Part shown: in pieces, positions 1 through 64,000 of the stretch
How the letters are laid out: each line of letters starts with the position of its first letter
How positions within the stretch are numbered: position 1 is the first letter of the stretch
Virus record (IMG/VR): IMGVR_UViG_3300046559_000436
Location: 33,261-97,260 of that record
Strand: one strand, 5' to 3'
From: a virus
DNA: 64,000 bases
The notes under the pieces: generated by a model
Seen by the model: only the letters and a program-made list of their open reading frames with translations
What the model was told of the DNA's origin: nothing
The model's database searches: none
Position numbers and translations under genes: made by a program

Positions 1-1
1 G

Positions 2-709
2 CCCCCGCTGGCCCAACAGATCAACCAGCTTCTGGCAACGCACACGTTCCAGAATATCTACGCGGGCACCCAGAAGTCGTCCGCCACAGGTGGGTCAGGA
101 AGCTCCAGCACCAACGGTCTATGGCTGGCCCAGTCGTTCACCACAGCCGTTGGTCAAACGACCATCGGGTACGGTCTCATCCAGGTGTTCCCGAGTCCGT
201 CCACCAGCTCCAGCACCGTTCTCGGCCCCACCACGATCTCGATCTACACCAACGTGGCCGGAGCGCCCGGCGTGCCTTTGGTTACCACCGCAGTCACGGT
301 TGAGTATTCCAACTTTTCCCCGTTGGACACTATATTCCCCCTGCCAGTTACCGGCTTGTCGGCTTCTACTCAGTACTGGATCGTAATCGCGGCAGCCGGG
401 AACTCGTCGTTCTCGTACTCCTGGAACAAGTCCAGCGCGGTAAGTGGGGCTTCGACTTCCCCCAACGGCAGCACCTGGACCACCCAGGCGTACGGCTTCC
501 GGTACCAGATCTTCGACCAGTCCATCGTTCAGCCTGTCGTTGCCACCTGGGAGGACGGTGGCCAACGGTGGACCGCCAGCTATTGGAGTAACAACAACAG
601 CGTTATTGGGTCCTACGGCGAATACACCGCTGGTCAGACTGTTGCGGGATACACTCAGTCGTATCGAACTTTCCTTCATAGCTCCAATCTATTCTCGGGG
701 ACAGTCTAG
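2..709 (+). CDS. Tail-associated protein, 5' end outside window
   Basis: The frame is open from the left edge to a TAG that abuts the next ATG, so the start is missing. The first visible residues (LAQQINQLLATH) resemble residues near the N-terminus of the 783-residue protein at 1699 (ANQVNQLLGTH), suggesting a shared N-terminal attachment module. The rest is Ser/Thr/Gly-rich with predicted beta character, typical of phage tail fibre or baseplate-decoration proteins. It leads a run of four tail genes. No catalytic motif is visible. Role as a tail fibre component is inferred from composition and position. Confidence 0.6.
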   Translation, partial: PPLAQQINQLLATHTFQNIYAGTQKSSATGGSGSSSTNGLWLAQSFTTAVGQTTIGYGLIQVFPSPSTSSSTVLGPTTISIYTNVAGAPGVPLVTTAVTVEYSNFSPLDTIFPLPVTGLSASTQYWIVIAAAGNSSFSYSWNKSSAVSGASTSPNGSTWTTQAYGFRYQIFDQSIVQPVVATWEDGGQRWTASYWSNNNSVIGSYGEYTAGQTVAGYTQSYRTFLHSSNLFSGTV

Positions 710-1198
710 ATGGCCAACACCCTCGAAATTCTTAACTTCGTCAACACGTCGTTCGCTATGAACCCCCCTTCCTTCGTCGGATACCAATCCACCACCCAGA
801 CGCTGACTAACGCCGCTTGGACGTCTTTGAGCCTGGATTCCTCTTCATACGACAACTACGTTGGTCATTCCAACAGCACCAACAACTCCAGGTACACGGC
901 CCAGATCGCCGGTTGGTATACGTGTTGCGGGGTGTACGCCCCGCAGGCTGGTAACAGTTCCGGGTTCCGTGCTGTTCGTCTCGCCACCAACGGGACGTCC
1001 ACGGTATTGGGTGGGGCCAGCTACTCGGGTCAGCCGACCACCGCTGAAGACAGCCCGGTCACCCCCACCAAGGACGTTTTTCTCAACGTTGGTGACTACG
1101 TTGAAGTCCAGGGATGGCAGAACACAGGCGGTAATTACAACACCGCCATCAACTCGGACCTTCGAAGCGGCCTCTGGGTTCGTTTCTCGCATTTCTAG
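710..1198 (+). CDS. Small tail/appendage protein, paralogue A
   Basis: A 162-residue protein starting directly after the previous stop. It is a close paralogue of the next gene: both begin MANTLE and share blocks such as WTSLSLD, YDNY, GHSN, NNSRYT, GWYT and a closing VRFSHF. The pattern of short beta-rich blocks with aromatic residues resembles C1q/TNF-like or carbohydrate-binding jelly-roll tips seen on tail fibres, but the fold cannot be confirmed here. Tandem duplication suggests a receptor-binding or decoration subunit. Confidence 0.6.
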   Translation: MANTLEILNFVNTSFAMNPPSFVGYQSTTQTLTNAAWTSLSLDSSSYDNYVGHSNSTNNSRYTAQIAGWYTCCGVYAPQAGNSSGFRAVRLATNGTSTVLGGASYSGQPTTAEDSPVTPTKDVFLNVGDYVEVQGWQNTGGNYNTAINSDLRSGLWVRFSHF

Positions 1199-1207
1199 GA
1201 GAGTCCG

Positions 1208-1690
1208 GTGGCCAACACCCTCGAGCTGTCCAATTTCACCAACATCGGATTCGTTCTGAATCCACCGGCGTTTATTGGGTACCAGGCGACTACCCAGTCT
1301 CTAAACAACACCAACTGGACGTCCCTTAGCCTCGACGCTGAGAGTTACGACAACTACACCGGTCACTCCAATATCACCAACAACAGTCGGTACACCTCTC
1401 AGGTATCTGGTTGGTACACTGTCAGTGGGGTCTACGCCGCAGTTGGTAACGCCACCGGGTTTCGAGCGGTACGTATCGTCAAGAACGGCAACCAGCTCCT
1501 AGGATTCGCCAGCTACAGCGGGGCCACCACCTCCTCCGGCACCAGCATCATCACCCCAACGAATGACCTCCTGCTTGCCGCTGGGGACTACGTTGAAGTC
1601 CAGGGATGGCAGAGCACGGGTGGCAACTTGAATACTGACATCGGCGTCGACACGCGATCTGGCCTGTTCGTTCGTTTCTCACATTTTTAA
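1208..1690 (+). CDS. Small tail/appendage protein, paralogue B
   Basis: A 160-residue product with a GTG start 9 bases after the paralogous gene, preceded by AGGAGAG. It aligns along nearly its whole length with the 162-residue neighbour, with the middle third most diverged (GNATGFRAVRIV against GNSSGFRAVRLA). This is a tandem gene duplication in which the two copies have diverged, as expected for host-recognition proteins. Function is inferred from position among tail genes. Confidence 0.6.
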   Translation: MANTLELSNFTNIGFVLNPPAFIGYQATTQSLNNTNWTSLSLDAESYDNYTGHSNITNNSRYTSQVSGWYTVSGVYAAVGNATGFRAVRIVKNGNQLLGFASYSGATTSSGTSIITPTNDLLLAAGDYVEVQGWQSTGGNLNTDIGVDTRSGLFVRFSHF

Positions 1691-1698
1691 GGACTGAG

Positions 1699-4050
1699 AT
1701 GCCCGCAACACCTCCTTGGGAGTCCGCCAGGAACGGCGTCTCGAATGACTTGAATGCGGTCAACCACGCCAATCAGGTAAACCAGCTTCTCGGCACCCAT
1801 GGCATTAACCCGGTCTACGAGGGTAACAGGGTAGTCGTCCCGGCCGACGGAACCGGATTCTTCCAGGAATTCACCGGAAACGGCATCGATCTTGCTCAGA
1901 CGTTCACTATGTCGGGCACCACCACCGGGCGGGTGTCTCTCCCGGTCTTCTCTACCAGCACTGGCTCTGATTTCACCGTCACTCTGTGTCCAGACTCCGG
2001 GGGTAACCCGGTCACCACCAACGTGCTGGCCCAGACCATGGTTCCGGCCTCCTGGGTGAACAACCTCACCAATCAGTTTGGAACCGTAGGCGCCGGTCCT
2101 CTGGTTATCGCTCAGAACCAGACCATGACCGGTACCCAAAACATCACCACCGGCCAGGCGTGGGGTGCCATTACGGTCGATGGCACTGGCACCCCGCTTT
2201 TCAACAACTCCGTCTGTACCAACGGGAACTACTTCATCTCGGCTGGCGGCATCACCACGGCCTTGTCGGGCGCTGTCTTCACATCCCAGTTCGTCGGAAC
2301 TGGTCAGCTAGCCACTCCGATCCTTCAGCCCTCCATTCCGGTTCCGACCTACTTCGGCATGCTGGCGGCCAACAGCAACTCGTTGTTCTTCATCGGCGGC
2401 AATATCGCTAGCGGCGGAACCACCCTTACTGCCAACACCTACACCGCCTCGTGGAATCCACTGACCGGAATAGTCGGAACGTGGAGCCTTCAGGCCGCCA
2501 TTCCTCTTGCCGTCCAGCACGGATCTGCCGCCACTTCTGGCAACACCGTCTACGTTGTTGGTGGGGCCGACCAATCCGATGTTGTTCGGGCCGAGGTGTA
2601 TTACGCTACAGTAAGCAATGGCCAGATCACCACCTGGAACAGGGCTCAGAACCTGCCGACTCCCCTGCAGCAAAGTGCTGTCGCGGTGGTTAACGGTTGG
2701 CTTGTGGTGGCGGGTGGCTCCACAACATCAGGTTCCAACACCTCGACCAGCCTGGTGTATTATGCCCAGATCCTCCCGGATGGCTCCCTAGGTCTATGGC
2801 GGAGCGGTCCCAGCCTCGCCTCCGCTATGTACACCTGGGCGCCCGGCTGGAATTTCGCTACCACGGACAGCGGCATGCATATTGTCGGTGGAACTGTCAC
2901 CGGTGGCGGCGCGATCTTCCTTGTCCAGAGTTTGTCTGTCACGGCCAACGCCGTAGGGGACTACTGGAAATCTCAAGGATTCGGCAGTATCGGTGGGGCA
3001 CAGATGGTCACGGCCTTCCCCATGGGCAACGGCAAATGGAATCTGATCACCCCGCACATCGGGAACCCGTCCTCGTACGCGTGGTCCGTGCTAACGCCGA
3101 TGCCGTTCATGTCGGTCCCTCTGGTGGCCACCGGCTTGACCAACGGCGCCACCTACCACATCATGTACCAGGAACATCAGTACCGAACCTCATCCGACTT
3201 TCTCAGCATCGGGATGAGTAACGGAGCTTACCCGGTAAGTGCGCAATCCAGGACCCGAGGCGGTTCCGTTTGGTCCACATTCAGTTCGGGTAACTCGATC
3301 CCTATGGTGATCTACGACAACTCGGTTTCAGCCAACGGGTTGATCCTGCACACCTGGGAGGACCCCACCTCGACCGGCAGTACAGCTTTCAGCAACATGG
3401 CCAGTCGGACCACCTCCATGCTGTACAATTCGTACAATCTTCCCATCGGGTATTGCGAATCGACGGTTCTGCCCAACGAACCGTTGAACATGAACCCCAC
3501 CTTCACCACGGGCGTCACTAACTGGACTGCCCATAACTGCACTTTCGTCCAATCGAGCGCTCAGGTCCACGGTGGATTCGCGTTCTCTGGTCTGATGACT
3601 CCGAACGGCGTTGCGTCGGCGCCCAACGTTACTTCCGAGCTGGTCCCGATCCAGCAGGCTCTTGTGTCGTTCCGACCGGTTCAGATCTATCAGATCAACG
3701 GTTGGTTCTATTCCCCAACCGGTTGGGGAAACGTCTCTCTGTCTGTTGACTGGTATGACGCCAACCAGACTTACATCACCACCACAAATTCCACCACCAC
3801 CCTTGCCGCCGCGACGTGGACCAACCTGGTGATGAGTTATAACCCTCCGTCAAATGCCTTCTACGCTTCGATCAACTTCATCGAAGCCACGACTCCGGCC
3901 GCTGGCAACACCGTCTTCTTCTCGAACGTGTTCATCGTAGCGTCCCCCGAACGTACACTTGCAGTTGCGCCTGTGGTTCAAATAAACTATGGATCAAGCG
4001 GCTCAAACGGCGTTCCCTGGCCGCCACTCGGCGTCACGGCTTTCAACTAG
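1699..4050 (+). CDS. Large Kelch-like tail fibre/tip protein
   Basis: A 783-residue protein. The N-terminal 30 residues resemble those of the truncated gene at the left edge. Residues of about 210 to 400 contain repeats ending in GG (FFIGGN, VYVVGGAD, LVVAGGST, HIVGGTV) followed by aromatic residues, the signature of Kelch-type beta-propeller blades. The C-terminal third looks like a beta-sandwich carbohydrate-binding region (GWFYSPTGWGNVSLSVDW). A propeller plus sandwich suits a receptor-binding tail fibre. Start ATG follows AAGGACTGAG. No enzymatic residues are evident. Confidence 0.65.
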   Translation: MPATPPWESARNGVSNDLNAVNHANQVNQLLGTHGINPVYEGNRVVVPADGTGFFQEFTGNGIDLAQTFTMSGTTTGRVSLPVFSTSTGSDFTVTLCPDSGGNPVTTNVLAQTMVPASWVNNLTNQFGTVGAGPLVIAQNQTMTGTQNITTGQAWGAITVDGTGTPLFNNSVCTNGNYFISAGGITTALSGAVFTSQFVGTGQLATPILQPSIPVPTYFGMLAANSNSLFFIGGNIASGGTTLTANTYTASWNPLTGIVGTWSLQAAIPLAVQHGSAATSGNTVYVVGGADQSDVVRAEVYYATVSNGQITTWNRAQNLPTPLQQSAVAVVNGWLVVAGGSTTSGSNTSTSLVYYAQILPDGSLGLWRSGPSLASAMYTWAPGWNFATTDSGMHIVGGTVTGGGAIFLVQSLSVTANAVGDYWKSQGFGSIGGAQMVTAFPMGNGKWNLITPHIGNPSSYAWSVLTPMPFMSVPLVATGLTNGATYHIMYQEHQYRTSSDFLSIGMSNGAYPVSAQSRTRGGSVWSTFSSGNSIPMVIYDNSVSANGLILHTWEDPTSTGSTAFSNMASRTTSMLYNSYNLPIGYCESTVLPNEPLNMNPTFTTGVTNWTAHNCTFVQSSAQVHGGFAFSGLMTPNGVASAPNVTSELVPIQQALVSFRPVQIYQINGWFYSPTGWGNVSLSVDWYDANQTYITTTNSTTTLAAATWTNLVMSYNPPSNAFYASINFIEATTPAAGNTVFFSNVFIVASPERTLAVAPVVQINYGSSGSNGVPWPPLGVTAFN

Positions 4051-4056
4051 GGGTGT

Positions 4057-4452
4057 ATGAGTTCCCACCAGGCGGTCAAGCATCCGTTTCGGATGATCAA
4101 GAAATCCTCTGACCAGTTCATGACACTGGTGGCTGACAGAGTTCTGCCATCCTCTGCCATGTTCTACACAGCCATGATCGCCCCGTTGGTGGTCATTCCG
4201 ATGTCGAGCAGCGTCAAGACTCTGTTGATGATTGTGGCCAGCAACTGGATTCAGTGGTGGGCTCTTCCCGCCCTTCAGAGCAGGCAGAACGAGATCAGCA
4301 ACAAGCAAGACGCCAAGGCCGACGCGGACCACGAGGTGATGACCTACCTGGCCAACGCCTCCGACAGTCAGGACGCCAGGCTGACCAGCCTCGAAAGCCA
4401 CCTGGCTGACATCAAGGAACTACTGTCCCCAGTCATTCGGAAAAGGGATTGA
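4057..4452 (+). CDS. Membrane protein with cytoplasmic helix
   Basis: 131 residues. Two hydrophobic stretches (about residues 33 to 50 and 52 to 72, the second ending WIQWWALPAL) form a likely hairpin, followed by a charged helical tail (QSRQNEISNKQ and a heptad-like segment). The layout resembles small DUF1003-type membrane proteins. Between tail and endolysin genes it could also be a holin-like protein. Which of these applies cannot be decided from sequence. Confidence 0.45.
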   Translation: MSSHQAVKHPFRMIKKSSDQFMTLVADRVLPSSAMFYTAMIAPLVVIPMSSSVKTLLMIVASNWIQWWALPALQSRQNEISNKQDAKADADHEVMTYLANASDSQDARLTSLESHLADIKELLSPVIRKRD

Positions 4453-4907
4453 TTTTGATCAGCAACGACTCCGGTCATGTCACTCCCGCTCACGTCCAGC
4501 CTCACGCCTCTCATTACAACGTGCACTTCCCTGAGCACGGCACCCGTGAGGGCGACCCGTACTACAAGGAGTTCGAAGCCTTCCGCAAGCGCGCGAAGAA
4601 GGACCCCTCTCTGTACACCTGTGAGGTCGGCAAGCGTCGCGGAGACACGTCGGACTGCACCACGGACAAGCCTCTCGAACTGCATCACGCCCACATCGAG
4701 TGGGCCCTGCAGAACGAAGTGGACATGGACATGGTCCGCCGTCAGTTCCCGGAGATCACGGACGAGAACGAGCTGGGGCACTGGATCGAGTCCGACAGGA
4801 ACCTGATCTTCCTGTGCCAGTTCCATCACCGAGGCCACGGGGGCGCTCACGTCGCCTCCGCCTCGGACTTCGAAGGGCAGCACTTCGTCAAGCACATGAT
4901 CGACTAG
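4449..4907 (+). CDS. HNH-type nuclease-like protein
   Basis: 152 residues from a TTG start that overlaps the previous stop (TTGA). A His-rich core LELHHAHIEWAL and, 40 residues later, NLIFLCQFHHRGHGG resemble the two halves of an HNH beta-beta-alpha metal site; a C-x(9)-C pair lies upstream (YTCEVGKRRGDTSDC). A second in-frame TTG lies two codons downstream. Small HNH proteins next to structural genes may aid DNA packaging or be mobile. Catalytic assignment is tentative. Confidence 0.5.
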   Translation: MILISNDSGHVTPAHVQPHASHYNVHFPEHGTREGDPYYKEFEAFRKRAKKDPSLYTCEVGKRRGDTSDCTTDKPLELHHAHIEWALQNEVDMDMVRRQFPEITDENELGHWIESDRNLIFLCQFHHRGHGGAHVASASDFEGQHFVKHMID

Positions 4908-4917
4908 GGAGCCGCCG

Positions 4918-5121
4918 ATGCCCGAAGAGGAAGAAAGCTACCGGAATCTTGAACATCGACTGGATCAGCTAGACTCCTGGCATCAGTCCGAGGACGCTGT
5001 CAAGCAAGCTAAGACTGAAATCAAGTCAGAAAGGCGCTCCAGAGAGCAGCTGATATTCTCTCTGATCAGTGCCGTCTCGATGTTGGTCAACGTCTACCTT
5101 TCCGTATTTCACAGGAAGTGA
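4918..5121 (+). CDS. Small tail-anchored membrane protein
   Basis: 67 residues: a charged, probably coiled-coil N-terminus (EEESYRNLEHRLDQLDS) and a single C-terminal hydrophobic helix (LIFSLISAVSMLVNVYLS) with a basic end (FHRK). This is the architecture of class II/III holin-like or spanin-like accessory proteins. It sits 10 bases after the HNH gene. Function unknown. Confidence 0.5.
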   Translation: MPEEEESYRNLEHRLDQLDSWHQSEDAVKQAKTEIKSERRSREQLIFSLISAVSMLVNVYLSVFHRK

Positions 5122-5124
5122 TTT

Positions 5125-5481
5125 ATGAGTACAGAGGTGCGCTGGCTCACCGAGCCCGAGGACCACGACTATCCCGCCGCGCTCGACTATCTCGAACTAC
5201 TGATCGATTTGAGCCTGGCCGAGCAGGTGGTGTCCATGCTCGAAGAGGCTCCTGTCGTCTCGAAGAAGGCCAAGGACATTCTACGCGCGTCCACTTTGCC
5301 ACTTCTGTCGGAGAATGACCCTCACGTGGCTAAGGACCTACACAAGATCAAGCAGGGTCATGCGCTGTCTCCGGTCCTTCTTGCCCGTGGGGACAACCTG
5401 ATCATCGCTGACGGCTACCACCGCGTCTGCGCCTGTTATCACGTGGATCCCAACACCGAGATCTCCTGCAAGCTAGTTTAA
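5125..5481 (+). CDS. ParB/sulfiredoxin-like domain protein
   Basis: 118 residues. The C-terminal half contains LSPVLLARGDNLIIADGYHRVCACY, here seen as two blocks: a hydrophobic strand and IADGYHRVCACY, matching the (G)xHRxxA loop of ParB-N/Srx folds. The N-terminal half is helical and acidic. Phage proteins with only this domain are common and may bind nucleotides or act as small nucleases or adaptor proteins; the activity is unknown here. Confidence 0.55.
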   Translation: MSTEVRWLTEPEDHDYPAALDYLELLIDLSLAEQVVSMLEEAPVVSKKAKDILRASTLPLLSENDPHVAKDLHKIKQGHALSPVLLARGDNLIIADGYHRVCACYHVDPNTEISCKLV

Positions 5482-5566
5482 GGTTCAACGACTAGCTGGT
5501 GTTTGCTTTGCTCAGCTGGTATCCTTGTATCAAAGGTTCACGTCAACCAACTCATCGGAGTTAACC

Positions 5567-5884
5567 GTGACTGCTGTACTCTCTGGCCAGGTGTCTAGCC
5601 TGGTCCGTACCACCACTGGCGGCAACTCGACCGTGGTCGTCCTTCCGGTGTCCGTCACCGCCGCACTGCCCGCCGCTCTGAAGCTCGGTTCCGACTTCGG
5701 CACCGCCAACATCCGGGTGGCCGTCTACAACGACGTCAACGGCTGGCGCGTCTACGACCCGTACGTGATCGTCGACGGCGCCACCGTGACGGAGCTGGAC
5801 CTGTCGGCTGGCGACAGCAAGCTGTCCATCGGCCGCGACTCGGGCACCGGCCTCGTCGGCTGGACCGTCGTCGCTGCCGTCTGA
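5567..5884 (+). CDS. Small beta-rich protein of unknown function
   Basis: 105 residues from a GTG preceded at 6 bases by CGGAG; an upstream in-frame ATG-less extension has no ribosome site. The protein is Val/Thr/Gly-rich (TTGGNSTVVVLPVSVTAAL; GWTVVAAV at the end) and predicted all-beta, like minor capsid or tail decoration proteins. It precedes the endolysin gene by 22 bases. Confidence 0.5.
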   Translation: MTAVLSGQVSSLVRTTTGGNSTVVVLPVSVTAALPAALKLGSDFGTANIRVAVYNDVNGWRVYDPYVIVDGATVTELDLSAGDSKLSIGRDSGTGLVGWTVVAAV

Positions 5885-5906
5885 TCAACCAGCAAGGAGG
5901 GGCCTA

Positions 5907-6935
5907 GTGGCTCGTTTTTCCGGTGCCGAGTGGATCGGCCCTACGCCCAACGAGACTGCAGGTGGACAGGTCGACGTCCACGGTCTCGTGCTTCACATCC
6001 AGGAGGGGACCGAGGCCGGTTCCGAGTCCTGGTTCAAGAACCCTGACGCACAGGCTTCTGCCCACTTCCTCAACCCCAAGTCCGGCGGCCTGCGTCAGCT
6101 GGTCGACACCGCCGACCGGGCTTGGGCGGAGATGGCCGGAAACCGCCACTGGATCTCCGTCGAGAACGAGGGCATGTCAGGCGAGAGCCTGACGGACAGC
6201 CAGGTGGAGAACGTCGCCCAGCTCTTCGCCTGGATTCACAACACCTACGGAACTCCGGTTCAGTCCACCGACGACCCGAATGGGCAGGGCGTGGGCTGGC
6301 ACGGCATGGGCGGCGACGCCTGGGGCGGCCACTTCGACTGTCCGGGTGACCCGATCAAGGCGCAGCGGCCACGAATCCTGGCCAGGGTCGCGGAGATCCT
6401 CGGCGGTACTCCCCCCACTGGCGGTGGCGGTGGTTCGACCGGGGGCGGCTCCGGTGAGCCTCGACAGCAGGTGACCCTCGACGGCCTGACCTACGGGTAC
6501 GGCACTTCTGGCCAACAGGTCAGGCAGGTCCAGCGGCTCCTAGTCGGTCAGGGCTGCGACCCGCAGGGCATCGACGGCATCTGGGGCGACCACACCACCG
6601 GAGCCTACGCCGAGTGGCAGAAGAAGTGCGGTTTCTCGGGTTCCGACGCCGACGGCGTCCCGGGGTCTACCACGATGCGTCGCCTTCTCTGGACCGGCGG
6701 AGTACCCGCCTTCCAGCACGACCTGCAGTGGACCGGGTCCTACCACGGGGTCGACGAGGCTGCCAAGACCTGGCAGCAGAAGATGACCGACCGCACCTGG
6801 GCTGTCAACGGTGTGGACGGATACTACGGCCCTCACTGCCAGGAACTCTGTCGAGAGTTCCAGCAGCGTCACGGGCTTCAGGTGGACGGGATCGTCGGTC
6901 CGATCACCTGGCTCATGACCTGGATGGCGCCGTAG
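5907..6935 (+). CDS. Endolysin: N-acetylmuramoyl-L-alanine amidase
   Basis: 342 residues, GTG start after a strong AAGGAGG. Residues of about 1 to 165 form a PGRP/amidase_2 domain: VLHIQEG gives the first zinc His, HWISVENEG the central strand, and GHFDCPGD the third ligand and Cys. A Gly/Ser-rich linker follows (PPTGGGGGSTGGG). The C-terminus carries two peptidoglycan-binding-type modules (GYGTSGQQVRQVQRLL with GIDGIWG, then VNGVDGYYG with LQVDGIVGPITW). It should cleave the amide bond between muramic acid and the stem peptide at lysis. A membrane protein gene follows 50 bases downstream. Confidence 0.9.
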   Translation: MARFSGAEWIGPTPNETAGGQVDVHGLVLHIQEGTEAGSESWFKNPDAQASAHFLNPKSGGLRQLVDTADRAWAEMAGNRHWISVENEGMSGESLTDSQVENVAQLFAWIHNTYGTPVQSTDDPNGQGVGWHGMGGDAWGGHFDCPGDPIKAQRPRILARVAEILGGTPPTGGGGGSTGGGSGEPRQQVTLDGLTYGYGTSGQQVRQVQRLLVGQGCDPQGIDGIWGDHTTGAYAEWQKKCGFSGSDADGVPGSTTMRRLLWTGGVPAFQHDLQWTGSYHGVDEAAKTWQQKMTDRTWAVNGVDGYYGPHCQELCREFQQRHGLQVDGIVGPITWLMTWMAP

Positions 6936-6985
6936 AATAGGGTGAGCGCCTAGGCGACCGCCTGATCACCCAGGAGACCCGTTCT

Positions 6986-7291
6986 ATGACCCAGCCCACC
7001 GACCCTGTTCAGTCGTTCGTCAAGATCAGCATCGAACAGGTATATTCAGAGGTGCGAACAATTCACGATGCGTTGCAGCGGATCGAGTCGACACTTGCGT
7101 CGATGCGCGATCTTGAGCCACGGATTCGTGATCTGGAAAAGCTCCGCCTGCAAGAGCAGGTGCCGGACCACGAATCCCGACTTCGGGCGCTAGAGGACCG
7201 CCGCATCCCCCATTCCGTGATGACAGTCTTCGCGGGAGTTGTGGGGACAGCGGCGCTCGTCTGGCAGGGCATCCTGATGCTGATGAAGTAG
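6986..7291 (+). CDS. Putative holin (coiled coil plus one TM)
   Basis: 101 residues. The N-terminal 70 residues are heptad-rich (VRTIHDALQRIESTLASMR, then LEPRIRDLEKLRLQEQ), and the C-terminus is one hydrophobic helix (MTVFAGVVGTAALVWQGI) ending in Lys. This layout is common in actinophage genes placed right after the endolysin and annotated as holins. Assignment rests on position and topology; no experimental-grade motif exists. Confidence 0.55.
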   Translation: MTQPTDPVQSFVKISIEQVYSEVRTIHDALQRIESTLASMRDLEPRIRDLEKLRLQEQVPDHESRLRALEDRRIPHSVMTVFAGVVGTAALVWQGILMLMK

Positions 7292-7310
7292 GTTCCGATG
7301 GGCCTGAACT

Positions 7311-7365
7311 GGGGGTTCAGGTAAGTTCCGATTACTTCCAAGTAGTCTGAACCACCTGAACCCCC
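7311..7365. repeat. Inverted repeat, 12-bp arms
   Basis: GGGGGTTCAGGT (7311-7322) and ACCTGAACCCCC (7354-7365) are perfect inverse copies enclosing 31 bases, with a smaller pairing (GATTAC/GTAGTC, one G-T) inside. The core GGGGTTCAGGT recurs in the hairpin at 48119-48151. It follows the lysis genes and could terminate transcription, though no T-run follows; a protein or structural site is also possible. Confidence 0.7.
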
Positions 7366-7420
7366 TATTCGTACCCGGGTGAACCCACACAGAGTCACGG
7401 ATCATATAAACAAATCCCTC

Positions 7421-7450
7421 TAGACTTGGGGGCAATTGATCTGGTATAAT
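7421..7450 (+). promoter_or_regulatory. Promoter of 7457 regulator, leaderless
   Basis: TAGACT at 7421 and TATAAT at 7445 are 18 bases apart. The ATG at 7457 starts 6 bases after the -10, where transcription should begin, so the mRNA is predicted to be leaderless. Confidence 0.65.
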
Positions 7451-7456
7451 TGCTAT

Positions 7457-7759
7457 ATGAACGAGAATATCAACAACACCGAAGAGCGAGTTGCTCTCAA
7501 CAAGTTCTCAAAGGTGACGGAGTGCCACTTCACCACGGCCAGCCGCCTCCGTTCCGGTGACCGGATGCCGGGCCCCGAACTCCTGCTGAAGATCGTCAAG
7601 AAGTACAACCTCGATCCGATGAAGACGCTGGAGGCGTTCGGGACCAAGAACCCCGCAGTCTTCGGCCGATTCCTGAGAGAGAACGTCTTCCACATCACGG
7701 AGGAGGACCTCGCCAACGACAAGAACGGGTCTGGTTCCCACTCGTCCCGAGCGGCCTAA
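7457..7759 (+). CDS. XRE-like helix-turn-helix regulator
   Basis: 100 residues. VALNKFSKVTECHFTTASRL followed by RSGDRMPGPELLLKIVKKYN matches the helix-turn-helix and downstream helices of Cro/XRE proteins (recognition helix around residues 20 to 32). The Ser-rich tail is disordered. An upstream TTG would extend the protein by seven residues, but the -10 element lies inside that extension, so ATG 7457 is preferred, giving a leaderless message. It is one of four small XRE-like proteins in the window. Confidence 0.65.
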   Translation: MNENINNTEERVALNKFSKVTECHFTTASRLRSGDRMPGPELLLKIVKKYNLDPMKTLEAFGTKNPAVFGRFLRENVFHITEEDLANDKNGSGSHSSRAA

Positions 7760-7781
7760 CAACACAATACGGAGCCAGCCG

Positions 7782-7814
7782 ATGGCGACACTACCCCTTC
7801 GCCGAATCGATTAA
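7782..7814 (+). CDS. Possible 10-residue leader peptide
   Basis: ATG with GGAGCC upstream opens a 10-codon frame (MATLPLRRID) ending TAA at the base of the following terminator hairpin. It may be a chance frame or an attenuation-type leader for readthrough into 7897. Very low certainty. Confidence 0.15.
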   Translation: MATLPLRRID

Positions 7815-7848
7815 GCCCCCGACGCCGCTGTGCTGAGGGGGCTTTCTC
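7813..7848 (+). terminator. Rho-independent terminator
   Basis: AAGCCCCC (7813-7820) pairs with GGGGGCTT (7837-7844) and a short T-run follows (TTTCTCGT). It separates the XRE-like gene from the next transcription unit. Confidence 0.75.
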
Positions 7849-7860
7849 GTATCTGTGGAC

Positions 7861-7890
7861 TTGCTTCTAGAGCAAAATGTCTGCTACAAT
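7861..7890 (+). promoter_or_regulatory. Promoter of 7897, leaderless
   Basis: TTGCTT and TACAAT are separated by 18 bases with a central GCAAAA. ATG 7897 lies 6 bases after the -10, again predicting a leaderless transcript. Confidence 0.75.
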
Positions 7891-7896
7891 AATCCT

Positions 7897-8091
7897 ATGA
7901 GGGGCAAGACACCGTGGTCCAAGGCACTGAAGGAAGCTCTTGACCGGGGCGAGGTCGTACGAGAGACCGAGACCGATCAGGAGGTTACTTATGAGGCCCG
8001 GTTCAGATTCGATCCCACACCCTGGGTTACCGGGGACGGCCGTCGATTCGATGGCAGTCAATGTTTCGCTTTCCCGAAAGGAATACTCTAA
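7897..8091 (+). CDS. Small protein of unknown function
   Basis: 64 residues (MRGKTPWSKALKEALDRGEV...). The stop overlaps the next ATG (TAATG). The start is set by the promoter geometry; an upstream ATG lies within the promoter and is rejected. The first half is a basic helix, the second half aromatic. No family recognised. Confidence 0.5.
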   Translation: MRGKTPWSKALKEALDRGEVVRETETDQEVTYEARFRFDPTPWVTGDGRRFDGSQCFAFPKGIL

Positions 8092-8630
8092 TGCCTCGTC
8101 TCCCCCACGACCACCCCGCGAACGACCTTCCGGCCACCCCGGACCAGAAGAACTTCATTCTCAAGTACAAGATGGCTCCGGTCTCTGTGGTTCTGCGGCT
8201 CACCTACCGAGAAGCCCAGCGGATCATGTCTGGCGGCGGGGTTCCGGTGGAACCCCCGGTTCCGAACCAGCCCAAGAAGCCGGTTCCGGCGGTTCAGCTG
8301 GAGAAGGGTGGGTTGCACTTGATCGGAACCCGGGTGTTCCGGCTTCACATGGGTGGTTCCGGTCTCCTGTACGCGAAGGTTCTGACGGAACTCGAAATTC
8401 CGCGCGTCGCCAGCAACGGAGTTCGGCGATTCCGATGGGAGTTCGCCAAGGGCGTCATGCGATCGATTCGGCCGGAGAACAGGCTCACCAAGGAACAGGC
8501 CGAAGCATTTGGCCGTCGGTTCTCATGCTGCGTCCGCTGCGGGATCGAGCTGGACCCCAACATCACTGACCGAGACGGCAACCGCCGTTACATCGGTCCC
8601 ATCTGCGAGAAGAAGATGGGATGGTCATGA
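8091..8630 (+). CDS. DUF6011-like zinc-ribbon protein
   Basis: 179 residues from ATG 8091, 8 bases after AAAGGA. The C-terminus CCVRCGIELD...GPICEKK is the zinc ribbon typical of DUF6011 proteins in phages and their hosts (CxxC near the turn, GPxC later). The N-terminal half opens with a helix and contains the loop MSGGGVPVEPP and a Pro-rich linker. Codons around 8240-8300 are unusually rich in GGTTCC/GGAACC. Its role is unknown; zinc binding is inferred from the cysteines. Confidence 0.6.
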   Translation: MPRLPHDHPANDLPATPDQKNFILKYKMAPVSVVLRLTYREAQRIMSGGGVPVEPPVPNQPKKPVPAVQLEKGGLHLIGTRVFRLHMGGSGLLYAKVLTELEIPRVASNGVRRFRWEFAKGVMRSIRPENRLTKEQAEAFGRRFSCCVRCGIELDPNITDRDGNRRYIGPICEKKMGWS

Positions 8631-9151
8631 CAAAGCCTCTCCTACTGCTTGATGTGGACGGGCCGCTGAACCCGTACGCGGCCAAGCCGTCCCGCCGACC
8701 CGAGGGTTACGAGACACACCGGCTGGTGCCGACCGGCCACAACCCTCGAAAGCCGTTCCGGGTCTGGCTCAATCCGAGCCATGGCCCGTCTCTGCTGGCA
8801 CTGCCTTTTGACCTGGTCTGGTGCACCACCTGGGAACACGACGCCAACCGACTGATCGGACCCAACATCGGGCTACCTGAACTGCCGGTGCTGGAGTTTC
8901 CTCCAGCTCTCAAGTTCCGGAACTTCGAGCGGGACGAGGATGGCACCTACTGGAAGACGCACACTGTCGTCGAATGGGCGGCCGGGCGACCATTCGCCTG
9001 GGTGGACGACGAGATCCGGGCAGCTGATCACGAGTACATCGCCAACCACCACCGGGGGGCGGCCATGGCGCACCAGATCAACCCAGCCAAGGGGCTTCTG
9101 CCCGAAAACTTCGATATCCTGAAAGTGTGGGCCAAGCGCAATGGCAATTAA
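8627..9151 (+). CDS. HAD-superfamily hydrolase-like protein
   Basis: 174 residues. LLLLDVDGPLNP at the N-terminus is HAD motif I (DxDG), FDLVWCTTWEHDAN resembles motif II (T/S after a hydrophobic strand) and FAWVDDEIRAAD motif IV (DD). ATG 8627 overlaps the preceding stop (ATGA); another ATG two codons upstream is possible. Small HAD proteins of this type in actinophages are probably nucleotide or polynucleotide 3'-phosphatases, but the substrate is unknown. Confidence 0.7.
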   Translation: MTKPLLLLDVDGPLNPYAAKPSRRPEGYETHRLVPTGHNPRKPFRVWLNPSHGPSLLALPFDLVWCTTWEHDANRLIGPNIGLPELPVLEFPPALKFRNFERDEDGTYWKTHTVVEWAAGRPFAWVDDEIRAADHEYIANHHRGAAMAHQINPAKGLLPENFDILKVWAKRNGN

Positions 9152-9605
9152 CATCGACAGATACACGTACACCCCGACCAGGGAACACGGGATCGTCGGA
9201 ATTAGCCCAACTCTTGGTGCTCAGTTCGAGGCCGAATGTAGGTGCGGCAGCAAGATCAAGCCGGGCCCCAATCCCTCAGCTGCCTTCGCCAACGGACGGG
9301 TGCACGTGCTGAAGGCCACGGAGGCCCCTCCCGCCGATTCCGAGGAGCCTTCCGGTACCGAGCGGCCCGCCCCTGCCCCCAGGCCGCAGAGAACCCCGCC
9401 CCAGGCCGGGACGAAGCCTCCATGCGCCTGCCTGTGCGGCGGTACCACCGGCGGGGGCCGCTATCTGCCCGGCCATGACTCCCGCCACCTCAAGAACCTC
9501 ACGGAGCGCATCAACAAGGGAGAGATGACCTTGTCAGACGCCATGCTCGTGCTGGAAGCGTCACCCAAGCTGGCCGCCAAGCTGGCCAAGAGGCTGTCTC
9601 ACTAG
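9141..9605 (+). CDS. PGHD-family zinc-binding protein, copy 1
   Basis: 154 residues. A Pro-rich linker joins an N-terminal CRCGSK region to a C-terminal module with CACLCGG, YLPGHDSRHLKNL and a helical tail. The CxC...PGHDxKxxxL pattern recurs in proteins at 39272, 41004 and 50777, so this is one member of a four-copy family. The Cys and His residues suggest zinc binding. It overlaps the preceding gene by 11 bases. Confidence 0.55.
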   Translation: MAINIDRYTYTPTREHGIVGISPTLGAQFEAECRCGSKIKPGPNPSAAFANGRVHVLKATEAPPADSEEPSGTERPAPAPRPQRTPPQAGTKPPCACLCGGTTGGGRYLPGHDSRHLKNLTERINKGEMTLSDAMLVLEASPKLAAKLAKRLSH

Positions 9606-9699
9606 CAAGCTGTCATAGGGCGCTGGTATACTGCTCGTAGAAATAGCGGGCTGGCCAGCGCCCTAGCTGTGTTCGTGCCCAACGGAGAATTGAGGGAAC

Positions 9700-10671
9700 G
9701 TGGCTGCACCGATTACTGTCTCGTGGTCCGAAATCAACAACTACCGATCGTGCCCTCACAAGCACGAGCTGGAGTACACCCAGCGCTGGCAGCGGCCCAA
9801 CAACCCCCACTCGGCCCTCGGTCGGGGAACCTTCGTCCACAAGGTGCTTGAGGTCTACTACACCTCGCTCCTGACCGGCAAGGACATCGAGACCGCCTAC
9901 CGGGACGCCCGTCGCGAGATCGGCGACTACCGTGGGCTGGGCTTCGACCGTGAGACCTGCGACCTGGTCGAGTGGATTCTTGAGGGGTACCACGAGAAGT
10001 GGTCGACCGAGGACTCCCTGAAGTGGAAGGTCGTCGCGGTCGAACACCGGTTCCAGGTTCCGCTACTGACTGCGGGCGGACGTAAGTCTCGGTTCATCCT
10101 CAAGGGCGGCATCGACCTGATCGTCCGGGACCAGCGCGGCCGATTGATCATCATCGACCACAAGACCTGTGCCGTCCTGCCGGACGATCAGAGCTACGAG
10201 ATGTCCGACCAGTTCGGCCTGTATCTGTGGGCCATGCGGCAGCTCGGTCACAAGATCTTCGCGGGCATCCACAACGCGCTCAAGACCAAGCGCAACAAGG
10301 GTGACTTCCCTGAGAACGTCGAGATGTGGGAAACTGTGAAGGCCGAGGGCGGCAAGCCCGGCGCCAGGCCGGTTCCCCAAGAGCTGGATGCACGGTTCGC
10401 CCGGACCTGGCTGGCCCGGACCGACCGTGAGCTGACCACCATCGCCCTCGAAGCGATGCAGACCGCGCAGAAGATGCACAACGCCAGCCTCCCCAAGGAG
10501 CGCAACCCCGACGACATGAAGTGCAAGCGGATGTGCTCCTTCCGCGACGCGTGTATCATCGGTCGTCGACAGGGGCCGGAGAAGGAACTTCACTTCCTAA
10601 AGGAGGTCGGGTTCGTTCAGAACTTCGCTCGCCACCTCGGAGAGCCCAGCAACCCGAACAGCCTCCTCTAG
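9700..10671 (+). CDS. RecB/Cas4-like PD-(D/E)XK nuclease
   Basis: 323 residues, GTG start. SWSEINNYRSCPHKHELEY is the N-terminal Cys-containing helix of Cas4/RecB-family exonucleases. ALGRGTFVHKVLE gives the motif with catalytic His, GGIDLIV the Asp, IIDHKT the D-x-K strand, and DQFGLYLWAM the Q helix. The C-terminal CKRMCSFRDAC supplies three further cysteines for a 4Fe-4S cluster. It likely acts as a 5'-3' or end-processing exonuclease in phage recombination. A 55-residue gene follows. Confidence 0.85.
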   Translation: MAAPITVSWSEINNYRSCPHKHELEYTQRWQRPNNPHSALGRGTFVHKVLEVYYTSLLTGKDIETAYRDARREIGDYRGLGFDRETCDLVEWILEGYHEKWSTEDSLKWKVVAVEHRFQVPLLTAGGRKSRFILKGGIDLIVRDQRGRLIIIDHKTCAVLPDDQSYEMSDQFGLYLWAMRQLGHKIFAGIHNALKTKRNKGDFPENVEMWETVKAEGGKPGARPVPQELDARFARTWLARTDRELTTIALEAMQTAQKMHNASLPKERNPDDMKCKRMCSFRDACIIGRRQGPEKELHFLKEVGFVQNFARHLGEPSNPNSLL

Positions 10672-10680
10672 GAGTTCAAT

Positions 10681-10848
10681 ATGGACGACCAGAACCTGAA
10701 CGCCGACTTCGACAAGCTCTCCGAGAGAGTCAGTCTCAAGCAGCTGGCCGATCAGGGGGTCGAGGCTCTACTGGCCGGACTCGGCAATCGGGTTCTTCCC
10801 GACGCCGTCGGCCAGGTCGGAGTGGCGGCCTTCAACTCCTCGATCTAG
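10681..10848 (+). CDS. Small acidic protein
   Basis: 55 residues with AGGAG upstream of ATG 10681. Starts MDDQNLNADFDKLSERV, followed by a helical LKQLADQGVEALLAGL. Acidic and helical throughout, no known family. It shares a transcription unit with the nuclease gene and ends just before the tRNA-region promoter. Confidence 0.5.
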   Translation: MDDQNLNADFDKLSERVSLKQLADQGVEALLAGLGNRVLPDAVGQVGVAAFNSSI

Positions 10849-10853
10849 GGGAC

Positions 10854-10883
10854 TTGACTCTAGCACAAGACATGTGCTAGAAT
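10854..10883 (+). promoter_or_regulatory. Promoter of the RNA region
   Basis: TTGACT and TAGAAT are separated by 18 bases. No coding start follows for more than 1.3 kb, so this promoter should drive the structured RNA/tRNA block. Confidence 0.75.
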
Positions 10884-11054
10884 GGGATTACTCCGGAGAC
10901 GGGGCGGGTTCCTTCCCCCCGACTCGTCCCGTCTCACGGACAAAAGCTTCCACCTGCACTAAGTACCCAGCTCTTGCGGACGACCTTTCACGGGGAAGGT
11001 CGGGGCTACCTGGGAGACGTGGTCAGCGGAAGGGCGGCGGCCGTAAAACGTGGT

Positions 11055-11126
11055 GTGCTGGAAGTCGTCGGCGGGACGACGCCCCCTAAACCGGGGAGAC
11101 GGTGGGTTCGAGCCCCACTCAGCATA
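11055..11126 (+). tRNA. tRNA-like fold, odd anticodon loop
   Basis: Acceptor GTGCTGG/TCAGCAT (two G-T pairs), D arm GTCG/CGAC, T arm GTGGG TTCGAGC CCCAC. The anticodon position reads CTAAACC between CCCC and GGGG, which would give anticodon AAA with a pyrimidine at 37, and position 26 is missing. A degenerate tRNA or tRNA mimic is more likely than a working tRNA. Confidence 0.4.
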
Positions 11127-11389
11127 CGAATGGTCACACCAAGTGCACTTGGCGCATTCGAACACCCCGACATACAGTGACCTCTGGTCGGATCGCGTAC
11201 TAAACCCGTCCATGCTTACCCTTACGGGTCGGCGGCGTTCAGGGAGACGGGGTACCGGGATAGAGTGAACGTACTCCCGGGAAGGTGGGCCGGACGTCTG
11301 TATGCCGCAGTTTACGGGCACACGGGTAACAGTCAGAATTGCGAGACTAGAATCCGGGAGCGGGAGGGGTACCCCGCACAACTTAACAA

Positions 11390-11498
11390 GGGCCTGTAGT
11401 TTACTTGTCCGAACGAGGGGCGCCCCTCAAGTAGGTCGCACTACCGGAAGAACGGCGGCAGAAATCCGCTGGTGCGGGTTCGAATCCCGTCAGGTCCA
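11390..11498 (+). tRNA. tRNA-like RNA with extra arms
   Basis: GGGCCTG (11390) pairs with CAGGTCC (11491) as an acceptor stem, and GCGGG TTCGAAT CCCGT is a canonical T arm. Between them lie TACTTG/CAAGTA enclosing GAGGGGCGCCCCTC, a small hairpin GTAG/CTAC, and GGCGG/CCGCT with loop CAGAAAT (GAA at the anticodon place but A at 33). At 109 nt it is too long and irregular for a tRNA; a tRNA mimic within the larger RNA is likely. Confidence 0.4.
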
Positions 11499-11683
11499 CG
11501 TTGTCCAGGTCACCACGGTCGAGGAAACAACCCCTCGGACGGATCGAGACGGACAAGCACAGACGATCGTGACCGAGTCTGTGCTCAGCAGAGAAGCGGC
11601 GCAGACAAGGGCAGGGCCGCCACGCGGGGAGCGCCTCCGGAAACGGAGGACACGAGGGATGAGACCCGCATCCAACTTAATAA

Positions 11684-11764
11684 GCCCCTTTGGCGGAATG
11701 GCAGACGCGCTGGTCTTAGGAACCAGTGTCTTCGGACGTGAGAGTTCAAATCTCTCAGGGGGCA
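11684..11764 (+). tRNA. tRNA-Leu(TAG)
   Basis: Acceptor GCCCCTT/AGGGGGC, anticodon arm CTGGT CTTAGGA ACCAG with anticodon TAG, long class II variable arm, T loop TTCAAAT. Reads CTA codons, which are scarce in Streptomyces. CCA is not encoded. Confidence 0.92.
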
Positions 11765-11899
11765 CGGGACGTACAGAATGTCGGAAGTAACCGGAGTGGA
11801 ACACGTCGGAGTGCGCACGATGACGTGGAAAGCAAAGGCGAGGTAAGACAATAGCGCAGAACGCCGGACGGTGTTTGTCTGCCACGTCCACCGATCACT
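11765..11899 (+). other. tRNA spacer without gene
   Basis: 135 bases between tRNA-Leu and tRNA-Thr. No gene or clear promoter is seen; it probably is transcribed and processed away. Confidence 0.5.
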
Positions 11900-11973
11900 G
11901 CCCCTTTAGCTCAGTTGGCCAGAGCGGCTGCCTTGTAAGCAGCGGGTCGCCGGTTCGAATCCGGCAGGGGGCT
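11900..11973 (+). tRNA. tRNA-Thr(TGT)
   Basis: Acceptor GCCCCTT/AGGGGGC, D arm with AGTTGGCCAGAGC, anticodon arm GCTGC CTTGTAA GCAGC, T arm GCCGG TTCGAAT CCGGC. Anticodon TGT reads ACA. CCA not encoded. Confidence 0.93.
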
Positions 11974-12140
11974 CTAGCCTGGGACCGACGGGTTCCGGGT
12001 GAGGTCGCGGGAAGGCCACCCGACGACCATCGGCTGTGCGTAGGCGCTACTGGGATGCTGCAGACCCAGGGTCGGTCCGAGTCCGGCGGTCGAGCTGAGC
12101 TAGGTGAAAGTGACCCCACCCACTTCCTCCGGTGCTCCGA

Positions 12141-12180
12141 GAAAACCCCTCTGTTGCCTGGAAAGCAGAGGGGTTTTCTT
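12141..12180 (+). terminator. Strong rho-independent terminator
   Basis: GAAAACCCCTCTG (12141-12153) pairs perfectly with CAGAGGGGTTTTC (12165-12177), followed by TT. It ends the tRNA/RNA transcript; the A/T tracts make it bidirectional. Confidence 0.9.
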
Positions 12181-12193
12181 GTGCTTACGTGTA

Positions 12194-12223
12194 TTCCGCC
12201 AGAGAAATAGAGCATGGTACAAT
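12194..12223 (+). promoter_or_regulatory. Promoter of 12247 regulator
   Basis: TACAAT at 12218 with TTCCGC 18 bases upstream; the -35 is weak. The leader continues through an A/T-rich stretch to GAGGAGG and ATG 12247. Confidence 0.5.
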
Positions 12224-12246
12224 TATATATAGAGAGGAGGACGCGT

Positions 12247-12456
12247 ATGCTGAACAGACCGGCAATTCGACAGCGCATGTCAGAAATGGGCATCAACCAG
12301 GCCACTCTGGCTAAGAAGATGCACGTCAAGGACATGCACGTGTCACTGTGGCTAAACAACCACAGAGCCCCAGACTTGCCCAACGTCATCAAGATCGCGG
12401 ATGCGCTTAACTGTAGTCTTGATGACATCGTGATCAGAGTCAGGAGCGCGGCGTGA
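12247..12456 (+). CDS. XRE-like helix-turn-helix regulator
   Basis: 69 residues. RMSEMGINQATLAKKMHVK followed by HVSLWLNNHRAPDLPNVIKI is a full Cro/XRE helix-turn-helix with the typical downstream leucine-rich helix (DALNCSLDDIV). ATG 12247 has GAGGAGG at the right distance; an upstream ATG at 12214 lies within the promoter. It precedes the primase-helicase gene across a 12-bp hairpin and may control replication genes. Confidence 0.8.
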   Translation: MLNRPAIRQRMSEMGINQATLAKKMHVKDMHVSLWLNNHRAPDLPNVIKIADALNCSLDDIVIRVRSAA

Positions 12457-12476
12457 CCAACACCCCCGACATGGAT

Positions 12477-12507
12477 GAGGGCTCTGACCGCCCAAGTCAG
12501 AGCCCTC
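12477..12507 (+). terminator. 12-bp hairpin before primase gene
   Basis: GAGGGCTCTGAC and GTCAGAGCCCTC are exact inverse copies around a 7-base loop. No T-run follows, so it may act as a partial terminator or RNA processing site between regulator and primase. Confidence 0.6.
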
Positions 12508-12529
12508 GGATGATCACCCAGGAGATGAG

Positions 12530-15445
12530 ATGACCACTACCCCCTCAATTACACCACAGACAATGTCGAGCACGCAATGCGAGCTGCGACAGGGTTGCCC
12601 CATGGCCCGCGTCCACGGCCCGTTCGCTGACGGTTACCTGGAGTACCAGCGGTCCGGTTGGCAGGGAACTCTGCCGCTGCCGAAGCTGGAGAAGAACGAC
12701 CCTCCGCGCGGGTTCACCGGTCAGAAGTTTATCGAGGTCTGGCCGACCGAGTCCGACCTGCACATGTGGTCCCACGAGTCCAGCTCCAACCTGGGTCTCA
12801 GGCTGCCGAACGACATCATCGGCATCGACGTGGACCAGTACATCAAGAAGGGCCGCCCGAAGACCGGCCACGACCGATTGGTCGTGCTTGAGAAGACGCT
12901 AGGGGAGCTTCCGCCCACCTGGCGTTCGACTCGACGCGGCTACAGCAACCCTTCGGGTATCCGGTTCTTCCGGGTTCCGGCCGACAAGATGTGGCCGGGC
13001 GTGGTGGATATCGACGTCGAGGTCATCCAGCATCGTCACCGGTACGCCGTGGTCTGGCCGTCGGTGGTGCCGGACACCGAGACCGGCGAGGTCATGCAGT
13101 ACCAGTGGTTCACCCCCGAGGGCGAGGTGGCGATCCGTCCGCCGTCCCCGAGCGAACTGCCGGAACTGCCGGAGGCGTGGGTGCGCCACCTGTGGCAGCA
13201 GGCCAGGGTGTCGGGGTCGGTAACGGTTCGGTCGGGTGACTATCCGATCATGCCGGACATCCCGGACGAGGTGGACACATCGGCCCCGTGGTATCTGAAG
13301 GCACTGGCCAGGCCGGACGCCAGCGGTCGGGGCAACCAGACCATGGTGTCGGTAGTCGGCGGCATCGCCAAGATGTTCGTCGAGAGTGGCCTGCCGTACG
13401 AGGCCGCCGTTGCCACCGCGTTGGGTTACGAGCGCAGCTCGATCGACCCGCAGCCGGACGAGACCGTGCTGGATCGCCTGCAGTATTTCTGGGCCGTGGA
13501 GATGGCCAAGAAGCGCGAGCGGGACGAGGCTACGCCCTTCAGCACCCTACGGCCCCAGAAGATCGCGGGAGACCCCACCGGAGCCCCCGGAGACGTCACG
13601 ACGGGCGTAGTCTCGGAGGCCATGTACGACGACGAGGACAGGGGGTACCTGGCGGAACGGATCGACGGCAAGGTCGGATACTCGACCATCACCATCGAGA
13701 TGTCCAAGAACGGACCGAAGCCTGTCGAGGTGATCTACTCCGATTTCGAGATCGAGGCGGTCGGAGTGAGCGCCAACCAGGCCGGTGACGGGACCACCTG
13801 GGTGGTCAACATCACCAAGCGGGACGGAACGGTGCTGGAGGACGTCGAGCTGCCCAGCAAGACTCTCAGCTCGACCAACACGGCCCGGGGGTGGTTCGCG
13901 GATCGTGGCTGCATTCTGTCGGCCAGCGACGACAAGAAGTACGGACCGATGGGCCTGCGGCTTCTCCGGAACCTGCAGTGGCAGAATCCGGCCAGCTTCC
14001 GGGTAACGGACCACCTCGGATGGGACGACCGCTCGGGAACCTTCGTCACGTATGAGGGGGCCATCACGGCGAACGGGATCAACCAGCGCGCCGAGGCCAG
14101 GCCGAGCCGTGGACTGAAGAGCCGCAAGCTCGTCAACCACCACTACGGCTTCGGAGACGAGGAGCGCACGAAGGAGCTGCTGCGGGAGATCCTGACCTTC
14201 CACGACAGCACTTTCACCTCGGTGCACGCGGCGTGGATGTGCGCGGCTGTACTGAAGGGTCACCTGATGCGCAAGTCGTCGCTGTTCCCGATCTTCCTGG
14301 TCGAGGCGGCGTCGGAGTCCGGCAAGACCACCGGCTACGCGCAGCTGATCCGTCAGTTGTTCGGGGATCTGTCCAAGGAGGAGGGCGTCGGCACCCGGGC
14401 CAGCATCCGTAACGCCTTGACGGCGCACCGAGGAGCACCGGTCCGGATCGACGACGCGGACGAGCTGGACTCCATCAAGGAGATCCTGCGCCAGGTTCCG
14501 AACGAAGGCGCGGTTGACAAGTCGGGTGAGGACAACCAGTCCACCGTCCGGGCCAAGCTGGTCGCACCGGTCTGGATCTCCTGTGAGGGGTCCGGAATCC
14601 GGGGTGAGAAGGCGATGATGGACCGCGTGGTGACCTGCGACCTGCCCAACCCGAAGGGTCGCATGTCGCTGAAGGACCCGAGTCGGACCCAGTGGGACGA
14701 CATCGTGGACTTCATGGGGGACCACTGCCAGAGCGAATTCGGTCTGACCGAGTACTCGGGCACGCTGGTGCAGATGATTCTCAGGGAGTCCCGGCTGATC
14801 GAGGAGTTCGGCCGCCTGAGGAAGGCCAGCGGACGGTACAACGACAAACTGGCGGTGCTGAAGGTGGGGGCCAGGGTGCTGGCGTCCGTCACGGGCGACG
14901 AGTCCCACATCGTTCGGGTCGACGAATGGTGCGATACCCAGATCGACACGGGCGATGAGAACGCGCTGACCATGACGGTGATTCCGGCGGCCATCACTGC
15001 GCTGGGCATTCACGAGACTCCGATGCGTGAAATGAAGCCCCCGTACTACAACATCCCGGCTCCGGTCGTGTTCCTGACGGAGAAGGACGGCAGCCAGTCC
15101 ATGTGGGTGCACATCAAAAATCTGGCCAGCTGGTGGGAGAAGCACCGGAACGGCCGGATCGAGGAGCGGACCGAAACGGCCACGGCTCTCCAGGAGCAGT
15201 CGGCCAGGATCGGAATGCGCGGTGGCAAGGCTGGCGTAAGAAACCGGGACTGGAAGCAGGTGTGCATCACTGACACGCTCGGCGGCAAATACCCTAATGA
15301 ACGCATCTACATCGTTCGGATCCCCGACAAGTACCGGGACGTCATTCTCGAACGACTCGGACTGGAGACCAGCGAGGAGCGCGTGCAGGGCACTTCGAAG
15401 CTCACGCCCGGCCAAGTGATCGCCATCGGGCGGTCCGCCCACTAA
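12530..15445 (+). CDS. Primase-polymerase fused to helicase
   Basis: 971 residues. Residues of about 60 to 230 resemble an archaeo-eukaryotic primase-polymerase domain: GIDVDQY (metal-binding Asp pair), STRRGYSNPSGIRFFR and VEVIQHRHRYAVVWPS with the His strand. Around residue 585 FLVEAASESGKTTGY is a Walker A, with VRIDDADELD as Walker B region, followed by helicase-like motifs (DRVVTCDLPNP). It should prime and unwind DNA at phage forks. A terminator and the AT-rich origin-like element follow immediately, consistent with a replication initiation role. Confidence 0.8.
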   Translation: MTTTPSITPQTMSSTQCELRQGCPMARVHGPFADGYLEYQRSGWQGTLPLPKLEKNDPPRGFTGQKFIEVWPTESDLHMWSHESSSNLGLRLPNDIIGIDVDQYIKKGRPKTGHDRLVVLEKTLGELPPTWRSTRRGYSNPSGIRFFRVPADKMWPGVVDIDVEVIQHRHRYAVVWPSVVPDTETGEVMQYQWFTPEGEVAIRPPSPSELPELPEAWVRHLWQQARVSGSVTVRSGDYPIMPDIPDEVDTSAPWYLKALARPDASGRGNQTMVSVVGGIAKMFVESGLPYEAAVATALGYERSSIDPQPDETVLDRLQYFWAVEMAKKRERDEATPFSTLRPQKIAGDPTGAPGDVTTGVVSEAMYDDEDRGYLAERIDGKVGYSTITIEMSKNGPKPVEVIYSDFEIEAVGVSANQAGDGTTWVVNITKRDGTVLEDVELPSKTLSSTNTARGWFADRGCILSASDDKKYGPMGLRLLRNLQWQNPASFRVTDHLGWDDRSGTFVTYEGAITANGINQRAEARPSRGLKSRKLVNHHYGFGDEERTKELLREILTFHDSTFTSVHAAWMCAAVLKGHLMRKSSLFPIFLVEAASESGKTTGYAQLIRQLFGDLSKEEGVGTRASIRNALTAHRGAPVRIDDADELDSIKEILRQVPNEGAVDKSGEDNQSTVRAKLVAPVWISCEGSGIRGEKAMMDRVVTCDLPNPKGRMSLKDPSRTQWDDIVDFMGDHCQSEFGLTEYSGTLVQMILRESRLIEEFGRLRKASGRYNDKLAVLKVGARVLASVTGDESHIVRVDEWCDTQIDTGDENALTMTVIPAAITALGIHETPMREMKPPYYNIPAPVVFLTEKDGSQSMWVHIKNLASWWEKHRNGRIEERTETATALQEQSARIGMRGGKAGVRNRDWKQVCITDTLGGKYPNERIYIVRIPDKYRDVILERLGLETSEERVQGTSKLTPGQVIAIGRSAH

Positions 15446-15458
15446 CTTAATACCGTCG

Positions 15459-15494
15459 CTGAGCCCCCCAGGAGGAAGACTCTGGGGGGCTCAG
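15459..15494 (+). terminator. Terminator after primase-helicase
   Basis: CTGAGCCCCCCAG pairs with CTGGGGGGCTCAG around a 10-base loop; followed by CTGTAT, a weak T-run. It insulates the origin-like region from upstream transcription. Confidence 0.75.
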
Positions 15495-15850
15495 CTGTAT
15501 CTCGGGCCTGCAGAAGACTAGGTCTTCCGGAGGACCCCCAGGGTCTTCCAACTACAAGGAGTCACGAGAAACAACGGGGAGTAGATGACGATTGCTCCCG
15601 GAAGAACCCAGGAAGACCCCTATATATATATAAGAAGACCTATAAGAAGACCTAATATCTTCCAAAAAAGTACGAAGTCAGAGGGGGTGGAAGACCTGAA
15701 GACCATAGAAGAAGTAGTTTCTTACGTACGCGCGCCTCTCACAGACGTGTGCGTGCAAGGACCCCCCGCTCTCCCCGGAGGGTCTTCCCGCCCCCTGGGG
15801 CTCTCCGGGGAGCTGCGGCTCTCTGTGGGGTCTCTGGCGGCCTAGGAGCC
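15495..15850. other. Origin-like element A
   Basis: No gene is credible here. GAAGACC and its complement GGTCTTC occur about ten times (for example 15512, 15521, 15542, 15612, 15634, 15646, 15689, 15697), around a TATATATATATAA tract at 15621-15632 that could melt easily. The core 15611-15662 closely matches 58550-58601. Iterons plus an AT tract beside the primase-helicase gene suggest a replication origin. Confidence 0.6.
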
Positions 15851-16029
15851 CCTAGCCGGTCCTCTAGGGCCATCCGCCCCCGTACTGTTGCGGGAGACCC
15901 CACAGAGAGCCGGGACGAGCCCAGCCAGCGGCCTGGGTAGCCTGCCCCTGTGGGCGCTGCGCGGCTCCGGCGCGGTGGCCCTAGTGCCAGGGCTTGCGTC
16001 TATGGAAAGGTAGGTAGTTAGATGGGGAT
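15851..16029. other. GC-rich spacer after origin A
   Basis: About 180 bases of GC-rich sequence with short inverted repeats and no convincing gene or promoter. It ends at the start of the small gene at 16030. Confidence 0.4.
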
Positions 16030-16263
16030 ATGACGATGAGCACTGACCGACTGAACGAGCTTCGCACCTTCGATGCCGACGCCTCGACCCCCCAGCAGCG
16101 ACAGGACGCCGTCCTGGAACTGACCGCCGAGGTCCAGCGCTGCTGGGCCCGCATTGCCGAACTTGAGAAGGACTCGGACTTCCTCAACCGCCTCCATGCG
16201 GCCGGGGTCGACAACTGGGACGGCTACCACTTCGGATTCGGCAACGAGGACGACGACGAGTAG
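16030..16263 (+). CDS. Small acidic helical protein
   Basis: 77 residues, with predicted coiled coil (LELTAEVQRCWARIAELEKD) and an acidic end (NEDDDE). Alternative start at 16036. No family recognised. It lies between origin A and a promoter-led gene. Confidence 0.5.
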   Translation: MTMSTDRLNELRTFDADASTPQQRQDAVLELTAEVQRCWARIAELEKDSDFLNRLHAAGVDNWDGYHFGFGNEDDDE

Positions 16264-16264
16264 C

Positions 16265-16294
16265 TTGCGCTTGTAGCAAGCACAGTGCTGTAAT
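16265..16294 (+). promoter_or_regulatory. Promoter of 16342
   Basis: TTGCGC, 18-base spacer with AGCAAG, then TGTAAT. A CCCCGGG/CCGGGG hairpin in the leader precedes AGGAGG. Confidence 0.75.
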
Positions 16295-16341
16295 AAGGAT
16301 ATTCCGCCCCGGGCTTCCGGGGCCCACCCCAGGAGGCACCG

Positions 16342-16563
16342 ATGGCGCTGAGTTACGAGGTACACGCTCGGAGCGAGTGGTTCCCGATCGACCTGTACGA
16401 CAACCCCGAGGGCAAGGACGCCGACGACAGCACCAAGGCGGTGATGGTGCAGATGGGCGTCCTCAAGTTCAAGACTCGTAAGATCTCCGAGGATGTCGCT
16501 CGGAAGCTCAACGAGGCTCTCATCAAGGGCCACGTCGAGGCCACCGAACGGCTCGGCCTGTGA
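16342..16563 (+). CDS. Small protein of unknown function
   Basis: 73 residues (MALSYEVHARSEWFPIDLYD...). AGGAGG lies 8 bases before ATG. The C-terminal half is helical and charged. Own promoter upstream. No family recognised. Confidence 0.55.
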   Translation: MALSYEVHARSEWFPIDLYDNPEGKDADDSTKAVMVQMGVLKFKTRKISEDVARKLNEALIKGHVEATERLGL

Positions 16564-16599
16564 ACGTCCCGCAGGATTCGGTCCCGGCGACTCCGTAAC

Positions 16600-16629
16600 T
16601 TGACACAACGGCAACTGCTGTGATAAGAT
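16600..16629 (+). promoter_or_regulatory. Promoter of 16659/tRNA-Arg/16900
   Basis: TTGACA, 18-base spacer with central GGCAAC and TGA at its end, then TAAGAT. A near-consensus member of the phage promoter family. Confidence 0.85.
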
Positions 16630-16658
16630 GGAGTCATCCAATCAGGAGGGAAAGCACC

Positions 16659-16748
16659 GTGATCGTTTACGGCGACAGCGACAACGGTGGACTGGGTGAC
16701 TCGGACGAGAACGGTCGTCCGCAGTCCCCTCGTCCACTCTGGTGGTAA
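16659..16748 (+). CDS. 29-residue small protein
   Basis: GTG start 8 bases after AGGAGGG gives MIVYGDSDNGGLGDSDENG and ends PRPLWW. The good ribosome site and position just after a promoter support it, but it is too short to judge from composition. Confidence 0.4.
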   Translation: MIVYGDSDNGGLGDSDENGRPQSPRPLWW

Positions 16749-16776
16749 CTGCTCAACCCGGGCGCAAGCCCGGCCA

Positions 16777-16849
16777 GCCTCTGTAGCTCAGCGGATAGAG
16801 CGAGACCCTTCTAAGGTCGAGGTCGCAGGTTCGAATCCTGCCAGAGGCG
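16777..16849 (+). tRNA. tRNA-Arg(TCT)
   Basis: Acceptor GCCTCTG/CAGAGGC, D arm GCTC/GAGC, anticodon loop CTTCTAA with anticodon TCT, T arm GCAGG TTCGAAT CCTGC. Reads AGA, a rare codon in Streptomyces. CCA not encoded. Confidence 0.92.
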
Positions 16850-16899
16850 CGCCATCGGACCCGCAAGGGGATCGAAGGGCAGACAGACAGGAGAATCAC

Positions 16900-17751
16900 G
16901 TGGGACTTCTCATTCCATTCGAAGAAGAAGAGCAGAGCAAGTACAAGATCGTCGTCCTGTACGGCGAGGTCGGTTCGGGCAAGACCAGCTCGTCGATGAT
17001 GCTCGCCAATCGCGGCCGGATCATCGTCGTTCGTGCGGACCCCGGCATGCACAAGGGTGCTCTGAAGGCCATCGGCGTCAACACCAAGAACATCCTCGTC
17101 CACCAGTTCGAGCACTTCGGCGACATCAAGGACCTCTACTGGGCCCTGAAGGAGAAGTTCGACGAGGACCCCGACTTCGCTGTTGCGATGGTGTGGGATT
17201 CGATGTCGGCCATCAACAAGAAGCTCGTCGACAACGAGGTCGCCCGTCGTCTGGAGAAGAAGACGAAGGTGATGTCCGGCGTCGACGAGTTCGAAGTTGA
17301 CCGGGAGGTATACGGCAAGGTCACGGAACAGCTGCGGTGGATCAACCGCTACTTCTTCGAGCTGCCGTGTCACCAAGTCGTCATCTCCCAGGAGAAGCAG
17401 GACAAGGACAAGAACGAGGGCACGATCTACTACCGCCCCTACCTGTCCCCCGCGTACTCCTCCGACCTTCTCGGCGTAGCCGACGTGGTGATCAGCCAGG
17501 TTGCCGAGGTGGACGCTGACGGCGAGGTTCAGCGGTTCGGCTACACGGTGCCGTTCGAGCGCCGAGTGGCCAAGGACCAGCTGCACCTGCTCCCTGCCCG
17601 TCTGGCGAACGTGAACATGGCGGACGTGGCCGCCTACATCGAGGGCGAGATCGAGCCCGCCTCCGAGGAGGAACGCATCCTCAACCCCGAGAGGTGGCGC
17701 GAGGGCGGCGCGAAGCGACTGTCGAAGGACCAGTCGCGCATGTCGATCTAG
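16900..17751 (+). CDS. Sak4-like RecA-fold ATPase
   Basis: 283 residues from GTG 16900 (CAGGAG upstream). VVLYGEVGSGKTSSSMML is the Walker A; VAMVWDSMSAINKK the Walker B; HQVVISQEKQDKD a following strand as in RAD55/Sak4 proteins. Sak4 proteins are single-strand annealing/recombination ATPases that work with a cognate ssDNA-binding protein, here probably the gene at 17980. An upstream in-frame extension covers the tRNA-Arg gene and is rejected. Confidence 0.8.
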   Translation: MGLLIPFEEEEQSKYKIVVLYGEVGSGKTSSSMMLANRGRIIVVRADPGMHKGALKAIGVNTKNILVHQFEHFGDIKDLYWALKEKFDEDPDFAVAMVWDSMSAINKKLVDNEVARRLEKKTKVMSGVDEFEVDREVYGKVTEQLRWINRYFFELPCHQVVISQEKQDKDKNEGTIYYRPYLSPAYSSDLLGVADVVISQVAEVDADGEVQRFGYTVPFERRVAKDQLHLLPARLANVNMADVAAYIEGEIEPASEEERILNPERWREGGAKRLSKDQSRMSI

Positions 17752-17755
17752 GGGA

Positions 17756-17785
17756 TTGCTCCTCTGGAAAGACGAGTGGTACCAT
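17756..17785 (+). promoter_or_regulatory. Promoter with no gene behind it
   Basis: TTGCTC, 18 bases, TACCAT, then GGAATTAC as in other promoters of the set. The transcript would start with a GGCCGCCCC/GGGGCGGCC hairpin but reaches no gene before the next promoter. Confidence 0.55.
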
Positions 17786-17857
17786 GGAATTACCGGCCGC
17801 CCCGCAGTGGTGACGACGACCTGAACCCATCGGGGCGGCCGACCAAGCTCCCTGGTC
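17786..17857 (+). ncRNA. Possible small RNA between two promoters
   Basis: A 72-base stretch between two promoters contains the inverted repeat GGCCGCCCC (17795 region) and GGGGCGGCC (17832 region) and only a 9-codon frame. It could be a short regulatory RNA or an unusually placed leader. Confidence 0.3.
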
Positions 17858-17886
17858 TTGACCAGCTGGAAACGGCATGATAGACT
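17858..17886 (+). promoter_or_regulatory. Promoter of 17980
   Basis: TTGACC, 17-base spacer with GGAAAC and TGA, then TAGACT. A hairpin (GCTCCCA/TGGGAGC) follows in the leader. Confidence 0.75.
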
Positions 17887-17979
17887 GGGATCGCTCCCAA
17901 GTCCGCTGGGAGCAAGCGCGCCCGGCTTAGCAGGGCAGTCAATCAAACCGGCCGCAGGGCCAAACAGAGGAGAAACAAA

Positions 17980-18483
17980 ATGGCGAAGCTCGCTGACGAC
18001 CTGGCGAACGATGTCACCAACTACGTTCCGGAGACCTTCGAGCCCATCGAGGACGGCGTCTACCTCGCCCGGCTCGAGGAGGACGTGGAGGTCAAGGTCG
18101 GCCCGAGGGGTCCGTACTGGAGCTGGAAGTTCGTCGTCCGTGAGGAGGACAACCCCGGCCTGACCCGCAAGAAGGTCACGCTCTACCACCGCACCTCGCT
18201 CTCGGCGGCGGCGGCGTTCAAGCTGCACGAGACCTTCGCCGCGTTCGGCGTCTCGGCCAACACCGACACCGAGGACCTGGTGAACACGGCCGAGCCCGCC
18301 GTCAAGGTCCACGTCGTCCAGAAGGTGGCCGAGCAGGGCAAGTACGCCGGTGAGATCGTGAACGACCTCGCCGACGGCCAGTGCCTCTACCCGATCAACA
18401 GCGATGCCAAGGTCAGCGCCGCGCAGAACGCCGCTCCGGCGCAGCCGGGTCCGGGCAAGAAGAGCAACAAGCCGCTGCTCTAA
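17980..18483 (+). CDS. ssDNA-binding protein, DUF669-like
   Basis: 167 residues. The N-terminal domain (FEPIEDGVYLARLEEDVEV, YWSWKFVV, FKLHETFAAFGV) has the beta-strand pattern of DUF669-type ssDNA-binding proteins that accompany Sak3/Sak4 recombinases. The tail is Ala/Pro-rich and ends KSNKPLL. It is adjacent to the Sak4-like gene and driven by its own promoter, suggesting high expression. Confidence 0.7.
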   Translation: MAKLADDLANDVTNYVPETFEPIEDGVYLARLEEDVEVKVGPRGPYWSWKFVVREEDNPGLTRKKVTLYHRTSLSAAAAFKLHETFAAFGVSANTDTEDLVNTAEPAVKVHVVQKVAEQGKYAGEIVNDLADGQCLYPINSDAKVSAAQNAAPAQPGPGKKSNKPLL

Positions 18484-18522
18484 CCCTACCTCCTAGGCGC
18501 TAAGGGTTAGAACACTCCGCTA

Positions 18523-18566
18523 CTGAGCCCCCCTCCCAAGCTCCAGGGAGGGGGGCTCAGTTGTGT
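18523..18566 (+). terminator. Strong terminator
   Basis: CTGAGCCCCCCTCCC (18523-18537) pairs with GGGAGGGGGGCTCAG (18546-18560), followed by TTGTGTTT, which is also the -35 of the next promoter. Confidence 0.88.
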
Positions 18567-18590
18567 TTGTGGCAAATCTCGTGATATAAT
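18561..18590 (+). promoter_or_regulatory. Promoter of 18640 regulator
   Basis: TTGTGT, 18-base spacer with GCAAAT and TGA, then TATAAT. The -35 overlaps the tail of the preceding terminator. Confidence 0.8.
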
Positions 18591-18639
18591 AGGGGAGCAA
18601 GAGACGCAACCATAACTTTAACCGAAAGGAAAAGACAAA

Positions 18640-18870
18640 ATGGACAACATGATCGATCTGGAGAAGCTCTCTCAGGTGATGAGAGAGAAGGAGGTGAACG
18701 TGACCACCCTGTCCCGCAGAATCGGCCGTGACCGGGTGGTGGTCAGCGGCTGGAAGAACGGTCGTCGTATCCCGAACCTGGAGTCGGCCCTGTGCCTGGC
18801 CAAGGGCCTGGGTGTACCGGTCGAGGACATCTGCTACGAGGTCGCTCTGCCGGGTGATGAGGCGGCCTAG
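18640..18870 (+). CDS. XRE-like helix-turn-helix regulator
   Basis: 76 residues. LSQVMREKEVNVTTLSRRIG, DRVVVSGWKNGRRIPNLESA and LCLAKGLGVPVEDI follow the five-helix Cro/XRE pattern. AAAGGA lies before ATG. Ends in a short acidic tail. It has its own promoter and precedes the DinG-like helicase transcription unit. Confidence 0.8.
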   Translation: MDNMIDLEKLSQVMREKEVNVTTLSRRIGRDRVVVSGWKNGRRIPNLESALCLAKGLGVPVEDICYEVALPGDEAA

Positions 18871-18876
18871 CACTAA

Positions 18877-18906
18877 TTGTCACGCAGGAAAATCGCGTGA
18901 TAGACT
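18877..18906 (+). promoter_or_regulatory. Promoter of 18970 helicase
   Basis: TTGTCA, 18-base spacer with AGGAAAAT and TGA, then TAGACT. A GGGGGACATCGGCCCCC hairpin lies at the start of the leader. Confidence 0.8.
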
Positions 18907-18969
18907 AGTCTCAGAAAGACACCAGGGGGACATCGGCCCCCTCCGACACCGAGTGAACGGAGTTCCGCA

Positions 18970-20742
18970 ATGAACATGTTCGAGTCCATGATGGAGTCCC
19001 TGGGGCTGCAGGCGCGCAAGGAACAGACCGCCCTGGTCGAGTTCATCCGCACCAACCTCGCCAACGAGGAGCAGGCCATGATTCAGGCGGGCACCGGTGT
19101 CGGTAAGTCCTTCGCCGCTCTCGCCACCGCGTTCGAGGCCAACGAGAAGTACGGAATCCCGTCGCTCATCGTCTGCCCCACGAACGCCCTGATCGACCAG
19201 TACGTCAAGAAGGACGCCCCTCGGGTGGTCGAGGCCCTGAACGAGGAGGGCAAGGAGCCCAAGAGGATCGCGCACATCAAGGGCCGCAACAACTACCTGT
19301 GTTCCGCCAGCCACGGCGCGATGCTCGACAAGAACGCCCCCAAGCTCATCAAGGAGTTCATCGAGAAGGGCGTCTTCGAATGGGCCGAGGCCGGTCTCGA
19401 AGGGTGGGGCTGCTCGGGTGACTGCGACCAGCGGATGGGCGACATCTGCGCCATCCAGGCGGCTCGCGAGTTGGCTTCCCGGGCTCACGTAGTGATCACC
19501 AACGGCCACGTGCTGGTGTGGGACCTGAAGGTCGAGCAGATGACCGACGGGGTGGTGAACCTGCTGCCGCGAGTCGGGGCGGTGTTCATTGACGAGTGCC
19601 ACGCTGTGGACGAGGTGGCCAAGAGCTGCAACTCGGACCAGATCGGCCCGAACGCGGCGGTGTACGACATGGTCCCGGGTCTGCAGAGGTGGGTGGCCCG
19701 AACCACGATGCTGATGAACCAGATGAAGCTCAACGAAGCACCGGTCGACATCGACGCCGAACTGACGCGAATGCTCCAGGAGGCCGACCGTACGGCCGGT
19801 CGTCTGGAGTCTCAGCTCGCCGGGATGCGGGACCCTTCGTACGCGGCGGAGGCCAAAGAGATCCGCAAGGATCTGAAGGCCGTTCAGCGGTTCATCGACT
19901 TCGCCACCGACAGCGACGACCGGTTCATCAGCACGATCACCATCGAGCCGGGTAAGGACGGCGTGGACGTCACGCAGCTGAACCGCAAGTGCATCGACAG
20001 TTCCAGCTGGATGAAGAGGATTCTGCTGCGCCAGCCGTCCGCGCTGATCAGCGGCACCATCCCGAAGTCGCTCGGTCGCCGGATCGGAATCCCGGACGCG
20101 ACCTTCGAGGACGTCGGTACTCCGTTCGACTACAGCAAGTCGGTGCTGGCCATCGGGTACGACTCGGCCAAGGACCGGAACGCGGAGGTCCGGCGCATCA
20201 AGAGCGTGGTCGACGCGGTTCTGGAGTACGCCCGGAAGCCGCACGAGGAGGGTGGCGGCGGATCTCTGGTGCTGTTCACTTCCTGGCGGGACCTGGAGGT
20301 TGTGATGCCCCAGGTGTACAAGGCCCTCAAGAAGGAGGGTCTCGACAAGAAGTGTCCGGTATGGATGCAGACCCGGGGTGACTCCGCCGAGACTCAGCGC
20401 GACCTGGTGGAGTTCAAGGAGCACGGCCACGGCGTGATGGGCGGAGTGGCCAGCCTCTGGACCGGCGTGGACGTCCCCGGCGCGGCCCTGCGCCAGGTGA
20501 TCATCTACAAGCTCCCGTGGGGGGTTCCGACCCTGGAGGTCAAGGCCATCGAGAAGATCCACGGCCGTGACCCCTACGTGGACGACATGATGACCAAGTT
20601 GGTACAAGGTGCCGGGCGCCTCGTCCGTAGCACCGACGACTTCGGTCGGGTGCTCATCACCGACAGCCGAGCCCGCCAGCTGCGGTGGCGCACCAACCCG
20701 ATGAGCCGCCACATGGCGGAGTTCGCTCCGGCCAACCACTAA
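18970..20742 (+). CDS. XPD/DinG-like SF2 helicase
   Basis: 590 residues. Walker A MIQAGTGVGKSFAAL (about 37 to 52), PSLIVCPTNALIDQY (motif Ia), four Cys placed YLC...GWGCSGDC...DIC as for a 4Fe-4S domain, VFIDECHAVDE (DECH box), and late motifs GVDVPGAALRQVI and VQGAGRLVRS. This is the layout of DinG/XPD 5'-3' helicases. It should unwind forks or recombination intermediates. A terminator follows. Confidence 0.85.
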   Translation: MNMFESMMESLGLQARKEQTALVEFIRTNLANEEQAMIQAGTGVGKSFAALATAFEANEKYGIPSLIVCPTNALIDQYVKKDAPRVVEALNEEGKEPKRIAHIKGRNNYLCSASHGAMLDKNAPKLIKEFIEKGVFEWAEAGLEGWGCSGDCDQRMGDICAIQAARELASRAHVVITNGHVLVWDLKVEQMTDGVVNLLPRVGAVFIDECHAVDEVAKSCNSDQIGPNAAVYDMVPGLQRWVARTTMLMNQMKLNEAPVDIDAELTRMLQEADRTAGRLESQLAGMRDPSYAAEAKEIRKDLKAVQRFIDFATDSDDRFISTITIEPGKDGVDVTQLNRKCIDSSSWMKRILLRQPSALISGTIPKSLGRRIGIPDATFEDVGTPFDYSKSVLAIGYDSAKDRNAEVRRIKSVVDAVLEYARKPHEEGGGGSLVLFTSWRDLEVVMPQVYKALKKEGLDKKCPVWMQTRGDSAETQRDLVEFKEHGHGVMGGVASLWTGVDVPGAALRQVIIYKLPWGVPTLEVKAIEKIHGRDPYVDDMMTKLVQGAGRLVRSTDDFGRVLITDSRARQLRWRTNPMSRHMAEFAPANH

Positions 20743-20749
20743 CCCAATC

Positions 20750-20777
20750 GGCCCCCGCCCAGTAGAGGGCGGGGGCC
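20750..20777 (+). terminator. Terminator after helicase
   Basis: GGCCCCCGCCC pairs with GGGCGGGGGCC around a 6-base loop; weak A/T tail (CCACTATT). Confidence 0.75.
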
Positions 20778-20794
20778 CCACTATTAGGAGAGAT

Positions 20795-20998
20795 ATGAGT
20801 TACGTCAACGTCACCACTCTGAGTGAGGACTCGGTGGAGCAGCTCGGGCTGAAGAGGGACTTCGACATCGAGAAGACCCACGGCCACCAGTCGTTCGAGA
20901 CCGATAGCGAGTCGCTGATGGCGGCAGCTGAGCTGATCAGTCGACTCGACAACCTCCAGAGCGGCGAGATGCTCATCGTCACGGCGGTGGGCTTCTGA
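20795..20998 (+). CDS. Small protein of unknown function
   Basis: 67 residues (MSYVNVTTLSEDSVEQLGLK...), AGGAGA upstream. Its TGA overlaps the next ATG (TGATG), so the two genes are translationally coupled. No family recognised. Confidence 0.5.
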   Translation: MSYVNVTTLSEDSVEQLGLKRDFDIEKTHGHQSFETDSESLMAAAELISRLDNLQSGEMLIVTAVGF

Positions 20999-21297
20999 TG
21001 AGCACCACTCGGTACTTCGATCTGGGCGTGGTCCTGAGTCTGACCACGGGCAAGATGGTCACCAAGGAGGGGAGGGCTTCGGTCAAGGACCTCGTGGACT
21101 TCTTGACGAAGGACGCCGGACCCGAGGTGGTCACTCTGGCGGACCTGGTCACAGCTGCCCGCGAGAAGGTTCTGGGGCAGTATCCCGACCTGGCCTCGGC
21201 GGTCGTGCCGTCGTTCAGGACCGAGGAAGACATCTGGGAGTGGGTCGACTCCTTGAGATTCGATTATGGGGGGAAGGTGTATCTCACCGGTGTGTGA
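20998..21297 (+). CDS. DUF7736-like protein
   Basis: 99 residues. YFDLGVVLSLTTGKMVT, VKDLVDFLTKDAGPEV and EKVLGQYPDLASAVVP follow the pattern of DUF7736 proteins found in many actinophages (short strand-helix-helix, conserved TTG near the N-terminus). Molecular role unknown. Coupled to the preceding gene. Confidence 0.5.
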   Translation: MSTTRYFDLGVVLSLTTGKMVTKEGRASVKDLVDFLTKDAGPEVVTLADLVTAAREKVLGQYPDLASAVVPSFRTEEDIWEWVDSLRFDYGGKVYLTGV

Positions 21298-21361
21298 CAA
21301 CTGTGACGAAGAGAGTGACGAGAGTCGCGAGCAGCGGCGCAAAGACGACTACGAGCTGTAA
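21266..21361 (+). CDS. Possible 31-residue Cys-containing peptide
   Basis: An ATG inside the end of the previous gene opens a frame MGGRCISPVCDNCDEESDES with a CxxC and acidic tail, filling the gap to the next gene. No good ribosome site, so uncertain. Confidence 0.25.
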   Translation: MGGRCISPVCDNCDEESDESREQRRKDDYEL

Positions 21362-21370
21362 GGGGCCGAT

Positions 21371-21784
21371 ATGAGCGCAACCATCCGGGATACTGGGGTC
21401 CGAGGTGTGACCGTTTCGTCGCCAGAGGGGTGGTCAGTTCCGGATGTAGCTGAGCGACTGGCCGCGCTGGCACGCCGTAGCGGCTGGGACGTGATCGATC
21501 AGAGGTGGTGGCACGACCGCCGGAAGGGGCTCCAGACGTTCTTTCTGGCCGTGGGGCGCCCTCTACGGCCCGGGGAGGTCCCCAGCTGCCCCGCTGGCCC
21601 CGGAGTGGGCTGGCAGTACCACCTCGTGTGGGAGGAGATCCCGGAGAAGGACCGCACTACGAACCACCGGTCCAGGATGACCATCCGGGTGAGCCGTGCG
21701 TACACTCCGAGCACCGGCAAGTGGCAGAACGGCCCCGCGATAAAGGTGATCAGCGACACCATCACTCGCAACCCGGCTCGCTAG
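21371..21784 (+). CDS. Protein of unknown function
   Basis: 137 residues. Aromatic-rich (WDVIDQRWWHDRR, WQYHLVWEEI) with basic C-terminus. AGGGGCC precedes ATG. No family recognised. It ends just before the next promoter. Confidence 0.5.
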   Translation: MSATIRDTGVRGVTVSSPEGWSVPDVAERLAALARRSGWDVIDQRWWHDRRKGLQTFFLAVGRPLRPGEVPSCPAGPGVGWQYHLVWEEIPEKDRTTNHRSRMTIRVSRAYTPSTGKWQNGPAIKVISDTITRNPAR

Positions 21785-21786
21785 AA

Positions 21787-21816
21787 TTGTCGCAGCCGAA
21801 AACGCTGTGATAAGAT
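21787..21816 (+). promoter_or_regulatory. Promoter of 21855
   Basis: TTGTCG, 18-base spacer with CGAAAA and GTGA, then TAAGAT. Confidence 0.82.
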
Positions 21817-21854
21817 AGCCTCATAAGACGCTCCACTACCCCAGGAGAACAAGA

Positions 21855-22157
21855 ATGACCGACGTTACCAACGCCTACGGGCATAGGATCGGATCGCGCG
21901 GCATCACCACCCGCTCCTCTCTGCTGGATGCACTTCGGGGTCTGCTCAACCTGTACCCGGCCCACAACCTCCAGGTCAAGAACGTCACGGACATCGTCGG
22001 ATGTTCTCCGGCGGTCTTCTGGACCTACTTCGCCCACCTGGATGACGCGTACCGGGCCCTGGCCGACACCGTCGGGGACGGGGATGCCCAGACGCTCTGG
22101 GCGCGACAGGTCAAGCACATCGTCAAGGTGCTGGACGAGGTCGCCGAAACCAGCTGA
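21855..22157 (+). CDS. TetR-like helix-turn-helix protein
   Basis: 100 residues. RSSLLDALRGLLNLYPAHNL, QVKNVTDIVGCSPAVFWTYF and AHLDDAYRALADTV align with helices 1 to 4 of a TetR-family DNA-binding domain (including the FWTYF turn usually YxYF). The ligand-binding C-domain is nearly absent, so it may dimerise differently or act constitutively. It lies upstream of the DNA polymerase gene with a terminator between. Confidence 0.6.
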   Translation: MTDVTNAYGHRIGSRGITTRSSLLDALRGLLNLYPAHNLQVKNVTDIVGCSPAVFWTYFAHLDDAYRALADTVGDGDAQTLWARQVKHIVKVLDEVAETS

Positions 22158-22168
22158 CGCAAGTCAAC

Positions 22169-22193
22169 GGGGCCGACCCAATGGGTCGGCCCC
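22169..22193 (+). terminator. Hairpin terminator before polymerase gene
   Basis: GGGGCCGACCC and GGGTCGGCCCC are perfect inverse copies with a 3-base loop. No T-run, so termination may be partial. Confidence 0.65.
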
Positions 22194-22218
22194 ACCACTG
22201 TATCCGAAAGGGAGAAAC

Positions 22219-24396
22219 ATGACCGCCACCTTCCTCGGACGGACCCGAGTCGGAAGCACGTTCCTGCCCGAGCTGCCGCCGGACTGGCCGGTAGCGTTCG
22301 ACTATGAGACCGCTGGGCTGTACCCGGACGGAGACTCCGGTACCAAGACTCAGCCCGCATCCCCGGAGGGCAGGGCGTCGGCCCTGGCCATCGCGTGGTT
22401 CGACCCCGAGACCGGCGAGCTGGTCTCACACGCCTTCCCGTTCGACCAGGGCAAGATTGCCGGGAAGCCGGGTAGGGCGATCCGGGACCCCGAGACCGGT
22501 CGACAGAGCTTCTCTCCGATCCAGGCCACCCTGGACTTCGACAACCCCAACCTGGAACCGCAGTGGTACGTTGAGCTGATGGCCTGGCTCAGCCGTCGAC
22601 GGTATCTGGTGGCCCACAACGCCAAGTTCGACATGGCGGTCGCTCGGATCGGTCTGCGTGCGGACGCAGGGGGGTTCGGCGGAGAGGAGGGCCTCGGCGG
22701 GACCGAGCTGGATCAGGAAGGGACCTACATCTATGACACGATGCTGTCCCAGATGCTGTTGGCCCCTCTGGACATGCCGTCGCTGAAGCCTACGGCCAAG
22801 AAGCTGTGGGGTGACGACGAGACCGAGGAGCTGGAAGCCCTCAAGAAGGGGCTGAAGGCCAACGGCGTGGGGCTCGGTAAGCGATACGACCTGGTGGACT
22901 GGCCGATCCTGGCCAAGTACGCGGCCAAGGACGCCGAACTTACCATTCGCTTGCACCAGGTTCAGATGAACGCGGTCGACGACGAGATTGCGCCCCCGCT
23001 GTACGAGAGCCTGCTCGAAGACGACCTGCAGACCATGCGGGTACTGTACCGGATGGAGAAGCGCGGGCTGCCCTTCCTGAAGGAAGACGGTTTGGAGGTT
23101 GCCGAGGAGCTGCGTAAGCACGCCAAGATGGTGGCCAGCACGATGCCATTCGATCCCAGCAAGCTCGCTCAGGCCATCCGGTTCTTCTACGGGTGGAAGT
23201 GCAGCAACTCCGAAATCAGGTCCCAGAAGTTCCTGACCGGGGACGAGCGGGACTGGTCGAAATTCCTGTGCGACAAGAGTTGCGAGGAGTGCCAGGGGAA
23301 GAACGGGCTCGGACTGGAGCCGACCAGCCGGACCGAGAAGCGCGGCGACCCCCAGCTCAATCAGGCCGAGATCGACAAGCTGGCCAAGCAGGGTCAGCCC
23401 TGGATCAAGGAGTTCCAAGAGTACGTCAGCTGCATGTCGGCCATCGCCAAATGGTACGACGGCTGGTCCCTTCGAGTGGGCAAAGACGGTCGTCTTCGGC
23501 CGGTTTTCAAGCAAGGCAAGCAGGAGACCGACAAGTCGGGCGGAGCCAAGAGCAAGGAGGGCGGCACCAAGACGGGTCGGCTGGCGGTGGAGCGGGTGCA
23601 GATCCAGGCGGTTCCCCGTAAGACGCACCTGCCCATCCCGGCCCCCCACCCCAAGAAGCTGATCCGGCCGACCAGCGGCAAGGTCGTGTGGGAATCGGAC
23701 CTGCCCAACGGTGAGATGAGAATCGTCACTGTGATGTCCAACTGCAACGCGATGTGGGACATCATCGACAAGCTGGACCGAGAAAAGGACGCCAGCGGCA
23801 TTCACGGTCTGGTGTGCACCCAGATGTTCGGGTTGACACCTGAGGACGAGGATTTCCCCACCTTCAAGCAGGTGTCGAAGTGCATCGGTTTCGGGACGGT
23901 GTTCCAGTCCGGACCGCAGACCCTGGCTGACCAGGTCTACCAGCAGTGCGGCGTGAAGTTCAAGGTTCAGGAGATGAAGGACTTCATCGCGGACTTCCGG
24001 GGTAAGTTCCCGGAGATCCAGCAACTGTCCGACCTGGCGGTGAAGAAGGCCGATCAGTGGCGCGGGCTGGGTTACGTCACACTGATCAACGGTCGCAACC
24101 GTTGGTTCGAGCCACACGAGCGGGTGGCCACCTGCGCGATGTCGTCGGTTATTCAGGGTTCGCTCGCTGAGACCATGAAGACGTCCATGCGACAGGTGGA
24201 GGCTACTTACCCGGGCATCCTGATCAACCAGGTACACGACTCGGTATGGGTGGAGGTGGACGACAGCCCGGAAGGCGAGGCGCTGGCTTGGGACGTGGCG
24301 CGGATGGTTCAGAACACCTTCGAGGAGACGTTCGACGTACGCGAGCGACCCCGGATGAAGTTCCCGGTGACTCCGGAACGGCTTGACCTGAAGTGA
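22219..24396 (+). CDS. Family A DNA polymerase with 3'-5' exonuclease
   Basis: 725 residues from ATG 22219 (AAGGGAG upstream). Exonuclease motifs: AFDYETAGL (D28, E30), LVAHNAKFDMAV, and KYAAKDAELT. Polymerase motif C is INQVHDSVWVE. Motif A reads SDLPNGEMRIV instead of the usual DYSQIELR, and the motif B region VSKCIGFGTVFQSG lacks the usual NF/YG. Altered active-site motifs fit the polymerase class associated with 2-aminoadenine (DpoZ-type), but this needs alignment. It is the only replicative polymerase visible. Confidence 0.88.
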   Translation: MTATFLGRTRVGSTFLPELPPDWPVAFDYETAGLYPDGDSGTKTQPASPEGRASALAIAWFDPETGELVSHAFPFDQGKIAGKPGRAIRDPETGRQSFSPIQATLDFDNPNLEPQWYVELMAWLSRRRYLVAHNAKFDMAVARIGLRADAGGFGGEEGLGGTELDQEGTYIYDTMLSQMLLAPLDMPSLKPTAKKLWGDDETEELEALKKGLKANGVGLGKRYDLVDWPILAKYAAKDAELTIRLHQVQMNAVDDEIAPPLYESLLEDDLQTMRVLYRMEKRGLPFLKEDGLEVAEELRKHAKMVASTMPFDPSKLAQAIRFFYGWKCSNSEIRSQKFLTGDERDWSKFLCDKSCEECQGKNGLGLEPTSRTEKRGDPQLNQAEIDKLAKQGQPWIKEFQEYVSCMSAIAKWYDGWSLRVGKDGRLRPVFKQGKQETDKSGGAKSKEGGTKTGRLAVERVQIQAVPRKTHLPIPAPHPKKLIRPTSGKVVWESDLPNGEMRIVTVMSNCNAMWDIIDKLDREKDASGIHGLVCTQMFGLTPEDEDFPTFKQVSKCIGFGTVFQSGPQTLADQVYQQCGVKFKVQEMKDFIADFRGKFPEIQQLSDLAVKKADQWRGLGYVTLINGRNRWFEPHERVATCAMSSVIQGSLAETMKTSMRQVEATYPGILINQVHDSVWVEVDDSPEGEALAWDVARMVQNTFEETFDVRERPRMKFPVTPERLDLK

Positions 24397-24454
24397 CCAG
24401 CCCCTAGCGGGCCAGATCACCCCGCTGACCCCCGGAGGGCCTACAGTATGGGCA

Positions 24455-24484
24455 TTGCTCCGGGGGAAAGCATGGTAGTACAAT
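24455..24484 (+). promoter_or_regulatory. Promoter of 24538 operon
   Basis: TTGCTC, 18-base spacer with GGAAAG, then TACAAT. Leader begins with GGTGGGGC/GCCCCACC hairpin, then GAGGGAG. Confidence 0.78.
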
Positions 24485-24537
24485 GGTGGTACACGGTGGG
24501 GCACGCGGCCCCACCCCGAACCCGAGAGGGAGTGATT

Positions 24538-24714
24538 ATGGACAGCAGATGGACCACGAAGGATGACCTGGACGCGGCTTTCTACGGGATCGTGGGGCCG
24601 CAGGTCAACCGCATCGTTAGCATCAAGATCAGCGGTCTCATGAAGATCAGCGCGGCGGGCGGCCCCAGGCCGGACACCCGAGTGCCGGTGATGGTGGGTC
24701 AGCTGTGGAGATGA
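24538..24714 (+). CDS. Small protein before SsgA-like gene
   Basis: 58 residues, ATG 24538 8 bases after GAGAGGGAG. Contains DDLDAAFYGIVGPQVNRIV and a basic, Gly/Pro-rich tail. First gene of the operon with the SsgA-like gene. No family recognised. Confidence 0.5.
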   Translation: MDSRWTTKDDLDAAFYGIVGPQVNRIVSIKISGLMKISAAGGPRPDTRVPVMVGQLWR

Positions 24715-25205
24715 CCAGCAAGGACGTCAAGGGAAAGACCACGGGCGTGCAGACCGAAGTGACCCTTCCGGTCAATCTGACCTTCAGCTATGATCCTGAG
24801 GACCCCTTCGCGTTCTACATGAAGTTCAACCCCAGCCGTTTCAATGAAGAGGTCCAGTGGGTGGGTTCCCTGGACCTCCTGCGCCAGGGTGTTCACGCTC
24901 CGGCCGGTCTTGCCGACATCCAGGTCTACCCAATCGACAAGGGTCAGATCGCGATTCGGCTCGAAGCCGAGGTAGGCCATTCGACCACCCGAGTGGCGGC
25001 CAAGGACATCAAGGCGTTCATCAGCGCCATCGACGAGGAGGAATCAGTGTCCAGTGTGACGATCGGTGAGGCGGTCGAGATTACTCTGGAGCAGTTTCTG
25101 GAGGATCTCGGCCTCTACCCCTATGACAACGGCCCGTCTCTCCCGCCGGGGTGGTGCCCGAACTGTATGCGAGTCCACTCCGGCAACGGATGCGGTGACG
25201 CCTGA
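24711..25205 (+). CDS. SsgA-like sporulation/cell-division protein
   Basis: 164 residues; ATG overlaps the previous stop (ATGA). Residues 15 to 115 match the SsgA/SsgB pattern: LTFSYDPEDPFAFYMKF, VQWVGSLDLLRQGVHAPAG, ADIQVYP, IAIRLEAEVG and DIKAFISAID. SsgA-like proteins occur in sporulating actinomycetes and localise FtsZ and septa. This one has a C-terminal extension ending CPNCMRVHSGNGCGD, a possible zinc site absent from host proteins. A phage copy may alter host septation or sporulation; that effect is inference. Confidence 0.7.
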   Translation: MTSKDVKGKTTGVQTEVTLPVNLTFSYDPEDPFAFYMKFNPSRFNEEVQWVGSLDLLRQGVHAPAGLADIQVYPIDKGQIAIRLEAEVGHSTTRVAAKDIKAFISAIDEEESVSSVTIGEAVEITLEQFLEDLGLYPYDNGPSLPPGWCPNCMRVHSGNGCGDA

Positions 25206-25432
25206 TGGGCTGGGGCAGCGCGGGGGCGACGATCTTCGACCCTACGATCGAGGCTCTGGTCAAATCCGGGACCACTGACGAGGTGCTGTTCGACACGGCG
25301 GTGAACCTCATCAACAACCTCCAGAGCGAGGACTGGGACACCGAGGGAGAGTCCCTGGATCACTTCAAGGACAATCCGGTGATCGTCCGGGCGTTCGCCA
25401 GCCTCGGAATCCGGTTGCACCACAGCACCTAG
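25205..25432 (+). CDS. Small acidic protein
   Basis: 75 residues, coupled to the SsgA-like gene by TGATG. Helical and acidic (LINNLQSEDWDTEGESL). No family recognised; operon position suggests a shared task. Confidence 0.5.
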   Translation: MGWGSAGATIFDPTIEALVKSGTTDEVLFDTAVNLINNLQSEDWDTEGESLDHFKDNPVIVRAFASLGIRLHHST

Positions 25433-25434
25433 TA

Positions 25435-25464
25435 TTGATCCGCAGCAAAACGCTGTGATACAAT
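25435..25464 (+). promoter_or_regulatory. Promoter of 25471, leaderless
   Basis: TTGATC, 18-base spacer with GCAAAA and GTGA, then TACAAT. ATG is 6 bases downstream. Confidence 0.85.
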
Positions 25465-25470
25465 TGTCCT

Positions 25471-25968
25471 ATGGTCAGGACAGTGAACGTAGGTAGAGCG
25501 GCGAATGACAAAGTCGGGGTCCCCGAGGGGCAATGGGTCTCGGTGGACCCCGGCGACATTCACGTCGGGGTATGCTTCTGGAACGGCCCCGAGCCGCAGT
25601 GGGCCAGGGAATTCCGGCCAGACCAGTTCGTAGACTGGCTCGTGGATCAGATGCAGGCCGGTGAGATCGAGCTGGTCGTGTACGAGATCTTCATGCTTTA
25701 TGGTCAGAAAGCACACCAGCAGACAGGGTCCACCTTTGGGACCGCTGAATTGATAGGCGTCATGCGTCACTTGTGCCGAAGGGCGGAGGTGCCGTTTGTG
25801 GGCTATCAAGCCAGCGCCCACAAAGGTCTGTACAAGTGGGAGAAGTTCAAGCCACCGCACAAATCTTTGAGAGACTGGGTCAGCTACGGGCACGGTTCGC
25901 ACACGAAAGACGCAGAATGCTGCGGCTTTTACCACCTGATCAAGAATGGAGTGATTAAGAATGGCTGA
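25471..25968 (+). CDS. RuvC-like Holliday junction resolvase
   Basis: 165 residues. WVSVDPGDIHVGVCFW is the first RNase H-fold strand with acidic residue, LVVYEIFMLYG carries the second acid, and SHTKDAECCGFYHL the C-terminal acidic helix. This arrangement is that of phage RuvC-type resolvases that resolve branched DNA before packaging. Promoter geometry implies translation from a leaderless mRNA. Confidence 0.75.
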   Translation: MVRTVNVGRAANDKVGVPEGQWVSVDPGDIHVGVCFWNGPEPQWAREFRPDQFVDWLVDQMQAGEIELVVYEIFMLYGQKAHQQTGSTFGTAELIGVMRHLCRRAEVPFVGYQASAHKGLYKWEKFKPPHKSLRDWVSYGHGSHTKDAECCGFYHLIKNGVIKNG

Positions 25969-26311
25969 GAAGGCGCCTTTCAAGAAGAGCGGCGGGCTGT
26001 GGCACTCCCCCCCGAAGGAGAAGGACCTGAACAACCCGGATGTCCCTGTCCACAAGCGGCCCACGCTTGAGTGGCGCGAGGTCAAGGAGTGGCGTGAGAC
26101 CATGCTGGTGATCGGCCAGCAGCGCGGTCGGTCGGCGGCCTTCTTCCTGCTGTGCGGGGGCGGCGGGGCTGGCACGGACAGCTACCCGATGTTCATGTCG
26201 GACGCCACCGAGATGATGAAGACGGCGACCATCGTTCAGGGGACCGTCACTGGTCGTTGGACCATCGTCAAGAAGGGTCAGAACTACGGGCTGAAGTACC
26301 TGGGAGAGTGA
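25961..26311 (+). CDS. Protein of unknown function
   Basis: 116 residues overlapping the resolvase gene by 8 bases. Basic N-terminus, central Gly-rich LLCGGGGAGT, beta-rich C-terminus (TVTGRWTIVKKGQ). No family recognised. Confidence 0.5.
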   Translation: MAEKAPFKKSGGLWHSPPKEKDLNNPDVPVHKRPTLEWREVKEWRETMLVIGQQRGRSAAFFLLCGGGGAGTDSYPMFMSDATEMMKTATIVQGTVTGRWTIVKKGQNYGLKYLGE

Positions 26312-26314
26312 AAG

Positions 26315-26794
26315 ATGGGTGGGAATCAGTACGTGAGGTTCCTGATCAAGGACGCAGCGGCGAAGCTCGACGAGGTGGTCCACGCTCTAGGGACCATCCA
26401 GTCGGACTTCGCTCAGGCAGGTGAGGTATCTGCCTCGCATCGGGCCACGAAGCTGGCAAACGACGTCATAGCGTACAAGGAGTCATTGATGAGCAAGATC
26501 GGCGATGAGCTTGGCGGCGAGGTGGTGGAGAAGATGCGCCAGGCCACTGGGGCCAAGCCCAGACCGCAGCGGCCCTGCATGTTCTACCTGATGCGCAAGC
26601 ACGACCACTCCGGTGTGAGTGGCACGGGGGTGGTGGCCGAGGGTATCGAGTTCTCGGACGGCCGGGTGGCCATGCGATGGGTGACCCGGATGGCAGGATC
26701 GACCTGCACCTACGACTCGATTGACGATGTGATCGAGATCCATGGTCACGGCGGAAGCACGGAGGTGATCTATGGCCGACCTGGCCGGGATTAA
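26315..26794 (+). CDS. Protein of unknown function
   Basis: 159 residues. N-terminal helical region (AAAKLDEVVHALGTIQSDF), then a beta-rich domain with MFYLMRKHDHSGVSGTG. Overlaps the next small gene by 23 bases. No family recognised. Confidence 0.5.
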   Translation: MGGNQYVRFLIKDAAAKLDEVVHALGTIQSDFAQAGEVSASHRATKLANDVIAYKESLMSKIGDELGGEVVEKMRQATGAKPRPQRPCMFYLMRKHDHSGVSGTGVVAEGIEFSDGRVAMRWVTRMAGSTCTYDSIDDVIEIHGHGGSTEVIYGRPGRD

Positions 26795-26918
26795 GGAGCT
26801 GGTCGTGACGGTGTGCGACGCGTTCGGGATCACTCGGGACGAGTTTCTGAAAATCGTCAAAGAAGAGGCCGAAGATATGGGCCTCACGATTCTGGAAGAG
26901 GTGCTGGCGCAATGTTGA
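26772..26918 (+). CDS. 48-residue helical protein
   Basis: ATG 26772 with GGAGGTGAT upstream. IKELVVTVCDAFGITRDEF suggests an acidic helical protein ending in Cys. Its stop overlaps the start region of the GGDEF gene, so they are coupled. Confidence 0.5.
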   Translation: MADLAGIKELVVTVCDAFGITRDEFLKIVKEEAEDMGLTILEEVLAQC

Positions 26919-27484
26919 ACTCTGATGTGATGGCGTGGGGGTCCCTGGTCACCTGCGTCACAACGTACGTCGGGTACCAGGCAGGGTCGTTGAAGGCCCG
27001 GGTCGTGGCGGACCGGGAGTACCGGGACCCCGAGACCGGGATGCTGACTCGGAAGGGCTTCGAACATCGCGCCCTGAAGATGCTGGCCAAGAGCTGCAAC
27101 TACATCGTGGTGATGGTCGACCTCAACGACCTGAAAAAGGTCAACGACGAGTTCGGCCACGCGGCGGGCGACATGTTCATCCGCGAGCAGGCTGGTCGAA
27201 TCAGTGACTGGGCCCGTAGGAAGAACGGGGTGGCGGCCAGGCTCGGCGGGGACGAGTTCGTGGTGATCGTCACCGGCTCTGCCGACACCACGGCGCTCAA
27301 GGAAGATCTGAACCGACCGATCTGCTGGGAGGGCGAGACCAGGTACTGGACCGCCAGCGTCGGATTCTCCTGGATCTCGATCGGGGTGCTCAAGAGCGAC
27401 CGGAAGAACTGCCTGTCCAAGGCTCTCGGCAAGGCTGACCAGGACATGTACAAGAACAAGGGCGAGGGGCGCAGCCGCCGCTAG
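26912..27484 (+). CDS. GGDEF diguanylate cyclase
   Basis: 190 residues from ATG 26912. Residues 8 to 27 may be a membrane segment (AWGSLVTCVTTYVGYQAG). The GGDEF domain is complete: DPETGMLTRKGFEHR, VVMVDLNDLKKVNDEFGHAAGD and ARLGGDEFVVIV (GGDEF at 112 to 116), then SVGFSW. No RxxD inhibitory site five residues upstream of GGDEF. It should make c-di-GMP from two GTP. In Streptomyces c-di-GMP holds BldD in its repressing form, so a phage enzyme may keep the host vegetative. A longer upstream frame is a shadow of the coupled gene. Confidence 0.85.
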   Translation: MLNSDVMAWGSLVTCVTTYVGYQAGSLKARVVADREYRDPETGMLTRKGFEHRALKMLAKSCNYIVVMVDLNDLKKVNDEFGHAAGDMFIREQAGRISDWARRKNGVAARLGGDEFVVIVTGSADTTALKEDLNRPICWEGETRYWTASVGFSWISIGVLKSDRKNCLSKALGKADQDMYKNKGEGRSRR

Positions 27485-27514
27485 TTGCGCCAGCGCAAAA
27501 CGCCGTGATAAAAT
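27485..27514 (+). promoter_or_regulatory. Promoter of 27558
   Basis: TTGCGC, 18-base spacer with GCAAAA and GTGA, then TAAAAT. A CGCCGGA/TCCGGCG hairpin follows in the leader. Confidence 0.87.
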
Positions 27515-27557
27515 AGTCTCAGACGCCGGAGGGTCCGGCGGTCGGAAGGAGCACGGG

Positions 27558-27860
27558 ATGGCGCGGTTCAAGGTCGAGGTCGAGGTGTCCAGCCGAGGTC
27601 TGGCGGTGGACGTCGAGCACGGCATCCGGGAGATCCTGTCGGATCACAACTACAACCCGCAGAACCTGCAGGTGAAGACGATGCCGGAACCGACGCGGCT
27701 GGCGGACTTCCCGTCGCAGAACGTCCGGCGACGGATCGGGGACGAGACCTACCGGGTGGTGATTCCCGGCCTCTTCAAGGAGGGCAGGGAGGTCACGGTC
27801 CCCATCTGGGAGACGGACGTCGACCTGGAGCTGCTGGACCACTACCTCAACGGCGGCTGA
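27558..27860 (+). CDS. Small beta-rich protein
   Basis: 100 residues (MARFKVEVEVSSRGLAVDVE...). Alternating strands and basic loops; AAGGAG upstream. It precedes the purZ-like gene by a hairpin-containing gap and may share its transcript. No family recognised. Confidence 0.5.
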   Translation: MARFKVEVEVSSRGLAVDVEHGIREILSDHNYNPQNLQVKTMPEPTRLADFPSQNVRRRIGDETYRVVIPGLFKEGREVTVPIWETDVDLELLDHYLNGG

Positions 27861-27876
27861 CGAAAGCCGGATGCGG

Positions 27877-27911
27877 GGGGTCGATCTCTCAAATGTGAGG
27901 GGTCGACCCCC
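27877..27911 (+). terminator. Hairpin upstream of purZ-like gene
   Basis: GGGGGTCGA and TCGACCCCC pair around a 17-base loop. No T-run; may be a partial terminator or a mRNA-stability element before the purZ-like gene. Confidence 0.5.
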
Positions 27912-27951
27912 TGGGTCTTACTTTCCGAACAGACCTAAGAGGAGACAGAAG

Positions 27952-29148
27952 ATGACCGGGAAGTTGATCGTCGTAGCGGACGGGTTCTACGGAAGCTGCG
28001 GCAAGGGCCACGTCACCGAGATGCTGTTGAACTCGGACGACAGCCTGGTTCAGGCGAACGTTCGAGTGGGCGGCCCGAACGCAGGGCACATCGTGTACGG
28101 GCCGCAGTGCCCGAGCTGGTGCGGGATCGGCGACGAGGGCCCGAGCGATGTCCCGTGGGGGGCGGAGCCCGAGGAGGACCACCTCGTGGTGGGCGGAATC
28201 CGTCTGCACCCCTGGAAGCTGCGTCAGGTGCCGGTCGGGGCGGTAGTGAACCACTACTGCAAGTTGGTGATCGCGGCCGGGTCGGAGATCCACCTGCCGA
28301 CGCTGCACGAGGAGATCAAGGCGCTGGAGGACGCTGGCCACCGCGTCATCAACCGGCTCTACATCGACTCGGCGGCTACGGTTCTGACTGAGCGTCACAA
28401 GGAGCAGGAGAAGCACCGCGACCTGACCGGCAAGCTCGGTTCGACGGCCAAGGGGATCGGCGCCGCTCGGGCGGACCGGATCTGGCGGACGGCGGAGACC
28501 TGGGGCGAGCACGTCAAGGACCACAACGATTCCCAGTGGACGACGGACAACACGGCGGACTACCTGTACCAGCTGATGAGCCGGGCCGGTGGCACGGTGA
28601 TCATCGAGGGCACCCAGGGGTTCGGGCTGGGTCTGCACACCGAGAACTACCCGCAGGTGACCAGCACGGATTGCCGGGCGGTGGACTTCCTGGCACAGGC
28701 CGGACTGTCGCCCTGGCACAAGGCGGTCGAGAAGTTCGAACCGTGGGTGGTGCTGCGGACCAGGCCGATCCGGGTGGCCGGGAACAGCGGCCCGATGAAG
28801 GGTGAGACCACCTGGGAGGAGATCGGGCTTCGGCCCGAGAAGACCACGGTCACGCGGAAGGTGCGCAGGGTCGGCGAGTTCGACGCCGGGCTGGCGAACC
28901 GGGCGATCGACGCCAACGGCGGTCACAACGTGGCCAGGGTGGCGCTCACGATGGTGGATCACGTGATCCCGGAGCTGGCGGGGGCGGACTTCATCGAGGA
29001 CCTGACGCCCGAGGTGGTGACGAGGCTGAAGGGGTTCATCGAGGACATCGAGATCAAGCTCAGCGGCCAGGTGATCAGCTGGGTGGGGACGGGGCCGGAC
29101 ACCGGACTGTGGCTGGTGGACGAAAAGGGCGACCGACTGCCCTGGTGA
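27952..29148 (+). CDS. purZ: PurZ-like aminoadenylosuccinate synthetase
   Basis: 398 residues, close to PurA/PurZ length, ATG after AGGAGACAG. The N-terminal loop DGFYGSCGKGHVTEML aligns with the PurA loop GDEGKG but has Ser15 where PurA has its catalytic Asp, the change reported for PurZ enzymes. VGGPNAGHIVY provides the conserved His. IIEGTQGFGLGL and TSTDC match later substrate-binding loops. PurZ joins Asp to (d)GMP to make the precursor of 2-aminoadenine (Z). The next gene is MazG/MazZ-like, the usual partner. PurA-like activity on IMP cannot be excluded from sequence. Confidence 0.8.
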   Translation: MTGKLIVVADGFYGSCGKGHVTEMLLNSDDSLVQANVRVGGPNAGHIVYGPQCPSWCGIGDEGPSDVPWGAEPEEDHLVVGGIRLHPWKLRQVPVGAVVNHYCKLVIAAGSEIHLPTLHEEIKALEDAGHRVINRLYIDSAATVLTERHKEQEKHRDLTGKLGSTAKGIGAARADRIWRTAETWGEHVKDHNDSQWTTDNTADYLYQLMSRAGGTVIIEGTQGFGLGLHTENYPQVTSTDCRAVDFLAQAGLSPWHKAVEKFEPWVVLRTRPIRVAGNSGPMKGETTWEEIGLRPEKTTVTRKVRRVGEFDAGLANRAIDANGGHNVARVALTMVDHVIPELAGADFIEDLTPEVVTRLKGFIEDIEIKLSGQVISWVGTGPDTGLWLVDEKGDRLPW

Positions 29149-29159
29149 GGTAAGACCTG

Positions 29160-29185
29160 GGGCGGCTCCGGACGAGGAGCCGCCC
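29160..29185 (+). terminator. Hairpin between purZ- and mazZ-like genes
   Basis: GGGCGGCTCC pairs with GGAGCCGCCC around a 6-base loop; GTTCAGTAG follows. Likely partial terminator or RNA processing site. Confidence 0.6.
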
Positions 29186-29208
29186 CGTTCAGTAGAAGGA
29201 GCAGGGAA

Positions 29209-29790
29209 ATGACGCAGTTCGAAGAGATGGCGGGTCCGATCGAGGTGGACGGCGTGCAGATCGCCGACCCCAAGGTTTCGGACTTCTTCAAGAGCGGGTT
29301 GAGGTTCGTCCGGACGGAAGGTCAGCCGGACGGTAGCGTGAAGTACTTCAGCGAGAAGACGCCGGACCCGCTGACGGCGTTCTCGGGGGCCACGCACATG
29401 ATCAGCAAGGAGGAAGCCGTGGATCAGCTGGGGTTGACCAAGGAGAGCGACGAGACGACGGAGAGGATCGCCGACCTGAAGGAGTGGTGGGTGGAGATGG
29501 CGTCCATGGACGTCGGGATGGTCGCCGAGAAGGCGGTGACGTACGGCAGCAACTCGCTGGAGCAGCTCGGTCGCAAGATGGCTCAGCTGGGCGGCCGGAA
29601 GGTGGTCAGCAGCGAGGAGGCGCAGGAGCTGGGCTGCTGGGTCTACCTGACCGGCAAGGTAGAGCGCTGGACCGACGCGGTGATGCGGGGGGAGCGCCCG
29701 AAGGACGACACTCTGACGGACATCATCGCGTACGCCACGATGGCCACGCGCATCCGTCAGGCCGGGGGGTGGCCGGACAGCCGGGGGTAA
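29209..29790 (+). CDS. MazG/MazZ-like nucleotide pyrophosphohydrolase
   Basis: 193 residues, GTAGAAGGAG upstream. The C-terminal half resembles all-alpha NTP pyrophosphohydrolases: MVAEKAVTYGSNSLEQLG, CWVYLTGKVERWTDAV and PKDDTLTDIIAYATMAT (acidic metal-binding positions E...DD...D). In Z-genome phages MazZ converts dATP/dGTP pools to dGMP, feeding PurZ. Adjacency to the purZ-like gene supports that role. The N-terminal 90 residues have no recognised function. Confidence 0.65.
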   Translation: MTQFEEMAGPIEVDGVQIADPKVSDFFKSGLRFVRTEGQPDGSVKYFSEKTPDPLTAFSGATHMISKEEAVDQLGLTKESDETTERIADLKEWWVEMASMDVGMVAEKAVTYGSNSLEQLGRKMAQLGGRKVVSSEEAQELGCWVYLTGKVERWTDAVMRGERPKDDTLTDIIAYATMATRIRQAGGWPDSRG

Positions 29791-29820
29791 TTGCGCCGGA
29801 GTAAGACCCGGGTGTAGGAT
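29791..29820 (+). promoter_or_regulatory. Promoter of 29871
   Basis: TTGCGC, 18-base spacer with GTAAGAC and GTG, then TAGGAT. A GCCGGG/CCCGGC hairpin follows. Confidence 0.75.
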
Positions 29821-29870
29821 AGGGATATCGCCGGGGGGACAACCTCCCGGCTCTCCCGAAAGAAGAGGCG

Positions 29871-30056
29871 ATGGCTGACACTACGGTGCAGATGAGCATC
29901 TCCCTTACGATCGCGTCAGGGGCGGTCGGAGGTGATGGGACGCCGATCACCCCCGACAACGTCGGGGCGTACCTAGTAGGTGCGTCCTACTACATCACGC
30001 AGTACCAGGGCGTGGAGATCACGCAGGCGACGGTAACCGCCGTCAACCCCAGCTGA
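29871..30056 (+). CDS. Small Thr/Val-rich protein
   Basis: 61 residues (MADTTVQMSISLTIASGAVG...). Beta-rich and uncharged, GAAAGAAGAGG upstream. No family recognised. Confidence 0.5.
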   Translation: MADTTVQMSISLTIASGAVGGDGTPITPDNVGAYLVGASYYITQYQGVEITQATVTAVNPS

Positions 30057-30086
30057 ACCTGTAGACAACCCGAAAGGAAACCTGAG

Positions 30087-30305
30087 ATGGCGAACGTGCG
30101 AGTTCCGGTCCTCGTGATCTTCGAGTACGACGACGAGGCCACCACGGGGCCGAACTACGGCGATGAGCCGATGACCCCGGAGTTCATCCGGGAGTACATC
30201 AAGGGTGCGGGCGAGCACCTGATCGTGCCGAGCGTGACCGTGTGCGAGGCGGAGATCGGCAAGGTTCGCAAGACGGACGAGGACGGCAAGTTCTCGTCCA
30301 TGTGA
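30087..30305 (+). CDS. Small acidic protein
   Basis: 72 residues; AAAGGA upstream. VPVLVIFEYDDEATTGPNYG followed by helix EFIREYIKGAGEHL; acidic ends. No family recognised. Followed by a strong terminator. Confidence 0.5.
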   Translation: MANVRVPVLVIFEYDDEATTGPNYGDEPMTPEFIREYIKGAGEHLIVPSVTVCEAEIGKVRKTDEDGKFSSM

Positions 30306-30314
30306 CGCAAACCG

Positions 30315-30346
30315 GGGCCCCCTGTGACACAAGACACAGGGGGCCC
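30315..30346 (+). terminator. Strong terminator
   Basis: GGGCCCCCTGTG and CACAGGGGGCCC are perfect inverse copies with an 8-base loop, followed by TGTTGTGT, which also forms the next -35. Confidence 0.88.
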
Positions 30347-30348
30347 TG

Positions 30349-30378
30349 TTGTGTGGGAACAAAAGAGTGATATACAAT
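30349..30378 (+). promoter_or_regulatory. Promoter of 30409 operon
   Basis: TTGTGT, 18-base spacer with ACAAAA, then TACAAT. Drives a run of seven coupled small genes to 32341. Confidence 0.78.
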
Positions 30379-30408
30379 TGTCATAGAGACAACAAGAAGG
30401 AGGCAGTG

Positions 30409-30663
30409 ATGACCAAGGACGAGGCCAGTGGGCTGGTGGGCAAGTTCCGGGAGAACTTTCCGGAGGCGCTTCGGAGCGTGGAGGCGGCACAGGCGGCCAC
30501 TCCGCTCGTGAAGGAGCTGCAGCACCGGTTCCCAAACGAGGTGATCACCGAGCAGATGGCGGACGCCGCCCGGAAGATCGGTGACGCGAACGGGCTGCAC
30601 CCCGGCCTGGTCATGACCGTCCTCCTGGCGGCCGAGAAGGAGGGCTGGGAGTATGTTGGCTGA
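30409..30663 (+). CDS. Small helical protein
   Basis: 84 residues from ATG 30409 (AAGGAGG upstream). All-helical: LVGKFRENFPEALRSVEAAQ and LHPGLVMTVLLAAEKEGWEY. Overlaps the next start. No family recognised. Confidence 0.5.
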   Translation: MTKDEASGLVGKFRENFPEALRSVEAAQAATPLVKELQHRFPNEVITEQMADAARKIGDANGLHPGLVMTVLLAAEKEGWEYVG

Positions 30664-30817
30664 CGCGTGCTGTAGCAGATGCGGAAAGCCCTTCGTGAAG
30701 GGGGACCGGATCGTCCACGATCCGTGTTGTCTGGCTCCTGACTGCGATAGCCTGATGGCGAGATCTCACTTCCGGTGCCTCCCCGTCGGGCTCCAGAGAC
30801 TGAAGGACGACCTGTGA
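30653..30817 (+). CDS. 54-residue Cys-rich zinc-finger-like protein
   Basis: Starts within the end of the previous gene (AAGGAGGGCT before ATG). ACCSRCGKPFVKGDR, DPCCLAPDC and HFRCLP give eight cysteines with two clear pairs, suggesting two zinc sites. Ends where the next GTG starts. No family recognised. Confidence 0.5.
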   Translation: MLADACCSRCGKPFVKGDRIVHDPCCLAPDCDSLMARSHFRCLPVGLQRLKDDL

Positions 30818-30984
30818 CCGATGAGGTGACGTGCTGGCGGGGGAAGTGCGACAACGACCCCAGCGAGTACGTCCTGTGCGCCAAGTGGCAGCGGCGCGAG
30901 AGTCCCTGCTATGAAGGACCCGAGATCAAGAAGAGCTTCTGGGCGAGGTTCGTCCGGTTGCTCGTCAACAAGAAGGAGAGCTGA
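30814..30984 (+). CDS. Small Cys-containing protein
   Basis: 56 residues, GTG overlapping the previous TGA (GTGA). VTCWRGKCDNDPSEYVLC resembles a zinc-ribbon; C-terminus has a hydrophobic basic helix (KSFWARFVRLLVNKK), possibly membrane-associated. Function unknown. Confidence 0.5.
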   Translation: MTDEVTCWRGKCDNDPSEYVLCAKWQRRESPCYEGPEIKKSFWARFVRLLVNKKES

Positions 30985-30985
30985 G

Positions 30986-31225
30986 ATGCGCAAGATTGTC
31001 ATGGGCGCGGCTGCGATCGCGGCAGTTCTGAGCCTGGGCGCGTGCGGCGGACCGTCTGTGGACGGGACGGTGCAGTCCAAGTCGTCCCACCACGACAAGA
31101 AGGGTGACAGCTACACGGTCACCCTCAGGACCAGGGCTGGCAAGACCGCAACGCTGACGGTGTCGTCGAAGACGTTCAGGTCGTGCGACGTGGGCGAGAC
31201 CTACTCGAAGTGCCGGAAGGGCTGA
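30986..31225 (+). CDS. Lipoprotein
   Basis: 79 residues with MRKIVMGAAAIAAVLSLGACGG: basic start, hydrophobic core and lipobox LGAC. The mature part is small and beta-rich (YTVTLRTRAGKTATLTVSS). Expected on the outer face of the host membrane; phage lipoproteins of this kind can block superinfection, which is inference. Confidence 0.7.
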   Translation: MRKIVMGAAAIAAVLSLGACGGPSVDGTVQSKSSHHDKKGDSYTVTLRTRAGKTATLTVSSKTFRSCDVGETYSKCRKG

Positions 31226-31230
31226 CCGAA

Positions 31231-31608
31231 ATGAATGTCGAGATCACGACGTTCGGATTCCGGCACGGGGACCCTCCGGCCGCACACCTCACGCTGGACC
31301 TGAGGCAGCACTTCCGCGACCCGCACGTCAGCAAGGATCTGCGGTACAAGACTGCCGAGGACGCCGACGTTCGCGAGAACGTGCTGAAGACGCCGGGCGT
31401 GGAATTCCTGCTGGTCTCCGCGTCCTCGCTGGTGGAGGCATTCGCGCAGGACCCCAAAGACCACGACCTCAGGATCGCGGTCGGGTGCGCGGGCGGCAGG
31501 CACCGGGCGGCCACGGTCGGAATGACGCTGGCCGAGAGGCTGGAGGCGTGGGGGCACAAGGTGACCCTGACGCACCGGGACATCAAGAAGGGGGTCGTGG
31601 CGCGATGA
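31231..31608 (+). CDS. RapZ C-terminal-domain-like protein
   Basis: 125 residues from ATG 31231. TTFGFRHGDPPAAHLTLDLR, LRYKTAEDADV, IAVGCAGGRHRAATVGMTLA and VTLTHRDI match the C-terminal domain of RapZ (strand-FGxxHGxP, LRxxTG-like, GCTGGxHRS loop). In bacteria this half binds small RNAs and RNase E; the stand-alone form in phages is of unknown function. The CxGGxHR loop resembles a phosphate-binding loop. Confidence 0.75.
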   Translation: MNVEITTFGFRHGDPPAAHLTLDLRQHFRDPHVSKDLRYKTAEDADVRENVLKTPGVEFLLVSASSLVEAFAQDPKDHDLRIAVGCAGGRHRAATVGMTLAERLEAWGHKVTLTHRDIKKGVVAR

Positions 31609-32033
31609 ACGACCATGCGTCGGGGATCGCGCTGGCCTACGCGTCGCTGAGGGCGGCTGCGCATGTCGGGGATTTCTGGGTGCAGACCGACTGCCAGGCC
31701 GTACGCAAGGGTGATCCGGGGTGGGCCGGGCGTCTGGCGTGTGGCAGGCACGCGGGCACGTACGTGGGGACGCAGCTGCTGGCGCTGGTGGTGGCGGGGG
31801 TCCTGGCAGGCCACGGGTGGGGTCTCTCCGGCCTCACGTGGGGGCTGACGGCCTCTGGGGCCACCCACTACTGGGCGGACCGGAGGAAGCCCCTGGAGAG
31901 GTTGTCAGACAGGGTGGGGAAGGGCGAGTTCTACCGTAGGGGCGAGGGTCTGGGTCGAGGCTCATTCCACCTCGACCAGGCATGGCACCATGGATGGGAA
32001 TTCATCGCGGCACTGATGATTGGGGCGATGTGA
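31605..32033 (+). CDS. Membrane protein, DUF3307-like
   Basis: 142 residues, ATG overlapping previous TGA. HVGDFWVQTD near the start, CGRHAGTYVGTQLLALVV and GWGLSGLTWGLTASGATHYW as membrane segments, DRRKPLERLSD and FHLDQAWHHGWEFIAAL late. This His/Asp pattern resembles DUF3307-type proteins. Coupled to both neighbours. Confidence 0.55.
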   Translation: MNDHASGIALAYASLRAAAHVGDFWVQTDCQAVRKGDPGWAGRLACGRHAGTYVGTQLLALVVAGVLAGHGWGLSGLTWGLTASGATHYWADRRKPLERLSDRVGKGEFYRRGEGLGRGSFHLDQAWHHGWEFIAALMIGAM

Positions 32034-32341
32034 TGGGAGTGCCGAGAAACCTGGACTCCGAAGGTGCGATCGTGGTAGTGAGCGGTAGCCACTCGTATTG
32101 CAACGGATGCGGCGAGGAGGTGTCGGACTGGGGTCCGAACCGCAAGAGGCACGTGGACGTGGCGGGTTACTCCGGACGACCGGGCGAGGGATGTCAGAAG
32201 AGGTTCGTCGGAAAGACGACGGACCAGCTGCATTTCGGGCCGGACGAGGTGGCGGGGGTGTGGAAGAACCTGCCGTTCGTGTGGCTGTACCTGCGACCGG
32301 AAGCCAACCCGCGACTGAGGGTCACCAAGGTGGGGTCGTAG
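32033..32341 (+). CDS. Protein of unknown function
   Basis: 102 residues, coupled by TGATG. SYCNGCGEEVSDWGPNRKRH gives a CxxC near the start, later GEGCQKRF. Possible zinc-binding. Last gene of this operon; a promoter follows 10 bases on. Confidence 0.5.
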   Translation: MGVPRNLDSEGAIVVVSGSHSYCNGCGEEVSDWGPNRKRHVDVAGYSGRPGEGCQKRFVGKTTDQLHFGPDEVAGVWKNLPFVWLYLRPEANPRLRVTKVGS

Positions 32342-32350
32342 CGACAGCGC

Positions 32351-32380
32351 TTGACGCAGGAGCAAACGCCGTAGTAAGAT
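32351..32380 (+). promoter_or_regulatory. Promoter of 32429
   Basis: TTGACG, 18-base spacer with GCAAAC and GTAG, then TAAGAT. Confidence 0.85.
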
Positions 32381-32428
32381 GGGTACAACAGCGGGGGGCC
32401 ACTCCGCTAGGAGCGAGGAGGATCTGAT

Positions 32429-32626
32429 ATGGGTTGGGGTCGTAAGAGCAGCGGTGACGAGAACCAGGGCTCTAAGGAGGCTGGGGAGGGTGCCGAGCGC
32501 GCGGGCGGCACGAACTGGTTCTCCAAGAAGGAGAACGCCGGAAGCAACAGCTCGTCGAGCAACGACGGGAAGGCCGGTTCGGGCGGCACGCTGAGTGACT
32601 CCGAGCTGGAGTCGAACGGCTGGTAG
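32429..32626 (+). CDS. Low-complexity Ser/Gly/Asn-rich protein
   Basis: 65 residues beginning MGWGRKSSGDENQGSKEAGE and dominated by Ser, Gly, Glu and Asn; probably disordered. A similar short MGW- protein is at 43623. GAGGAGG upstream. Function unknown. Confidence 0.5.
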   Translation: MGWGRKSSGDENQGSKEAGEGAERAGGTNWFSKKENAGSNSSSSNDGKAGSGGTLSDSELESNGW

Positions 32627-32640
32627 AACCCCGGCACAGG

Positions 32641-32664
32641 GTGGCCGGGGGAGACCCCGGCCAC
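32641..32664 (+). terminator. Hairpin with GAGA loop
   Basis: GTGGCCGGGG and CCCCGGCCAC are exact inverse copies around GAGA. No T-run; likely partial terminator or mRNA 3' end. Confidence 0.65.
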
Positions 32665-32702
32665 CCACGCGGTGTTAGAAAAATCACCAAGGAGGATCTT
32701 AT

Positions 32703-33587
32703 ATGGGCACGAAGCTCGTGTACATGGCCATGCCGCTCGATTTCACGACGGAGAGCGGCGACCGTCCGTTCGTGGACTTCGTCGAGAACGACCTGAAGGC
32801 CAGCAAGCACGTGGTGTACCGGCCGGACCAGAGCTTCACGTTCCAGAAGGGCACGGAGCCCAGCGAGGTGGTGCAGGCCGTCAACAACGCGGCCATCAAC
32901 GGGGCCAGCGGCATGGTGGCGTTCCTCCCGAAGGGGACGCAGACGATCGGGGTGCCGATGGAGATCCAGTCGGCGATCTCGGCTGGGAAGCCGGTCGTCG
33001 TGGTGACGGACCACTCGGACAGCTGGGTCGTGGCGGGCTGGACCAAGACGAACGGCGTGAAGGTGGTGGAATTCAACGCGAGCCAGATCCGAGGAGGGGT
33101 CGGCTGGTTGAACGAGACCATGAGCCACCGCGATGGGTGGACGTTCAAGCAACCCGTAGAGAACCCGGTCGTGTTCGAGGCCATGTCGGAGGACGCGGAA
33201 CTGCCGATCAGGGCATACGCGACGGACGCCGGGTTCGACCTGTACGTGTCGCGGAACACGTTCATCCCGGCCGGTGGGTTCGCGGACGTGCCGTGCGGGG
33301 TGGCCATGCAGATCAACGCCGGGGAGTGGGCGCTGATCACCGGACGCAGCAGCTCGATCAGGAAGAAGAAGCTCCACGTGATCAACGGCGTGATCGACGC
33401 CGGATACAGCGGAGAGCTGTTCGCGGGAGTGCAGAACCTGAGTTCGCACACGGTCACGATCACGAAGGGCGAGCGGGTGGCCCAGGTGATCCTGATGGGG
33501 GCGGCGGCCAACGGGAGGGCAGTAAGGTTCGGCAAGGTGGCACAGGCACCGCGTGGGAACAACGGCTTCGGAAGCAGCGGACGATGA
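32703..33587 (+). CDS. dut: Deoxyribosyltransferase-like/dUTPase fusion
   Basis: 294 residues. The N-terminal half (LVYMAMPLDF, KHVVYRPDQSF, AAINGASGMVAFLP, GVPMEIQSAISAGKPVVVV) resembles nucleoside 2-deoxyribosyltransferase-like folds. From about residue 165 all five dUTPase motifs appear: YATDAGFDLYV, GRSSSIRKK, GVIDAGYSGELFAG, KGERVAQVIL and RGNNGFGSSG. It should hydrolyse dUTP, and the N-terminal domain may sense or remodel nucleotides. AGGAGG upstream. The fusion is unusual; NDT activity is uncertain. Confidence 0.85.
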   Translation: MGTKLVYMAMPLDFTTESGDRPFVDFVENDLKASKHVVYRPDQSFTFQKGTEPSEVVQAVNNAAINGASGMVAFLPKGTQTIGVPMEIQSAISAGKPVVVVTDHSDSWVVAGWTKTNGVKVVEFNASQIRGGVGWLNETMSHRDGWTFKQPVENPVVFEAMSEDAELPIRAYATDAGFDLYVSRNTFIPAGGFADVPCGVAMQINAGEWALITGRSSSIRKKKLHVINGVIDAGYSGELFAGVQNLSSHTVTITKGERVAQVILMGAAANGRAVRFGKVAQAPRGNNGFGSSGR

Positions 33588-33847
33588 CCGGAGACGATGA
33601 GCAGTACGACTTCGGGTTCTACGTGGAGAAGATCGACCACGACGACTACGGCGAGAAGATGGCCGAGAGCCTGTGGAAGGTCAGCCTGCCCCATCAATGC
33701 GGCAGATGGCGGATCGACAACACCAACATCTACCTGGAGGGCAGCACGAAAGCGGAAGCGGTCGAGGAGCTGGAAGCATTCATCAGCCAGGCCAAGAAGG
33801 CCCTGGACGCGCTGAACCGGGGAGAAGAGCACGGAACTGACGACTGA
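33584..33847 (+). CDS. Small acidic protein
   Basis: 87 residues, ATG overlapping previous TGA. DDEQYDFGFYVEKIDHDDYG then basic middle and helical end with KAEAVEELEAFISQAKKAL. No family recognised. Confidence 0.5.
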   Translation: MTGDDEQYDFGFYVEKIDHDDYGEKMAESLWKVSLPHQCGRWRIDNTNIYLEGSTKAEAVEELEAFISQAKKALDALNRGEEHGTDD

Positions 33848-34015
33848 GTAGAGCGGAACCGGGTTGGCTGGGCTCGTCCGAACCGAAGGTTCGGGAGGGT
33901 TCGAGAACCCGGTTCCGATCAGGACCCATCGGTTCCGCCGGTGAGTTCCGATCGGAACCGGAAACGGAACTCGTTCGGCGCGAAGTGTCGGGCGGCCGGA
34001 ACTAAGGAGCAGAGG
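33848..34015. repeat. GGTTCC/GGAACC inverted-repeat cluster
   Basis: GGAACCGGGTT (33855) faces AACCCGGTTCC (33906) around CCGAACC GAA GGTTCGG, and GTTCCGATCGGAAC at 33945 is a perfect palindrome. The pentamer GGAAC/GTTCC occurs about a dozen times in 170 bases. No gene fits. Similar clusters lie at 7.3, 8.25 and 48.1-48.7 kb. Confidence 0.7.
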
Positions 34016-34216
34016 ATGAACAGTTCGGAACTGAACGACAGGGTAGCGGAACTGGAACGTTCCGCCGGAGGTCGGTTGGGCAAGGTTCTGCCGGTGAAGG
34101 TGCGGATCGCGGTCGGCGATCGGGTGATGGTCATGGACCTGGAACCCGGGATGCTGACCACGAAGGGCTGGGGTTCCGAACCGGAACCGGCCGTCATCTT
34201 GCTGGACCTGACCTGA
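34016..34216 (+). CDS. Small protein of unknown function
   Basis: 66 residues from ATG 34016 (AAGGAG upstream). MNSSELNDRVAELERSAGGR then VRIAVGDRVMVMDLEPGML, a possible small OB or beta barrel. Codons favour GAA/GTT here as in the flanking repeat cluster. Coupled to the next gene by TGATG. Confidence 0.5.
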   Translation: MNSSELNDRVAELERSAGGRLGKVLPVKVRIAVGDRVMVMDLEPGMLTTKGWGSEPEPAVILLDLT

Positions 34217-34431
34217 TGGACCTGATCGAGGTCGAACAGGAGAAGGACGAGTGGGAGAAGGGGCCGTCGTTCCGGTGGCGGGTGACCGTACTGGGGACGG
34301 AGTCTCACAAGACGGTATGGGCGGAAACGGAGGAAGAGGCCCTCAAGCAGGCCAAGTTCCTGGTAGGGGAGGCCCTGGTCAAGATGATCGGGTGCGACTC
34401 GTGGTGCTGTTACGACGACGGAGAGGGATGA
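34216..34431 (+). CDS. Small acidic protein
   Basis: 71 residues, coupled by TGATG. DLIEVEQEKDEWEKGPSFRW and ETEEEALKQAKFLVGEAL, ending with CDSWCCYDDGEG. No family recognised. Confidence 0.5.
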   Translation: MDLIEVEQEKDEWEKGPSFRWRVTVLGTESHKTVWAETEEEALKQAKFLVGEALVKMIGCDSWCCYDDGEG

Positions 34432-34432
34432 G

Positions 34433-34720
34433 ATGGACATCAAGATCTCGATCGGGTTCGGGCGAAGGGGCCAGCACTCGATGAGGGTTCAGAACCAGAA
34501 CCTGGAAACTCAGGTGCAGGTTCTGACGGGAGCGTTGACCAAGGTCAACGAGGAGAACAAGGAGTTGAAGGAGCAGCTGTCGGAAGCCCTGCGGGAGAGG
34601 GTGGCCAAGGGGCACCGGATGACCAGCCAGGGCCTGAGGCTGGTTAAGGGACCGGTCGTGAGAGCGGTGGAAGGCGTGCCGAACCGATACCAGATCACGG
34701 AAGGAGACGAGGGGGCGTGA
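34433..34720 (+). CDS. Coiled-coil protein
   Basis: 95 residues. Residues 20 to 60 are heptad-like (NLETQVQVLTGALTKVNEEN and KELKEQLSEALRERVAKG). AGGGATGAG upstream. Overlaps the next GTG start. No family recognised. Confidence 0.5.
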   Translation: MDIKISIGFGRRGQHSMRVQNQNLETQVQVLTGALTKVNEENKELKEQLSEALRERVAKGHRMTSQGLRLVKGPVVRAVEGVPNRYQITEGDEGA

Positions 34721-35097
34721 TCGGGCAGGGGTACCGACCGAAGGTCGGCGAAGAGCTGGTGGTGGTGGTCCCGAGCTACCACCGGCGGGAGCCGGGGGTG
34801 TCGACGGCAAAGGTGGTGAAGGTAGTCACGGAGTGGGTGTACTTCGATAACGTACCGGGGCTGACCGAGCCGAAGTTTCGGATCCGGACGCAGTGCACCG
34901 AGAACCGGCTCAACTACAACGCCAGGTACCTGACGAAGGAGCAGCACGAGACCGAGAGAAGGAGGTCGGAGGCGGAGAAGACGCTGAGAGAGTACAAGGC
35001 GGTGCCGGACCCGTGGTCGGCACTGTTCAAGGATGACGAGAAACTCATCAAGCTGGCGGACGCGGTCAGGAAGATCATGGAGGAGGAAAACGGATGA
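34717..35097 (+). CDS. Protein of unknown function
   Basis: 126 residues, GTG overlapping the previous TGA. N-terminal beta barrel-like region (KVGEELVVVVPSYHRREPG, KVVTEWVYFDN) and a C-terminal charged helix (TERRRSEAEKTLREYKAV). Coupled to thyX by ATGA. Confidence 0.5.
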   Translation: MIGQGYRPKVGEELVVVVPSYHRREPGVSTAKVVKVVTEWVYFDNVPGLTEPKFRIRTQCTENRLNYNARYLTKEQHETERRRSEAEKTLREYKAVPDPWSALFKDDEKLIKLADAVRKIMEEENG

Positions 35098-35891
35098 AGA
35101 TCGTTGAGCCCGTGGTGCGGATCATCTCGAAGCCCGAGATCAACTGGGACGAGATCGAGGCGCATCTGGTGGGGGACGTGGGGGCGGCCGACGGGGGGCG
35201 GTGGACATGGGATCGGGAGGAGAACGGGTCGGCGGATTCGGAGAGCCTGATCGAGTTCGCAGGAAGGAAGTGCTACCGGAGCTACGGGGTGGGGTTGAAC
35301 CCGAACATCAAGAAGGTGCGAGAACACCAGGACGAGTACCTCAATAACCTGATCAGATCGGGCCACGGGAGCGTGTTGGAACACGCCAATTACACGCTGG
35401 TGCTGCACAACGTCAGCAGGGTGCTGACACACGAACTGGTCAGGCACCGGGCAGGGACGGCGTACAGCCAGGAGAGCCTGCGGTACGTCAGGCTGACGGA
35501 GATTCCGATGTGGCTGCCGGAGTGGGTCAAGGAGGACCCGGACGCCATGACGAAGGTGGTCGAGCTGGTCGAGCAGATGGAGGAGTTCCAGGCATGGGGG
35601 GCGGAGCACTGGGGGCTGGACTCGCCCGGGACGGAGTTCCGGACGAAGAAGGAGGTGACGTCGTTCATGCGTCGGCTGGCGCCGGAGGGACTGGCCACGA
35701 GCGTAGTGATGACGGCTAACGTGAGAGCGATCAGGCACATCATCGAGATGCGGACGGCAAAGGGGGCGGAGGAGGAGATCCGGGAGGTGGCCGGGAAGAT
35801 CGGCAAGCTGATGGCGTGGGAGGCCCCGCAGCTGTTCGGGGACTACTTGGTCAACGACGGGGAGTGGCTGTCAGACAACAAGAAGGTGTAG
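35094..35891 (+). CDS. thyX: Flavin-dependent thymidylate synthase ThyX
   Basis: 265 residues. The ThyX signature RHRxGxxxSxxSxR is present as RHRAGTAYSQESLR (117 to 130), preceded by GHGSVLEHANYTLVL, a conserved FAD/dUMP region. Late NVRAIRHIIEMR binds the cofactor in known structures. It makes dTMP from dUMP with methylenetetrahydrofolate and FAD, feeding phage DNA synthesis along with the dUTPase. ATG overlaps the previous TGA. A tRNA promoter follows directly. Confidence 0.95.
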   Translation: MKIVEPVVRIISKPEINWDEIEAHLVGDVGAADGGRWTWDREENGSADSESLIEFAGRKCYRSYGVGLNPNIKKVREHQDEYLNNLIRSGHGSVLEHANYTLVLHNVSRVLTHELVRHRAGTAYSQESLRYVRLTEIPMWLPEWVKEDPDAMTKVVELVEQMEEFQAWGAEHWGLDSPGTEFRTKKEVTSFMRRLAPEGLATSVVMTANVRAIRHIIEMRTAKGAEEEIREVAGKIGKLMAWEAPQLFGDYLVNDGEWLSDNKKV

Positions 35892-35920
35892 TTGCGCAAA
35901 GCGCAGCTTAAGTGTAAGAT
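35892..35920 (+). promoter_or_regulatory. Promoter of tRNA-Met/tRNA-Pro
   Basis: TTGCGC, 17-base spacer with GCGCAGC, then TAAGAT, 6 bases before the mature 5' end of tRNA-Met. Confidence 0.75.
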
Positions 35921-35925
35921 GGGGT

Positions 35926-36000
35926 GGCTGAGTGGAGCAGGTCGGTTAGCTCGCTGCGCTCATAACGCAGAGGTCGTGGGTTCGAATCCCACCTCAGCCA
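35926..36000 (+). tRNA. tRNA-Met(CAT)
   Basis: Acceptor GGCTGAG/CTCAGCC, D arm GAGC/GCTC, anticodon arm CTGCG CTCATAA CGCAG, T arm GTGGG TTCGAAT CCCAC. G1-C72 indicates an elongator or Ile2-type rather than initiator tRNA. CCA not encoded. Confidence 0.93.
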
Positions 36001-36058
36001 CGAAGGCCAGCCGGAGCCTTTGGCCTTTATTAAAGAAACACATTGAAATCCGGCACTT

Positions 36059-36131
36059 CGGATTGTGGCGCAGCTGGTAGCGCACCCGCTTTGGGAGCGG
36101 GTGGCCGTCGGTTCGAATCCGACCAATCCGA
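36059..36131 (+). tRNA. tRNA-Pro(TGG)
   Basis: Acceptor CGGATTG/CAATCCG (C1-G72 typical of tRNA-Pro), anticodon arm CCCGC TTTGGGA GCGGG with anticodon TGG, T arm GTCGG TTCGAAT CCGAC. Reads CCA. Confidence 0.93.
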
Positions 36132-36140
36132 CGTATCGAG

Positions 36141-36176
36141 AAGGCCCCCGTCGAAGATAGTGATGGGGGCCTTTTT
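36141..36176 (+). terminator. Terminator after tRNA pair
   Basis: AAGGCCCCC pairs with GGGGGCCTT and a run TTTTT follows: a canonical rho-independent terminator. Confidence 0.92.
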
Positions 36177-36189
36177 CGTAGAGGGGAGC

Positions 36190-36219
36190 TTGACACACAG
36201 GAAAATCATGAGATAGAAT
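36190..36219 (+). promoter_or_regulatory. Promoter of 36260
   Basis: TTGACA, 18-base spacer with GGAAAAT and GAGA, then TAGAAT. Confidence 0.85.
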
Positions 36220-36259
36220 AGTGATATCAGGCAGAGCGAGGCACCCGAAAGGCGAAGAG

Positions 36260-36466
36260 ATGGCCACGACGGTCAAGGAACTGATAGAAGAGCTGCAGGG
36301 GCTTGCCCGAGAGCACGGCGAGGACCTGGAGATAGTGACCAGGACCTTCAGCCACGGGGCGGACGACTGGGACTACCCGGAGGGGTGCTCGGCGTACGTG
36401 GAGGATTTCAAAGCGCCCTGGTGGCATGGGACCACCGGCAAGAAGCTGGTATTCGACACTCCGTGA
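36260..36466 (+). CDS. Small acidic protein
   Basis: 68 residues from ATG 36260. VKELIEELQGLAREHGEDLE forms a helix, followed by an aromatic strand (ADDWDYPEGCSAYVEDF). Resembles small phage proteins that regulate host enzymes, but no family recognised. Confidence 0.5.
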   Translation: MATTVKELIEELQGLAREHGEDLEIVTRTFSHGADDWDYPEGCSAYVEDFKAPWWHGTTGKKLVFDTP

Positions 36467-36482
36467 AGGAGAAGGAGCGGCA

Positions 36483-36713
36483 ATGAAGACATGGGTCATC
36501 GTAAGAGAGCTGGCCAACGGAAAGCTGATCGCGGAGGGGCCGGACGGGAGGGTGTGGGGAAGCTATGATCGGACGATCCCGGCGGACGGGTCCAAGGATG
36601 AGAACTGGACCCACGAACTGGTGACGGACATCAGCGGGCTGGTGAGGGCGTCGGTGGTCCGGATGACCAAGGACGGCGGCCACGCGGAATCGCGGTTCGA
36701 ACGCAAGATCTGA
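36483..36713 (+). CDS. Small beta-rich protein
   Basis: 76 residues, AAGGAG upstream. WVIVRELANGKLIAEGPDGR and VTDISGLVRASVVRM suggest a small barrel. No family recognised. Followed by a GC hairpin. Confidence 0.5.
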   Translation: MKTWVIVRELANGKLIAEGPDGRVWGSYDRTIPADGSKDENWTHELVTDISGLVRASVVRMTKDGGHAESRFERKI

Positions 36714-36722
36714 GTTGAACAA

Positions 36723-36747
36723 GGGGGCCGCCTGGGAGGGCGGCCCC
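36723..36747 (+). terminator. Hairpin before purB-like gene
   Basis: GGGGGCCGCC pairs with GGCGGCCCCC around a short loop. No T-run, so termination may be partial. Confidence 0.65.
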
Positions 36748-36775
36748 CGGCAACGCGACCAAAGGAGTGGGCATA

Positions 36776-38071
36776 ATGATCGAGCGATACAGCACGGACC
36801 GAATGCGCGTGATCTGGTCGGACGCTGGGACCATGTCACTGTGGTCGACGGTGGAGCGGGCCATGGCCGAGGCGCAGGGCGCACCGGAGCACGTGGTGAA
36901 GGAGCTGTGGGAGAAGCGGCTGCCGATGGCTGAAGCCGGAGTGGTGGAGTGGCGCTGTCGCGAAGCGACAACCCGCCATGACGTGGTGGCGTTCGTGGAG
37001 CTGATGAGAGAATCGGTCAGCCTGGAAGCGGCCAGGTGGGTGCACAGGGGGGTGACCAGCTCGGACCTGGTGGACTCGGCACAGGCGATTCGGGTCAAGG
37101 AGTCGCTGGGGATGATCGCGAAGGCTGGCCAGGGACTGACGAACGAGCTGGGGGCGCTGGCCCAGCGATGGTCGAGCCAGCCGTGGATCGGGCGGACGCA
37201 CGGCCAGTGGGCGCAGGAGACGACGTTGGGTCACCTGTGGTCGAACCGGGCCATGGCGGTCAACAAGGCCGTTCTCAAGGTCAGGGCCGCCATGGGCGAG
37301 CAGATGGTGATGATGTCGGGGCCGGTGGGGGACTACAAGACGCTGGGAGGTGAGAAGGAAGGGAAGGCAGCCGAACAGGCGTTCGGGCGACTGGTGAAGA
37401 TGCCAGTGGCCGCGAAGTCGACGCAGGTCGTTGACAGGGGCGGGCTGGCGGAGGCCATGTGGGCGTGCGAGAGGCTGATGGCCGCGATAGCACAGGTGGC
37501 GACGGACGTGCGGCTGATGGGGCAGAGCGAGGTGGGGGAGGTCGCCGAAGCATTCGCCGCGAAGCAGCGGGGGTCGTCGATCATGGCCCACAAGAACAAC
37601 ACGGTCGGGGCGGAGAACCTGATCGGGCTGGAGCGGGTGGTAAGGGCCAACGTGATGCCGGTGGTGGAGGGCGTGGCGACGTGGGGGATGCGGGACATCA
37701 CACACTCGGCGGTGGAAAGGGTGTGCGTGCCGCTGGTGCTGGGGACGACTGAATACGGGGCGCTGAGGTGCGCCAAGCTGATGGCGGGACTGGTCGTCCG
37801 ACCTGAAAGGGCGATGGACAACATCGACAAGACGGGCGGGGTGCTGGAGGCGGGGGGGCTGGTCACGTGGCTGACGGAGAACGGGGCGGGACCGAAGGAA
37901 GCGTGGGAGGTGGTCCACGAGGCAAGTAAGGAGGTGGAGGTGGGCGACCTGTGGGTGGGGTCCAGCCCGATGGACCTCAAGCAGATGACGCAGCGGATGG
38001 TCAACAAGAAGGTCAAGAACAACGAGGCCGGTTGGTCGGAGTTTAAGGGAAACTGGGCGGAGAAGCAATAG
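36776..38071 (+). CDS. purB: Adenylosuccinate lyase (PurB)-like
   Basis: 431 residues, the usual PurB length, ATG 36776 after AAAGGAG. Conserved regions: TRHDVVAFV (His68), HRGVTSSDLVDSAQ, IGRTHGQWAQ (His142) and the superfamily signature loop GSSIMAHKNN (266 to 275; usually GSSxMPxKxN, so Pro is Ala here). PurB removes fumarate from succino-AMP/GMP compounds. With the PurZ-like synthetase it could complete dZMP formation without the host enzyme. Known Z-phages are generally described as using host PurB, so this is a notable addition. Confidence 0.9.
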   Translation: MIERYSTDRMRVIWSDAGTMSLWSTVERAMAEAQGAPEHVVKELWEKRLPMAEAGVVEWRCREATTRHDVVAFVELMRESVSLEAARWVHRGVTSSDLVDSAQAIRVKESLGMIAKAGQGLTNELGALAQRWSSQPWIGRTHGQWAQETTLGHLWSNRAMAVNKAVLKVRAAMGEQMVMMSGPVGDYKTLGGEKEGKAAEQAFGRLVKMPVAAKSTQVVDRGGLAEAMWACERLMAAIAQVATDVRLMGQSEVGEVAEAFAAKQRGSSIMAHKNNTVGAENLIGLERVVRANVMPVVEGVATWGMRDITHSAVERVCVPLVLGTTEYGALRCAKLMAGLVVRPERAMDNIDKTGGVLEAGGLVTWLTENGAGPKEAWEVVHEASKEVEVGDLWVGSSPMDLKQMTQRMVNKKVKNNEAGWSEFKGNWAEKQ

Positions 38072-38077
38072 GCAACC

Positions 38078-38104
38078 AGCCCCCGTCGAAAGGCGGGGGC
38101 TCAG
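38078..38104 (+). terminator. Terminator after purB-like gene
   Basis: AGCCCCCG pairs with CGGGGGCT; CAGCTGTATTT follows. It separates the metabolic operons from the iteron region. Confidence 0.78.
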
Positions 38105-38109
38105 CTGTA

Positions 38110-38546
38110 TTTACCCGAGAGTCAAATCCTCGTAAAGATATACGGCGCGTTCGAAAGAAACCTCCCACCGTTTTCTTAATTACTCTCCGCATTTGTTGAT
38201 ATACTCGCAGTTACCGGGGCGCGAGAGGGCGCATGTAACACGTAGTGACACACAATCACAGATAGTAATATATACGTACAGTTACAGCACTCACGGGGAG
38301 TTATTGACATGTCCAGAACCAGGGAGCAGCGAGGCGCTCCCCACAATCACAGGGAGTGATGCGTAATCACTACACGTACACATCACAGAGAGTAGGGGAT
38401 AATTACTAGTAGTAATACTACGTATAGTAATGGGGGATTACTAGTAGTAATACGTCACGGAGGGTCACGGCGATCACGGGGAGTAGGGCAGCTCAGATAG
38501 TTCGTATACGTACTTTGCTTGTGTGACAAAGACCACACCCGGGGGG
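38110..38546. other. Non-coding iteron region
   Basis: No credible gene in about 430 bases. TCACRGRGAGT-type repeats start at 38256, 38291, 38347, 38383 and 38474 (and a looser one at 38455); ATTACTAGTAGTAAT occurs twice (38402, 38437). AT-rich stretches around 38270 and 38400-38450 contrast with the GC-rich genome. Suits an origin, a centromere-like site or a protein-binding control region. Confidence 0.6.
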
Positions 38547-38576
38547 TTGCGTTGCCTGACCCGCATATGATAAAAT
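38547..38576 (+). promoter_or_regulatory. Promoter of 38629
   Basis: TTGCGT, 18-base spacer ending ATGA, then TAAAAT. A GGGGGC/GCCCCC hairpin starts the leader before CCGAAAGGA. Confidence 0.75.
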
Positions 38577-38628
38577 GGTATTACACCAAGGGGGCGGGGC
38601 CCCCAGACCACCCGAAAGGAAACCCACC

Positions 38629-39168
38629 GTGAAGGCCAAGACCGCCAAGACCGCAGCCACCCAGGTCGCTCCCTCCCTTGCTAAGGCCGCTCTGCGCGCC
38701 GTTGCCAAGACCACCCCCGCCGCGTGGTACGCGACCCCCCGCAGCCTCGCCGAGGGCCGCAAGCTGGCCAGCCCGGAACCCGGGTCCTCCGCCTGGCTGG
38801 CAGGCCAGCGGGAGGCCCGGGAGGCCCGGGAGCAGGCGGAGATCGTCGAGGGCAGCTGGGCGCAGCCGGGTCGTCGGGCGGTCTGGGACGACGGGCTGGA
38901 CCGGTGGGACGTCACGGTCACTAGCCGTCACTACGAGGGCGGGGCGCACCTGGCCGAGATCGAGATGACGGACGGTAGCGACTTCGGTGACTGGGAGCGA
39001 CTGGACGTGGACGTCCGCGACCTGGCCCCCAAGACCACCACCGGAGCGTGCAGCGCGCACGCGAGCGAGGGAGGCCACCCGGACGACGTGTGCGGCTGGT
39101 GCGCGCGTTGCCTGGCCTGCGAGGGTGGCAGCTGGGCCGACCACGCGCACGCCGCTTGCCGGTCCTAG
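38629..39168 (+). CDS. Zinc-binding cassette protein
   Basis: 179 residues from GTG 38629, after CCGAAAGGA. Basic Ala/Lys-rich N-terminus (TAKTAATQVAPSLAKAAL), a helical, charged middle and a C-terminal Cys-rich region (CSAHASEGGHPDDVCGWCA, RCLACEGGSW). The C-terminal ligands suggest one or two zinc sites. First one-gene cassette after the iterons; unknown function. Confidence 0.5.
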   Translation: MKAKTAKTAATQVAPSLAKAALRAVAKTTPAAWYATPRSLAEGRKLASPEPGSSAWLAGQREAREAREQAEIVEGSWAQPGRRAVWDDGLDRWDVTVTSRHYEGGAHLAEIEMTDGSDFGDWERLDVDVRDLAPKTTTGACSAHASEGGHPDDVCGWCARCLACEGGSWADHAHAACRS

Positions 39169-39186
39169 CCGACCCGGCCGGGGGAC

Positions 39187-39215
39187 TTGCGCTCCCGGCA
39201 AGGAAATGATAAAAT
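39187..39215 (+). promoter_or_regulatory. Promoter of 39272
   Basis: TTGCGC, 17-base spacer with GGCAAGG and TGA, then TAAAAT. Leader begins with a GGGCGGGGGG/CCCCCCGCCC hairpin, then CCGAAAGGA. Confidence 0.8.
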
Positions 39216-39271
39216 AGAGATACAAGGGCGGGGGGGACCGACCCCCCGCCCGGCCCCGAAAGGACCACGAA

Positions 39272-39949
39272 ATGCGCAGCATCGCCGGAACCCAGACCGC
39301 CACCGCCCGCACCGCCCGCCAGAGCCAGAACGCCGCGTGGGGCAAGGCCGAGATCCCCGCCGTCCTGGCCGGGGTGCTGGTCGCGGCCCGTCCGGCCGAG
39401 GTCGCCAAGCCGAAGGCCACCCCGACCGGCGCCACCCGGACCCGCAAGGTCGCCGAGCTGCACCGGTGCCGCTGCTCCGAGCTGGTGCTGGAGTCGGGCG
39501 AGTGGACCGGGTGCGAGTCGATGGTGAAGGGCACCTTCGCCCCCGGCCACGACGCGAAGGCCGCGAGCCTGGTGGTTCGGGGCGCGCTGGAGGCCAGCGA
39601 CGACCCGGAGGTCGGCGGGAAGGTCTACGACGAGGCCGCCCAGTGCTGGAGGAGCCCGCTGGAGATCTTCGAGGGCACCAAGCTCGGCCAGAAGGTCGCC
39701 GCCCGGCTCGGGCAGGCCGAGGCCAAGCAGAAGCAGGCGGCCGAGATCTTCTCCCACGCCACGGGTGCCAGCGAGGCGGCCGAGACCGAGTCCATGGAGG
39801 CCGAGAAGGCCGCCAAGCCGGGGAAGGTCGTCCAGGTCGTCCAGCACCGTCGGGCGGGCGCCACGGCGGGGATGCTGACCACCAACGAGCCGACCGGGGC
39901 CGACCTGGACGAGGTGGAGACCAAGGTCCGGCAGTTCTCCCGGGCCTGA
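39272..39949 (+). CDS. PGHD-family zinc-binding protein, copy 2
   Basis: 225 residues. Basic, Ala-rich N-terminus; core HRCRCSELVLESGEWTGCES then KGTFAPGHDAKAASLVV, the family pattern CxC...C...FAPGHDAKxxxL shared with 9141, 41004 and 50777. The C-terminal 90 residues are helical (AKQKQAAEIFSHATGASEA) and end basic. Family-level function unknown; zinc binding likely. Confidence 0.6.
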   Translation: MRSIAGTQTATARTARQSQNAAWGKAEIPAVLAGVLVAARPAEVAKPKATPTGATRTRKVAELHRCRCSELVLESGEWTGCESMVKGTFAPGHDAKAASLVVRGALEASDDPEVGGKVYDEAAQCWRSPLEIFEGTKLGQKVAARLGQAEAKQKQAAEIFSHATGASEAAETESMEAEKAAKPGKVVQVVQHRRAGATAGMLTTNEPTGADLDEVETKVRQFSRA

Positions 39950-39979
39950 CGGCCAGCGGGGGGCGGGCAACCGCCCCCC

Positions 39980-40009
39980 TTGCCAAACCGGCAACCGATG
40001 TGATTTAAT
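39980..40009 (+). promoter_or_regulatory. Promoter of 40057
   Basis: TTGCCA, 18-base spacer with GGCAACC and GTGA, then TTTAAT and GGAATTAC. Leader hairpin GGGGGCGG/CCGCCCCC. Confidence 0.85.
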
Positions 40010-40056
40010 GGAATTACGGGGGCGGGTTCCGCCCCCTGGCCCCGAAAGGACCACCA

Positions 40057-40302
40057 ATGAACGTCACCGTCACCTTCAAGTCCCCCGCCCGCCGCCGCCT
40101 CGCCATCGCCTTCCTGATCGCGCTGGTGTTCCTGACGGGCCTGTGCGTCGGCAGCAACAGCGCGCACAGCGCAGACGCCAAGGGGTGCTCCAGGATCAAC
40201 TACACGCAGGCCGAGTACAAGAGCGACCTCGCCAAGTACGGCAAGTCGGTCGCCGACTACAACGAGGGCTTCGCCACCGCCACCACCGAGTGCCCCCGCT
40301 GA
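40057..40302 (+). CDS. Small secreted protein
   Basis: 81 residues. Basic start (FKSPARRR), hydrophobic core LAIAFLIALVFLTGLCVGS and a likely signal cleavage after AHSADA; the remainder is small and carries two Cys. Probably exported or membrane-tethered. CCGAAAGGA upstream. Confidence 0.6.
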   Translation: MNVTVTFKSPARRRLAIAFLIALVFLTGLCVGSNSAHSADAKGCSRINYTQAEYKSDLAKYGKSVADYNEGFATATTECPR

Positions 40303-40304
40303 GC

Positions 40305-40334
40305 TTGACAAACCCGCAACGTCCGTGATTTAAT
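40305..40334 (+). promoter_or_regulatory. Promoter of 40391
   Basis: TTGACA, 18-base spacer with CGCAAC and GTGA, then TTTAAT and GGAATTAC. Leader hairpin GCGGGGGCCGC/GCGGCCCCCGC (11 bp). Confidence 0.92.
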
Positions 40335-40390
40335 GGAATTACAGCGGGGGCCGCAGCCCAGCGGCCCCCGCCACCCGAAAGGAACCGAAC

Positions 40391-40858
40391 GTGAACGAGA
40401 CCACCACCTTCGAGCTGACCGGCAGCACCTTGGCGACCGTCGCGCAGCTGGCCGACGACGAGGGCGTCACCCTCGCCCAGGCGCTGGCGCTGATCATTGA
40501 CCAGGCCAGCGACCCGATCAGCCGGGGGCTGCTGTTGGGTGGGGAGAGCGGCAAGGACCTGCTCGGCGACGTTTTCCAGGCCCCGAGCGCCCAGCACCCG
40601 GTCAGGACGCATCGGACGGCGACGACCGACGACGTTGCCGAGGCGATCGACCTGGTTAACGAGGTGCGCAGCGCGTGGCAGGACCACCTCGACGAAGCTG
40701 GTGAGTCGGACAGCTTCCCGTACGAGCAGGTCGAGACCTCGTACGCCCTGGACGCCCTGGAGGAGGTTTACCCGGGCAGCCCGACCACCGAGGACCTCAC
40801 CTGGGACCTGACGTTCCCGAACGGTGACACGCTGCACCTGGTCTTCACCCTCGCCTGA
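40391..40858 (+). CDS. Cassette protein of unknown function
   Basis: 155 residues from GTG after GAAAGGA. N-terminal FELTGSTLATVAQLADDEGV resembles the N-terminus of the protein at 41844 (FKLTGPQTAAIANTGQLGQV), so the two may be distantly related. Acidic middle, beta end (LTFPNGDTLHLVFTL). Unknown function. Confidence 0.5.
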   Translation: MNETTTFELTGSTLATVAQLADDEGVTLAQALALIIDQASDPISRGLLLGGESGKDLLGDVFQAPSAQHPVRTHRTATTDDVAEAIDLVNEVRSAWQDHLDEAGESDSFPYEQVETSYALDALEEVYPGSPTTEDLTWDLTFPNGDTLHLVFTLA

Positions 40859-40922
40859 GGCCACCTCGGCGGCTCGGTTGGCAACACCCGAGCCACCCGG
40901 CAGCACCTCAGCCGACGTGGGC

Positions 40923-40952
40923 TTGACACACACGCAAAGCCCGTGATTTAAT
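40923..40952 (+). promoter_or_regulatory. Promoter of 41004
   Basis: TTGACA, 18-base spacer with CGCAAAG and GTGA, then TTTAAT and GGAATTAC. Leader hairpin GGGGGG/CCCCCC. Confidence 0.92.
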
Positions 40953-41003
40953 GGAATTACACAAGGGGGGACAAGCCCCCCGGGCCCCGAAAGGACCAAG
41001 AAA

Positions 41004-41507
41004 ATGACCATCACCGCCACCGCCACCGCCTGCCGCTGCTCCCTGGTCGTCACCGAGGGCGGGGAGCGCACCGGGTGCACCAAGACCGTCACCCGCGCTT
41101 TCGCCCCCGGCCACGACGCCAAGCTGAAGAGCCTGCTCGGCCTGGCCCAGGCCAACTCCGAGGCGGTCATCGTGACCATCCCGGGCGAGAGCGACACCGA
41201 CCCGAACACCGAGGTCGAGATGAGCCCGCTGGAGGCGGCCGGGCGGTTCGGCAACTTCGGCTACATGGTCGTCCAGATCGCGGCCAAGATCACCGCGAAG
41301 CGCGACCGGGCCGCTGCGCACAAGGCGAAGCTCGCGGCCAACGCCGAGGCTCGCGCCAGCAAGAAGAAGGCCGCCAAGGTGGCGCTGCCGGTCCAGAAGG
41401 CCAAGGTCGGCCGCTGGGAGTACGAGGGCGTCGTGAAGGCCGACCGGTTCGTGTACACCAACAAGAAGGGCGAGACGGTCGCGGCCGAGCGGTTCCAGCT
41501 GGTCTGA
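41004..41507 (+). CDS. PGHD-family zinc-binding protein, copy 3
   Basis: 167 residues. Core TACRCSLVVTEGGERTGCTK followed by TRAFAPGHDAKLKSLLGLAQ, nearly the same module as at 39272. C-terminal half is basic and helical (AAKVALPVQKAKVGRWEYEG). One member of a four-gene family. Function unknown; Cys/His placement suggests zinc. Confidence 0.6.
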   Translation: MTITATATACRCSLVVTEGGERTGCTKTVTRAFAPGHDAKLKSLLGLAQANSEAVIVTIPGESDTDPNTEVEMSPLEAAGRFGNFGYMVVQIAAKITAKRDRAAAHKAKLAANAEARASKKKAAKVALPVQKAKVGRWEYEGVVKADRFVYTNKKGETVAAERFQLV

Positions 41508-41592
41508 TCGGCAAACCACGGGGTGTCGGCAACGACGACCGACCCCCCTCGCCCCAGACCGACCAACACGCAACGCAACCAAGGAGCACGAA

Positions 41593-41757
41593 ATGCGCAA
41601 GATCAAGATCCGGGTCAAGGCGTTCATCCTCGGGGTCACCGAATTCAGGAGCGACCTGACCACGCACCTGGCGGCTTTCTCTCTGGAGGAAGCGTACGAC
41701 CGAGGTCGCGAATTCGCCCACGTCGTCACCCTCCGTCGGTACGACTCCGCCCGCTGA
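41593..41757 (+). CDS. 54-residue basic protein
   Basis: ATG 41593 after AAGGAG. MRKIKIRVKAFILGVTEFRS with a helical, basic remainder (TLRRYDSAR). Its TGA immediately precedes the -35 of the next promoter. Missed by length filters but well supported by ribosome site and spacing. Confidence 0.5.
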   Translation: MRKIKIRVKAFILGVTEFRSDLTTHLAAFSLEEAYDRGREFAHVVTLRRYDSAR

Positions 41758-41758
41758 C

Positions 41759-41788
41759 TTGACACAACCGCAATCCATATGATTTAAT
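41759..41788 (+). promoter_or_regulatory. Promoter of 41844
   Basis: TTGACA, 18-base spacer with CGCAAT and ATGA, then TTTAAT and AGAATTAC. Leader hairpin GGCCGGGGGG/CCCCCCGGCC. Confidence 0.9.
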
Positions 41789-41843
41789 AGAATTACAAGG
41801 CCGGGGGGGAACGCCCCCCGGCCCGACCCGAGAGGAACCTGAA

Positions 41844-42332
41844 ATGACCGCCACCTCGAAGTTCAAGCTCACCGGCCCGCAGACCGCCGCGATCGCCAAC
41901 ACGGGCCAGCTCGGCCAGGTCATCGGCCACGCGCGGACCATCAAGGCGCTGCACGGGCTGCGCCTGATCACCAGCGACGGGTTCCTGACCGAGGGCGGCG
42001 AGAAGGTTCGCAAGGAGCTGTTGGCCAGCCCGACCCGCAAGACCTTCGAGCTGCAGATCCCGACGCTGGTCATCGACGGCCTGGACGACGACGAGATCGA
42101 CATGATCTTCCAGGCGGTTCACCTGGTGGTCGCCGACCAGCGCCAGAGCTACCCGAAGATGGCCGACTGGGAGGCCGTCGGTCACGCGCTGGGAACGCTG
42201 ACGCTGCCGGGTGAGGGCTGCGTGGGTGGTAGCGAGCTGGACGGCGACGAGTCCGACCCGCTCTTCCGGGCGTACAAGCTGATCCTGAGCGGCCCGAAGG
42301 TCGTCAAGCAGCTGATGGGCTTGCCCGCCTGA
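41844..42332 (+). CDS. Cassette protein of unknown function
   Basis: 162 residues. FKLTGPQTAAIANTGQLGQV at the N-terminus, HARTIKALHGLRLITSDGFL with a helix-turn-helix-like pattern, acidic middle (DGLDDDEIDMIFQAVH). Possibly related to 40391. Could be a DNA-binding protein; not certain. Confidence 0.5.
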   Translation: MTATSKFKLTGPQTAAIANTGQLGQVIGHARTIKALHGLRLITSDGFLTEGGEKVRKELLASPTRKTFELQIPTLVIDGLDDDEIDMIFQAVHLVVADQRQSYPKMADWEAVGHALGTLTLPGEGCVGGSELDGDESDPLFRAYKLILSGPKVVKQLMGLPA

Positions 42333-42334
42333 GC

Positions 42335-42364
42335 TTGACACGGACGCAACGCCTGTGATTTAAT
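42335..42364 (+). promoter_or_regulatory. Promoter of 42420
   Basis: TTGACA, 18-base spacer with CGCAACG and GTGA, then TTTAAT and GGAGTTAC. Leader hairpin with GGGGGGC/GCCCCCC. Confidence 0.9.
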
Positions 42365-42419
42365 GGAGTTACAACGACGGGGGGCGCTCGGCCCCCCGCC
42401 CGACCCGAAAGGTCACACC

Positions 42420-42623
42420 ATGAACCGCAACACCCCCCGCGCCAGCCGCGCGCTGCGCCAGGTCGGCCGCGACACCACCAGCGCGGGAACCCGCGACTCG
42501 GCCGCCTTTGCCGCCGACCAGGCCCACTTCGAGCGGTTCCTGCGGCTCAACCCGGCCCCGAAGAACGTCGTCCACATCAGGCCGAGCGACGTCAAGGCGC
42601 ACCGCGCCCGCCGCGCGAACTGA
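42420..42623 (+). CDS. Small basic protein
   Basis: 67 residues from ATG 42420. Very basic (RASRALRQVGRDTTSAGTRD; VKAHRARRAN), so probably nucleic acid-binding. CCGAAAGG upstream. Confidence 0.5.
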   Translation: MNRNTPRASRALRQVGRDTTSAGTRDSAAFAADQAHFERFLRLNPAPKNVVHIRPSDVKAHRARRAN

Positions 42624-42700
42624 CCGACCGGCGCGCCCGGCCACCTCGACCGGGCGCGCCCCGCAGGGCCCACAGTTTCACAAGACCCGAAAGGCCTGAC

Positions 42701-43048
42701 ATGAACACCGCGCACTGGCACATCGGCAACAACACCCCCGGCTTCCTTCCCGACCCTGACTCGACGTGGGTCGCCCACACGCCGCAGGACGCCTTGATCG
42801 GCCTGATCGGCGACCTGAACAGCCTGGTTGAATACCTCGACGGCCTTGACAGCGAGGCCGAGGACGCGGTGGCCACGTTGGAGGAGGCGCTGCCCCACTT
42901 CACCGACGATGGCGAGGTTGACCTCAGCAACGTCGACGACTCGGATGTGGAGCGCATCCTCAACTCGCTGGCCGACCAGCTGCTCATCAACGCGAACCAG
43001 ACGGCTTGGTGGACTCGCCGATGCGAGCTGGACTGCGCCGACGCCTGA
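42701..43048 (+). CDS. Acidic cassette protein
   Basis: 115 residues with acidic helical middle (VEYLDGLDSEAEDAVATLEE, VDLSNVDDSDVERILNSLAD). It lacks an own promoter and is 77 bases after the previous stop, with CCGAAAGG upstream. Possible protein-based inhibitor or DNA mimic; inference only. Confidence 0.5.
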   Translation: MNTAHWHIGNNTPGFLPDPDSTWVAHTPQDALIGLIGDLNSLVEYLDGLDSEAEDAVATLEEALPHFTDDGEVDLSNVDDSDVERILNSLADQLLINANQTAWWTRRCELDCADA

Positions 43049-43056
43049 CCCTGAGC

Positions 43057-43086
43057 TTGACCCACGGGAAACGCCCGTGATAAGAT
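43057..43086 (+). promoter_or_regulatory. Promoter of 43141
   Basis: TTGACC, 18-base spacer with GGAAAC and GTGA, then TAAGAT and GGAATCAC. Leader hairpin GCGGGGGTCC/GGACCCCCGC. Confidence 0.9.
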
Positions 43087-43140
43087 GGAATCACAAGCGG
43101 GGGTCCGGTCTGGACCCCCGCCAACCCGAGAGGCCACAAA

Positions 43141-43563
43141 ATGAGCAGCAACGACCACCAGTTCGCGACCGTCAACCTGAACGGCAAGACCGCCGAGGCC
43201 ATCCGGCTGGTGATGCGTCAGACCGGTTGGACCGTCGAGCAGAGCCTGGCCTGGCTTCTGTCCACGACCAACCCGGACCACGTGCCGACGGTTCAGACGG
43301 CGATCGAGGGCAACGAGGTCGGCGTGCAGGTCGTCAAGAACACGATCACCTCGTACCCGTTCGAGGTTGGCGCCGTCGTCTCGGTGAGCGTGCCGACCGA
43401 GGACGACGACTACACCTTGAAGCTCTACGGCACGGTGATCGGGTTCGCCCCGCAGGGTCCGTGCGTCAAGCTGACCAGCCGCTCCATCGCCGAGGCCAAG
43501 TCGTACGACATTCACATCCACGGCGAGGACCTCTGGTCCTACGAGGACGTCACGGCTCTCTGA
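43141..43563 (+). CDS. Cassette protein of unknown function
   Basis: 140 residues. Helical N-terminus (GKTAEAIRLVMRQTGWTVEQ) and an acidic beta region (VVSVSVPTEDDDYTLKLYGT). CCGAGAGG upstream. No family recognised. Confidence 0.5.
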   Translation: MSSNDHQFATVNLNGKTAEAIRLVMRQTGWTVEQSLAWLLSTTNPDHVPTVQTAIEGNEVGVQVVKNTITSYPFEVGAVVSVSVPTEDDDYTLKLYGTVIGFAPQGPCVKLTSRSIAEAKSYDIHIHGEDLWSYEDVTAL

Positions 43564-43571
43564 CCCCGATC

Positions 43572-43605
43572 AGCCCCCCGTCAACCGGGCGGGGGGCTCC
43601 GTTTT
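43572..43605 (+). terminator. Terminator after 43141
   Basis: AGCCCCCCG pairs with CGGGGGGCT, followed by CCGTTTT. Confidence 0.82.
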
Positions 43606-43622
43606 GACCGAAAGGCGTTGAG

Positions 43623-43808
43623 ATGGGCTGGTTCAAGGGCAGCAACAATGAGTCGAGCAAGGGCAGTGTCGGCACGGATGGCCGTGGCGGGTTCGTCTCG
43701 GTCGACAACGACGGGGTGGCGTTCGGTAACGGCCACGTCGACCCAGTCGACAACCTGATTGCCTTGGCGGGCGCGCTCGCCGACGCGGACGGCGACGACG
43801 ACGACTGA
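43623..43808 (+). CDS. Small acidic low-complexity protein
   Basis: 61 residues beginning MGWFKGSNNESSKG and ending DADGDDDD. Similar in style to the MGW-protein at 32429. CCGAAAGGCG upstream. Probably disordered. Confidence 0.5.
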   Translation: MGWFKGSNNESSKGSVGTDGRGGFVSVDNDGVAFGNGHVDPVDNLIALAGALADADGDDDD

Positions 43809-43812
43809 CCAC

Positions 43813-43842
43813 TTGACGTGGACGCAAGACACGTGATTTAAT
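43813..43842 (+). promoter_or_regulatory. Promoter of 43897
   Basis: TTGACG, 18-base spacer with CGCAAGA and GTGA, then TTTAAT. Leader hairpin GGCGGGGTTCC/GGGAACCCCGCC. Confidence 0.9.
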
Positions 43843-43896
43843 TGGATTACGGCGGGGTTCCAACCGGGAACCCCGCCCGACCCGAAAGGTCCCGAG

Positions 43897-44148
43897 ATGA
43901 TCCTGGCCCTGAGCAACGCGATACGCAAGGCGTTCGAGCTCAACCCAATCAAGGTCACCCCGTACATGATCACCAAGAGTGATCTGGCCGACCTCGGTCA
44001 CGCCCAGTGCCACCAGCACTCCTTCTCGTGTTCGAGTGACGTTCCGGCCTGGCTCGTCAACGGTTGGGCCTCGTGCAACCACCACCTCGCCGACACCGTC
44101 CGGGCGGCAGCCGACTTTAATCGCCACCACCGGGTCTGGCTCGGCTGA
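43897..44148 (+). CDS. His/Cys-containing small protein
   Basis: 83 residues. HAQCHQHSFSCSS and CNHHLADTVRAAADFNRHHR provide a clustered Cys/His set suggesting metal binding. CCGAAAGG upstream. Followed by a 13-bp hairpin. Confidence 0.5.
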   Translation: MILALSNAIRKAFELNPIKVTPYMITKSDLADLGHAQCHQHSFSCSSDVPAWLVNGWASCNHHLADTVRAAADFNRHHRVWLG

Positions 44149-44159
44149 TCGGTGACCAC

Positions 44160-44193
44160 CCAACCTGCTCGGCCTAACCTCCGAGCAGGTTGG
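44160..44193 (+). terminator. 13-bp hairpin terminator
   Basis: CCAACCTGCTCGG and CCGAGCAGGTTGG are perfect inverse copies around an 8-base loop. It lies directly before the next promoter. Confidence 0.75.
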
Positions 44194-44210
44194 CAACTCC
44201 CCGAACATGC

Positions 44211-44240
44211 TTGACACGGACGCAAAATCCGTAGTAAGAT
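44211..44240 (+). promoter_or_regulatory. Promoter of 44294
   Basis: TTGACA, 18-base spacer with CGCAAAAT and GTAG, then TAAGAT and GGAATCAC. Leader hairpin AGCAGGG/CCCTGCT. Confidence 0.9.
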
Positions 44241-44293
44241 GGAATCACAGCAGGGGCCGGTGGGGTCCCTGCTCTCCTGAAAGGACCAGTCCA

Positions 44294-44698
44294 ATGAACG
44301 TCACCCCCGAGCTTGACCTCGACCAGGCCGTCGCTGAGATCGCCGACCAGTTCAGGGCCGTCAAGGCTCGTAACGTCCGGTGTTCGATGACTTCTCTCCC
44401 GTTGCTGGACCTGATGCTCCAGTTTAACGTTGACCGGTCGGACGCATTTGCTCTCCGCGAGCTTGGTTACGAGTTGGTCACTCCCCGTCTCGTCGACCTC
44501 CCCGAGCAGCGTCGCGGTCGCGGCCAGGACCTCACCCCTCGCGCTGGCAAGTCCGGTTACCACGCCCGGAAGGCCACCGTCCACGGCGCCTGGCTCCAGA
44601 ACCCCCACATCACCGTTGACGAGGTCGCCCGTCTCGTCGACGTCCACCCCTCGACCGCCCGTCTCTACCTCCGCGAGCTTCGTTCCTCCCACATCTGA
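44294..44698 (+). CDS. Helix-turn-helix cassette protein
   Basis: 134 residues from ATG 44294. The C-terminus NPHITVDEVARLVDVHPSTA then RLYLRELRSSHI is a clear helix-turn-helix (recognition helix HPSTARLYLREL). The N-terminus is helical with a Cys. TGAAAGGA upstream. Probably a regulator of the cassette region. Confidence 0.6.
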   Translation: MNVTPELDLDQAVAEIADQFRAVKARNVRCSMTSLPLLDLMLQFNVDRSDAFALRELGYELVTPRLVDLPEQRRGRGQDLTPRAGKSGYHARKATVHGAWLQNPHITVDEVARLVDVHPSTARLYLRELRSSHI

Positions 44699-44830
44699 CA
44701 GCCGCGCCTTCGGCGCGCCTATCACCCCGCCCCGCCACTCTGAGGCCACGAGGAGCCCTCCGACCCGTTCGGAGGGTTGCTCCGGCACCTCAGCCCGAGG
44801 AGCCCGTCCCGACCCCGAGGAGAACCCGTC
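44699..44830 (+). other. Spacer with hairpins
   Basis: 132 bases. CGCGCC TTC GGCGCG and CCCTCCGA/TCGGAGGG hairpins are visible; no gene or promoter of the main family is seen before 44831. Confidence 0.4.
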
Positions 44831-45022
44831 ATGAGCAACGACTACGCCGATGGCCGCAACGCGGGCTGGAACCGCACCGAGGTCACGCTCGAAGGTGCCC
44901 ACGCCAACCACGCGATCCGAAACCCGATCCCGGCCAGCGCCAGCGCCGACTACGTCCAGGGTTACCGGGACGGCGTCGAGCTGGGCGTCTCCGGCTTCAA
45001 CCCCGATGGTACCCGCCAGTAG
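44831..45022 (+). CDS. Small Gly/Asn-rich protein
   Basis: 63 residues from ATG 44831 after GAGGAGAA. NDYADGRNAGWNRTEVTLEG and YVQGYRDGVELG carry a YxDGxxxG-like motif repeated in small phage proteins. No own promoter. Function unknown. Confidence 0.5.
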   Translation: MSNDYADGRNAGWNRTEVTLEGAHANHAIRNPIPASASADYVQGYRDGVELGVSGFNPDGTRQ

Positions 45023-45052
45023 CCGCACCTCGACCCGACTTGGTTGGGGGTC

Positions 45053-45082
45053 TTGCGCCCCCACCAAGTCCCATGGTTTAAT
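45053..45082 (+). promoter_or_regulatory. Promoter of 45128
   Basis: TTGCGC, 18-base spacer ending ATGG, then TTTAAT and GTATTAC. Leader hairpin GGCCGGA/TCCGGCC. Confidence 0.85.
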
Positions 45083-45127
45083 TGTATTACGGCCGGAGCT
45101 TCCGGCCTCTCCCGAAAGGAACCCGAG

Positions 45128-45406
45128 ATGATCATCACCGCCGCTGCCGACGTCATGAACCTGGTCGACAACAAGGTCGAGCAGATGCACGACGCCCAGA
45201 GCGCTCTGCAGATCGGCCTCCCCGGCTCCGTCTCCCGAGTGGCTGGCCTGGTCGACTCGGCCGCCGCTCTCCAGGTCAACATCCGCACCATGATCAAGCG
45301 CGAGGCCGCTCGCCTCGCCGATCACGAGCTGGAGACGGTTCTCGTCTTCTACTCCAAGCTCCTGGACGCCAAGCTGGAGCTGGTCGAGGTCCTGTCCGAC
45401 CACTGA
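45128..45406 (+). CDS. All-helical small protein
   Basis: 92 residues from ATG 45128. MIITAAADVMNLVDNKVEQM followed by helices (NIRTMIKREAARLADHELET, SKLLDAKLELVEVL). CCGAAAGGAACC upstream. No family recognised. Confidence 0.5.
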   Translation: MIITAAADVMNLVDNKVEQMHDAQSALQIGLPGSVSRVAGLVDSAAALQVNIRTMIKREAARLADHELETVLVFYSKLLDAKLELVEVLSDH

Positions 45407-45420
45407 CCTCGCCCCACCCG

Positions 45421-45464
45421 GAAGCCCCCGACCCTCTCCCAGGGTCGGGGGCTTCGCTGTTTTA
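45421..45464 (+). terminator. 15-bp hairpin terminator
   Basis: GAAGCCCCCGACCCT pairs perfectly with AGGGTCGGGGGCTTC, with GCTGTTTT after. The final T-run also contains the TTTAAT upstream of the next ATG. Confidence 0.88.
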
Positions 45465-45472
45465 ATGGTCCT

Positions 45473-46081
45473 ATGACCATGACGCCAGAGCAACGAGCCC
45501 ACATTCGTGAGGTCGGCCGGGCCGCCTCTGAAGCCTGGCAGCGCGACCACCCCAACGACCGGGCGGGCTCCAACAGGGCCCGTCAGCGGGCGGTCAGCTC
45601 ACTGCGCTACCAGTACGACCCCCGCCGCAAGAACCGCTCCATCACCAAGTCCACCGTCTACCTTCCCTGCTCCTGCGGCCGGGTCGGGGGTCTCTGGCTC
45701 GGCGGCGACGGTCTTCAGCCTGGTCAGGTCGTTTGGCGAGACTGCCCCAACGTCACCCGTTTCGATTGGTCCACCGGCCACATCAACTGGGTTCGTAGGG
45801 CTGCTGCCAAAGAGTTCCTGATGGGTCGTCATCTCTATCTCAGGCCACGCCCCGCCACTCCGGACGACTGGTCCTCTGTTACTCCCAGTGACCCCGAACC
45901 GCTAGACCCCTGCTTCGTTCTCGAACAGCTTGGGGTAGCCAGCGACTCCGACTCCTTTGCCTTGCTGGTGCTCTCCGCCGCCCGTGGTCTGAATACCGAC
46001 GCCACCCGGCTCCCCGTCCAGCGCGCTGACATGGCGGTTGTTGAATGGGCCAAGCAGCAGCTGGCTAACCCCTCGGCTTGA
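45473..46081 (+). CDS. Cassette protein of unknown function
   Basis: 202 residues. Basic N-terminal helix (HIREVGRAASEAWQRDH), CSCG motif with GLWLGGDG, and a long helical C-terminus. TTTAAT lies 6 bases before the ATG with no classical -35, so a leaderless start is possible. Last rightward cassette gene before the leftward block. Confidence 0.5.
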   Translation: MTMTPEQRAHIREVGRAASEAWQRDHPNDRAGSNRARQRAVSSLRYQYDPRRKNRSITKSTVYLPCSCGRVGGLWLGGDGLQPGQVVWRDCPNVTRFDWSTGHINWVRRAAAKEFLMGRHLYLRPRPATPDDWSSVTPSDPEPLDPCFVLEQLGVASDSDSFALLVLSAARGLNTDATRLPVQRADMAVVEWAKQQLANPSA

Positions 46082-46101
46082 CCCCCGGCTCACCTGCGGC
46101 T

Positions 46102-46132
46102 CGACCCCCCGGCCTACCCGGCTGGGGGGTCG
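46102..46132. terminator. Bidirectional terminator at convergence
   Basis: CGACCCCCCGGCC faces GGCTGGGGGGTCG (one mismatch) with TTTG after, between the rightward cassette genes and the leftward ftsK-like gene. Confidence 0.7.
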
Positions 46133-46210
46133 TTTGCTAACCGTTACTTTGACTTGTTGTCTAAGGCCTCTGACCTGGGTTAGCTTACTTAGCCAGGCTA
46201 GCCGCTCCCT

Positions 46211-48076
46211 CTAGACGAGCCGCCACAGCTCGCTTTCCTGGTCGTACTCCACCTTTCCTTCCTGCTTGAGCTTCCAAAGAGCATTCTTGATGGTGCTGCT
46301 GTTGACCGTCTCACCCAGCGACCCCTTGAGCCCGCCCTTGGTCGCAGGCCCCATCGCCAGCTCCAGCATGATCGCTTCCGCTGCCTGGGACCGAGTCAGC
46401 CGGGACACCTCCTCGGCCACCTCCTGCATCTTCTCGAACGAGATCCGGTCACTCTTAGTAACCGTCGCTCTGGCTCCGCCGCGCCACTCGGCGATTCTCT
46501 CGATCTCCCTCGGCAGGTCGTTCTCCGCGTCCACGTAGATCCCGCGCATAGCCGCCGGGTGCGTTCCCTCCAGCGTCTGCAACAGGAATTCGCCGTGCTT
46601 GCCGAGCTTGTTGGGCTTCATCAGCTCAAGGTCGTCGAACACCATCCCGGCATGGTTCTTCTGCATCCGGAATCCGATCCTGTTGTTGAGCTGGCCTCTC
46701 GCCGACGTGGTCCCGCCGAACGCCGACTTGTCCGGTGTCTGGGTGGCCAGGATCAGGAAGATGCCGACCGCTCTCGCTCTCCGCAGCAGGTCGAACAGCA
46801 TCGCGACGTTGGTCATCTCTCCCTTCGTCTTCTTGTTGACCTTGTCCCACTCGCTCAGCTGGGTGAACTCATCGACGATTGCCCACACCACCGGCCTGCC
46901 ATCGACCGTCGGGTCCCACTTGTCGGCCTTCCTGGCCTTGAGGATCTCAGCCCGCTCCTCGACCTCCTTGAGAAGCCATTCGAGCACCCCCCGTGCTCCG
47001 GGCTCGTCGCTGGCCGTGCCGTCGAGGATCGGTTCGAGCAGGTTGGCCTCGATGCCCTCCTTGAGGTCGATGAACAGGACCTGGCTGCACTCTCTCTGCG
47101 TCAGTGACAACGTCAGCAGCCGGAGCATCGTCGACTTTCCGCCACCTGTCGTACCGGCGATCAGCGTGTGAACCAGCGGGTCGAGAAGGATCGGGTCTTC
47201 GTACTCGTCCAGGCCGATCAGGATGGGCGCGTTCCAGGCCACCGGCCCCTGAGGCTCGTACGGTACCAGGGACGGCAGAGAACCAGGCGCCCGGTACTCT
47301 ACGGCCACCACCCCCTCTACGCCCGCCGGAGATACCACGGGAGCCCTCCGGAGCCTACCCGCGCGCCCGATCACCCCCGCAGCCTTCTGCACCTCCTCCA
47401 AGCCGAGTTCCAGCGGCAGCTCGACCTCTGCCCGCCAGCCCTCGCCGAGACCCTTCTCATTGGCCGGGATAACCTCGAACTCAGCGATCTCGACCAGCTT
47501 CTTGTACTTGTTCCAGAGCGCTCGCTGAATGGCGCCCGGCAGTCCGCGCTCGAATTCGGGATCGGTCTCTACCTTGGGCGCGACCTTCTCATACTGCTGC
47601 TTCAACTTCAGCAACGCCATCTCCTCCCGCAGCTCCAGCAGTCGCTGAGAGCCACCGGCGTTGTTGATCTGGGTCATCCGGTGATTGCGGTCGAGCCATC
47701 GCTCCATCCAGTGCTCGTACCAGGCGAACGACCAGGCCACGTTCATCGCGCCAGCTCCCAGCGCCGCCCACAGACTCTGGGAGCCACCGCCCGACCAACC
47801 GGCCACCCCGGCTTCCGCCAGGAAGGTGGCCGCCCATCCCGCGCTTGTCCCGAGACCTTCGGCGAATCCGTGGCCGTCCGCCCTCTGGAACAGGAGTTTG
47901 AACGCACCGACTCCGGCCGCACCTCCTGCCACGATCTCGATCAGCTGGGCGTCTTGACCGTAGAGGTTGTGCGTCACCAACCCGCCCAGGGCTCCGGCCC
48001 CCGCCACCAGGCCGGAAGTCGCCACTCTCTTCCGCCAGTCCCCTGTGTTCGGGTTCTGGTTCCAGTTCATACTCAT
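46211..48076 (-). CDS. FtsK/TraB-like DNA translocase
   Basis: 621 residues. N-terminal hydrophobic segments (residues about 20 to 60 and 75 to 120) suggest membrane attachment. The motor domain has Walker A GTTGGGKST (308 to 316), VLFIDLKEGIE, the Walker B region VVWAIVDEFTQLS, and ILATQTPDKSAFGG. The C-terminus ends in a winged-helix-like region (SLGETVNSSTIKNALWKLKQ). This is the layout of Streptomyces plasmid transfer proteins TraB/TraSA, hexameric translocases of double-stranded DNA. It is downstream of a DUF2637-like gene in one operon. Confidence 0.8.
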   Translation of the reverse strand: MSMNWNQNPNTGDWRKRVATSGLVAGAGALGGLVTHNLYGQDAQLIEIVAGGAAGVGAFKLLFQRADGHGFAEGLGTSAGWAATFLAEAGVAGWSGGGSQSLWAALGAGAMNVAWSFAWYEHWMERWLDRNHRMTQINNAGGSQRLLELREEMALLKLKQQYEKVAPKVETDPEFERGLPGAIQRALWNKYKKLVEIAEFEVIPANEKGLGEGWRAEVELPLELGLEEVQKAAGVIGRAGRLRRAPVVSPAGVEGVVAVEYRAPGSLPSLVPYEPQGPVAWNAPILIGLDEYEDPILLDPLVHTLIAGTTGGGKSTMLRLLTLSLTQRECSQVLFIDLKEGIEANLLEPILDGTASDEPGARGVLEWLLKEVEERAEILKARKADKWDPTVDGRPVVWAIVDEFTQLSEWDKVNKKTKGEMTNVAMLFDLLRRARAVGIFLILATQTPDKSAFGGTTSARGQLNNRIGFRMQKNHAGMVFDDLELMKPNKLGKHGEFLLQTLEGTHPAAMRGIYVDAENDLPREIERIAEWRGGARATVTKSDRISFEKMQEVAEEVSRLTRSQAAEAIMLELAMGPATKGGLKGSLGETVNSSTIKNALWKLKQEGKVEYDQESELWRLV

Positions 48077-48118
48077 GGTTCAGGTCCTTTCTGGGAGTTT
48101 TGGTTCAACCGATAGCAG

Positions 48119-48151
48119 GGGGTTCAGGTTCCGAACCGGAACCTGAACCCC
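48119..48151. repeat. 14-bp inverted repeat, 5-base loop
   Basis: GGGGTTCAGGTTCC and GGAACCTGAACCCC are perfect inverse copies. It lies between the DUF2637-like gene (upstream on the minus strand) and the ftsK-like gene. The core equals that of the repeat at 7311-7365. Confidence 0.75.
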
Positions 48152-48167
48152 GAGCTGGCTGCTGAAC

Positions 48168-49181
48168 CTACCGGTAGTGGCCGGTTCCGGGAGCGTTGTC
48201 GAGCCAGAACTGGTGGGCGTCCTTGCGCAGAGTGGAGGCCGTGGCCTTGGCGGTGGGCTTCAGGTCGTAGATCTCGATCACCTCGCTGAGCGGAACCGAG
48301 TTCAGCTGGCCACCGCGCTCCCCGATCGTCCGGGCCAGGTGCGCCACCTTGTCTCTGCGTTCTGTCGGAACCCCCTCTGACCGGGAAGGTTCCGGTTCGG
48401 CGGGGGGTGCGGGGGGTTCCGGTTCAGCCAGCGGAACGGGGAGCTGAACCTTGGCGAGTTCCAGTTCCGGCTTGTTCGGAACCACGGGCTTCGGGCGGTT
48501 CACCCAGTCCGGAATGTCCAGTTCGGGTTCCGGTTCACGCGTGAGCTGAACCGTAGGAGTCTGGTTCAGGTTCAGGAGCTGGGCCAGCTGCAGCAGGCCG
48601 GGGTTCGGAATCGGAAGTTCCACCGTGGCGGCGGAACCCGGTTCTCCGTCCTCCCACCGGAACTCGTCGTGAGCCAGTTCCGCCCGCTTCTGACGTTCGA
48701 GTTCCGCCACTCGACGACGGTAGTCCTGGCGCTTCAGGCGGTTCCGGTCGTTCTCGTTGAGCTTGGGTCGCAGGGTGTGCAGGAACGACTGGGTCAGACC
48801 CTTGGAAGCCACCGTGAACAGCACACCCAGAACGGCGGTCGCCCAGCTGTGGACCTGGTCGCCATGCATCGCCGAGACGGTGGCGGAGGAGACCAGGGTG
48901 CCCCACGACCACAGCTCGGTCCGCCAGTCCCCGCCGTAGGCGTCGGAGATGGTCATGGCGAGTGAGGCGATCCAGGCCATGTCGAGCACGGAGCAGGCCA
49001 GGAAGGCAGCCCAGTGGGCGGACCCGCTGGCCATCAGCGAATAGAGCGAGTAGGTGGACCAACCGGCCGCGCCCAGGACGGACACGGACGCCAGGACGAA
49101 GAACACGACCTTGACGACGGTCTGCCCCTGCCTGGCGGGGTTGTGGGGTCGTCTGATAGAATTTGTGTCGTTGGGAACCAT
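48168..49181 (-). CDS. DUF2637-like membrane protein (Spd-like)
   Basis: 337 residues. The first 130 residues hold about four membrane helices (VVFFVLASVSVLGAAGW; AAFLACSVLDMAWIASLAM; WAVTAV-like helix AVLGVLFTVASKGL), the pattern of DUF2637 proteins found with Streptomyces plasmid spread genes. Then a basic coiled coil (RNRLKRQDYRRRVAELERQ), a Pro/Glu-rich disordered region with repeated EPEP and a C-terminal helix-turn-helix-like end. GGTTCC/GGAACC codons are over-used here. It probably works with the FtsK/TraB-like protein. Confidence 0.65.
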   Translation of the reverse strand: MVPNDTNSIRRPHNPARQGQTVVKVVFFVLASVSVLGAAGWSTYSLYSLMASGSAHWAAFLACSVLDMAWIASLAMTISDAYGGDWRTELWSWGTLVSSATVSAMHGDQVHSWATAVLGVLFTVASKGLTQSFLHTLRPKLNENDRNRLKRQDYRRRVAELERQKRAELAHDEFRWEDGEPGSAATVELPIPNPGLLQLAQLLNLNQTPTVQLTREPEPELDIPDWVNRPKPVVPNKPELELAKVQLPVPLAEPEPPAPPAEPEPSRSEGVPTERRDKVAHLARTIGERGGQLNSVPLSEVIEIYDLKPTAKATASTLRKDAHQFWLDNAPGTGHYR

Positions 49182-49251
49182 TCCCCGGTCTCCTTTCAGG
49201 TTAGCCCTCGGCGCGCGGCTCGAACACTGAGCGTCGGGGGCTGATCTATGT

Positions 49252-49455
49252 TTAGCGGTTCTCGTAGGCCAGGATCATCTCGTCAACGTCGGCCCCGGCC
49301 TTGACCATGCGCAGGGCTAGGAGGCCACCCGGCACCTGCTTGCCGCTCTCCACCCTGGAGATGGTGGTGACGGTGGTGCCGAACCGGGTGCTGGCCTTGG
49401 TCTGGGAATCCTCCCCGCGCAGTCGTCGCATGATCTCACTGACAGTGGCTGTCAT
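49252..49455 (-). CDS. XRE-like regulator of transfer-like operon
   Basis: 67 residues from ATG 49455 (AGGAG upstream on this strand). MRRLRGEDSQTKASTRFGTT then VTTISRVESGKQVPGGLLAL is a Cro/XRE helix-turn-helix. First gene of the operon that includes the Spd-like and FtsK-like genes, comparable in position to KorSA/TraR-type regulators of Streptomyces plasmids. Confidence 0.75.
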   Translation of the reverse strand: MTATVSEIMRRLRGEDSQTKASTRFGTTVTTISRVESGKQVPGGLLALRMVKAGADVDEMILAYENR

Positions 49456-49486
49456 TGCATAACTCCTCTCGTTCTTGTCTATACAC

Positions 49487-49516
49487 ATTCTATCATATGA
49501 ATTGCCACAAACACAA
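49487..49516 (-). promoter_or_regulatory. Promoter of 49455 operon (minus)
   Basis: On the minus strand TTGTGT, 18 bases ending ATGA, then TAGAAT. Leads into the regulator gene. Confidence 0.8.
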
Positions 49517-49517
49517 G

Positions 49518-49548
49518 CGGGCCCCATCCTTGACAAGGATGGGGCCCG
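49518..49548. terminator. Bidirectional terminator
   Basis: CGGGCCCCATCCTT and AAGGATGGGGCCCG are perfect inverse copies with a 3-base loop, between the two leftward operons. Confidence 0.85.
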
Positions 49549-49558
49549 ATCGTTCGGT

Positions 49559-49744
49559 TCAGTGGTAGCAACGTCTCCGGCAGGTGTGCTCGGGGCTGGC
49601 CTTCCAGTCGACGTGAGCCGACTCGCATTCTTCGCAGATGATATCGTAGCCGCCCTTGGTCGGAACCTTTTTGGTCTCGACGTCGGGGTGGGTCCGACAG
49701 AACCGCCGACCACCGCGCTCGACAGCGGAGACCTTGACCGCCAT
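49559..49744 (-). CDS. Cys-rich zinc-finger-like protein
   Basis: 61 residues; ATG overlaps the upstream stop (TGATG). RRFCRTHPDVET, IICEECESAHVDW and HTCRRRCYH give several Cys/His pairs, consistent with one or two zinc sites. No family recognised. Confidence 0.55.
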   Translation of the reverse strand: MAVKVSAVERGGRRFCRTHPDVETKKVPTKGGYDIICEECESAHVDWKASPEHTCRRRCYH

Positions 49745-50550
49745 CAGCTGCGGGACCTGGAGCCAGAGACGGTCCGCATGGACACCGAGCGGTCGGAGAG
49801 GTGGCCGGTGCCGCCGAGCCTGATAGAGCCGGAGACGGTGTCGGCGGTGATGCTGCCGGTGGACTTCTCGGCGTTGATCACCTTGACGGAGCCGGAGACG
49901 GTGTTGACACGGAGCGCGGAACCCTCCCAGTGGCGGATCTTGACCGAACCGGAGACGCTGTGGACGCGAGCTTCCGAGGTGGCCTTGTTGACGCACACCG
50001 AACCACTGGTGGTGGAGACCTCGACGCGTTCGACGACCTCGATGTCGGTGGCTCCGCTGGTGGTTTTGACATCGACCTTGCGGAACCGGCCCTCGGCCAG
50101 CAGCGACGCGCTGACAGTGTCGGTTGTCAGACTGCGGTCGTTGGGCATGCGGATGATGACCTGGACCGGACTGGGCCCCTGGTGAGCCTGAACCTGCTGG
50201 GCCCGGTTGTTGTAGATCTCCTTGCCGTCGGAGTAGATCTTGCCGTTGACGATCGAGATGTTGTTGAGTCCGGAGATAACGTTCCCGTTGAAGGAACCGC
50301 CGAACACGACCATGTTGCTGCTGATGGTGAGGCCCTCGACCTTCACCCGGACTTCGAGCACATCATCGGCATACTCTCGGAACTTGGCGCCGATGACCGC
50401 GTCAGCACTCGGGCCCTCGTTGTCGGCCGTCCGGATGACGACCTCGACCGCGTCGACCTCATCGGTCGCCTCGACGGTGATCTCACCGGCCGTCAGACGG
50501 ATGTCGATATCCTGGGCGGTCTTGCAGCTGTAGATGCTCTGGGTGGCCAT
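49744..50550 (-). CDS. DUF4097-like beta-helical protein
   Basis: 268 residues. C-terminal half repeats the pattern TTSGSVCVN, SVSGSVKIRHW, TVSGSVKVINA, TVSGSIRLGG at about 20-residue steps, typical of DUF4097 (putative adhesin) right-handed beta-helices. N-terminal part is beta-rich (DIDIRLTAGEITVEATD). No signal peptide, so it is probably intracellular in this phage. Role unknown. Confidence 0.6.
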   Translation of the reverse strand: MATQSIYSCKTAQDIDIRLTAGEITVEATDEVDAVEVVIRTADNEGPSADAVIGAKFREYADDVLEVRVKVEGLTISSNMVVFGGSFNGNVISGLNNISIVNGKIYSDGKEIYNNRAQQVQAHQGPSPVQVIIRMPNDRSLTTDTVSASLLAEGRFRKVDVKTTSGATDIEVVERVEVSTTSGSVCVNKATSEARVHSVSGSVKIRHWEGSALRVNTVSGSVKVINAEKSTGSITADTVSGSIRLGGTGHLSDRSVSMRTVSGSRSRS

Positions 50551-50551
50551 C

Positions 50552-50665
50552 CTACTTCTCCTTCTTGGTGGGGGTGGTGGCTTCGTACTTCTTGAGAACC
50601 TTGTCGGCAGCCTTGACGATCCTGTCGGTGCGCTTCTGCGCCAGGCCGCTGTCCTTTGTTGCCAC
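50552..50665 (-). CDS. 37-residue Lys-rich peptide
   Basis: GTG 50665 after GGGAGAAAG. MATKDSGLAQKRTDRIVKAA with a basic tail KKYEATTPTKKEK. It is the first gene after its promoter. Highly basic, possibly RNA-binding. Too short to assign. Confidence 0.45.
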   Translation of the reverse strand: MATKDSGLAQKRTDRIVKAADKVLKKYEATTPTKKEK

Positions 50666-50688
50666 TTTCTCTCCCTGTCTGTGAGACA

Positions 50689-50718
50689 ATTCCATCAGAT
50701 CCCTTTGCGTGGACGCAA
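50689..50718 (-). promoter_or_regulatory. Promoter of 50665 operon (minus)
   Basis: Minus strand TTGCGT, 18-base spacer with CGCAAAG and CTGA, then TGGAAT. Confidence 0.75.
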
Positions 50719-50732
50719 GAGTCTGAAAATGC

Positions 50733-50769
50733 GGGAGCCCCCCGGCCGCGAAGGGCTCGGGGGGCTCCC
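50733..50769 (-). terminator. Terminator of 50777 gene
   Basis: GGGAGCCCCCC and GGGGGGCTCCC pair; placed just downstream of the minus-strand gene. Weak T-tract on that strand (ATTTTC). Confidence 0.75.
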
Positions 50770-50776
50770 GGGTGGG

Positions 50777-51262
50777 TCACTCCTGGTTGTCGGACTCCGG
50801 CTCCGGCTGGGCCTTCTTGGCGGCCTTCTCGGCCTCGGCGGCAGCCTTCTTGGTGGCCTTGGCGGCCTCCCGCTCGGCCTTGGCGGTCTGGGCCTTGGCC
50901 AGGTTGTCGCGACCGGTCAGGAACTTGAGGTAGAGGGCGTCGCCGAGCTGCTTGGCGACGGTCTCCGGGTCCGAGGACGAGGAGCCGAACCGCAGCTCCA
51001 GGTCGGGACGCTTCACCATGTCGAGCAGGAAGCCGACAGCCTTGGCGTCGTGACCCGGCGCGAAGGTCTTGGAGGTGAGGACGCCAGGGCAGCCGGTGGT
51101 CAGTTCCTCGTCGGCCTCGCCCGTGCCACCGGCCTCGGGCTGGACGACCTCGCTCATCGCGAGGAGGCGCGAGCACAGGCACGGCTGCTTGTCCTTGGCC
51201 TTCTTGATCTTCGGCTTGGTGGCGGTCTCGGTCTCGGCGACGAGGGCGGTCTGCTCGGTCAT
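50777..51262 (-). CDS. PGHD-family zinc-binding protein, copy 4
   Basis: 161 residues. QPCLCSRLLAMSE, TTGCPGVL and SKTFAPGHDAKAVGFLLDMV reproduce the family module. The flanks are Lys/Ala-rich, the C-terminus a long charged helix (AEREAAKATKKAAAEAEKAA). Own promoter at 51319-51348. Only leftward-encoded family member. Confidence 0.6.
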   Translation of the reverse strand: MTEQTALVAETETATKPKIKKAKDKQPCLCSRLLAMSEVVQPEAGGTGEADEELTTGCPGVLTSKTFAPGHDAKAVGFLLDMVKRPDLELRFGSSSSDPETVAKQLGDALYLKFLTGRDNLAKAQTAKAEREAAKATKKAAAEAEKAAKKAQPEPESDNQE

Positions 51263-51318
51263 TTTGAATCTCCAGTGTCGTGGGGGGAGCTTTCGGCGCT
51301 CCCCCCGGCTACATTTCT

Positions 51319-51348
51319 ATGATACCACCTTCCTTGCGGTCGAGTCAA
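51319..51348 (-). promoter_or_regulatory. Promoter of 51262 gene (minus)
   Basis: Minus strand TTGACT, 18-base spacer with CGCAAGG and TGG, then TATCAT. Confidence 0.78.
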
Positions 51349-51381
51349 GTCTTCTCTGAAAACTCGTCATCTGACGGGCCT

Positions 51382-52314
51382 TCAGAACTCACCAGGGGCT
51401 ACCTGGTTGCACTGGAGGCCGAGGAGACGCCAGAGAGTCACGACCTGATTGCGGTCGTCAAAGACCTGCTCGACCCGGTAGTGGTCTCGGACGTGGTCGT
51501 TGAACAGCGACAGCTTGACCAGGTCGTCGGAGCGGTTGTCGCCGACCTTTCTCATGATCAGGCGGTCGACGGTCAGAAGCTGGCTCTCCAGCCACTGGAG
51601 GGTCTCCCGTCGGCAGGACTCTGAGCGGCCGGAGAGGACCAGGAGTCGGCGACCGGTGGAGCGCAGCATACGGGCCAGGTCGACGATGGGGACACGGGGA
51701 AGGTCCTGGCCGACCTTGTGCCACTCGTAGGGGGAGCGGTTGTGGGGTCCGAGCGTGAGGGTTCCATCCATGTCGACGATGAACGCCTTGGGCAGGGAAC
51801 GGTTGGGGATGTAGGACTCGATGTGGGGGAGGATGTTGAAGGAGTTGAGCCAGTCCGAGGTCAGGCGGAAGGGCAGGCCACCCAGCTTGGCCGTCCTGAC
51901 GATCTTGGCCTGACGGTTGATGACGTCGGGACCGACTCGGACGCCGTCGGGACGCAGGGCGTCACGTTCAAGGCAGACCTCACGGGGAACATGAGTGAAG
52001 TCCTTGACGTGGAAGGAGACGTTCTGGTGACGGAAGGCCTTGGCGATCTGGGAGGGCATGGAGGACGAAAGATGGGTGTTGTCGAAGATGACACCACGGC
52101 CCTCCTTGACAAGGGATCGGGCCATGGCGAGCATGGTGGAGAAGGCCAGGCCCTCGAACTCCTTGGTCCACAGGAGGGAGCCGGAAGGCGTACCGAGAGT
52201 GGCGCGGACGTCATCCATGGAGAGACGGATGAGGCCCTCGGAGAGGGCGAACTCACGAGCCCAGGTGGATTTGCCGGAGGCGGACAGGCCGTAGGTCAGG
52301 TGAAGGTTGATCAC
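51382..52314 (-). CDS. Polynucleotide kinase-phosphatase (Pnkp-like)
   Basis: 310 residues, close to T4 Pnkp. N-terminal kinase: P-loop GLSASGKST (9 to 17), SMDDVRATL, GVIFDNTH. C-terminal HAD phosphatase: VDMDGTLTLGP (181 to 190) and VLSGRSE, DNRSDD. It phosphorylates 5'-OH and removes 3' or 2',3'-cyclic phosphate ends, preparing cut RNA for ligation. It is two genes downstream of the Rnl1-type ligase, forming an RNA repair pair like that of T4 that counters anticodon nucleases. Confidence 0.88.
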   Translation of the reverse strand: MINLHLTYGLSASGKSTWAREFALSEGLIRLSMDDVRATLGTPSGSLLWTKEFEGLAFSTMLAMARSLVKEGRGVIFDNTHLSSSMPSQIAKAFRHQNVSFHVKDFTHVPREVCLERDALRPDGVRVGPDVINRQAKIVRTAKLGGLPFRLTSDWLNSFNILPHIESYIPNRSLPKAFIVDMDGTLTLGPHNRSPYEWHKVGQDLPRVPIVDLARMLRSTGRRLLVLSGRSESCRRETLQWLESQLLTVDRLIMRKVGDNRSDDLVKLSLFNDHVRDHYRVEQVFDDRNQVVTLWRLLGLQCNQVAPGEF

Positions 52315-52332
52315 GAGCGGTTCCTTTCGTGA

Positions 52333-52620
52333 TTAGGGGTTGCGGTTCCAGCGGACCTCGACGCCGGAGGAGGTGCCGGTGATGTCGCGGTAGTCGTCGT
52401 AGAACTCGGTGACGGGTCCGGAGTCGGACTGGTCGGCGCGGCTCTCCATCTGGCTCTTGAGGTAGGCCACGCCCACGGTGGCGGCTGCTGCGGCCCCGGA
52501 GACAGCGGAGGTGGCCCCGTGGCCGCTGGCCACGTGAGCCACCCCGCAGGCCGCGTTGAGAGCCTTGGCGGGCTCCTGGTAGGTGGTGACGGCGGTCTTG
52601 ATCCGGTCCATCATGCCCAT
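52333..52620 (-). CDS. Small protein between ligase and kinase genes
   Basis: 95 residues. Helical, Ala-rich middle (VSGAAAAATVGVAYLKSQ) that could be membrane-associated, acidic tail. Its promoter is embedded in the inverted repeat at 52628-52684. Function unknown. Confidence 0.5.
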   Translation of the reverse strand: MGMMDRIKTAVTTYQEPAKALNAACGVAHVASGHGATSAVSGAAAAATVGVAYLKSQMESRADQSDSGPVTEFYDDYRDITGTSSGVEVRWNRNP

Positions 52621-52627
52621 GGTGAAG

Positions 52628-52684
52628 ACTCCTGCTACAATAGTCTTGTTGTTGTCGGACTGACAAGACTATTATAGCAGGAGT
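52628..52684. repeat. 22-bp inverted repeat with promoter
   Basis: Arms 52628-52649 and 52663-52684 match inversely in 21 of 22 positions around 13 bases. Each arm contains a -10-like hexamer (TACAAT forward, TATAAT on the minus strand), so the repeat overlaps the promoter of the 52620 gene and may be an operator. Confidence 0.7.
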
Positions 52685-52700
52685 ATTTACACAGAAGCAA
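52671..52700 (-). promoter_or_regulatory. Promoter of 52620 gene (minus)
   Basis: Minus strand TTGCTT (in the end of the ligase gene), 18-base spacer, TATAAT. Confidence 0.75.
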
Positions 52701-53838
52701 TCTCGGACTGACCGGGTCGGCGACCTCCGAAGCTGGGTTCGAGCTGGCGCCAGGCCCAGTTGGAGAGCTTGACGTGGTTGGCGTCGAGAACAAGGAAGAT
52801 CGCCTTGAGAAGGCGGGGCTCGACGACCTTCTTGGCCATCAGGGCGAAGTCCTTGCGAGTGAAGACGATGTCGTGCTCGCGAAGAGAGGAGAGGGTGAGC
52901 TGATGGGCGTCGTGAACTGACGCGAGCAGATCGGAGTGGGCGTGGTTGAGTTCGGACTCGATCTGGCGGCACCAGGCGTACAGCTCGTCGGGAACATCCT
53001 TGGCGGACATAAGGTCCCGAAGATCCCCACCGGCAGCGAGAATGGTGTGAATGGTCTTCTCGTTAGTCTCGGTGAACAGACCGTGGATACGCTTGTAGTC
53101 GGCGAACTTGATCTTGGCGCGCTGTCCGTTCTCCTTGAAACGGACTACGTAGCCCTCCTGGACAGTACCCTTGACGTTGTTGTCGTTGGCCTCGCGAGTC
53201 AGAGCGGCAAGGGTCTCGAAACCGCTGAGAGGTCGGACGCTGGGACCGGGCCAGACCTGGCGGAGGTGGTGGATATCGATCTCGTTGCCAGTGTCGAGGC
53301 TGTAACCGCCGAGAAGGACGCAATCCTCAAGGCCATCGTAGTCGACGACGATCCGGTTGGCGGGGTAGATGATCTCGGCCAGGTAGGTGACGCGCGGGTC
53401 GAGGAACTGGCCGTAGCCGGACTGGATGTGATCGTCGAGCCAGGACTGGGCCCACTGGGCCTGATCGCTGGCGAAGGAGCCTCGGGTGGCTGTGAGCCAG
53501 TGGCCGTCGAAGTTGAAGAAGATGCCGAGGGAGCCATCCATCTTGTCGAAGACATCGAAGGGGCCGTTGGGCAGCTCGCCGAAAACGCTCTGGGGGCCGT
53601 GCTGATCAAAATTGTGAAACTTCTCGAATGGGAGAGCCACGACCTCCATGTCGTACTGGCTGTAGACCAGGCCACGGCATCGAAGCGTTACCTGGTTCCA
53701 GTGGTTGTCGAACTGGGCCTTCTCGGTGTAGTTGAGGAGAACCAGTTCGGGATGGTCGGGGTGGTGGCCCGCCCGAAGGTAGCCGTCGTTGATATCGGAT
53801 TCGGCCGTTTCCAGGCTGAACAGGTCGGTGATCTTCAC
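52687..53838 (-). CDS. RNA ligase, T4 Rnl1-type
   Basis: 383 residues, GTG start overlapping the upstream stop. FDKMDGSLG places the nucleotidyl lysine at residue 99 (KxDGS), with the preceding CRGLVY and following TRGSF (ligase motifs), and late KFADYK (motif V region). T4 Rnl1 is 374 residues with Lys99. It should seal 5'-phosphate to 3'-OH RNA ends, such as cleaved anticodon loops, after Pnkp treatment. DNA ligases are excluded by motif spacing. Confidence 0.88.
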   Translation of the reverse strand: MKITDLFSLETAESDINDGYLRAGHHPDHPELVLLNYTEKAQFDNHWNQVTLRCRGLVYSQYDMEVVALPFEKFHNFDQHGPQSVFGELPNGPFDVFDKMDGSLGIFFNFDGHWLTATRGSFASDQAQWAQSWLDDHIQSGYGQFLDPRVTYLAEIIYPANRIVVDYDGLEDCVLLGGYSLDTGNEIDIHHLRQVWPGPSVRPLSGFETLAALTREANDNNVKGTVQEGYVVRFKENGQRAKIKFADYKRIHGLFTETNEKTIHTILAAGGDLRDLMSAKDVPDELYAWCRQIESELNHAHSDLLASVHDAHQLTLSSLREHDIVFTRKDFALMAKKVVEPRLLKAIFLVLDANHVKLSNWAWRQLEPSFGGRRPGQSEIASV

Positions 53839-54295
53839 GGAGTGGGCTCCTTCTCGGACCAGGTAAAGACGATGGGGTACTTGGTGACGAGCCTGCCGTC
53901 AGACTCCTCGTAGCGCCAGATGCCCTCAACGTAAGGGACCATCTGGGTGGCGCTGGGGGCTTCATGAACTTGAGACCCTCGATCTCCTCATAGACGCAGA
54001 AGATGGAGCCGTTGAAGGAGCGGGGGCCGCTGGAGTCGGGGCCAGGCGGGCGGATGAACTGGGTGAAGAGGAGCTGAAGCTCCGTCTCGACATGGTAGTT
54101 GCGTTCGCGCTGATCGTCGGCGACGAGGCAGATGTGGGTGCCGGTGCGCCGGATGAGGGTGCCATCGGGGGTCTCGGTCTCGTCCTCGACGACCTTGACG
54201 TAGACGTCTCGGAGGTCGGGAACGGACCTGAGTTCCTGGTGGGTGAGAGGGGGCGAGATCTCGAAGGAACCGGACATGATCGTGTACATGGACAC
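53835..54295 (-). CDS. Frameshifted protein upstream of RNA ligase
   Basis: From GTG 54295 (AGGAG upstream) the frame reads MSMYTIMSGSFEISPPL to EEIEGLKFMK, then a run of five C leads to a -1 shift into the frame reading VPYVEGIWRYEESDGRLV to WSEKEPTP, whose stop overlaps the ligase GTG. Both halves look coding. Either programmed -1 frameshifting or an indel in the C-run explains it. Without the shift the first frame would run 230 bases into the ligase gene. Function unknown; acidic, beta-rich. Confidence 0.5.
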
Positions 54296-54305
54296 GGAAG
54301 GACTC

Positions 54306-54815
54306 CTAATCGTGGGAGTAGTGGTCGACGTCGATGCGGTCGGGAGTGATGGTGACCTCGGCATGATCACCGAAGGCGTCGATGAGGACGTTTTCGAAGT
54401 GGCCGGACTCGATGGCGTCGGAGAAGGCTTCGAAGATGAGGTAACGGGACTCGTCGGGTCCCTCGTACGGCTGGCGGACGTACTTGCGGGCGTCCTCGTC
54501 CCAGACGTGGGGATATTCGCCGAGGGAGGGGTGGCGGCCGACGGAGTTTTCGTAGCGGTCGAAGCCGTCGGTGCCCTCTTCATCGGAGTTGAGGAGGAAG
54601 CCGGGCTTACAGGCGGAGAAGGTGCAGGGGTCGCCGTCGTTGAAGTAGGGGGTGTATTGGGTCCAGCGGACGGCGGCGAAGTCGGGGTGGTCGAGAACGG
54701 CTCGGAGAATGGGCCGGAACTTCTCGATGGGCCACTGCTCGACGCGGGTGGCGCCCTCGTCGAAGTCACCGTAGACGGGGACTCCGAAGAACGAGGTGCG
54801 GGGCTCAGTGGTCAA
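54306..54815 (-). CDS. Protein of unknown function
   Basis: 169 residues. A TTG start at 54815 with AAGGAG at 6 bases fits better than longer upstream options, which overlap the preceding gene by over 100 bases. Aromatic/acidic (TSFFGVPVYGDFDEGATRVE; RWTQYTPYFNDGD), ends with FGDHAEVTITPDRIDV. No family recognised. Confidence 0.5.
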   Translation of the reverse strand: MTTEPRTSFFGVPVYGDFDEGATRVEQWPIEKFRPILRAVLDHPDFAAVRWTQYTPYFNDGDPCTFSACKPGFLLNSDEEGTDGFDRYENSVGRHPSLGEYPHVWDEDARKYVRQPYEGPDESRYLIFEAFSDAIESGHFENVLIDAFGDHAEVTITPDRIDVDHYSHD

Positions 54816-55242
54816 GGCAGGCTCCTTGGTGAGGCTGAAGGCGGGGGGTGGACTCTTGGTCGGTCGACGACGGCCCCAAGAGGTGGGAGAGGGGGAGAGT
54901 GGTTCGCTTGGAGCCACTCATCCAGGGGTGGATGGGCATGCCGTCGATGTAGTCGGCGGGGCTGGGGAGCCAGCCCAGGTCTTCGATGATGTGACGCTCG
55001 GCGACGAGACGGACGGGGACGGACACGAAGAGGCCGTCGATCCTAGACTTGGGGACCTTGAGAACGTTGCCGAAGATGCGCTGGCACAGGTAGACGCCAA
55101 GGGTGTGATGGTAGAGCGAGCGATGGCGAACGTCGCCGATGACCATCTTGGAGCTATCGATAAACTCGTGGACGGACAGGTAGTCTTCGGGAGTGCCGCC
55201 CCACTTGCGGGCCGAACTCTGGGCGTGCATGTAGCTGTTCAT
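54805..55242 (-). CDS. DUF6915-like protein
   Basis: 145 residues. MHAQSSARKWGGTPEDYLSV, EFIDSSKMVIGDVRHRSLYH and RHIIEDLGWLPSPADYI match the DUF6915 pattern common in phages and prophages (conserved SSAR..GG, HxFxDSSK, DxRHR). Function unknown. AGGAGG upstream of ATG. Confidence 0.7.
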   Translation of the reverse strand: MNSYMHAQSSARKWGGTPEDYLSVHEFIDSSKMVIGDVRHRSLYHHTLGVYLCQRIFGNVLKVPKSRIDGLFVSVPVRLVAERHIIEDLGWLPSPADYIDGMPIHPWMSGSKRTTLPLSHLLGPSSTDQESTPRLQPHQGACLDH

Positions 55243-55332
55243 GGGTACCTCCTTTCCAACGCCGGTGCCCCCGGCTCCGAAGAGGAGACGGGGGCTGGCG
55301 AGGTCAGTTGTGGCTCCTGGGGGCCAGGAGCG

Positions 55333-55959
55333 TCAGTGCTTGATGCCGCTGAACTTGGAGCCGGAGGGGCCGTCAACGACCATGGTGTGGGCGGTCTTGT
55401 CCCAGTGGGCCGGACCGAAGGCGGTCAGGACGGTGCCCTCCCAGTAGACCGGGTTGACCTGGCCGGACTGGCCGACGCACATGATGTAGGTGCCGGTGGA
55501 CTGGCCGGTGTAGACGCCGGTCGGGTCGGCCTGGCCGATGGAGGTGAGGCCGTATCCGTGGGTGTCGGAGCCGGAGACGGTCTGCTGAGGGTTGGTCAGC
55601 TCCGTGGTGGAGGCGATCGGAGCGCCGATGGAGGAGCACTGGAAGACGGGGTCGTTGGAGCCCATGTTCAGGAAGAAGGAGGTGGTGACGGCGCCGTTGG
55701 CCTGGGCGGCCTGCAGCTCGATGAGGTTCTGGCGGAGCTGGGAGTACTGGAAGTTGGGGACGGGCTGGTCTCGAAGAAGGGCGTTCATGCCATCGGCGGC
55801 GGCCTTCTGCTCGGTGTTCTGGGCCTTGGACTGGCTGCTGTCGTTGCCGAAGCAGGCGGTCGCGGTGAACATCACGAGACCAGCGAGAGTCGCGGCGGCG
55901 ATCGCTCGTCGTGCCGTCGAAGACGGGGCGATGTTGGGGCGCTTGGCATTCTGGTTCAT
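55333..55959 (-). CDS. Lipoprotein
   Basis: 208 residues from ATG 55959. Signal: SSTARRAIAAATLAGLVMFT with lipobox TATAC, acylated Cys about residue 36. The mature part is helical near the start and beta-rich later (TGVYTGQSTGTYIMCVG). It should sit on the outside of the host membrane; superinfection exclusion is a possibility only. Confidence 0.7.
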   Translation of the reverse strand: MNQNAKRPNIAPSSTARRAIAAATLAGLVMFTATACFGNDSSQSKAQNTEQKAAADGMNALLRDQPVPNFQYSQLRQNLIELQAAQANGAVTTSFFLNMGSNDPVFQCSSIGAPIASTTELTNPQQTVSGSDTHGYGLTSIGQADPTGVYTGQSTGTYIMCVGQSGQVNPVYWEGTVLTAFGPAHWDKTAHTMVVDGPSGSKFSGIKH

Positions 55960-56008
55960 GGGGTAGATCTCCTGTACTAGAGGTCGGAGTTGAGGATTCT
56001 GCGCGCGG

Positions 56009-56413
56009 TCAGCCGCAGGTGACGTTGAGGCTGTCGATGGTGGCCGGGTCGAGAGTGGCCTTGTAGGAGGGAGTGAGCTGGGTGAAGTCCGAGCAGATGA
56101 TCGACTGGAGAGCGGCGACCTGAGCGTTGAGCTGGGCCTGCTGGTCGGCGTCCTGGGTGGTGGAGGTGGTGACCTTGAGGGTCTTGTAGTCGGCGTACTT
56201 GCGGGTGATCTCGTCGACGCGGGCCTGCTGGAAGCCGAGGGACTGACGGTTGATGGCAGCGGATCGGTTGACGTTCTGGGTACGGAACCACCAGCCCGCC
56301 TGCCACCCGCCGAAGATGAGGGCACCAGTGGCGACGACGGCAACAGAGCCGAGGACGAGAGAGCGGCCAGCGACGGTGACGTCACTGGAACCGTCGTACT
56401 TGACGCGGGTCAT
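56009..56413 (-). CDS. Single-TM protein
   Basis: 134 residues. LVLGSVAVVATGALIFGGWQAGW is a membrane segment near the N-terminus; the rest is helical (VDEITRKYADYKTLKVTTST) with two late Cys. It neighbours the lipoprotein and may act with it. Confidence 0.55.
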   Translation of the reverse strand: MTRVKYDGSSDVTVAGRSLVLGSVAVVATGALIFGGWQAGWWFRTQNVNRSAAINRQSLGFQQARVDEITRKYADYKTLKVTTSTTQDADQQAQLNAQVAALQSIICSDFTQLTPSYKATLDPATIDSLNVTCG

Positions 56414-56415
56414 GG

Positions 56416-56658
56416 TCAGGACTCCTTGTTGGGGTTGTTTCCGATGTGGTGGGGGAACCGGGGGGCGCTGAGGGAGCGCCCGATAGCCGCGAGACTCTGC
56501 TCGACCTGCTTGAGAGAGCGGACTCCGAAGCCACGGAGTCCCCAGAGGTCCTCCCAGGTCTTGGCGCACAGCTCGTCGATGGTGTTGACGTCGGCGCGCT
56601 TGAGGCAGTTGTAGGGGCGGGTGGGAAGCTGGAGTTCCTCGACGGGGGTCCCAGTCAC
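56416..56658 (-). CDS. RNA polymerase alpha-CTD-like protein
   Basis: 80 residues. PVEELQLPTRPYNCLKRADV, TIDELCAKTWEDLWGLRGFG and VRSLKQVEQSLAAIGRSL follow the bacterial RpoA C-terminal domain closely (PIEELxLSVRxYNCLKR, TxxDLLxIxxFGxKS). In bacteria this domain binds UP elements and activators via the Arg in the NCLKR-like helix. A stand-alone phage version could compete for or mimic alpha-CTD and redirect transcription. Start overlaps the downstream gene by ATGA. Confidence 0.75.
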   Translation of the reverse strand: MTGTPVEELQLPTRPYNCLKRADVNTIDELCAKTWEDLWGLRGFGVRSLKQVEQSLAAIGRSLSAPRFPHHIGNNPNKES

Positions 56659-56813
56659 TTCGGGTCCACCGGAGGGCGCTTGGCCTCGGACGCGGCGATC
56701 TTGGCGTCGTAGCGACGGTTGATGAAGAGCTTCACAACTTCCTTGAAGCCCTCGAAGGCCCCGCCGATGGCGAGGAAGAGGACGACGTAGAAGACGAGGT
56801 CAGGCCACTGCAT
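56655..56813 (-). CDS. Small membrane protein
   Basis: 52 residues: WPDLVFYVVLFLAIGGAFEG is a membrane helix followed by a basic helix (FKEVVKLFINRRYDAK). Coupled to the alpha-CTD-like gene by ATGA overlap. Function unknown. Confidence 0.5.
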   Translation of the reverse strand: MQWPDLVFYVVLFLAIGGAFEGFKEVVKLFINRRYDAKIAASEAKRPPVDPK

Positions 56814-56839
56814 GAGAGACTCCTTGTCTGGGGGTGCCG

Positions 56840-56980
56840 TCAGAGCCAGGGGTGACGGGACTTGAACTCGCGGGTCTTGGCTCGCCAAGAGGTGATGGCG
56901 TAGATGATGAAGGCGAGGGTGGCCAGGGCCGCGATCAGGTCGAAGGCCGCGAGAGCCAGCATGGCCGGGTCGTGGGTCAC
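56840..56980 (-). CDS. Small membrane protein
   Basis: 46 residues from GTG 56980. AFDLIAALATLAFIIYAIT is a membrane helix with a basic C-terminus. GTG overlaps the previous TGA (GTGA). Function unknown. Confidence 0.45.
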   Translation of the reverse strand: MTHDPAMLALAAFDLIAALATLAFIIYAITSWRAKTREFKSRHPWL

Positions 56981-57117
56981 CGGCGGGGCCCCTTCTTCTT
57001 GTCACGCTTCGAGGTGGCGTTGGCCAGGATGAGAAGGAGACCGAAGACGCCGAGAACGAAGAGAGCGAGCCAGGCCGAGACCTGGGCCTCAGTGGAGGCG
57101 GTGGCGAGCTGGTTCAT
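56977..57117 (-). CDS. Small membrane protein
   Basis: 46 residues from ATG 57117, one membrane helix (WLALFVLGVFGLLLILANA) and a Lys-rich tail. First gene after the promoter at 57160; several coupled small membrane proteins follow, resembling phage lysis or exclusion modules. Confidence 0.5.
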   Translation of the reverse strand: MNQLATASTEAQVSAWLALFVLGVFGLLLILANATSKRDKKKGPRR

Positions 57118-57157
57118 TGCGTGTGCCTTTCGAGGTGTCTTGTCGTTGTGTCTGAGA

Positions 57158-57820
57158 CTATCTTATCAGGCGCTTTGCATCTCTGTCAATCTGGGCCTGA
57201 AGACGGGCAGCCGCGATGCGGACCTCGGAAAGAGGCGGAGGACCGGAGGGAAAACGGCCATCGGGGGCGAGGAAGAGGACGACCTCGGTGGTGATAGGGG
57301 AACGGAGACGGCCATCGAAGGGGACGGCACGAAGCTGCTGGCGGAACTTGGAGGCCCACCAGTGGGCCCGACGGCAGGTGCGGCAGCAGGCAGAGCCCTT
57401 GCGATTGATGGCGAGATTGGGGCCGGAGTAGGAGTGGCCACGCGGGCACTCCCTGTGGGAGGCGCGGTTGGCACGGAGGTTCTGGGCGGAACGGGACTCC
57501 CAGAAGAGGTTGACGGCTCGGTTGTCGGACCGGTCGCCGTTGAGGTGACCGGCCGTAAAGTTACCGGAAGGGGCGGAAGTATGCCAGGCCAGCATGACGA
57601 GCTGCGCCACGGACTTGGTGGTGCGCTTGCCGTCCGAAGCAAGGGCGAGCATCCGACGGCCACGGGTGGCGACGAGTCTGCCGTCGGGGAAACGATCGTC
57701 GCTGAAAGAGCGGACACGTCCGAGGAAGGAGATGAGATAGGCATCGTAGCCGGGGGCTTCGCGCCAGGCGACCCCGGTTTCGTCCAGAATGTCGTCTTCA
57801 GTGGGGGGGAGGATGCTCAT
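57158..57820 (-). CDS. NUMOD4/HNH homing-type endonuclease
   Basis: 220 residues. WREAPGYDAYLISFLGRVRS is a NUMOD4-like motif, TAGHLNGDRSDNRAVNLFWE the HNH core (H, N, N), and CPRGHSYSG, CRTCRRAHW add Cys pairs for metal structure. Free-standing homing endonucleases of this kind are common in phages. Promoter spacing predicts a leaderless message. Related to the gene at 57869. Confidence 0.75.
   Translation of the reverse strand: MSILPPTEDDILDETGVAWREAPGYDAYLISFLGRVRSFSDDRFPDGRLVATRGRRMLALASDGKRTTKSVAQLVMLAWHTSAPSGNFTAGHLNGDRSDNRAVNLFWESRSAQNLRANRASHRECPRGHSYSGPNLAINRKGSACCRTCRRAHWWASKFRQQLRAVPFDGRLRSPITTEVVLFLAPDGRFPSGPPPLSEVRIAAARLQAQIDRDAKRLIR
57160..57189 (-). promoter_or_regulatory. Promoter of 57117 operon (minus)
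   Basis: Minus strand TTGACA, 18-base spacer with TGCAAAG and CTGA, then TAAGAT, within the end of the HNH gene. Confidence 0.85.
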
Positions 57821-57826
57821 GCCCTA

Positions 57827-57855
57827 GCTTAACATACTGATTTCCTGTGAGTCAA
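57827..57855 (-). promoter_or_regulatory. Promoter of 57820, likely leaderless
   Basis: Minus strand TTGACT, 17-base spacer with AGGAAAT, then TTAAGC, 6 bases before the ATG. The -10 is poor, so less certain. Confidence 0.5.
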
Positions 57856-57868
57856 GTAGGATGAAAAG

Positions 57869-58354
57869 TTAGCCTCTCAACTTCTGACGTTGACGAAAGC
57901 GAGCGGAAGCGTCTTTGGAGCATTGGCGGCAGAAGCGGCCGGTGGGACGTTTGATAAGGTTGTCGCCCGAGTAAGGGTGGCCCTGGGGGCAATGAGTTTT
58001 GCGGGCTTGGCCATGGACTCCGGCACGCACGGAATCGCGAACGTTCTCAGAGTCAGTACCCCAGATGAGATTATCCACGTGAGGGTTCATTCGATCAGAG
58101 TCAAGATGGCGCACGATGGTTAGGTTGGAGGAAGATTTCTTGAGAAACAAATGAGCGACGAGACGGTGTACCTGATGAGACTTGGTGCGTCCTTCATCCG
58201 TAATGACGTTGACAAAGGCATACCCTTTATTGTTAGGGCCGTAGGACACCGCTCTACCGTGCTTGGAGACTCGAAAAGACAGGACCCGGCCATGGCTGCT
58301 GATCAGGTACTTGGAAGCTCCGGGCACGGGCAGCCACCGCTCTGGTGTTGTCAT
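57869..58354 (-). CDS. NUMOD4/HNH homing-type endonuclease
   Basis: 161 residues from ATG 58354. ERWLPVPGASKYLISSHGRV is NUMOD4-like; TIVRHLDSDRMNPHVDNLIW the HNH core; CPQGHPYSGDNL and CRQCSKDA supply Cys pairs. Paralogous to 57158 in order of motifs. It lies next to origin-like element B; homing endonucleases often insert at such sites. Upstream in-frame residues cover the promoter and element B and are rejected. Confidence 0.75.
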   Translation of the reverse strand: MTTPERWLPVPGASKYLISSHGRVLSFRVSKHGRAVSYGPNNKGYAFVNVITDEGRTKSHQVHRLVAHLFLKKSSSNLTIVRHLDSDRMNPHVDNLIWGTDSENVRDSVRAGVHGQARKTHCPQGHPYSGDNLIKRPTGRFCRQCSKDASARFRQRQKLRG

Positions 58355-58360
58355 AGGATA

Positions 58361-58390
58361 AGTGTAGCAGTGAAAGTACCTGAGAAGCAA
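58361..58390 (-). promoter_or_regulatory. Promoter of 58354, leaderless
   Basis: Minus strand TTGCTT, 18-base spacer, TACACT, 6 bases before the ATG. Confidence 0.75.
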
Positions 58391-58762
58391 ATTAAGGGCG
58401 CGGAAGACTGGGGGTCTGGAAGAGGGACGACGGTAGGGTCTTCCGGCAGGGGGGATGGGTCTTCCTATATACGAATGACTACGAGGAGTAAGGGTATTAG
58501 TTACTGGGATTGGACGGGTAGTTATGGTGGATAGTGACGGAAGCACTGTGGAAGACCTATATATATATATAAGAAGACCTAGAATAATAAATATATCTTC
58601 CTGTTTTTTCCCCGGTGAGACGGGGTATGAAGACCAGAAGACCCGGAAGACCCCATTTCTGTCTTTTTTACGTGTGTGCCTGTGTGCGCTGAGGCGTGTG
58701 CGCACAAAGCCACCCCGTTCTTCCCGGAAGGTCTTCCCGCCGCTGGCGGGGTGCGGTAGCAG
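58391..58762. other. Origin-like element B
   Basis: No gene fits. GAAGACC/GGTCTTC repeats recur about ten times; the core 58550-58601 (GGAAGACC, then TATATATATATAAG, then AAGACCTA, ending ATATCTTCC) closely matches 15611-15662. GTGTGC-rich flanks are also shared. Placed between divergent transcription units, as expected for a second origin or a paired regulatory element. Confidence 0.6.
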
Positions 58763-58765
58763 ACG

Positions 58766-58795
58766 TTGCGCCGTGGCGAGAGTGTATGGTAGAGT
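58766..58795 (+). promoter_or_regulatory. Promoter of 58851
   Basis: TTGCGC, 18-base spacer ending ATGG, then TAGAGT. Leader with CCGAGA/TCTCGG hairpin. Confidence 0.75.
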
Positions 58796-58850
58796 GTGTG
58801 TATTGGCCGAGAGGAAACCTTCTCGGGACCTACCCCCTCAGGAGCACAGC

Positions 58851-59264
58851 ATGGGACACCCCGTCATCATCGGCAAGCTGATGGAAGTTATGAACGCCCG
58901 TCAGGGCCAGACCCTCACTCGCGAGCAGATCGCCGGGCTGGCCGGTGTTACTCCGGGTCAGGTGCGTGACGGCATGCGTTCGCTGGTCGAGCGCAGCAGC
59001 GGTTCGGTCCAGGTCGTGGTCCGGGCGCGAGCCTGGAGGATGGTGCCGGACCACAAGGCGTCAGAGAAGGCTCCGGTGGCATCTCCGGCGGTCTCGAAGC
59101 CCGCTCCCGCCCCCCGGGCCCCGGAACCCGCTCAGAAGGAGCCGGAGACCGTCCAGAAGGCCGCTTCGATGCCGGAGCTGCTGGAGGTGCTCGGAATCAC
59201 GCGGCTCGGCGGCCTGATGGCTCGCAGCGAGGACGGCCGACTGTGGGAGGCCAAGGAGCTGTGA
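58851..59264 (+). CDS. Winged-helix DNA-binding protein
   Basis: 137 residues from ATG 58851. GKLMEVMNARQGQTLTREQI, AGLAGVTPGQVRDGMRSLVE and VQVVVRARAWRMV form a winged helix-turn-helix. A Pro/Ala/Glu-rich linker leads to a short C-terminal domain (ELLEVLGITRLGGLMARSED). Beside element B, so an origin-binding or regulatory role is plausible. Confidence 0.6.
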   Translation: MGHPVIIGKLMEVMNARQGQTLTREQIAGLAGVTPGQVRDGMRSLVERSSGSVQVVVRARAWRMVPDHKASEKAPVASPAVSKPAPAPRAPEPAQKEPETVQKAASMPELLEVLGITRLGGLMARSEDGRLWEAKEL

Positions 59265-59755
59265 GTAGAGAACAGCGGCTCGCCCAACTGGAGGAGCTGC
59301 TGGCGGAACTCCGGGAGGATACCCAGTACGGCGGGGCGTCCTCCCGGGCTTCCGTGGGGCTTCCTGCGGCCTACGACTACGGGGCGGGCACCCAGGACCG
59401 GGCACTTGCTCCCAGGGCGTGGGAAGCCCATCCCGTGACCGCGCCATCTCCGATCCTGGATCAACAGGGTCGCGTGATTGCGTACGGTTACGCGCCAGTT
59501 CAGCTTCCAGAGCAGTCCGGCCCGAAGATCGATGTCTGGACACAAAGGTTGATCGCCGGGTCGGTGTTTGTCGGAACGGTTTCGGTCAGTGGAGTGTTCC
59601 TGCTCCACGCTGCCGCTGCCGCAATGGTCCCGCTCGCGTTGATAGCGTTGATCGCTGTGTCGGCTGCATACTTGAAGCACTCCTCTCGATCCGGCGGTGG
59701 TAGAGGAGAAGCCAACATCAGTATCAACGTGAAGGTGAATCAGCGAAATGGGTGA
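59261..59755 (+). CDS. Membrane protein
   Basis: 164 residues, GTG overlapping previous TGA. Soluble N-terminus, then RLIAGSVFVGTVSVSGVFLL and AAAAAMVPLALIALIAVSAA as membrane segments, then a short cytoplasmic tail (ANISINVKVNQRNG). Coupled to both neighbours. Confidence 0.55.
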   Translation: MSREQRLAQLEELLAELREDTQYGGASSRASVGLPAAYDYGAGTQDRALAPRAWEAHPVTAPSPILDQQGRVIAYGYAPVQLPEQSGPKIDVWTQRLIAGSVFVGTVSVSGVFLLHAAAAAMVPLALIALIAVSAAYLKHSSRSGGGRGEANISINVKVNQRNG

Positions 59756-60215
59756 GATCTCTCTTCGCCGATCGTGGGCGGCCCCGGTAGTGCTGACTGC
59801 TACCGGGGTTGTCTGCGTGTTTGGGTTGTGGGCTGTCAGCAAGTCGGACAAGCCTTCCCCCAAATCCTCGTCCGAGGTGGCGGTGTCGGCCCCTACCTAC
59901 CAGGACATTGCCGGATGGAAACTGGAGACGTTCGGCGAACTTGCTGACGTCACGGCGGTAGATCAGCTGCTGAATGTTAGCAACTTCCAGACCGGAACGT
60001 CGGGTAGGGTGCTATGCCCCGACCTGTTGGCCGAGACTACCCGGGCCATGAACGTCATCCACCCAGCCCCGGACGACCAGATGCAGAAGGAGCTAGTCAC
60101 GATGTTGAACAGTTACAAGTCAGCCGGTGACAAGTGCGTGGCCGGTGATGTCAGCGGGTCATTCAACGACCTACGAATCGCCGAGAAGGCGCAGAAGGAG
60201 TTGGGACTCAGGTGA
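59748..60215 (+). CDS. Membrane-anchored or secreted protein
   Basis: 155 residues. Basic start and hydrophobic AAPVVLTATGVVCVFGLWAV, then a soluble helical domain with two Cys (VLCPDLL, KCVAGD). Likely signal anchor. Function unknown. Confidence 0.55.
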   Translation: MGEISLRRSWAAPVVLTATGVVCVFGLWAVSKSDKPSPKSSSEVAVSAPTYQDIAGWKLETFGELADVTAVDQLLNVSNFQTGTSGRVLCPDLLAETTRAMNVIHPAPDDQMQKELVTMLNSYKSAGDKCVAGDVSGSFNDLRIAEKAQKELGLR

Positions 60216-60445
60216 TCAAGTCCGACCTGATCCGAGAGCTTAGCAAGATCGAGGAAGCTCTCAGGTGGGCCGAGAAGCATCTGTGCCTCACCAATGAGGC
60301 CAACGCCGCTCTCCACTGCAACGAACGGGTGTTCTATAGCCCGTTGACCACTCAGGTGCACGAGGCCAGGGAGTCGGCGTCTCGCATCCTTGTCGAACTG
60401 ACGGAGACCCCCAGGGATCAGACTGGCGCCCAGGACAAGGAGTAG
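60212..60445 (+). CDS. Small helical protein
   Basis: 77 residues, GTG overlapping previous TGA. SKIEEALRWAEKHLCLTNEA and ESASRILVELTETP. Last gene before a terminator-like hairpin. Confidence 0.5.
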   Translation: MIKSDLIRELSKIEEALRWAEKHLCLTNEANAALHCNERVFYSPLTTQVHEARESASRILVELTETPRDQTGAQDKE

Positions 60446-60453
60446 GGTAGAAT
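60424..60453 (+). promoter_or_regulatory. Promoter of 60571
   Basis: TGGCGC, 18-base spacer with GGACAAG, then TAGAAT, inside the end of the preceding gene. A CCGGC/GCCGG hairpin follows at 60500-60546. Confidence 0.65.
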
Positions 60454-60570
60454 GGTGGGTGTAGGCGCGGTTGTTCTGGGGTAGGTCCGCTGCGTCAGCT
60501 GAGAGCCTCCGGCTTCTGCGGTCAACGCCGTTGCCGGGGGCTCTCGGTGTATCCAGAGGAGGTTGGTGCT

Positions 60571-61092
60571 GTGGTCAAGGTAGACGACGAGTATTTCGAT
60601 GAAGACGCCGAGGGTGCGCAGCTGGCGCGAGAAAAGGCCGTCGCCAGGCTTGGCAAGATTCACTCCGCCATGCAGATGAAGATTTCGGGAGCCGACTGGC
60701 CAGAAATCGCTGCAGAACTTGGGTACGGCAGCGCGGACGCGGCGGCCAGGGACGTCCATCAGGCTCTTGAAGAGGAGATGCTCAACAACGAGCGATTCTC
60801 TACCGAAGTCATTCGCATGATTCAGCTCAAGCGTCTGGACGCCATCTATCAGGGGCTGGAGCCAGGCATTGCCCGAGGCAACGCCAGATCCGGAGATATT
60901 GCAGTCAAAGCCATCGACCGGATCTCCAAGCTGGCCGGTCTTGATGCTCCTCTCAGAACCCAGTCCCAGGTAGACATCGACATCAACGTGGTGTCTGCAG
61001 AGATCGAGCGCACAAAGCGTGAGATCGCCGTCAAGAGAGCCGAACTCGAAGCGTCCGGCATCATCGACGCCACGATTGTGGAAGAGCGATGA
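60571..61092 (+). CDS. Terminase small subunit-like protein
   Basis: 173 residues from GTG 60571 with GAGGAGG upstream. DWPEIAAELGYGSADAAARD is a helix-turn-helix; then MIQLKRLDAIYQGLEPGIAR and AVKAIDRISKLAGLDAP, a pattern seen in small terminases and related packaging proteins of actinophages. C-terminus with charged helix. If correct, the packaging module starts near here. A regulatory role cannot be excluded. Confidence 0.55.
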   Translation: MVKVDDEYFDEDAEGAQLAREKAVARLGKIHSAMQMKISGADWPEIAAELGYGSADAAARDVHQALEEEMLNNERFSTEVIRMIQLKRLDAIYQGLEPGIARGNARSGDIAVKAIDRISKLAGLDAPLRTQSQVDIDINVVSAEIERTKREIAVKRAELEASGIIDATIVEER

Positions 61093-61310
61093 GAGAAAAG
61101 ATCAAAGTTCGAAAACTCATGGGGCGCTGGTACGTGAGTTCCCCACCTGTGGGCTTCGGTGGTCGGGACTGGGTATTGTGCTCTTCCCATGCCGAAGCCC
61201 TGAGCAAGGCTGTATTGGTAGTGTCTCATCGGATCGCCCCGCAAAATCTTTACGCGAACACGTCAATGGAAGGATGGGCACCGTGGACACTGAAAGCACC
61301 CCGCCTCTGA
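61089..61310 (+). CDS. Small basic protein
   Basis: 73 residues, ATG overlapping previous TGA. IKVRKLMGRWYVSSPPVGFG and a helical end. No family recognised. Confidence 0.5.
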   Translation: MREKIKVRKLMGRWYVSSPPVGFGGRDWVLCSSHAEALSKAVLVVSHRIAPQNLYANTSMEGWAPWTLKAPRL

Positions 61311-61612
61311 AGAGAGAGATTCTCCTGTGCGGCGGCCCTCACCGTGGCGAATGGGTAGAGGTTCCGATCCACTCGTCGTCCTACTACGCGGCCAAGTTCG
61401 CCCAGCCCCGAATGTCTCTGTTGTCCGACGGCCCCCCCGAGATGGCAATGGAGAGCCACCGCTACGACATTCAGCCGATCACCACTGGGGACAGGCAGGT
61501 GGTGTGGGTCGGAATTCACCAAGACGTGAACCCGAGCCAGCGGGAGAGAGCGATCGCCAGAGAGCTGTTCCAGCGTGACGTGTACGCGCGGGTGTACGGC
61601 CTGGATCGTTGA
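61283..61612 (+). CDS. Small beta-rich protein
   Basis: 109 residues from GTG 61283; an ATG at 61274 is too close to GGAAGG. REILLCGGPHRGEWVEVPIH and YDIQPITTGDRQVVWVGIHQ give a beta fold; ends with a helical ARELFQRDVYARVYG. No family recognised. Confidence 0.5.
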   Translation: MDTESTPPLKREILLCGGPHRGEWVEVPIHSSSYYAAKFAQPRMSLLSDGPPEMAMESHRYDIQPITTGDRQVVWVGIHQDVNPSQRERAIARELFQRDVYARVYGLDR

Positions 61613-61620
61613 TAGTCCGC

Positions 61621-61650
61621 TTGACAAGCGTGATTGTCGCATGGTAGAAT
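61621..61650 (+). promoter_or_regulatory. Promoter of 61688 and RNA block
   Basis: TTGACA, 18-base spacer ending ATGG, then TAGAAT. No further promoter is seen before the terminator at 62829, so it likely also transcribes the YrlA-like RNAs. Confidence 0.85.
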
Positions 61651-61687
61651 TTTTCTTGTTGAAGCTGAGCAAGGAGACCTACCTAAA

Positions 61688-62425
61688 ATGAGCCACTCCC
61701 GCCTTTCGCACATCGTAGCGGTGGAGAAGTCCGTCAAGGGCAACGCCGCTGCCACTCTGACCACCGCGCACCACCAGCTCCAGCGGAACGAGCTGACCAA
61801 GGGCATCACCCGGGTCTACCGACCGCTGAACGAGAACGATCACGTTCTGCCGTCCGAGGCGACTCGGGTTCAGATCAGCGCCGAAACCGTGATCGAGGGC
61901 ATCCAGAAGGACCTCGTCCGGCTGTTCGACGTCACCGTGACCAAGGACCAGGGCAACCTGGTGGCCCACGCGGACGTCGTCATCGACGGCCAGGTGCTGG
62001 TGTCTCAGGCCACGGTTCCGACGCTGCTCTTCCTGGAGAAGCAGCTGGTCGACCTGACCACCTTCATCAAGAAGCTTCCGGTGCTGGACCCGTCCGAGCA
62101 CTGGGTGAAGGACGACAACACCGGCCACTACAAGACCCAGGTGGTCGAGAACTTCCGCACCAACAAGGTCTACCGCAACCACGTGAAGGCGGAGGCCACC
62201 GACAAGCACCCGGCCCAGGTCGAGGTCTACCAGGCCGATGAGCCGGTCGGCGTGTGGTCCACGGTGAAGTTCTCCGGCGCCCTGCAGGCCAGCCGAGTGA
62301 AGGAGCTGACCGATCGAGTGGTCAAGCTCCAGGAGGCCGTCAAGGTCGCCCGCGAGGAGGCCAACGCCACCGAGGTCGAGAACAAGACCATGGGCGAGGC
62401 CGTGCTAGGATGGCTGTTCGCCTGA
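61688..62425 (+). CDS. DUF7873-like protein
   Basis: 245 residues from ATG 61688. HIVAVEKSVKGNAAATLTTA, GITRVYRPLNENDHVLPSEA, AHADVVIDGQVLVSQATVP, LLFLEKQLVDLTTFIKKLPV and YKTQVVENFRTNKVYRN match the conserved layout of DUF7873 proteins widespread in actinobacteria and their phages. Function unknown. It is co-transcribed with two YrlA-like RNAs, which may indicate an RNA-related task; inference only. Confidence 0.75.
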   Translation: MSHSRLSHIVAVEKSVKGNAAATLTTAHHQLQRNELTKGITRVYRPLNENDHVLPSEATRVQISAETVIEGIQKDLVRLFDVTVTKDQGNLVAHADVVIDGQVLVSQATVPTLLFLEKQLVDLTTFIKKLPVLDPSEHWVKDDNTGHYKTQVVENFRTNKVYRNHVKAEATDKHPAQVEVYQADEPVGVWSTVKFSGALQASRVKELTDRVVKLQEAVKVAREEANATEVENKTMGEAVLGWLFA

Positions 62426-62505
62426 CGGTGATCGTCGCCCTGCGGCGGGGTGATGCTCGGTACAGTCCACGCCCGAGCGTCGCCCGGCGGTTCGGCGACC
62501 GTCTT
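62426..62505 (+). other. Leader stretch with hairpins
   Basis: GCTCGG/CCGAGC (62455-62476 region) and GTCGCC/GGCGAC (62479-62499 region) hairpins between the coding end and the first YrlA-like RNA. No gene seen. Confidence 0.4.
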
Positions 62506-62626
62506 AGAAGCTGAGGTTAAGTTTCAGGCTAAAATCGCGGTAAAGTCCAGGTTCGAGCCCTGGCTGGCGCACTTCGAGCGCCGGTGGCCCAATTGGTAGA
62601 GGCAGCCGCTTTGAAGCTCAGATTCT
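62506..62626 (+). ncRNA. YrlA-like Y RNA 1 (permuted tRNA domain)
   Basis: Order is T arm then D arm: CCAGG TTCGAGC CCTGG (62547-62563), CTGGCGC (62564-62570), loop ACTTCGA, GCGCCGG (62578-62584), then D arm GCC...CAATTGGTAGA...GGC. GCGGT (62537) pairs with GCCGC (62605), TTTCA with TGAAG, CTGAG with CTCAG and AGAA with TTCT, giving the long interrupted stem expected of a Y RNA. The acceptor stem is capped instead of open. This is the layout described for bacterial YrlA RNAs, which bind Ro60 (Rsr). Confidence 0.65.
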
Positions 62627-62652
62627 CGCCACAAGCTCCTTAAAACAACCAA

Positions 62653-62810
62653 ACACGGTTCTTCTAACACGCAGAAACTGCGGTAATGTCCGGGGTTCGA
62701 ATCCCTGCTCCGCCTCTGCCCTAACGGGCGCTGTAACACTCCTCGGCGGAGGACCAACGGTGGCTGTTGGATTGCCTCTTAGATTCAGATCTGCGAACTT
62801 GCGGCCGTGT
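62653..62810 (+). ncRNA. YrlA-like Y RNA 2 (permuted tRNA domain)
   Basis: T arm CGGGG TTCGAAT CCCTG (62691-62707), CTCCGCC (62708) pairs with GGCGGAG (62745) across a 30-base cap, then D arm CCAA...TTGG. GGTAA (62682) pairs with TTGCC (62772), CGCAGA (62670) with TCTGCG (62790), GTTC with GAAC and ACACG with CGTGT. Same permuted order as RNA 1, with a longer cap and less canonical D loop. Confidence 0.6.
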
Positions 62811-62828
62811 GGAGTTATTACACTATCG

Positions 62829-62862
62829 AAGCCCGGGGCTATGGGTAAGCCCCGGGCTTTTT
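62829..62862 (+). terminator. Terminator of RNA block
   Basis: AAGCCCGGGGC pairs with GCCCCGGGCTT and TTTTTCTTT follows: strong rho-independent terminator after the two RNAs. Confidence 0.93.
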
Positions 62863-62876
62863 CTTTGTCTAAATAC

Positions 62877-62905
62877 TTGACTGTGAGGAACGTTTCTGAT
62901 AAGAT
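62877..62905 (+). promoter_or_regulatory. Promoter of 62912, leaderless
   Basis: TTGACT, 17-base spacer with GAGGAACG and TGA, then TAAGAT; ATG 6 bases downstream. Confidence 0.82.
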
Positions 62906-62911
62906 AGACAG

Positions 62912-63250
62912 ATGACAGAGGTAAAGCTCACCAAGCTTTCATTGGCCTCTAGGCTCAAGAAGGCTGCGACAGATCTCTATGAGTTTCTGGAGAATCCGAA
63001 ATCCGTCAGTCACCCTGACGCGTTTCTGTTGGCCACGGCTCATCTGATAGATGTCACCTCTGTTGAGCTGGAAGCGGAAATAACTTCCTTGAAGCGCACG
63101 CTCGGTGGTCAGACCGCCAAGATCGCTCATCAAGGCGACGTAATCAAGAGGCTGGAAACCGAGACCGCAGGGTTGAAGGCTACTCTCGACAAGGCTCGGA
63201 ACGATAAGAGCCCGGCAGTAGGGATGGCATCAGGTTATGGTAGTGATTGA
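62912..63250 (+). CDS. Coiled-coil protein
   Basis: 112 residues. Heptad-like C-terminal half (EAEITSLKRTLGGQTAKI, KRLETETAGLKATLDKARND). Predicted leaderless transcript. Overlaps the next GTG-start gene. No family recognised. Confidence 0.5.
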   Translation: MTEVKLTKLSLASRLKKAATDLYEFLENPKSVSHPDAFLLATAHLIDVTSVELEAEITSLKRTLGGQTAKIAHQGDVIKRLETETAGLKATLDKARNDKSPAVGMASGYGSD

Positions 63251-63749
63251 GACGCCTCAGATCGGCGACGTCGGTTTGGTCAGAGTCAAAGGACTGACCG
63301 GGTGGTTCATCGACCTCGGACAGGAGTTGAACGGCTCCAAGGAAGTAGACGCCAAGTTCGAGCACGCTCTGATGTATACGGGCGGTGGCGAGGCGCTGGA
63401 AGGTCAGCCTGGCGGTGCGGTCATCGACAGTCTCGCAGGTCGCTACGGATCTCGTGAGATTACCTGGGTCCGACCGCTGCCCGGCATCGACCAGGACCAG
63501 ATGTCGGCGCTCGTGGTTGAGGCCACCAGGTTGGTGGGGACGAAATACTCGTTCCTGGACTACGCGGCGTTGGCTATCAAGCGGTTCCACCTGCCCGTTC
63601 CAGGGGTTGAGAAGAGGGTCATCTCGACCAAACATATGATCTGTTCTCAGATTATTGTCGAAGTCTACCGAAACTCGGGCGTGGCCAACCTGTTCCCGGG
63701 GAGGTCGTCTGGGTACGTCACTCCGGCTGACTACGCGGTGTTCAGATGA
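63237..63749 (+). CDS. NlpC/P60-like (YiiX-type) protein
   Basis: 170 residues, GTG or ATG alternatives near 63237. GDVGLVRVKGLTGWFIDLGQ, KFEHALMYTGGG (His), then YSFLDYAALAI and STKHMICSQIIVEVYRN (Cys) follow the permuted NlpC/P60 (YiiX/DUF830-like) order His...Cys. Such proteins can be peptidoglycan or lipid hydrolases; activity unknown. Confidence 0.6.
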   Translation: MVVIETPQIGDVGLVRVKGLTGWFIDLGQELNGSKEVDAKFEHALMYTGGGEALEGQPGGAVIDSLAGRYGSREITWVRPLPGIDQDQMSALVVEATRLVGTKYSFLDYAALAIKRFHLPVPGVEKRVISTKHMICSQIIVEVYRNSGVANLFPGRSSGYVTPADYAVFR

Positions 63750-63883
63750 AAGCCCTCAACAGTAGATGGGACAAGTTAAATCGGAAGTACCACCTGTACC
63801 ATTGGTGGAAGAGCGTCATATTTCTGGGCGTTCTAGGCTTGATCGAACTGTACGTCGCGTTAACTCCAGGGGTTCACAGATAG
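63746..63883 (+). CDS. Small membrane protein
   Basis: 45 residues, ATG overlapping previous TGA. Basic, aromatic N-terminus (RKYHLYHWWK), then SVIFLGVLGLIELYVAL as one membrane helix. Function unknown. Confidence 0.5.
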   Translation: MKALNSRWDKLNRKYHLYHWWKSVIFLGVLGLIELYVALTPGVHR

Positions 63884-64000
63884 TGCTTGTTCTGGCTTGG
63901 TTTCTGATCGTCTGTTTTCTAATCTCTTGCATCTCCTCGCTGGTGATGGTTGGGATGCTGATCTTCGAGGTCTGGGTCCGGTGGGTGGGACCGGCCTTTT
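63883..64000 (+). CDS. Membrane protein, truncated by window
   Basis: GTG start overlapping the previous TAG; MLVLAWFLIVCFLISCISSL then VMVGMLIFEVWVRWVG runs to the right edge without a stop. Two hydrophobic helices visible. Partial. Confidence 0.45.
   Translation, partial: MLVLAWFLIVCFLISCISSLVMVGMLIFEVWVRWVGPAF

Follow-up and report, generated by a model that had tools for sequence, protein, structure and literature searches.

A predicted PurZ0-type Z-DNA nucleotide module with its own PurB-like lyase in a probable Streptomyces phage

Introduction

In phages that replace adenine with 2-aminoadenine (Z) in their DNA, dSMP has to be cleaved to dZMP, and the locus described here raises the question of whether some of these phages bring their own lyase for this step. 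Among open papers of 2025–2026, one study of PurZ0 phages leaves the conversion of dSMP to dZMP to the host, with no mention of PurB (PMC12884076), and another gives it to a "bacterial adenylosuccinate lyase" (PMC12783734). The Gordonia phage Ghobes is a model phage of the first study, yet it carries an annotated PurB-like gene.

The window, the whole stretch of DNA analysed, comprises 64,000 nucleotides (bases 33,261–97,260 of a 97,260-base virus record) and derives from a probable Streptomyces phage. An original prediction, made from the letters of the window, had proposed a Z-genome pathway with a phage-encoded PurB, and the sequences, their phylogeny and the gene context support that proposal well. 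With a probability of roughly 0.78, the region is read from its sequence as a Z-DNA nucleotide module that contains PurZ0, a phage PurB, a DpoZ-like polymerase and DmtZ-DutZ and belongs to an actinophage of the PurZ0 type, a relative of Hiyaavirus.

Results

Composition of the region

The features of the region are presented in Table 1. Position 22219, at which the original prediction had begun the region, is the start of the DNA polymerase gene. The gene order helicase, polymerase, purZ, unnamed gene, dmtZ-dutZ, purB is common to the window and to the Streptomyces phages Galactica and Keanu, and no match to the region was found in plasmids. As predicted from sequence, the gene set for replacing adenine with 2-aminoadenine in DNA is nearly complete and includes its own lyase, PurB. 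Gene identities, catalytic residues, phylogeny, gene order and co-occurrence were established directly for the module and are described below.

Table 1 Features of the predicted Z-DNA nucleotide module (positions in the window).
Feature	Position	Strand	Basis
Family A DNA polymerase, probable DpoZ of PurZ0-phage type	22219..24396	+	NF038381
purZ0, 2-amino-2'-deoxyadenylosuccinate synthetase (predicted; dGMP + Asp -> dSMP)	27952..29148	+	NF038379, Ser15, Asp336, 7VF6, tree
purZ0-linked helical protein, unnamed family	29209..29790; core residues 81-190 (29449-29778)	+	Position, co-occurrence, model
DmtZ-DutZ fusion: dAMP hydrolase/transferase + dATP/dGTP (dUTPase-fold) hydrolase domains (predicted)	32703..33587	+	PF05014, PF00692, six DmtZ residues
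ThyX, flavin-dependent thymidylate synthase	35094..35891	+	TIGR02170 118.9 bits, cut-off 87.9
purB, adenylosuccinate-lyase-like (proposed dSMP -> dZMP)	36767..38071; probable start 36776	+	TIGR00928, PF00206, active-site residues

PurZ0 synthetase

The gene at 27952 had been described as encoding a PurA-family protein with Ser15, in the loop YGSCGKG, in place of the catalytic Asp of PurA, and this description was borne out. The ATG start codon is preceded by an AGGAGA ribosome-binding site, and the product scored 320.5 bits (9.6e-96) against the NCBIfam PurZ model (NF038379), above the cut-off of 300. Alignment with nine other PurZ proteins placed Ser15 at the position of the PurA Asp; the loop reads GSEAKG in the other PurZ0 proteins aligned and GSTGKG in classical PurZ. 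Asp336 is retained, as it is in other PurZ0 proteins; it lies in an LTMVD motif that corresponds in position to the guanine-binding motif of PurA. The motif preceding this Asp position is absent from the ATP-type PurZ proteins of S-2L, phiVC8 and SH-Ab 15497. The best solved relative is 7VF6, which is PurZ0 from the Gordonia phage Archimedes.

PurA, PurZ and PurZ0 fell into distinct groups in a quick maximum-likelihood tree of 57 proteins, with 99% SH-aLRT support for setting PurA apart and 85% for the PurZ0 group. The window protein fell inside PurZ0, beside Hiyaavirus (98% for the window, Hiyaavirus and environmental relatives together). The suggested alignment with PurA and PurZ sets thus gave clustering with PurZ0, and placement among host-type PurA was excluded in this tree. 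By these sequence comparisons the 27952 product is a PurZ of the GTP-type subgroup PurZ0 and not PurA; it is predicted to form dSMP from dGMP, probably using GTP.

The gene after purZ0

A MazG/MazZ-like gene had been expected to follow purZ. A gene is indeed present, at 29209, but its product showed no similarity to MazG, MazZ or DUF5664. Searches of Pfam, NCBIfam and PHROG returned no match, profile comparison gave no match to DUF5664, and two structure searches found no solved fold at E<1, with DCTPP1/RS21-C6 appearing at chance level only. A MazG/MazZ identity was accordingly left without support from any of these comparisons. The core of the protein was predicted as a four-helix model (pLDDT 91.8), and the residues K108, Y112, E140, K150, R153, D167 and D171 are invariant in its family. 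This set of residues may resemble that of small helical nucleotide hydrolases.

The distribution of the family follows purZ0 closely. A search of IMG/VR found 304 purZ0 relatives, of which the best 80 were read. The unnamed family lies directly 3' of purZ0 in 75 of the 80 environmental loci and DUF5664 occupies the same slot in the remaining five; no locus had both and none had neither. A tblastn search with the family consensus detected it in 31 of 50,697 phage records. Each of the 31 has purZ0, and together they comprise all purZ0 actinophages outside Arthrobacter and no other phage. The 29209 product is, on sequence grounds, a separate purZ0-linked family and not MazZ by any test made, and it probably has a nucleotide-pool role equivalent to that of DUF5664.

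DmtZ-DutZ fusion, DatZ and polymerase

Two parts of the module, DmtZ-DutZ and the DpoZ-like polymerase, were absent from the original prediction. The 32703 reading frame joins an NDT-like domain to a dUTPase-like domain, and all six of the DmtZ residues named in PMC12884076 are kept, as Y7, D13, P41, N61, E87 and W108. The same fusion occurs in the phages Wayne, Galactica and Keanu. In PurZ0 phages DutZ, the dUTPase-like part, acts as a hydrolase of dATP and dGTP; DmtZ, the NDT-like part, hydrolyses dAMP and is able to transfer its deoxyribose phosphate onto the Z base (PMC12884076). These activities are known solely from that study, and for the fusion in the window they are predicted from its sequence.

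No DatZ had been recognised in the window, and this was confirmed: a DatZ profile search gave no match, no HD domain was detected at E<=1 in the 97-kb record, and the other 33 kb of the record, which it had been suggested to search, were likewise negative. The DutZ/DmtZ set is used by the PurZ0 phages studied and DatZ mostly by PurZ phages (PMC12884076). The missing DatZ is therefore explained by the phage being of the PurZ0 type, with the DmtZ-DutZ fusion as the known counterpart (PMC12884076).

The best NCBIfam match of the polymerase was phage_DpoZ_2 (NF038381), at 243 bits compared to 75 for PolI, and it did not reach the cut-off of 350. Hiyaavirus polymerases, including those of Galactica and Keanu, scored 184–202 bits against this model, likewise below the cut-off. 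The polymerase is, from these scores, DpoZ-like and a probable DpoZ.

The sub-threshold score of the polymerase would also fit a case in which the genes made some dZTP and the genome mostly retained adenine, and the presence of Z in virion DNA is a prediction from the genes. Against this, phage_DpoZ_2 is also the best-fitting model for the polymerases of related purZ0 phages, and the dATP-removing fusion and the whole PurZ0 set are those of characterised PurZ0 phages (PMC12884076). A mostly adenine-containing genome is thus considered very improbable.

PurB lyase

The full-length PurB-like lyase that had been placed about 7 kb from purZ was found 7.6 kb past the purZ end and 3.2 kb past dmtZ-dutZ, outside any tight operon. 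The ATG at 36776 is the likelier start, as AAAGGA upstream of it is a better ribosome-binding site than that of 36767. The product scored 271.5 bits (1.2e-80) against TIGR00928, 145 bits more than against any other of the 12 families compared, and 115 bits against the Lyase_1 superfamily model PF00206, above the cut-off of 27. It aligns with solved PurBs across most of its length.

Whether this gene still encodes a working PurB was considered in light of three features. The TIGR00928 score is below the equivalog cut-off of 326.2, the branch in the tree is long, and the signature loop is unusual, reading SSIMAHKNNT rather than the usual SSAMPHKRNP, with altered flanking residues A274, N277 and T279. 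These would fit a PurB that had decayed or taken another substrate, the step being done by host PurB. However, the frame is open over 434 codons with normal codon-position GC (0.64, 0.46, 0.88), and all of the listed active-site residues (H71, H93, H145, S270, S271, K276, N278 and E283) are kept. T279 is present in 15 of 30 actinobacterial PurBs, so this change is tolerated. Decay or a change of substrate is accordingly regarded as a slim prospect.

The window PurB grouped with Hiyaavirus-like PurBs (86%), far from every sampled host enzyme. In a tree with the first 60 cellular PurBs sampled, the phage PurBs formed one side of a 99% branch. This single clade was broken once actinobacterial PurBs were added, with two changes and the PurB of one locus (L085) standing beside one actinobacterial group. 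One common origin of the phage PurBs does not look supported by these sequences, and at least that of L085 looks separate. A phage-specific signature, Pro186 with loss of His148, was also tried and rejected: it looked convincing in a comparison with the 80 nearest cellular PurBs and broke with the 30 actinobacterial ones added, in which Pro186 occurs in 16 of 30 and His148 is kept in only 15 of 30.

Co-occurrence of PurB and purZ0

Reliance on host PurB had been given as the norm for published Z-phages, and the open papers do say so, but a phage PurB recurs among purZ0 phages. PurB-like genes are annotated in the Streptomyces phages Galactica, Keanu, Hiyaa and Spocter and in Gordonia phages. 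Matches to the window PurB were found in 29 of 50,697 phage records, 11 of them purZ0 phages of Streptomyces and Gordonia; several of the other matching records are unannotated "phage" entries that may be bacterial DNA. PurB was thus present in 11 of 136 purZ0 phage records (the actinophage purZ0 matches among the 50,697) and 18 of 50,561 others (Fisher p 1e-21, for related and not independent records).

Among environmental viruses, PurB lies within 10 kb of purZ0 in 32 of the best 80 of 304 loci. A PurB-type lyase (Lyase_1 gene) occurred in 21 of 39 longer purZ0 records and in none of 50 control records, which were GC-rich viral records sharing an arbitrary 16-base word; contigs from a ThyX scan were too few to serve as the control. 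All five viral contigs retrieved with the PurB query alone also carry purZ0.

Nine loci (L065, L067, L068, L072, L073, L082, L087, L088 and L090) have the order purZ0, unnamed gene, purB, and in the seven of these that also have dmtZ (L065, L067, L068, L072, L087, L088 and L090) it comes after purB, with overlapping start and stop codons. The loci of this order that the PurZ tree includes fall into a single clade and were therefore counted as one lineage. Elsewhere among the 80 loci purB lies 2–8.5 kb downstream, 7–10 kb upstream or on the opposite strand. Its position has varied while the gene was kept, which argues for function over inertia. No PurB is annotated in Arthrobacter phage Wayne, and five Arthrobacter-type records were negative in the Lyase_1 survey; purB is therefore dispensable in some hosts. 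An own PurB is a recurrent, under-described variant and not a one-off.

PurB normally works twice in purine synthesis, cleaving SAICAR and adenylosuccinate. A phage copy might therefore be a general booster of AMP supply kept for burst size, its link to purZ0 being incidental. The ordinary catalytic residues retained in the phage PurB would suit such a role, as would the annotated purB of Microcystis phage MaAM05, which is absent from the genera listed with purZ. This explanation is judged unlikely given the strong association of PurB with purZ0, the overlapping purZ0-purB operon in one lineage and the window genes scanned, among which no further purine biosynthesis gene was recognised.

Discussion

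In the pathway proposed for the module, DutZ would convert dATP and dGTP to dAMP and dGMP, removing adenine and feeding PurZ0, and the unnamed protein might also lower dATP and yield dGMP. PurZ0 would join aspartate to dGMP, probably with GTP, and the phage PurB would cleave the resulting dSMP to dZMP. Host kinases would then produce dZTP for incorporation into DNA by the DpoZ-like polymerase, and DmtZ would destroy dAMP or use it for salvage of the Z base into dZMP. ThyX would add dTMP and is a supply enzyme that is not Z-specific. Each of these activities, like Z in the virion DNA, we infer from the genes. A phage lyase had been expected to make dZMP synthesis from dGMP self-contained; this holds at most from dGMP to dZMP and goes too far beyond it, as no phage dZMP kinase was recognised in the scans made.

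Since the pathway has been described before and relatives already have annotated PurB-like genes, the system is not of a new kind. Two features are undescribed in open papers: a phage PurB that recurs as a component of the PurZ0 module, and the unnamed gene exclusive to purZ0 phages. A further, tentative proposal, given somewhat less than an even chance, is a PurZ0 pathway free of host PurB, in which phage PurBs are adapted to the 2-amino-deoxy substrate and the unnamed protein is an undescribed nucleotide enzyme replacing DUF5664. Should a phage-encoded lyase prove common among PurZ0 phages, the step was probably limiting or one that host enzymes perform poorly, which would have a bearing on host range and on the construction of Z-DNA in other cells. 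The unnamed gene occurs only next to purZ0, is positionally interchangeable with DUF5664 and is a candidate new nucleotide enzyme.

Among known systems, the Hiyaavirus phages of Streptomyces (Hiyaa, Keanu, Galactica and Spocter) share the gene order of the window, the DmtZ-DutZ fusion, the unnamed gene after purZ0 and an annotated PurB-like gene. Their PurZ0 is ~50% identical to that of the window and their PurB only ~36%, with almost no DNA similarity; their genomes are 81–83 kb compared to the 97-kb record, and the unnamed protein is shorter in the window. Gordonia phages Ghobes and Archimedes and Arthrobacter phage Wayne (PMC12884076) resemble the window in having PurZ0, DutZ, DmtZ and a DpoZ-type polymerase. 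An annotated PurB-like gene is present in Ghobes and Archimedes too, although Gordonia PurBs are shorter (365–377 aa) with Tyr at the conserved H93, and DmtZ and DutZ are separate in Ghobes. Wayne carries DUF5664 where the window has the unnamed gene, and its annotation lists no PurB. The classical PurZ phages S-2L, SH-Ab 15497 and phiVC8 belong to the other PurZ subgroup in the 57-protein tree and rely on DatZ together with MazZ or DUF550; no such gene was found in the record containing the window. Their PurZ proteins share with the window PurZ0 the Ser in place of Asp and the same chemical step.

Further genes of the window and a possible link to host development

The window encodes an SsgA-like protein and a GGDEF domain with a complete RLGGDEF motif (see table). 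The SsgA-like family controls cell division and sporulation in Streptomyces. A tblastn search with the window SsgA-like protein returned no matches in 50,697 phage records, and a phage-borne copy therefore appears to be rare. GGDEF matches were found in phages whose host genera include none from actinobacteria. Together, the SsgA-like and GGDEF genes may affect host development. Besides the two tRNA genes listed in the table, four further tRNA genes were located at 11–17 kb of the window.

Features of the window and of two Gordonia phage loci (L004, L005)
Feature	Location	Strand	Detail
SsgA-like protein	window 24705-25205	+	PF04686, 62.9 bits
GGDEF (diguanylate cyclase) domain	window 26813-27484	+	87 bits
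RapZ C-terminal domain, stand-alone	window 31183-31608	+	PF22740, 94 bits
Two tRNA genes (Met, Pro)	window 35926-36132	+	between thyX and purB
FtsK/SpoIIIE-like protein	window 46211-48076	-	PHROG 1358
PurB-like protein, Gordonia	L004 8090-9223	-	377 aa
PurB-like protein, Gordonia	L005 9078-10175	-	365 aa

PurB-like and PurZ0 proteins

Both Gordonia PurB-like proteins, putative lyases, are short and lack a large share of the C-terminal part, and a conserved His is replaced by Tyr in each. Alignment of the window PurZ0 with other PurZ proteins revealed an insert of ~30 residues containing two Cys (residues 50–85; window 28099-28206). The insert is also present, in shorter form, in PurZ0 of the related Streptomyces phages Galactica and Keanu, whereas the remaining aligned PurZ proteins are devoid of it.

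Follow-up and report, generated by a model that had tools for sequence, protein, structure and literature searches.

A membrane protein gene and a Tra-type DNA translocase gene side by side in a tailed phage related to Streptomyces phages

Plasmid transfer proteins and the phage locus

In the transfer systems of Streptomyces plasmids, TraB alone transfers double-stranded plasmid DNA, and it does so via 8-bp repeats (PMC4170104). SpdB2, an oligomeric DNA-binding membrane protein, interacts with TraB, and the spd genes are responsible for spread through the mycelium (PMC4170104). Here, we describe a phage locus whose content resembles these systems. The window, that is, the whole stretch of 64,000 nucleotides analysed, comprises bases 33261–97260 of a 97,260-base virus record.

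The record is that of a tailed phage: its first 36 kb contain matches to tape measure, minor tail and head-maturation-protease proteins, and the window carries genes for an amidase endolysin, a DNA polymerase and a helicase along with nucleotide genes. With about 37% identity over 87%, the DNA polymerase is nearest to those of Keanu, Spocter, Hiyaa and Galactica, all Streptomyces phages. Hiyaa also shares the order of the PurA-like, dUTPase and PurB-like genes. The kinship of the 97-kb phage with the Streptomyces Hiyaavirus phages is a distant one, and a search of the phage collection at the DNA level brought up no close relative. Because of the polymerase kinship and the gene order shared with Hiyaa, both of which speak through relatives only, the host is probably Streptomyces or a relative among the filamentous soil bacteria.

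A preliminary description of the window had recorded a three-gene operon, and the three open reading frames are indeed present, all on the minus strand (Table 1). The two large ones are coding by codon usage. The claim that the first gene encodes an XRE regulator stands in part, as follows. The small protein is HTH_3/XRE-like, with a score of 22.2 bits (E = 1.5e-4) that marginally misses the Pfam cut-off of 23. A terminator-like hairpin upstream sets the three genes apart, and plus-strand genes converge on the module, ending at 46081. The HTH, membrane and translocase genes appear to be a single transcription unit of their own, in agreement with the operon first described. The promoter-like element in the leader was found by direct reading of the sequence and is absent from the list produced by a consensus promoter scan.

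Table 1. Genes and DNA elements of the module, with positions in the window.
Feature	Position	Strand	Evidence or remarks
XRE/HTH_3-like regulator, 67 aa	49252..49455	-	First operon gene, ATG at 49455; HTH_3 match
Membrane protein, 337 aa	48168..49181	-	Hydropathy and helix prediction; homologues L006, L012, L013, L014; phrog_29416
FtsK/TraB-type DNA translocase, 621 aa	46211..48076	-	PF01580; phrog_1358; motor trees; C-terminal profile
Perfect inverted repeat GGGGTTCAGGTTCCG-AAC-CGGAACCTGAACCCC	48119..48151		15-bp arms, 3-nt loop; between the two large genes
Strong terminator-like hairpin, 14 bp stem	49518..49548	-	Parts the module from upstream minus-strand genes
A+T-rich leader: promoter-like TTGTGT-18-TAGAAT and ribosome-binding GAGGAG	49456..49517	-	Read from sequence
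Hairpin, T-rich on the plus side only	46102..46132		Between the convergent plus-strand genes and the translocase stop

The perfect inverted repeat has no T-tract and is therefore not an ordinary terminator. Nine GGTTC/GAACC words fall in the 100 bases around it, compared with 0.4 on average across the genome, and this is the genome-wide maximum for a motif chosen after the cluster at 48077–48168 had been seen. We suggest that the repeat is a candidate operator or a clt-like DNA-loading site. Part of the GGTTC/GAACC word also turns up where the EPEP linker is encoded, and the word may stem from there. TRS-like 8-bp repeats, proposed in the preliminary description as sites for the winged helix of the translocase, did not turn up: a sequence scan found no tandem array of direct repeats of this type (GACCCGGA).

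The translocase and its lineage

The translocase has N-terminal hydrophobic helices, an FtsK motor extending over about residues 226–491, and a winged-helix-like C-terminus at about residues 544–620. The FtsK-type assignment first given to it is borne out by a match to PF01580 (55.4 bits, E = 7.3e-15, cut-off 24), which places it in that family, and by a match to the FtsK/SpoIIIE-like phrog_1358 (E = 7e-34). The motor contains the Walker A sequence GTTGGGKS at residue 308, D402/E403, and ATQTP at 444. The C-terminal region, residues 544–620, is in register with those of other Tra-type motors, in a weak match (E = 0.009, profile P = 0.0055). A single-sequence fold model of the translocase had a pLDDT of 37 and was unusable. 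The NCBIfam TraB model NF041214 gives 35 bits (E = 5.7e-9) against a cut-off of 800 bits, so that the translocase is not a member of that family. The motors of the small plasmids and of Gilgamesh likewise fall below this cut-off.

The lineage of the motor domain was assessed in maximum-likelihood trees that also took in chromosomal FtsK, EccC and TraB as well as the motors of AICEs, plasmids and phages. The window motor is on the Tra side in every tree built. One tree joins it to the small Streptomyces plasmid motors with support of 97/90. A group of the window motor with the small Streptomyces plasmid, Satis, Xkcd426, YDN12 and G201 motors has support of 96/88, or 92/86 once Hiyaa is added, and the enclosing clade of Tra-type motors from plasmids and actinophages has 99/97, or 99/98 with Hiyaa. 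Long branches leave it uncertain which motor is its exact sister. The Hiyaa translocase is highly divergent from it, and a search of viral contigs with the window translocase alone gave no matches. A chromosomal-FtsK origin was also considered; trees forced to group the window motor with chromosomal FtsK and the motors of Bacillus and WXIN phages were rejected (p-AU 0.009 and 0.011). Judged by its sequence, the window motor is of the Tra-type lineage of plasmids, AICEs and actinophages, apart from chromosomal FtsK. Since this is so, the phylogeny that the preliminary description had offered as a check agrees with it, and the grouping with chromosome-type motors, named there together with a lack of transfer activity as what would speak against the proposal, was not obtained.

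The lineage bears on a different reading, in which the pump would act in the infected compartment on host DNA, or on the division or sporulation septum, and so steer development. The host chromosome might be cleared, trapped or mis-segregated, or the host FtsK blocked. The proposal that phage ftsK, parB and ssgA genes are manipulators of development (PMC10117723) favors such a takeover. The PHROGs class of these proteins, “moron / host takeover”, does so as well. The same phage encodes a GGDEF protein that could keep the host in vegetative growth, for which c-di-GMP and BldD provide the basis. However, a motor of the Tra and not the chromosomal FtsK lineage, with a plasmid-type membrane partner alongside, argues against a takeover of the host, and we consider it unlikely.

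The membrane protein and its pairing with translocases

The membrane protein has four predicted transmembrane helices, a helical stretch at about residues 143–174, a Pro/Glu-rich linker, and a C-terminal three-helix HTH-like region. Homologues are found on the Protofrankia plasmid pFSYMDG01, a Frankia contig, a 115-kb viral contig and one further viral contig. On the first three, the homologue gene is upstream of an FtsK/HerA-type ATPase gene (29–30% identity, E about 1e-13). The plasmid-transfer content claimed for the module is thus seen in both large genes: the motor falls with Tra-type motors, and the homologues of its partner are beside ATPases on actinobacterial plasmid-like elements.

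The label “DUF2637-like”, given at first to the membrane protein, holds only at the level of remote comparisons. The protein has no match to PF10935 at E ≤ 1 (cut-off 22.8 bits). Its homologue L013 scores 21.0 bits, below that cut-off, and a profile–profile comparison links the protein to DUF2637 with P = 0.0011 (range 0.001–0.003) and a probability of 20%. The architecture is SpdB2/DUF2637-like and perhaps reflects remote kinship; we do not file the protein as DUF2637. An AlphaFold model of it is of low confidence (pLDDT 54.5), and its best Foldseek match, which with such a model carries no weight alone, is gp25 of phiC31 (probability 0.99, E = 2.5e-3), a multi-transmembrane protein with an EPEP linker and an HTH.

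Pairs of the two protein kinds also occur in actinomycete genomes. Among the matches listed for 20 DUF2637-carrying actinomycete genomes, at least 25 pairs in 16 genomes have DUF2637 within 1 kb of PF01580 on the same strand, as counted by eye. With about 10–20 PF01580 matches per 5–11 Mb genome, we estimate that chance would give less than one such pair in all. The order is FtsK then DUF2637 in 25/25 of the close pairs among the matches listed. At the three TraB loci inspected (L089, L090 and L092), DUF2637 precedes TraB in every case, as in the window. The claim that the module matches plasmid gene order holds for these three TraB loci but not for the AICEs and small plasmids, “AICE” being a label given to the chromosomal pairs by resemblance.

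A related Tra-type motor is also encoded by Streptomyces “plasmids”, circular and 130 kb in size, that have capsid genes of the Gilgamesh type. This is consistent with a persisting, non-lytic phage genome that would be transferred between mating hyphae in a conjugation-like manner, phage-plasmid style. However, the integrase, resolvase and ParA families have no match in the 97-kb record, which may be incomplete, and a plasmid-like lifestyle is weakened by this. Lysis and structural genes are present too. With genes for tail, head and an amidase endolysin, the record likewise does not favor the earlier suggestion that the phage DNA is moved without lysis, and transfer between mating hyphae seems to us very unlikely.

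The pairing also occurs in other phages. In the viral contig G201, which carries terminase-, portal- and capsid-like genes as read from its ORFs, the FtsK gene has a 4-nt overlap with a gene whose product scores above the Pfam cut-off for DUF2637. A tblastn search with the G201 translocase gave matches in 111 Streptomyces phage records, which mostly carry the annotation “FtsK-like DNA translocase”. In the Woodruffvirus phages YDN12 and Xkcd426, a protein of 336–346 residues with four transmembrane helices and a C-terminal MerR-like HTH is encoded just upstream of the translocase. In Hiyaa, a 423-residue membrane protein, gp98, is encoded a few genes upstream of gp102, an annotated translocase with a Tra-type C-terminal domain; a different tblastn search did not pick up translocases in the Hiyaavirus phages. 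The membrane partners of the different actinophages have similar architecture and no detectable sequence homology. As other Streptomyces phages have the pairing too, it is a real theme that can be tested, and not a one-off.

A role in handling the phage genome inside the cell, that is, in DNA entry, concatemer resolution or packaging, can be weighed against these observations. FtsK-type motors are generic double-stranded DNA pumps, and the N-terminal hydrophobic helices of the translocase could sit at the entry site. However, a dedicated membrane-HTH partner and a plasmid lineage would be unexpected for such a role, and related phages have their own terminase, as in G201. This makes genome handling quite improbable.

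The two proteins are not always found together. The motors of EGole and Satis have no large membrane partner adjoining, and phiC31, phiSASD1, Dubu and OnionKnight have a DUF2637 or DUF2637-like protein and no FtsK match. Because some phages have one and not the other, the membrane protein and the motor can work apart. A DUF2637 HMM search of 80 viral loci had a match in L098 only. DUF2637-like proteins that stand alone in phiC31-type phages are among the grounds for a further possibility, that Spd/Tra-like proteins poison or hijack the transfer complexes of resident plasmids or AICEs. Tra and Spd proteins oligomerise (PMC4170104), and a divergent copy could mix into the plasmid complexes. Against such interference, the window motor retains Walker A, Walker B and a putative C-terminal domain of the Tra type, as would be expected of an active motor, and we regard interference as highly improbable.

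A possible role in the mycelium and comparison with described systems

The proposal that we favor, with a probability of about 0.42, is that the three genes specify a Tra/Spd-like machine for double-stranded DNA, which would carry phage DNA across hyphal cross-walls in the course of infection. Gene content, operon layout, motor lineage and the recurring pairing are observed, whereas membrane location, loading site, DNA movement and a role at septa are part of the proposal. It is the best-supported reading because of what has been described for TraB, SpdB2 and the spd genes. The steps would be as follows. The HTH protein would control the operon. The membrane protein would be anchored in the membrane, probably at the hyphal cross-walls, and its C-terminal domain would bind or organise DNA, as SpdB2 does on pSVH1. 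A putative winged helix at the C-terminus of the translocase would load an FtsK/TraB-type hexamer onto a site in the phage DNA, for which the palindrome between the two genes is a candidate. The hexamer would then pump phage genomes through the septum into neighboring compartments of the same hypha, and one adsorption event could lead to spread through the mycelium. Movement of DNA between compartments, also part of the preliminary description, is plausible.

It is tempting to extend the proposal to many Streptomyces phages, which would pump their genomes through cross-walls via a plasmid-type Tra/Spd machine and spread without release of particles; we hold this generalization to be doubtful. 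If true, a phage genome would move from cell to cell within a bacterium, with a logic comparable to that of plant-virus movement proteins. Should the module carry phage DNA across septa, lysis would not be the sole route by which phages of filamentous bacteria spread. The growth of plaques in mycelium would then have to be modelled anew, and the label “FtsK-like translocase”, found in about 100 Streptomyces phage records with no known function, would gain one. A transfer-type motor common to plasmids and phages bears on phage-plasmid evolution. The pairing recurs in cultured phages, which makes the question testable now.

The locus is most readily compared with the TraB/SpdB2 systems of the pSVH1 and pIJ101 type, which also have an FtsK-type motor, with a C-terminal winged helix that the window motor may share, and a multi-transmembrane partner; at the three TraB loci inspected, the DUF2637 gene is upstream of the motor gene, as the membrane gene is in the window. 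In contrast, the window motor reaches 35 of the 800 bits set for TraB, its partner does not attain the cut-off for DUF2637, a search for TRS repeats found no array, no Kor/GntR-type regulator is seen alongside, and the genome is that of a tailed phage. The AICE FtsK and DUF2637 pairs have both protein kinds less than 1 kb apart on one strand, as in the window, but in the reversed order, with motors in a clade of their own (100/100), and in chromosomes rather than phages. The Bastillevirinae phages Troll, Goe3 and SIOphi have a membrane gene directly upstream of an FtsK/SpoIIIE-like phage translocase gene; however, their motors are among those of chromosomal FtsK, and the partner is a protein of another type with 6–7 transmembrane helices. 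The translocases of the Streptomyces phages YDN12 and Xkcd426, Satis, the Samistivirus EGole, Gilgamesh and Hiyaa (gp102) are in the same broad Tra-type clade (99/97) as the window motor, although they have about 32% identity to it or less and their membrane partners are not detectably homologous. In YDN12 and Xkcd426, the membrane gene is just upstream of the motor gene, as it is in the window, and in Hiyaa it is nearby.

Nucleotide metabolism and a GGDEF protein in the window phage

The joint presence in the window of PurZ, a DpoZ-like polymerase and a PurB-like lyase makes a 2-aminoadenine (Z) genome probable for this phage, as in its Hiyaavirus relatives, which carry PurA-like and PurB-like genes. 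PurZ scores above its curated cut-off and the DpoZ-like polymerase below its own. The phage also encodes a diguanylate cyclase in which the RLGGDEF motif is intact. In Streptomyces, c-di-GMP works via BldD and keeps growth vegetative; the GGDEF protein could therefore be a development switch.

Features of the window and of the comparison loci
Feature	Locus	Positions	Strand	Score or remark
DpoZ-like polymerase	window	21928-24396	+	242 bits, below cut-off of 350
GGDEF diguanylate cyclase	window	26813-27484	+	PF00990, 87 bits, cut-off 23.8
PurZ	window	27871-29148	+	320.5 bits, above curated cut-off of 300
dUTPase	window	32703-33587	+	N-terminal nucleoside deoxyribosyltransferase-like domain
PurB-like lyase	window	36767-38071	+
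61-aa Cys/His-rich ORF	window	49559-49744		follows DUF4097 gene
DUF4097 toastrack protein	window	49744-50550	-	45.9 bits, cut-off 22.9; just upstream of translocase module
Polynucleotide kinase/phosphatase	window	51382-52314	-
T4 Rnl1-like RNA ligase	window	52687-53838	-
DUF2637 membrane protein	Dubu (L183)	4968-5729
DUF2637 membrane protein	phiSASD1 (L184)	4968-5738
gp25	phiC31 (L190)	36291-37007		membrane protein, EPEP-rich linker, HTH-like end
Membrane-protein homologue, NlpC/P60 + SLT peptidoglycan hydrolase, FtsK-like ATPase, in that order	115-kb viral contig (L012)	5902-10991

Within the minus-strand block upstream of the translocase module, the kinase/phosphatase and the Rnl1-like ligase lie near each other as a tRNA-repair-type pair. 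The small Cys/His-rich ORF had no match in a Pfam search.

DUF2637 proteins of actinophages

The RefSeq copies of the Dubu and phiSASD1 proteins are labelled "excisionase", as is phrog_733, which matches the phiSASD1 protein and that of a further viral locus (L098). The name is doubtful, since these are membrane proteins with DUF2637. The gp25 protein of phiC31 matches the DUF2637 profile built in this analysis (36.9 bits); when it was searched against Pfam, no family of the DUF2637 kind was matched.

Membrane protein and translocase neighbours in other elements

In the Bacillus phages Troll, Goe3 and SIOphi, the gene for a 304-364-aa protein with about six to seven hydrophobic helices lies upstream of an FtsK/SpoIIIE-like gene. 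The layout in the 115-kb contig, with a peptidoglycan hydrolase between the membrane-protein homologue and the ATPase, looks closer to conjugation than to phage. Four 130-kb Streptomyces records filed as plasmids (L007, L008, L078 and L079) look like phage-plasmids: their capsid genes are of the Gilgamesh type (65-68% identity), and each record also encodes a Tra-type motor, which in the two compared shares 45-48% identity with the Gilgamesh motor.
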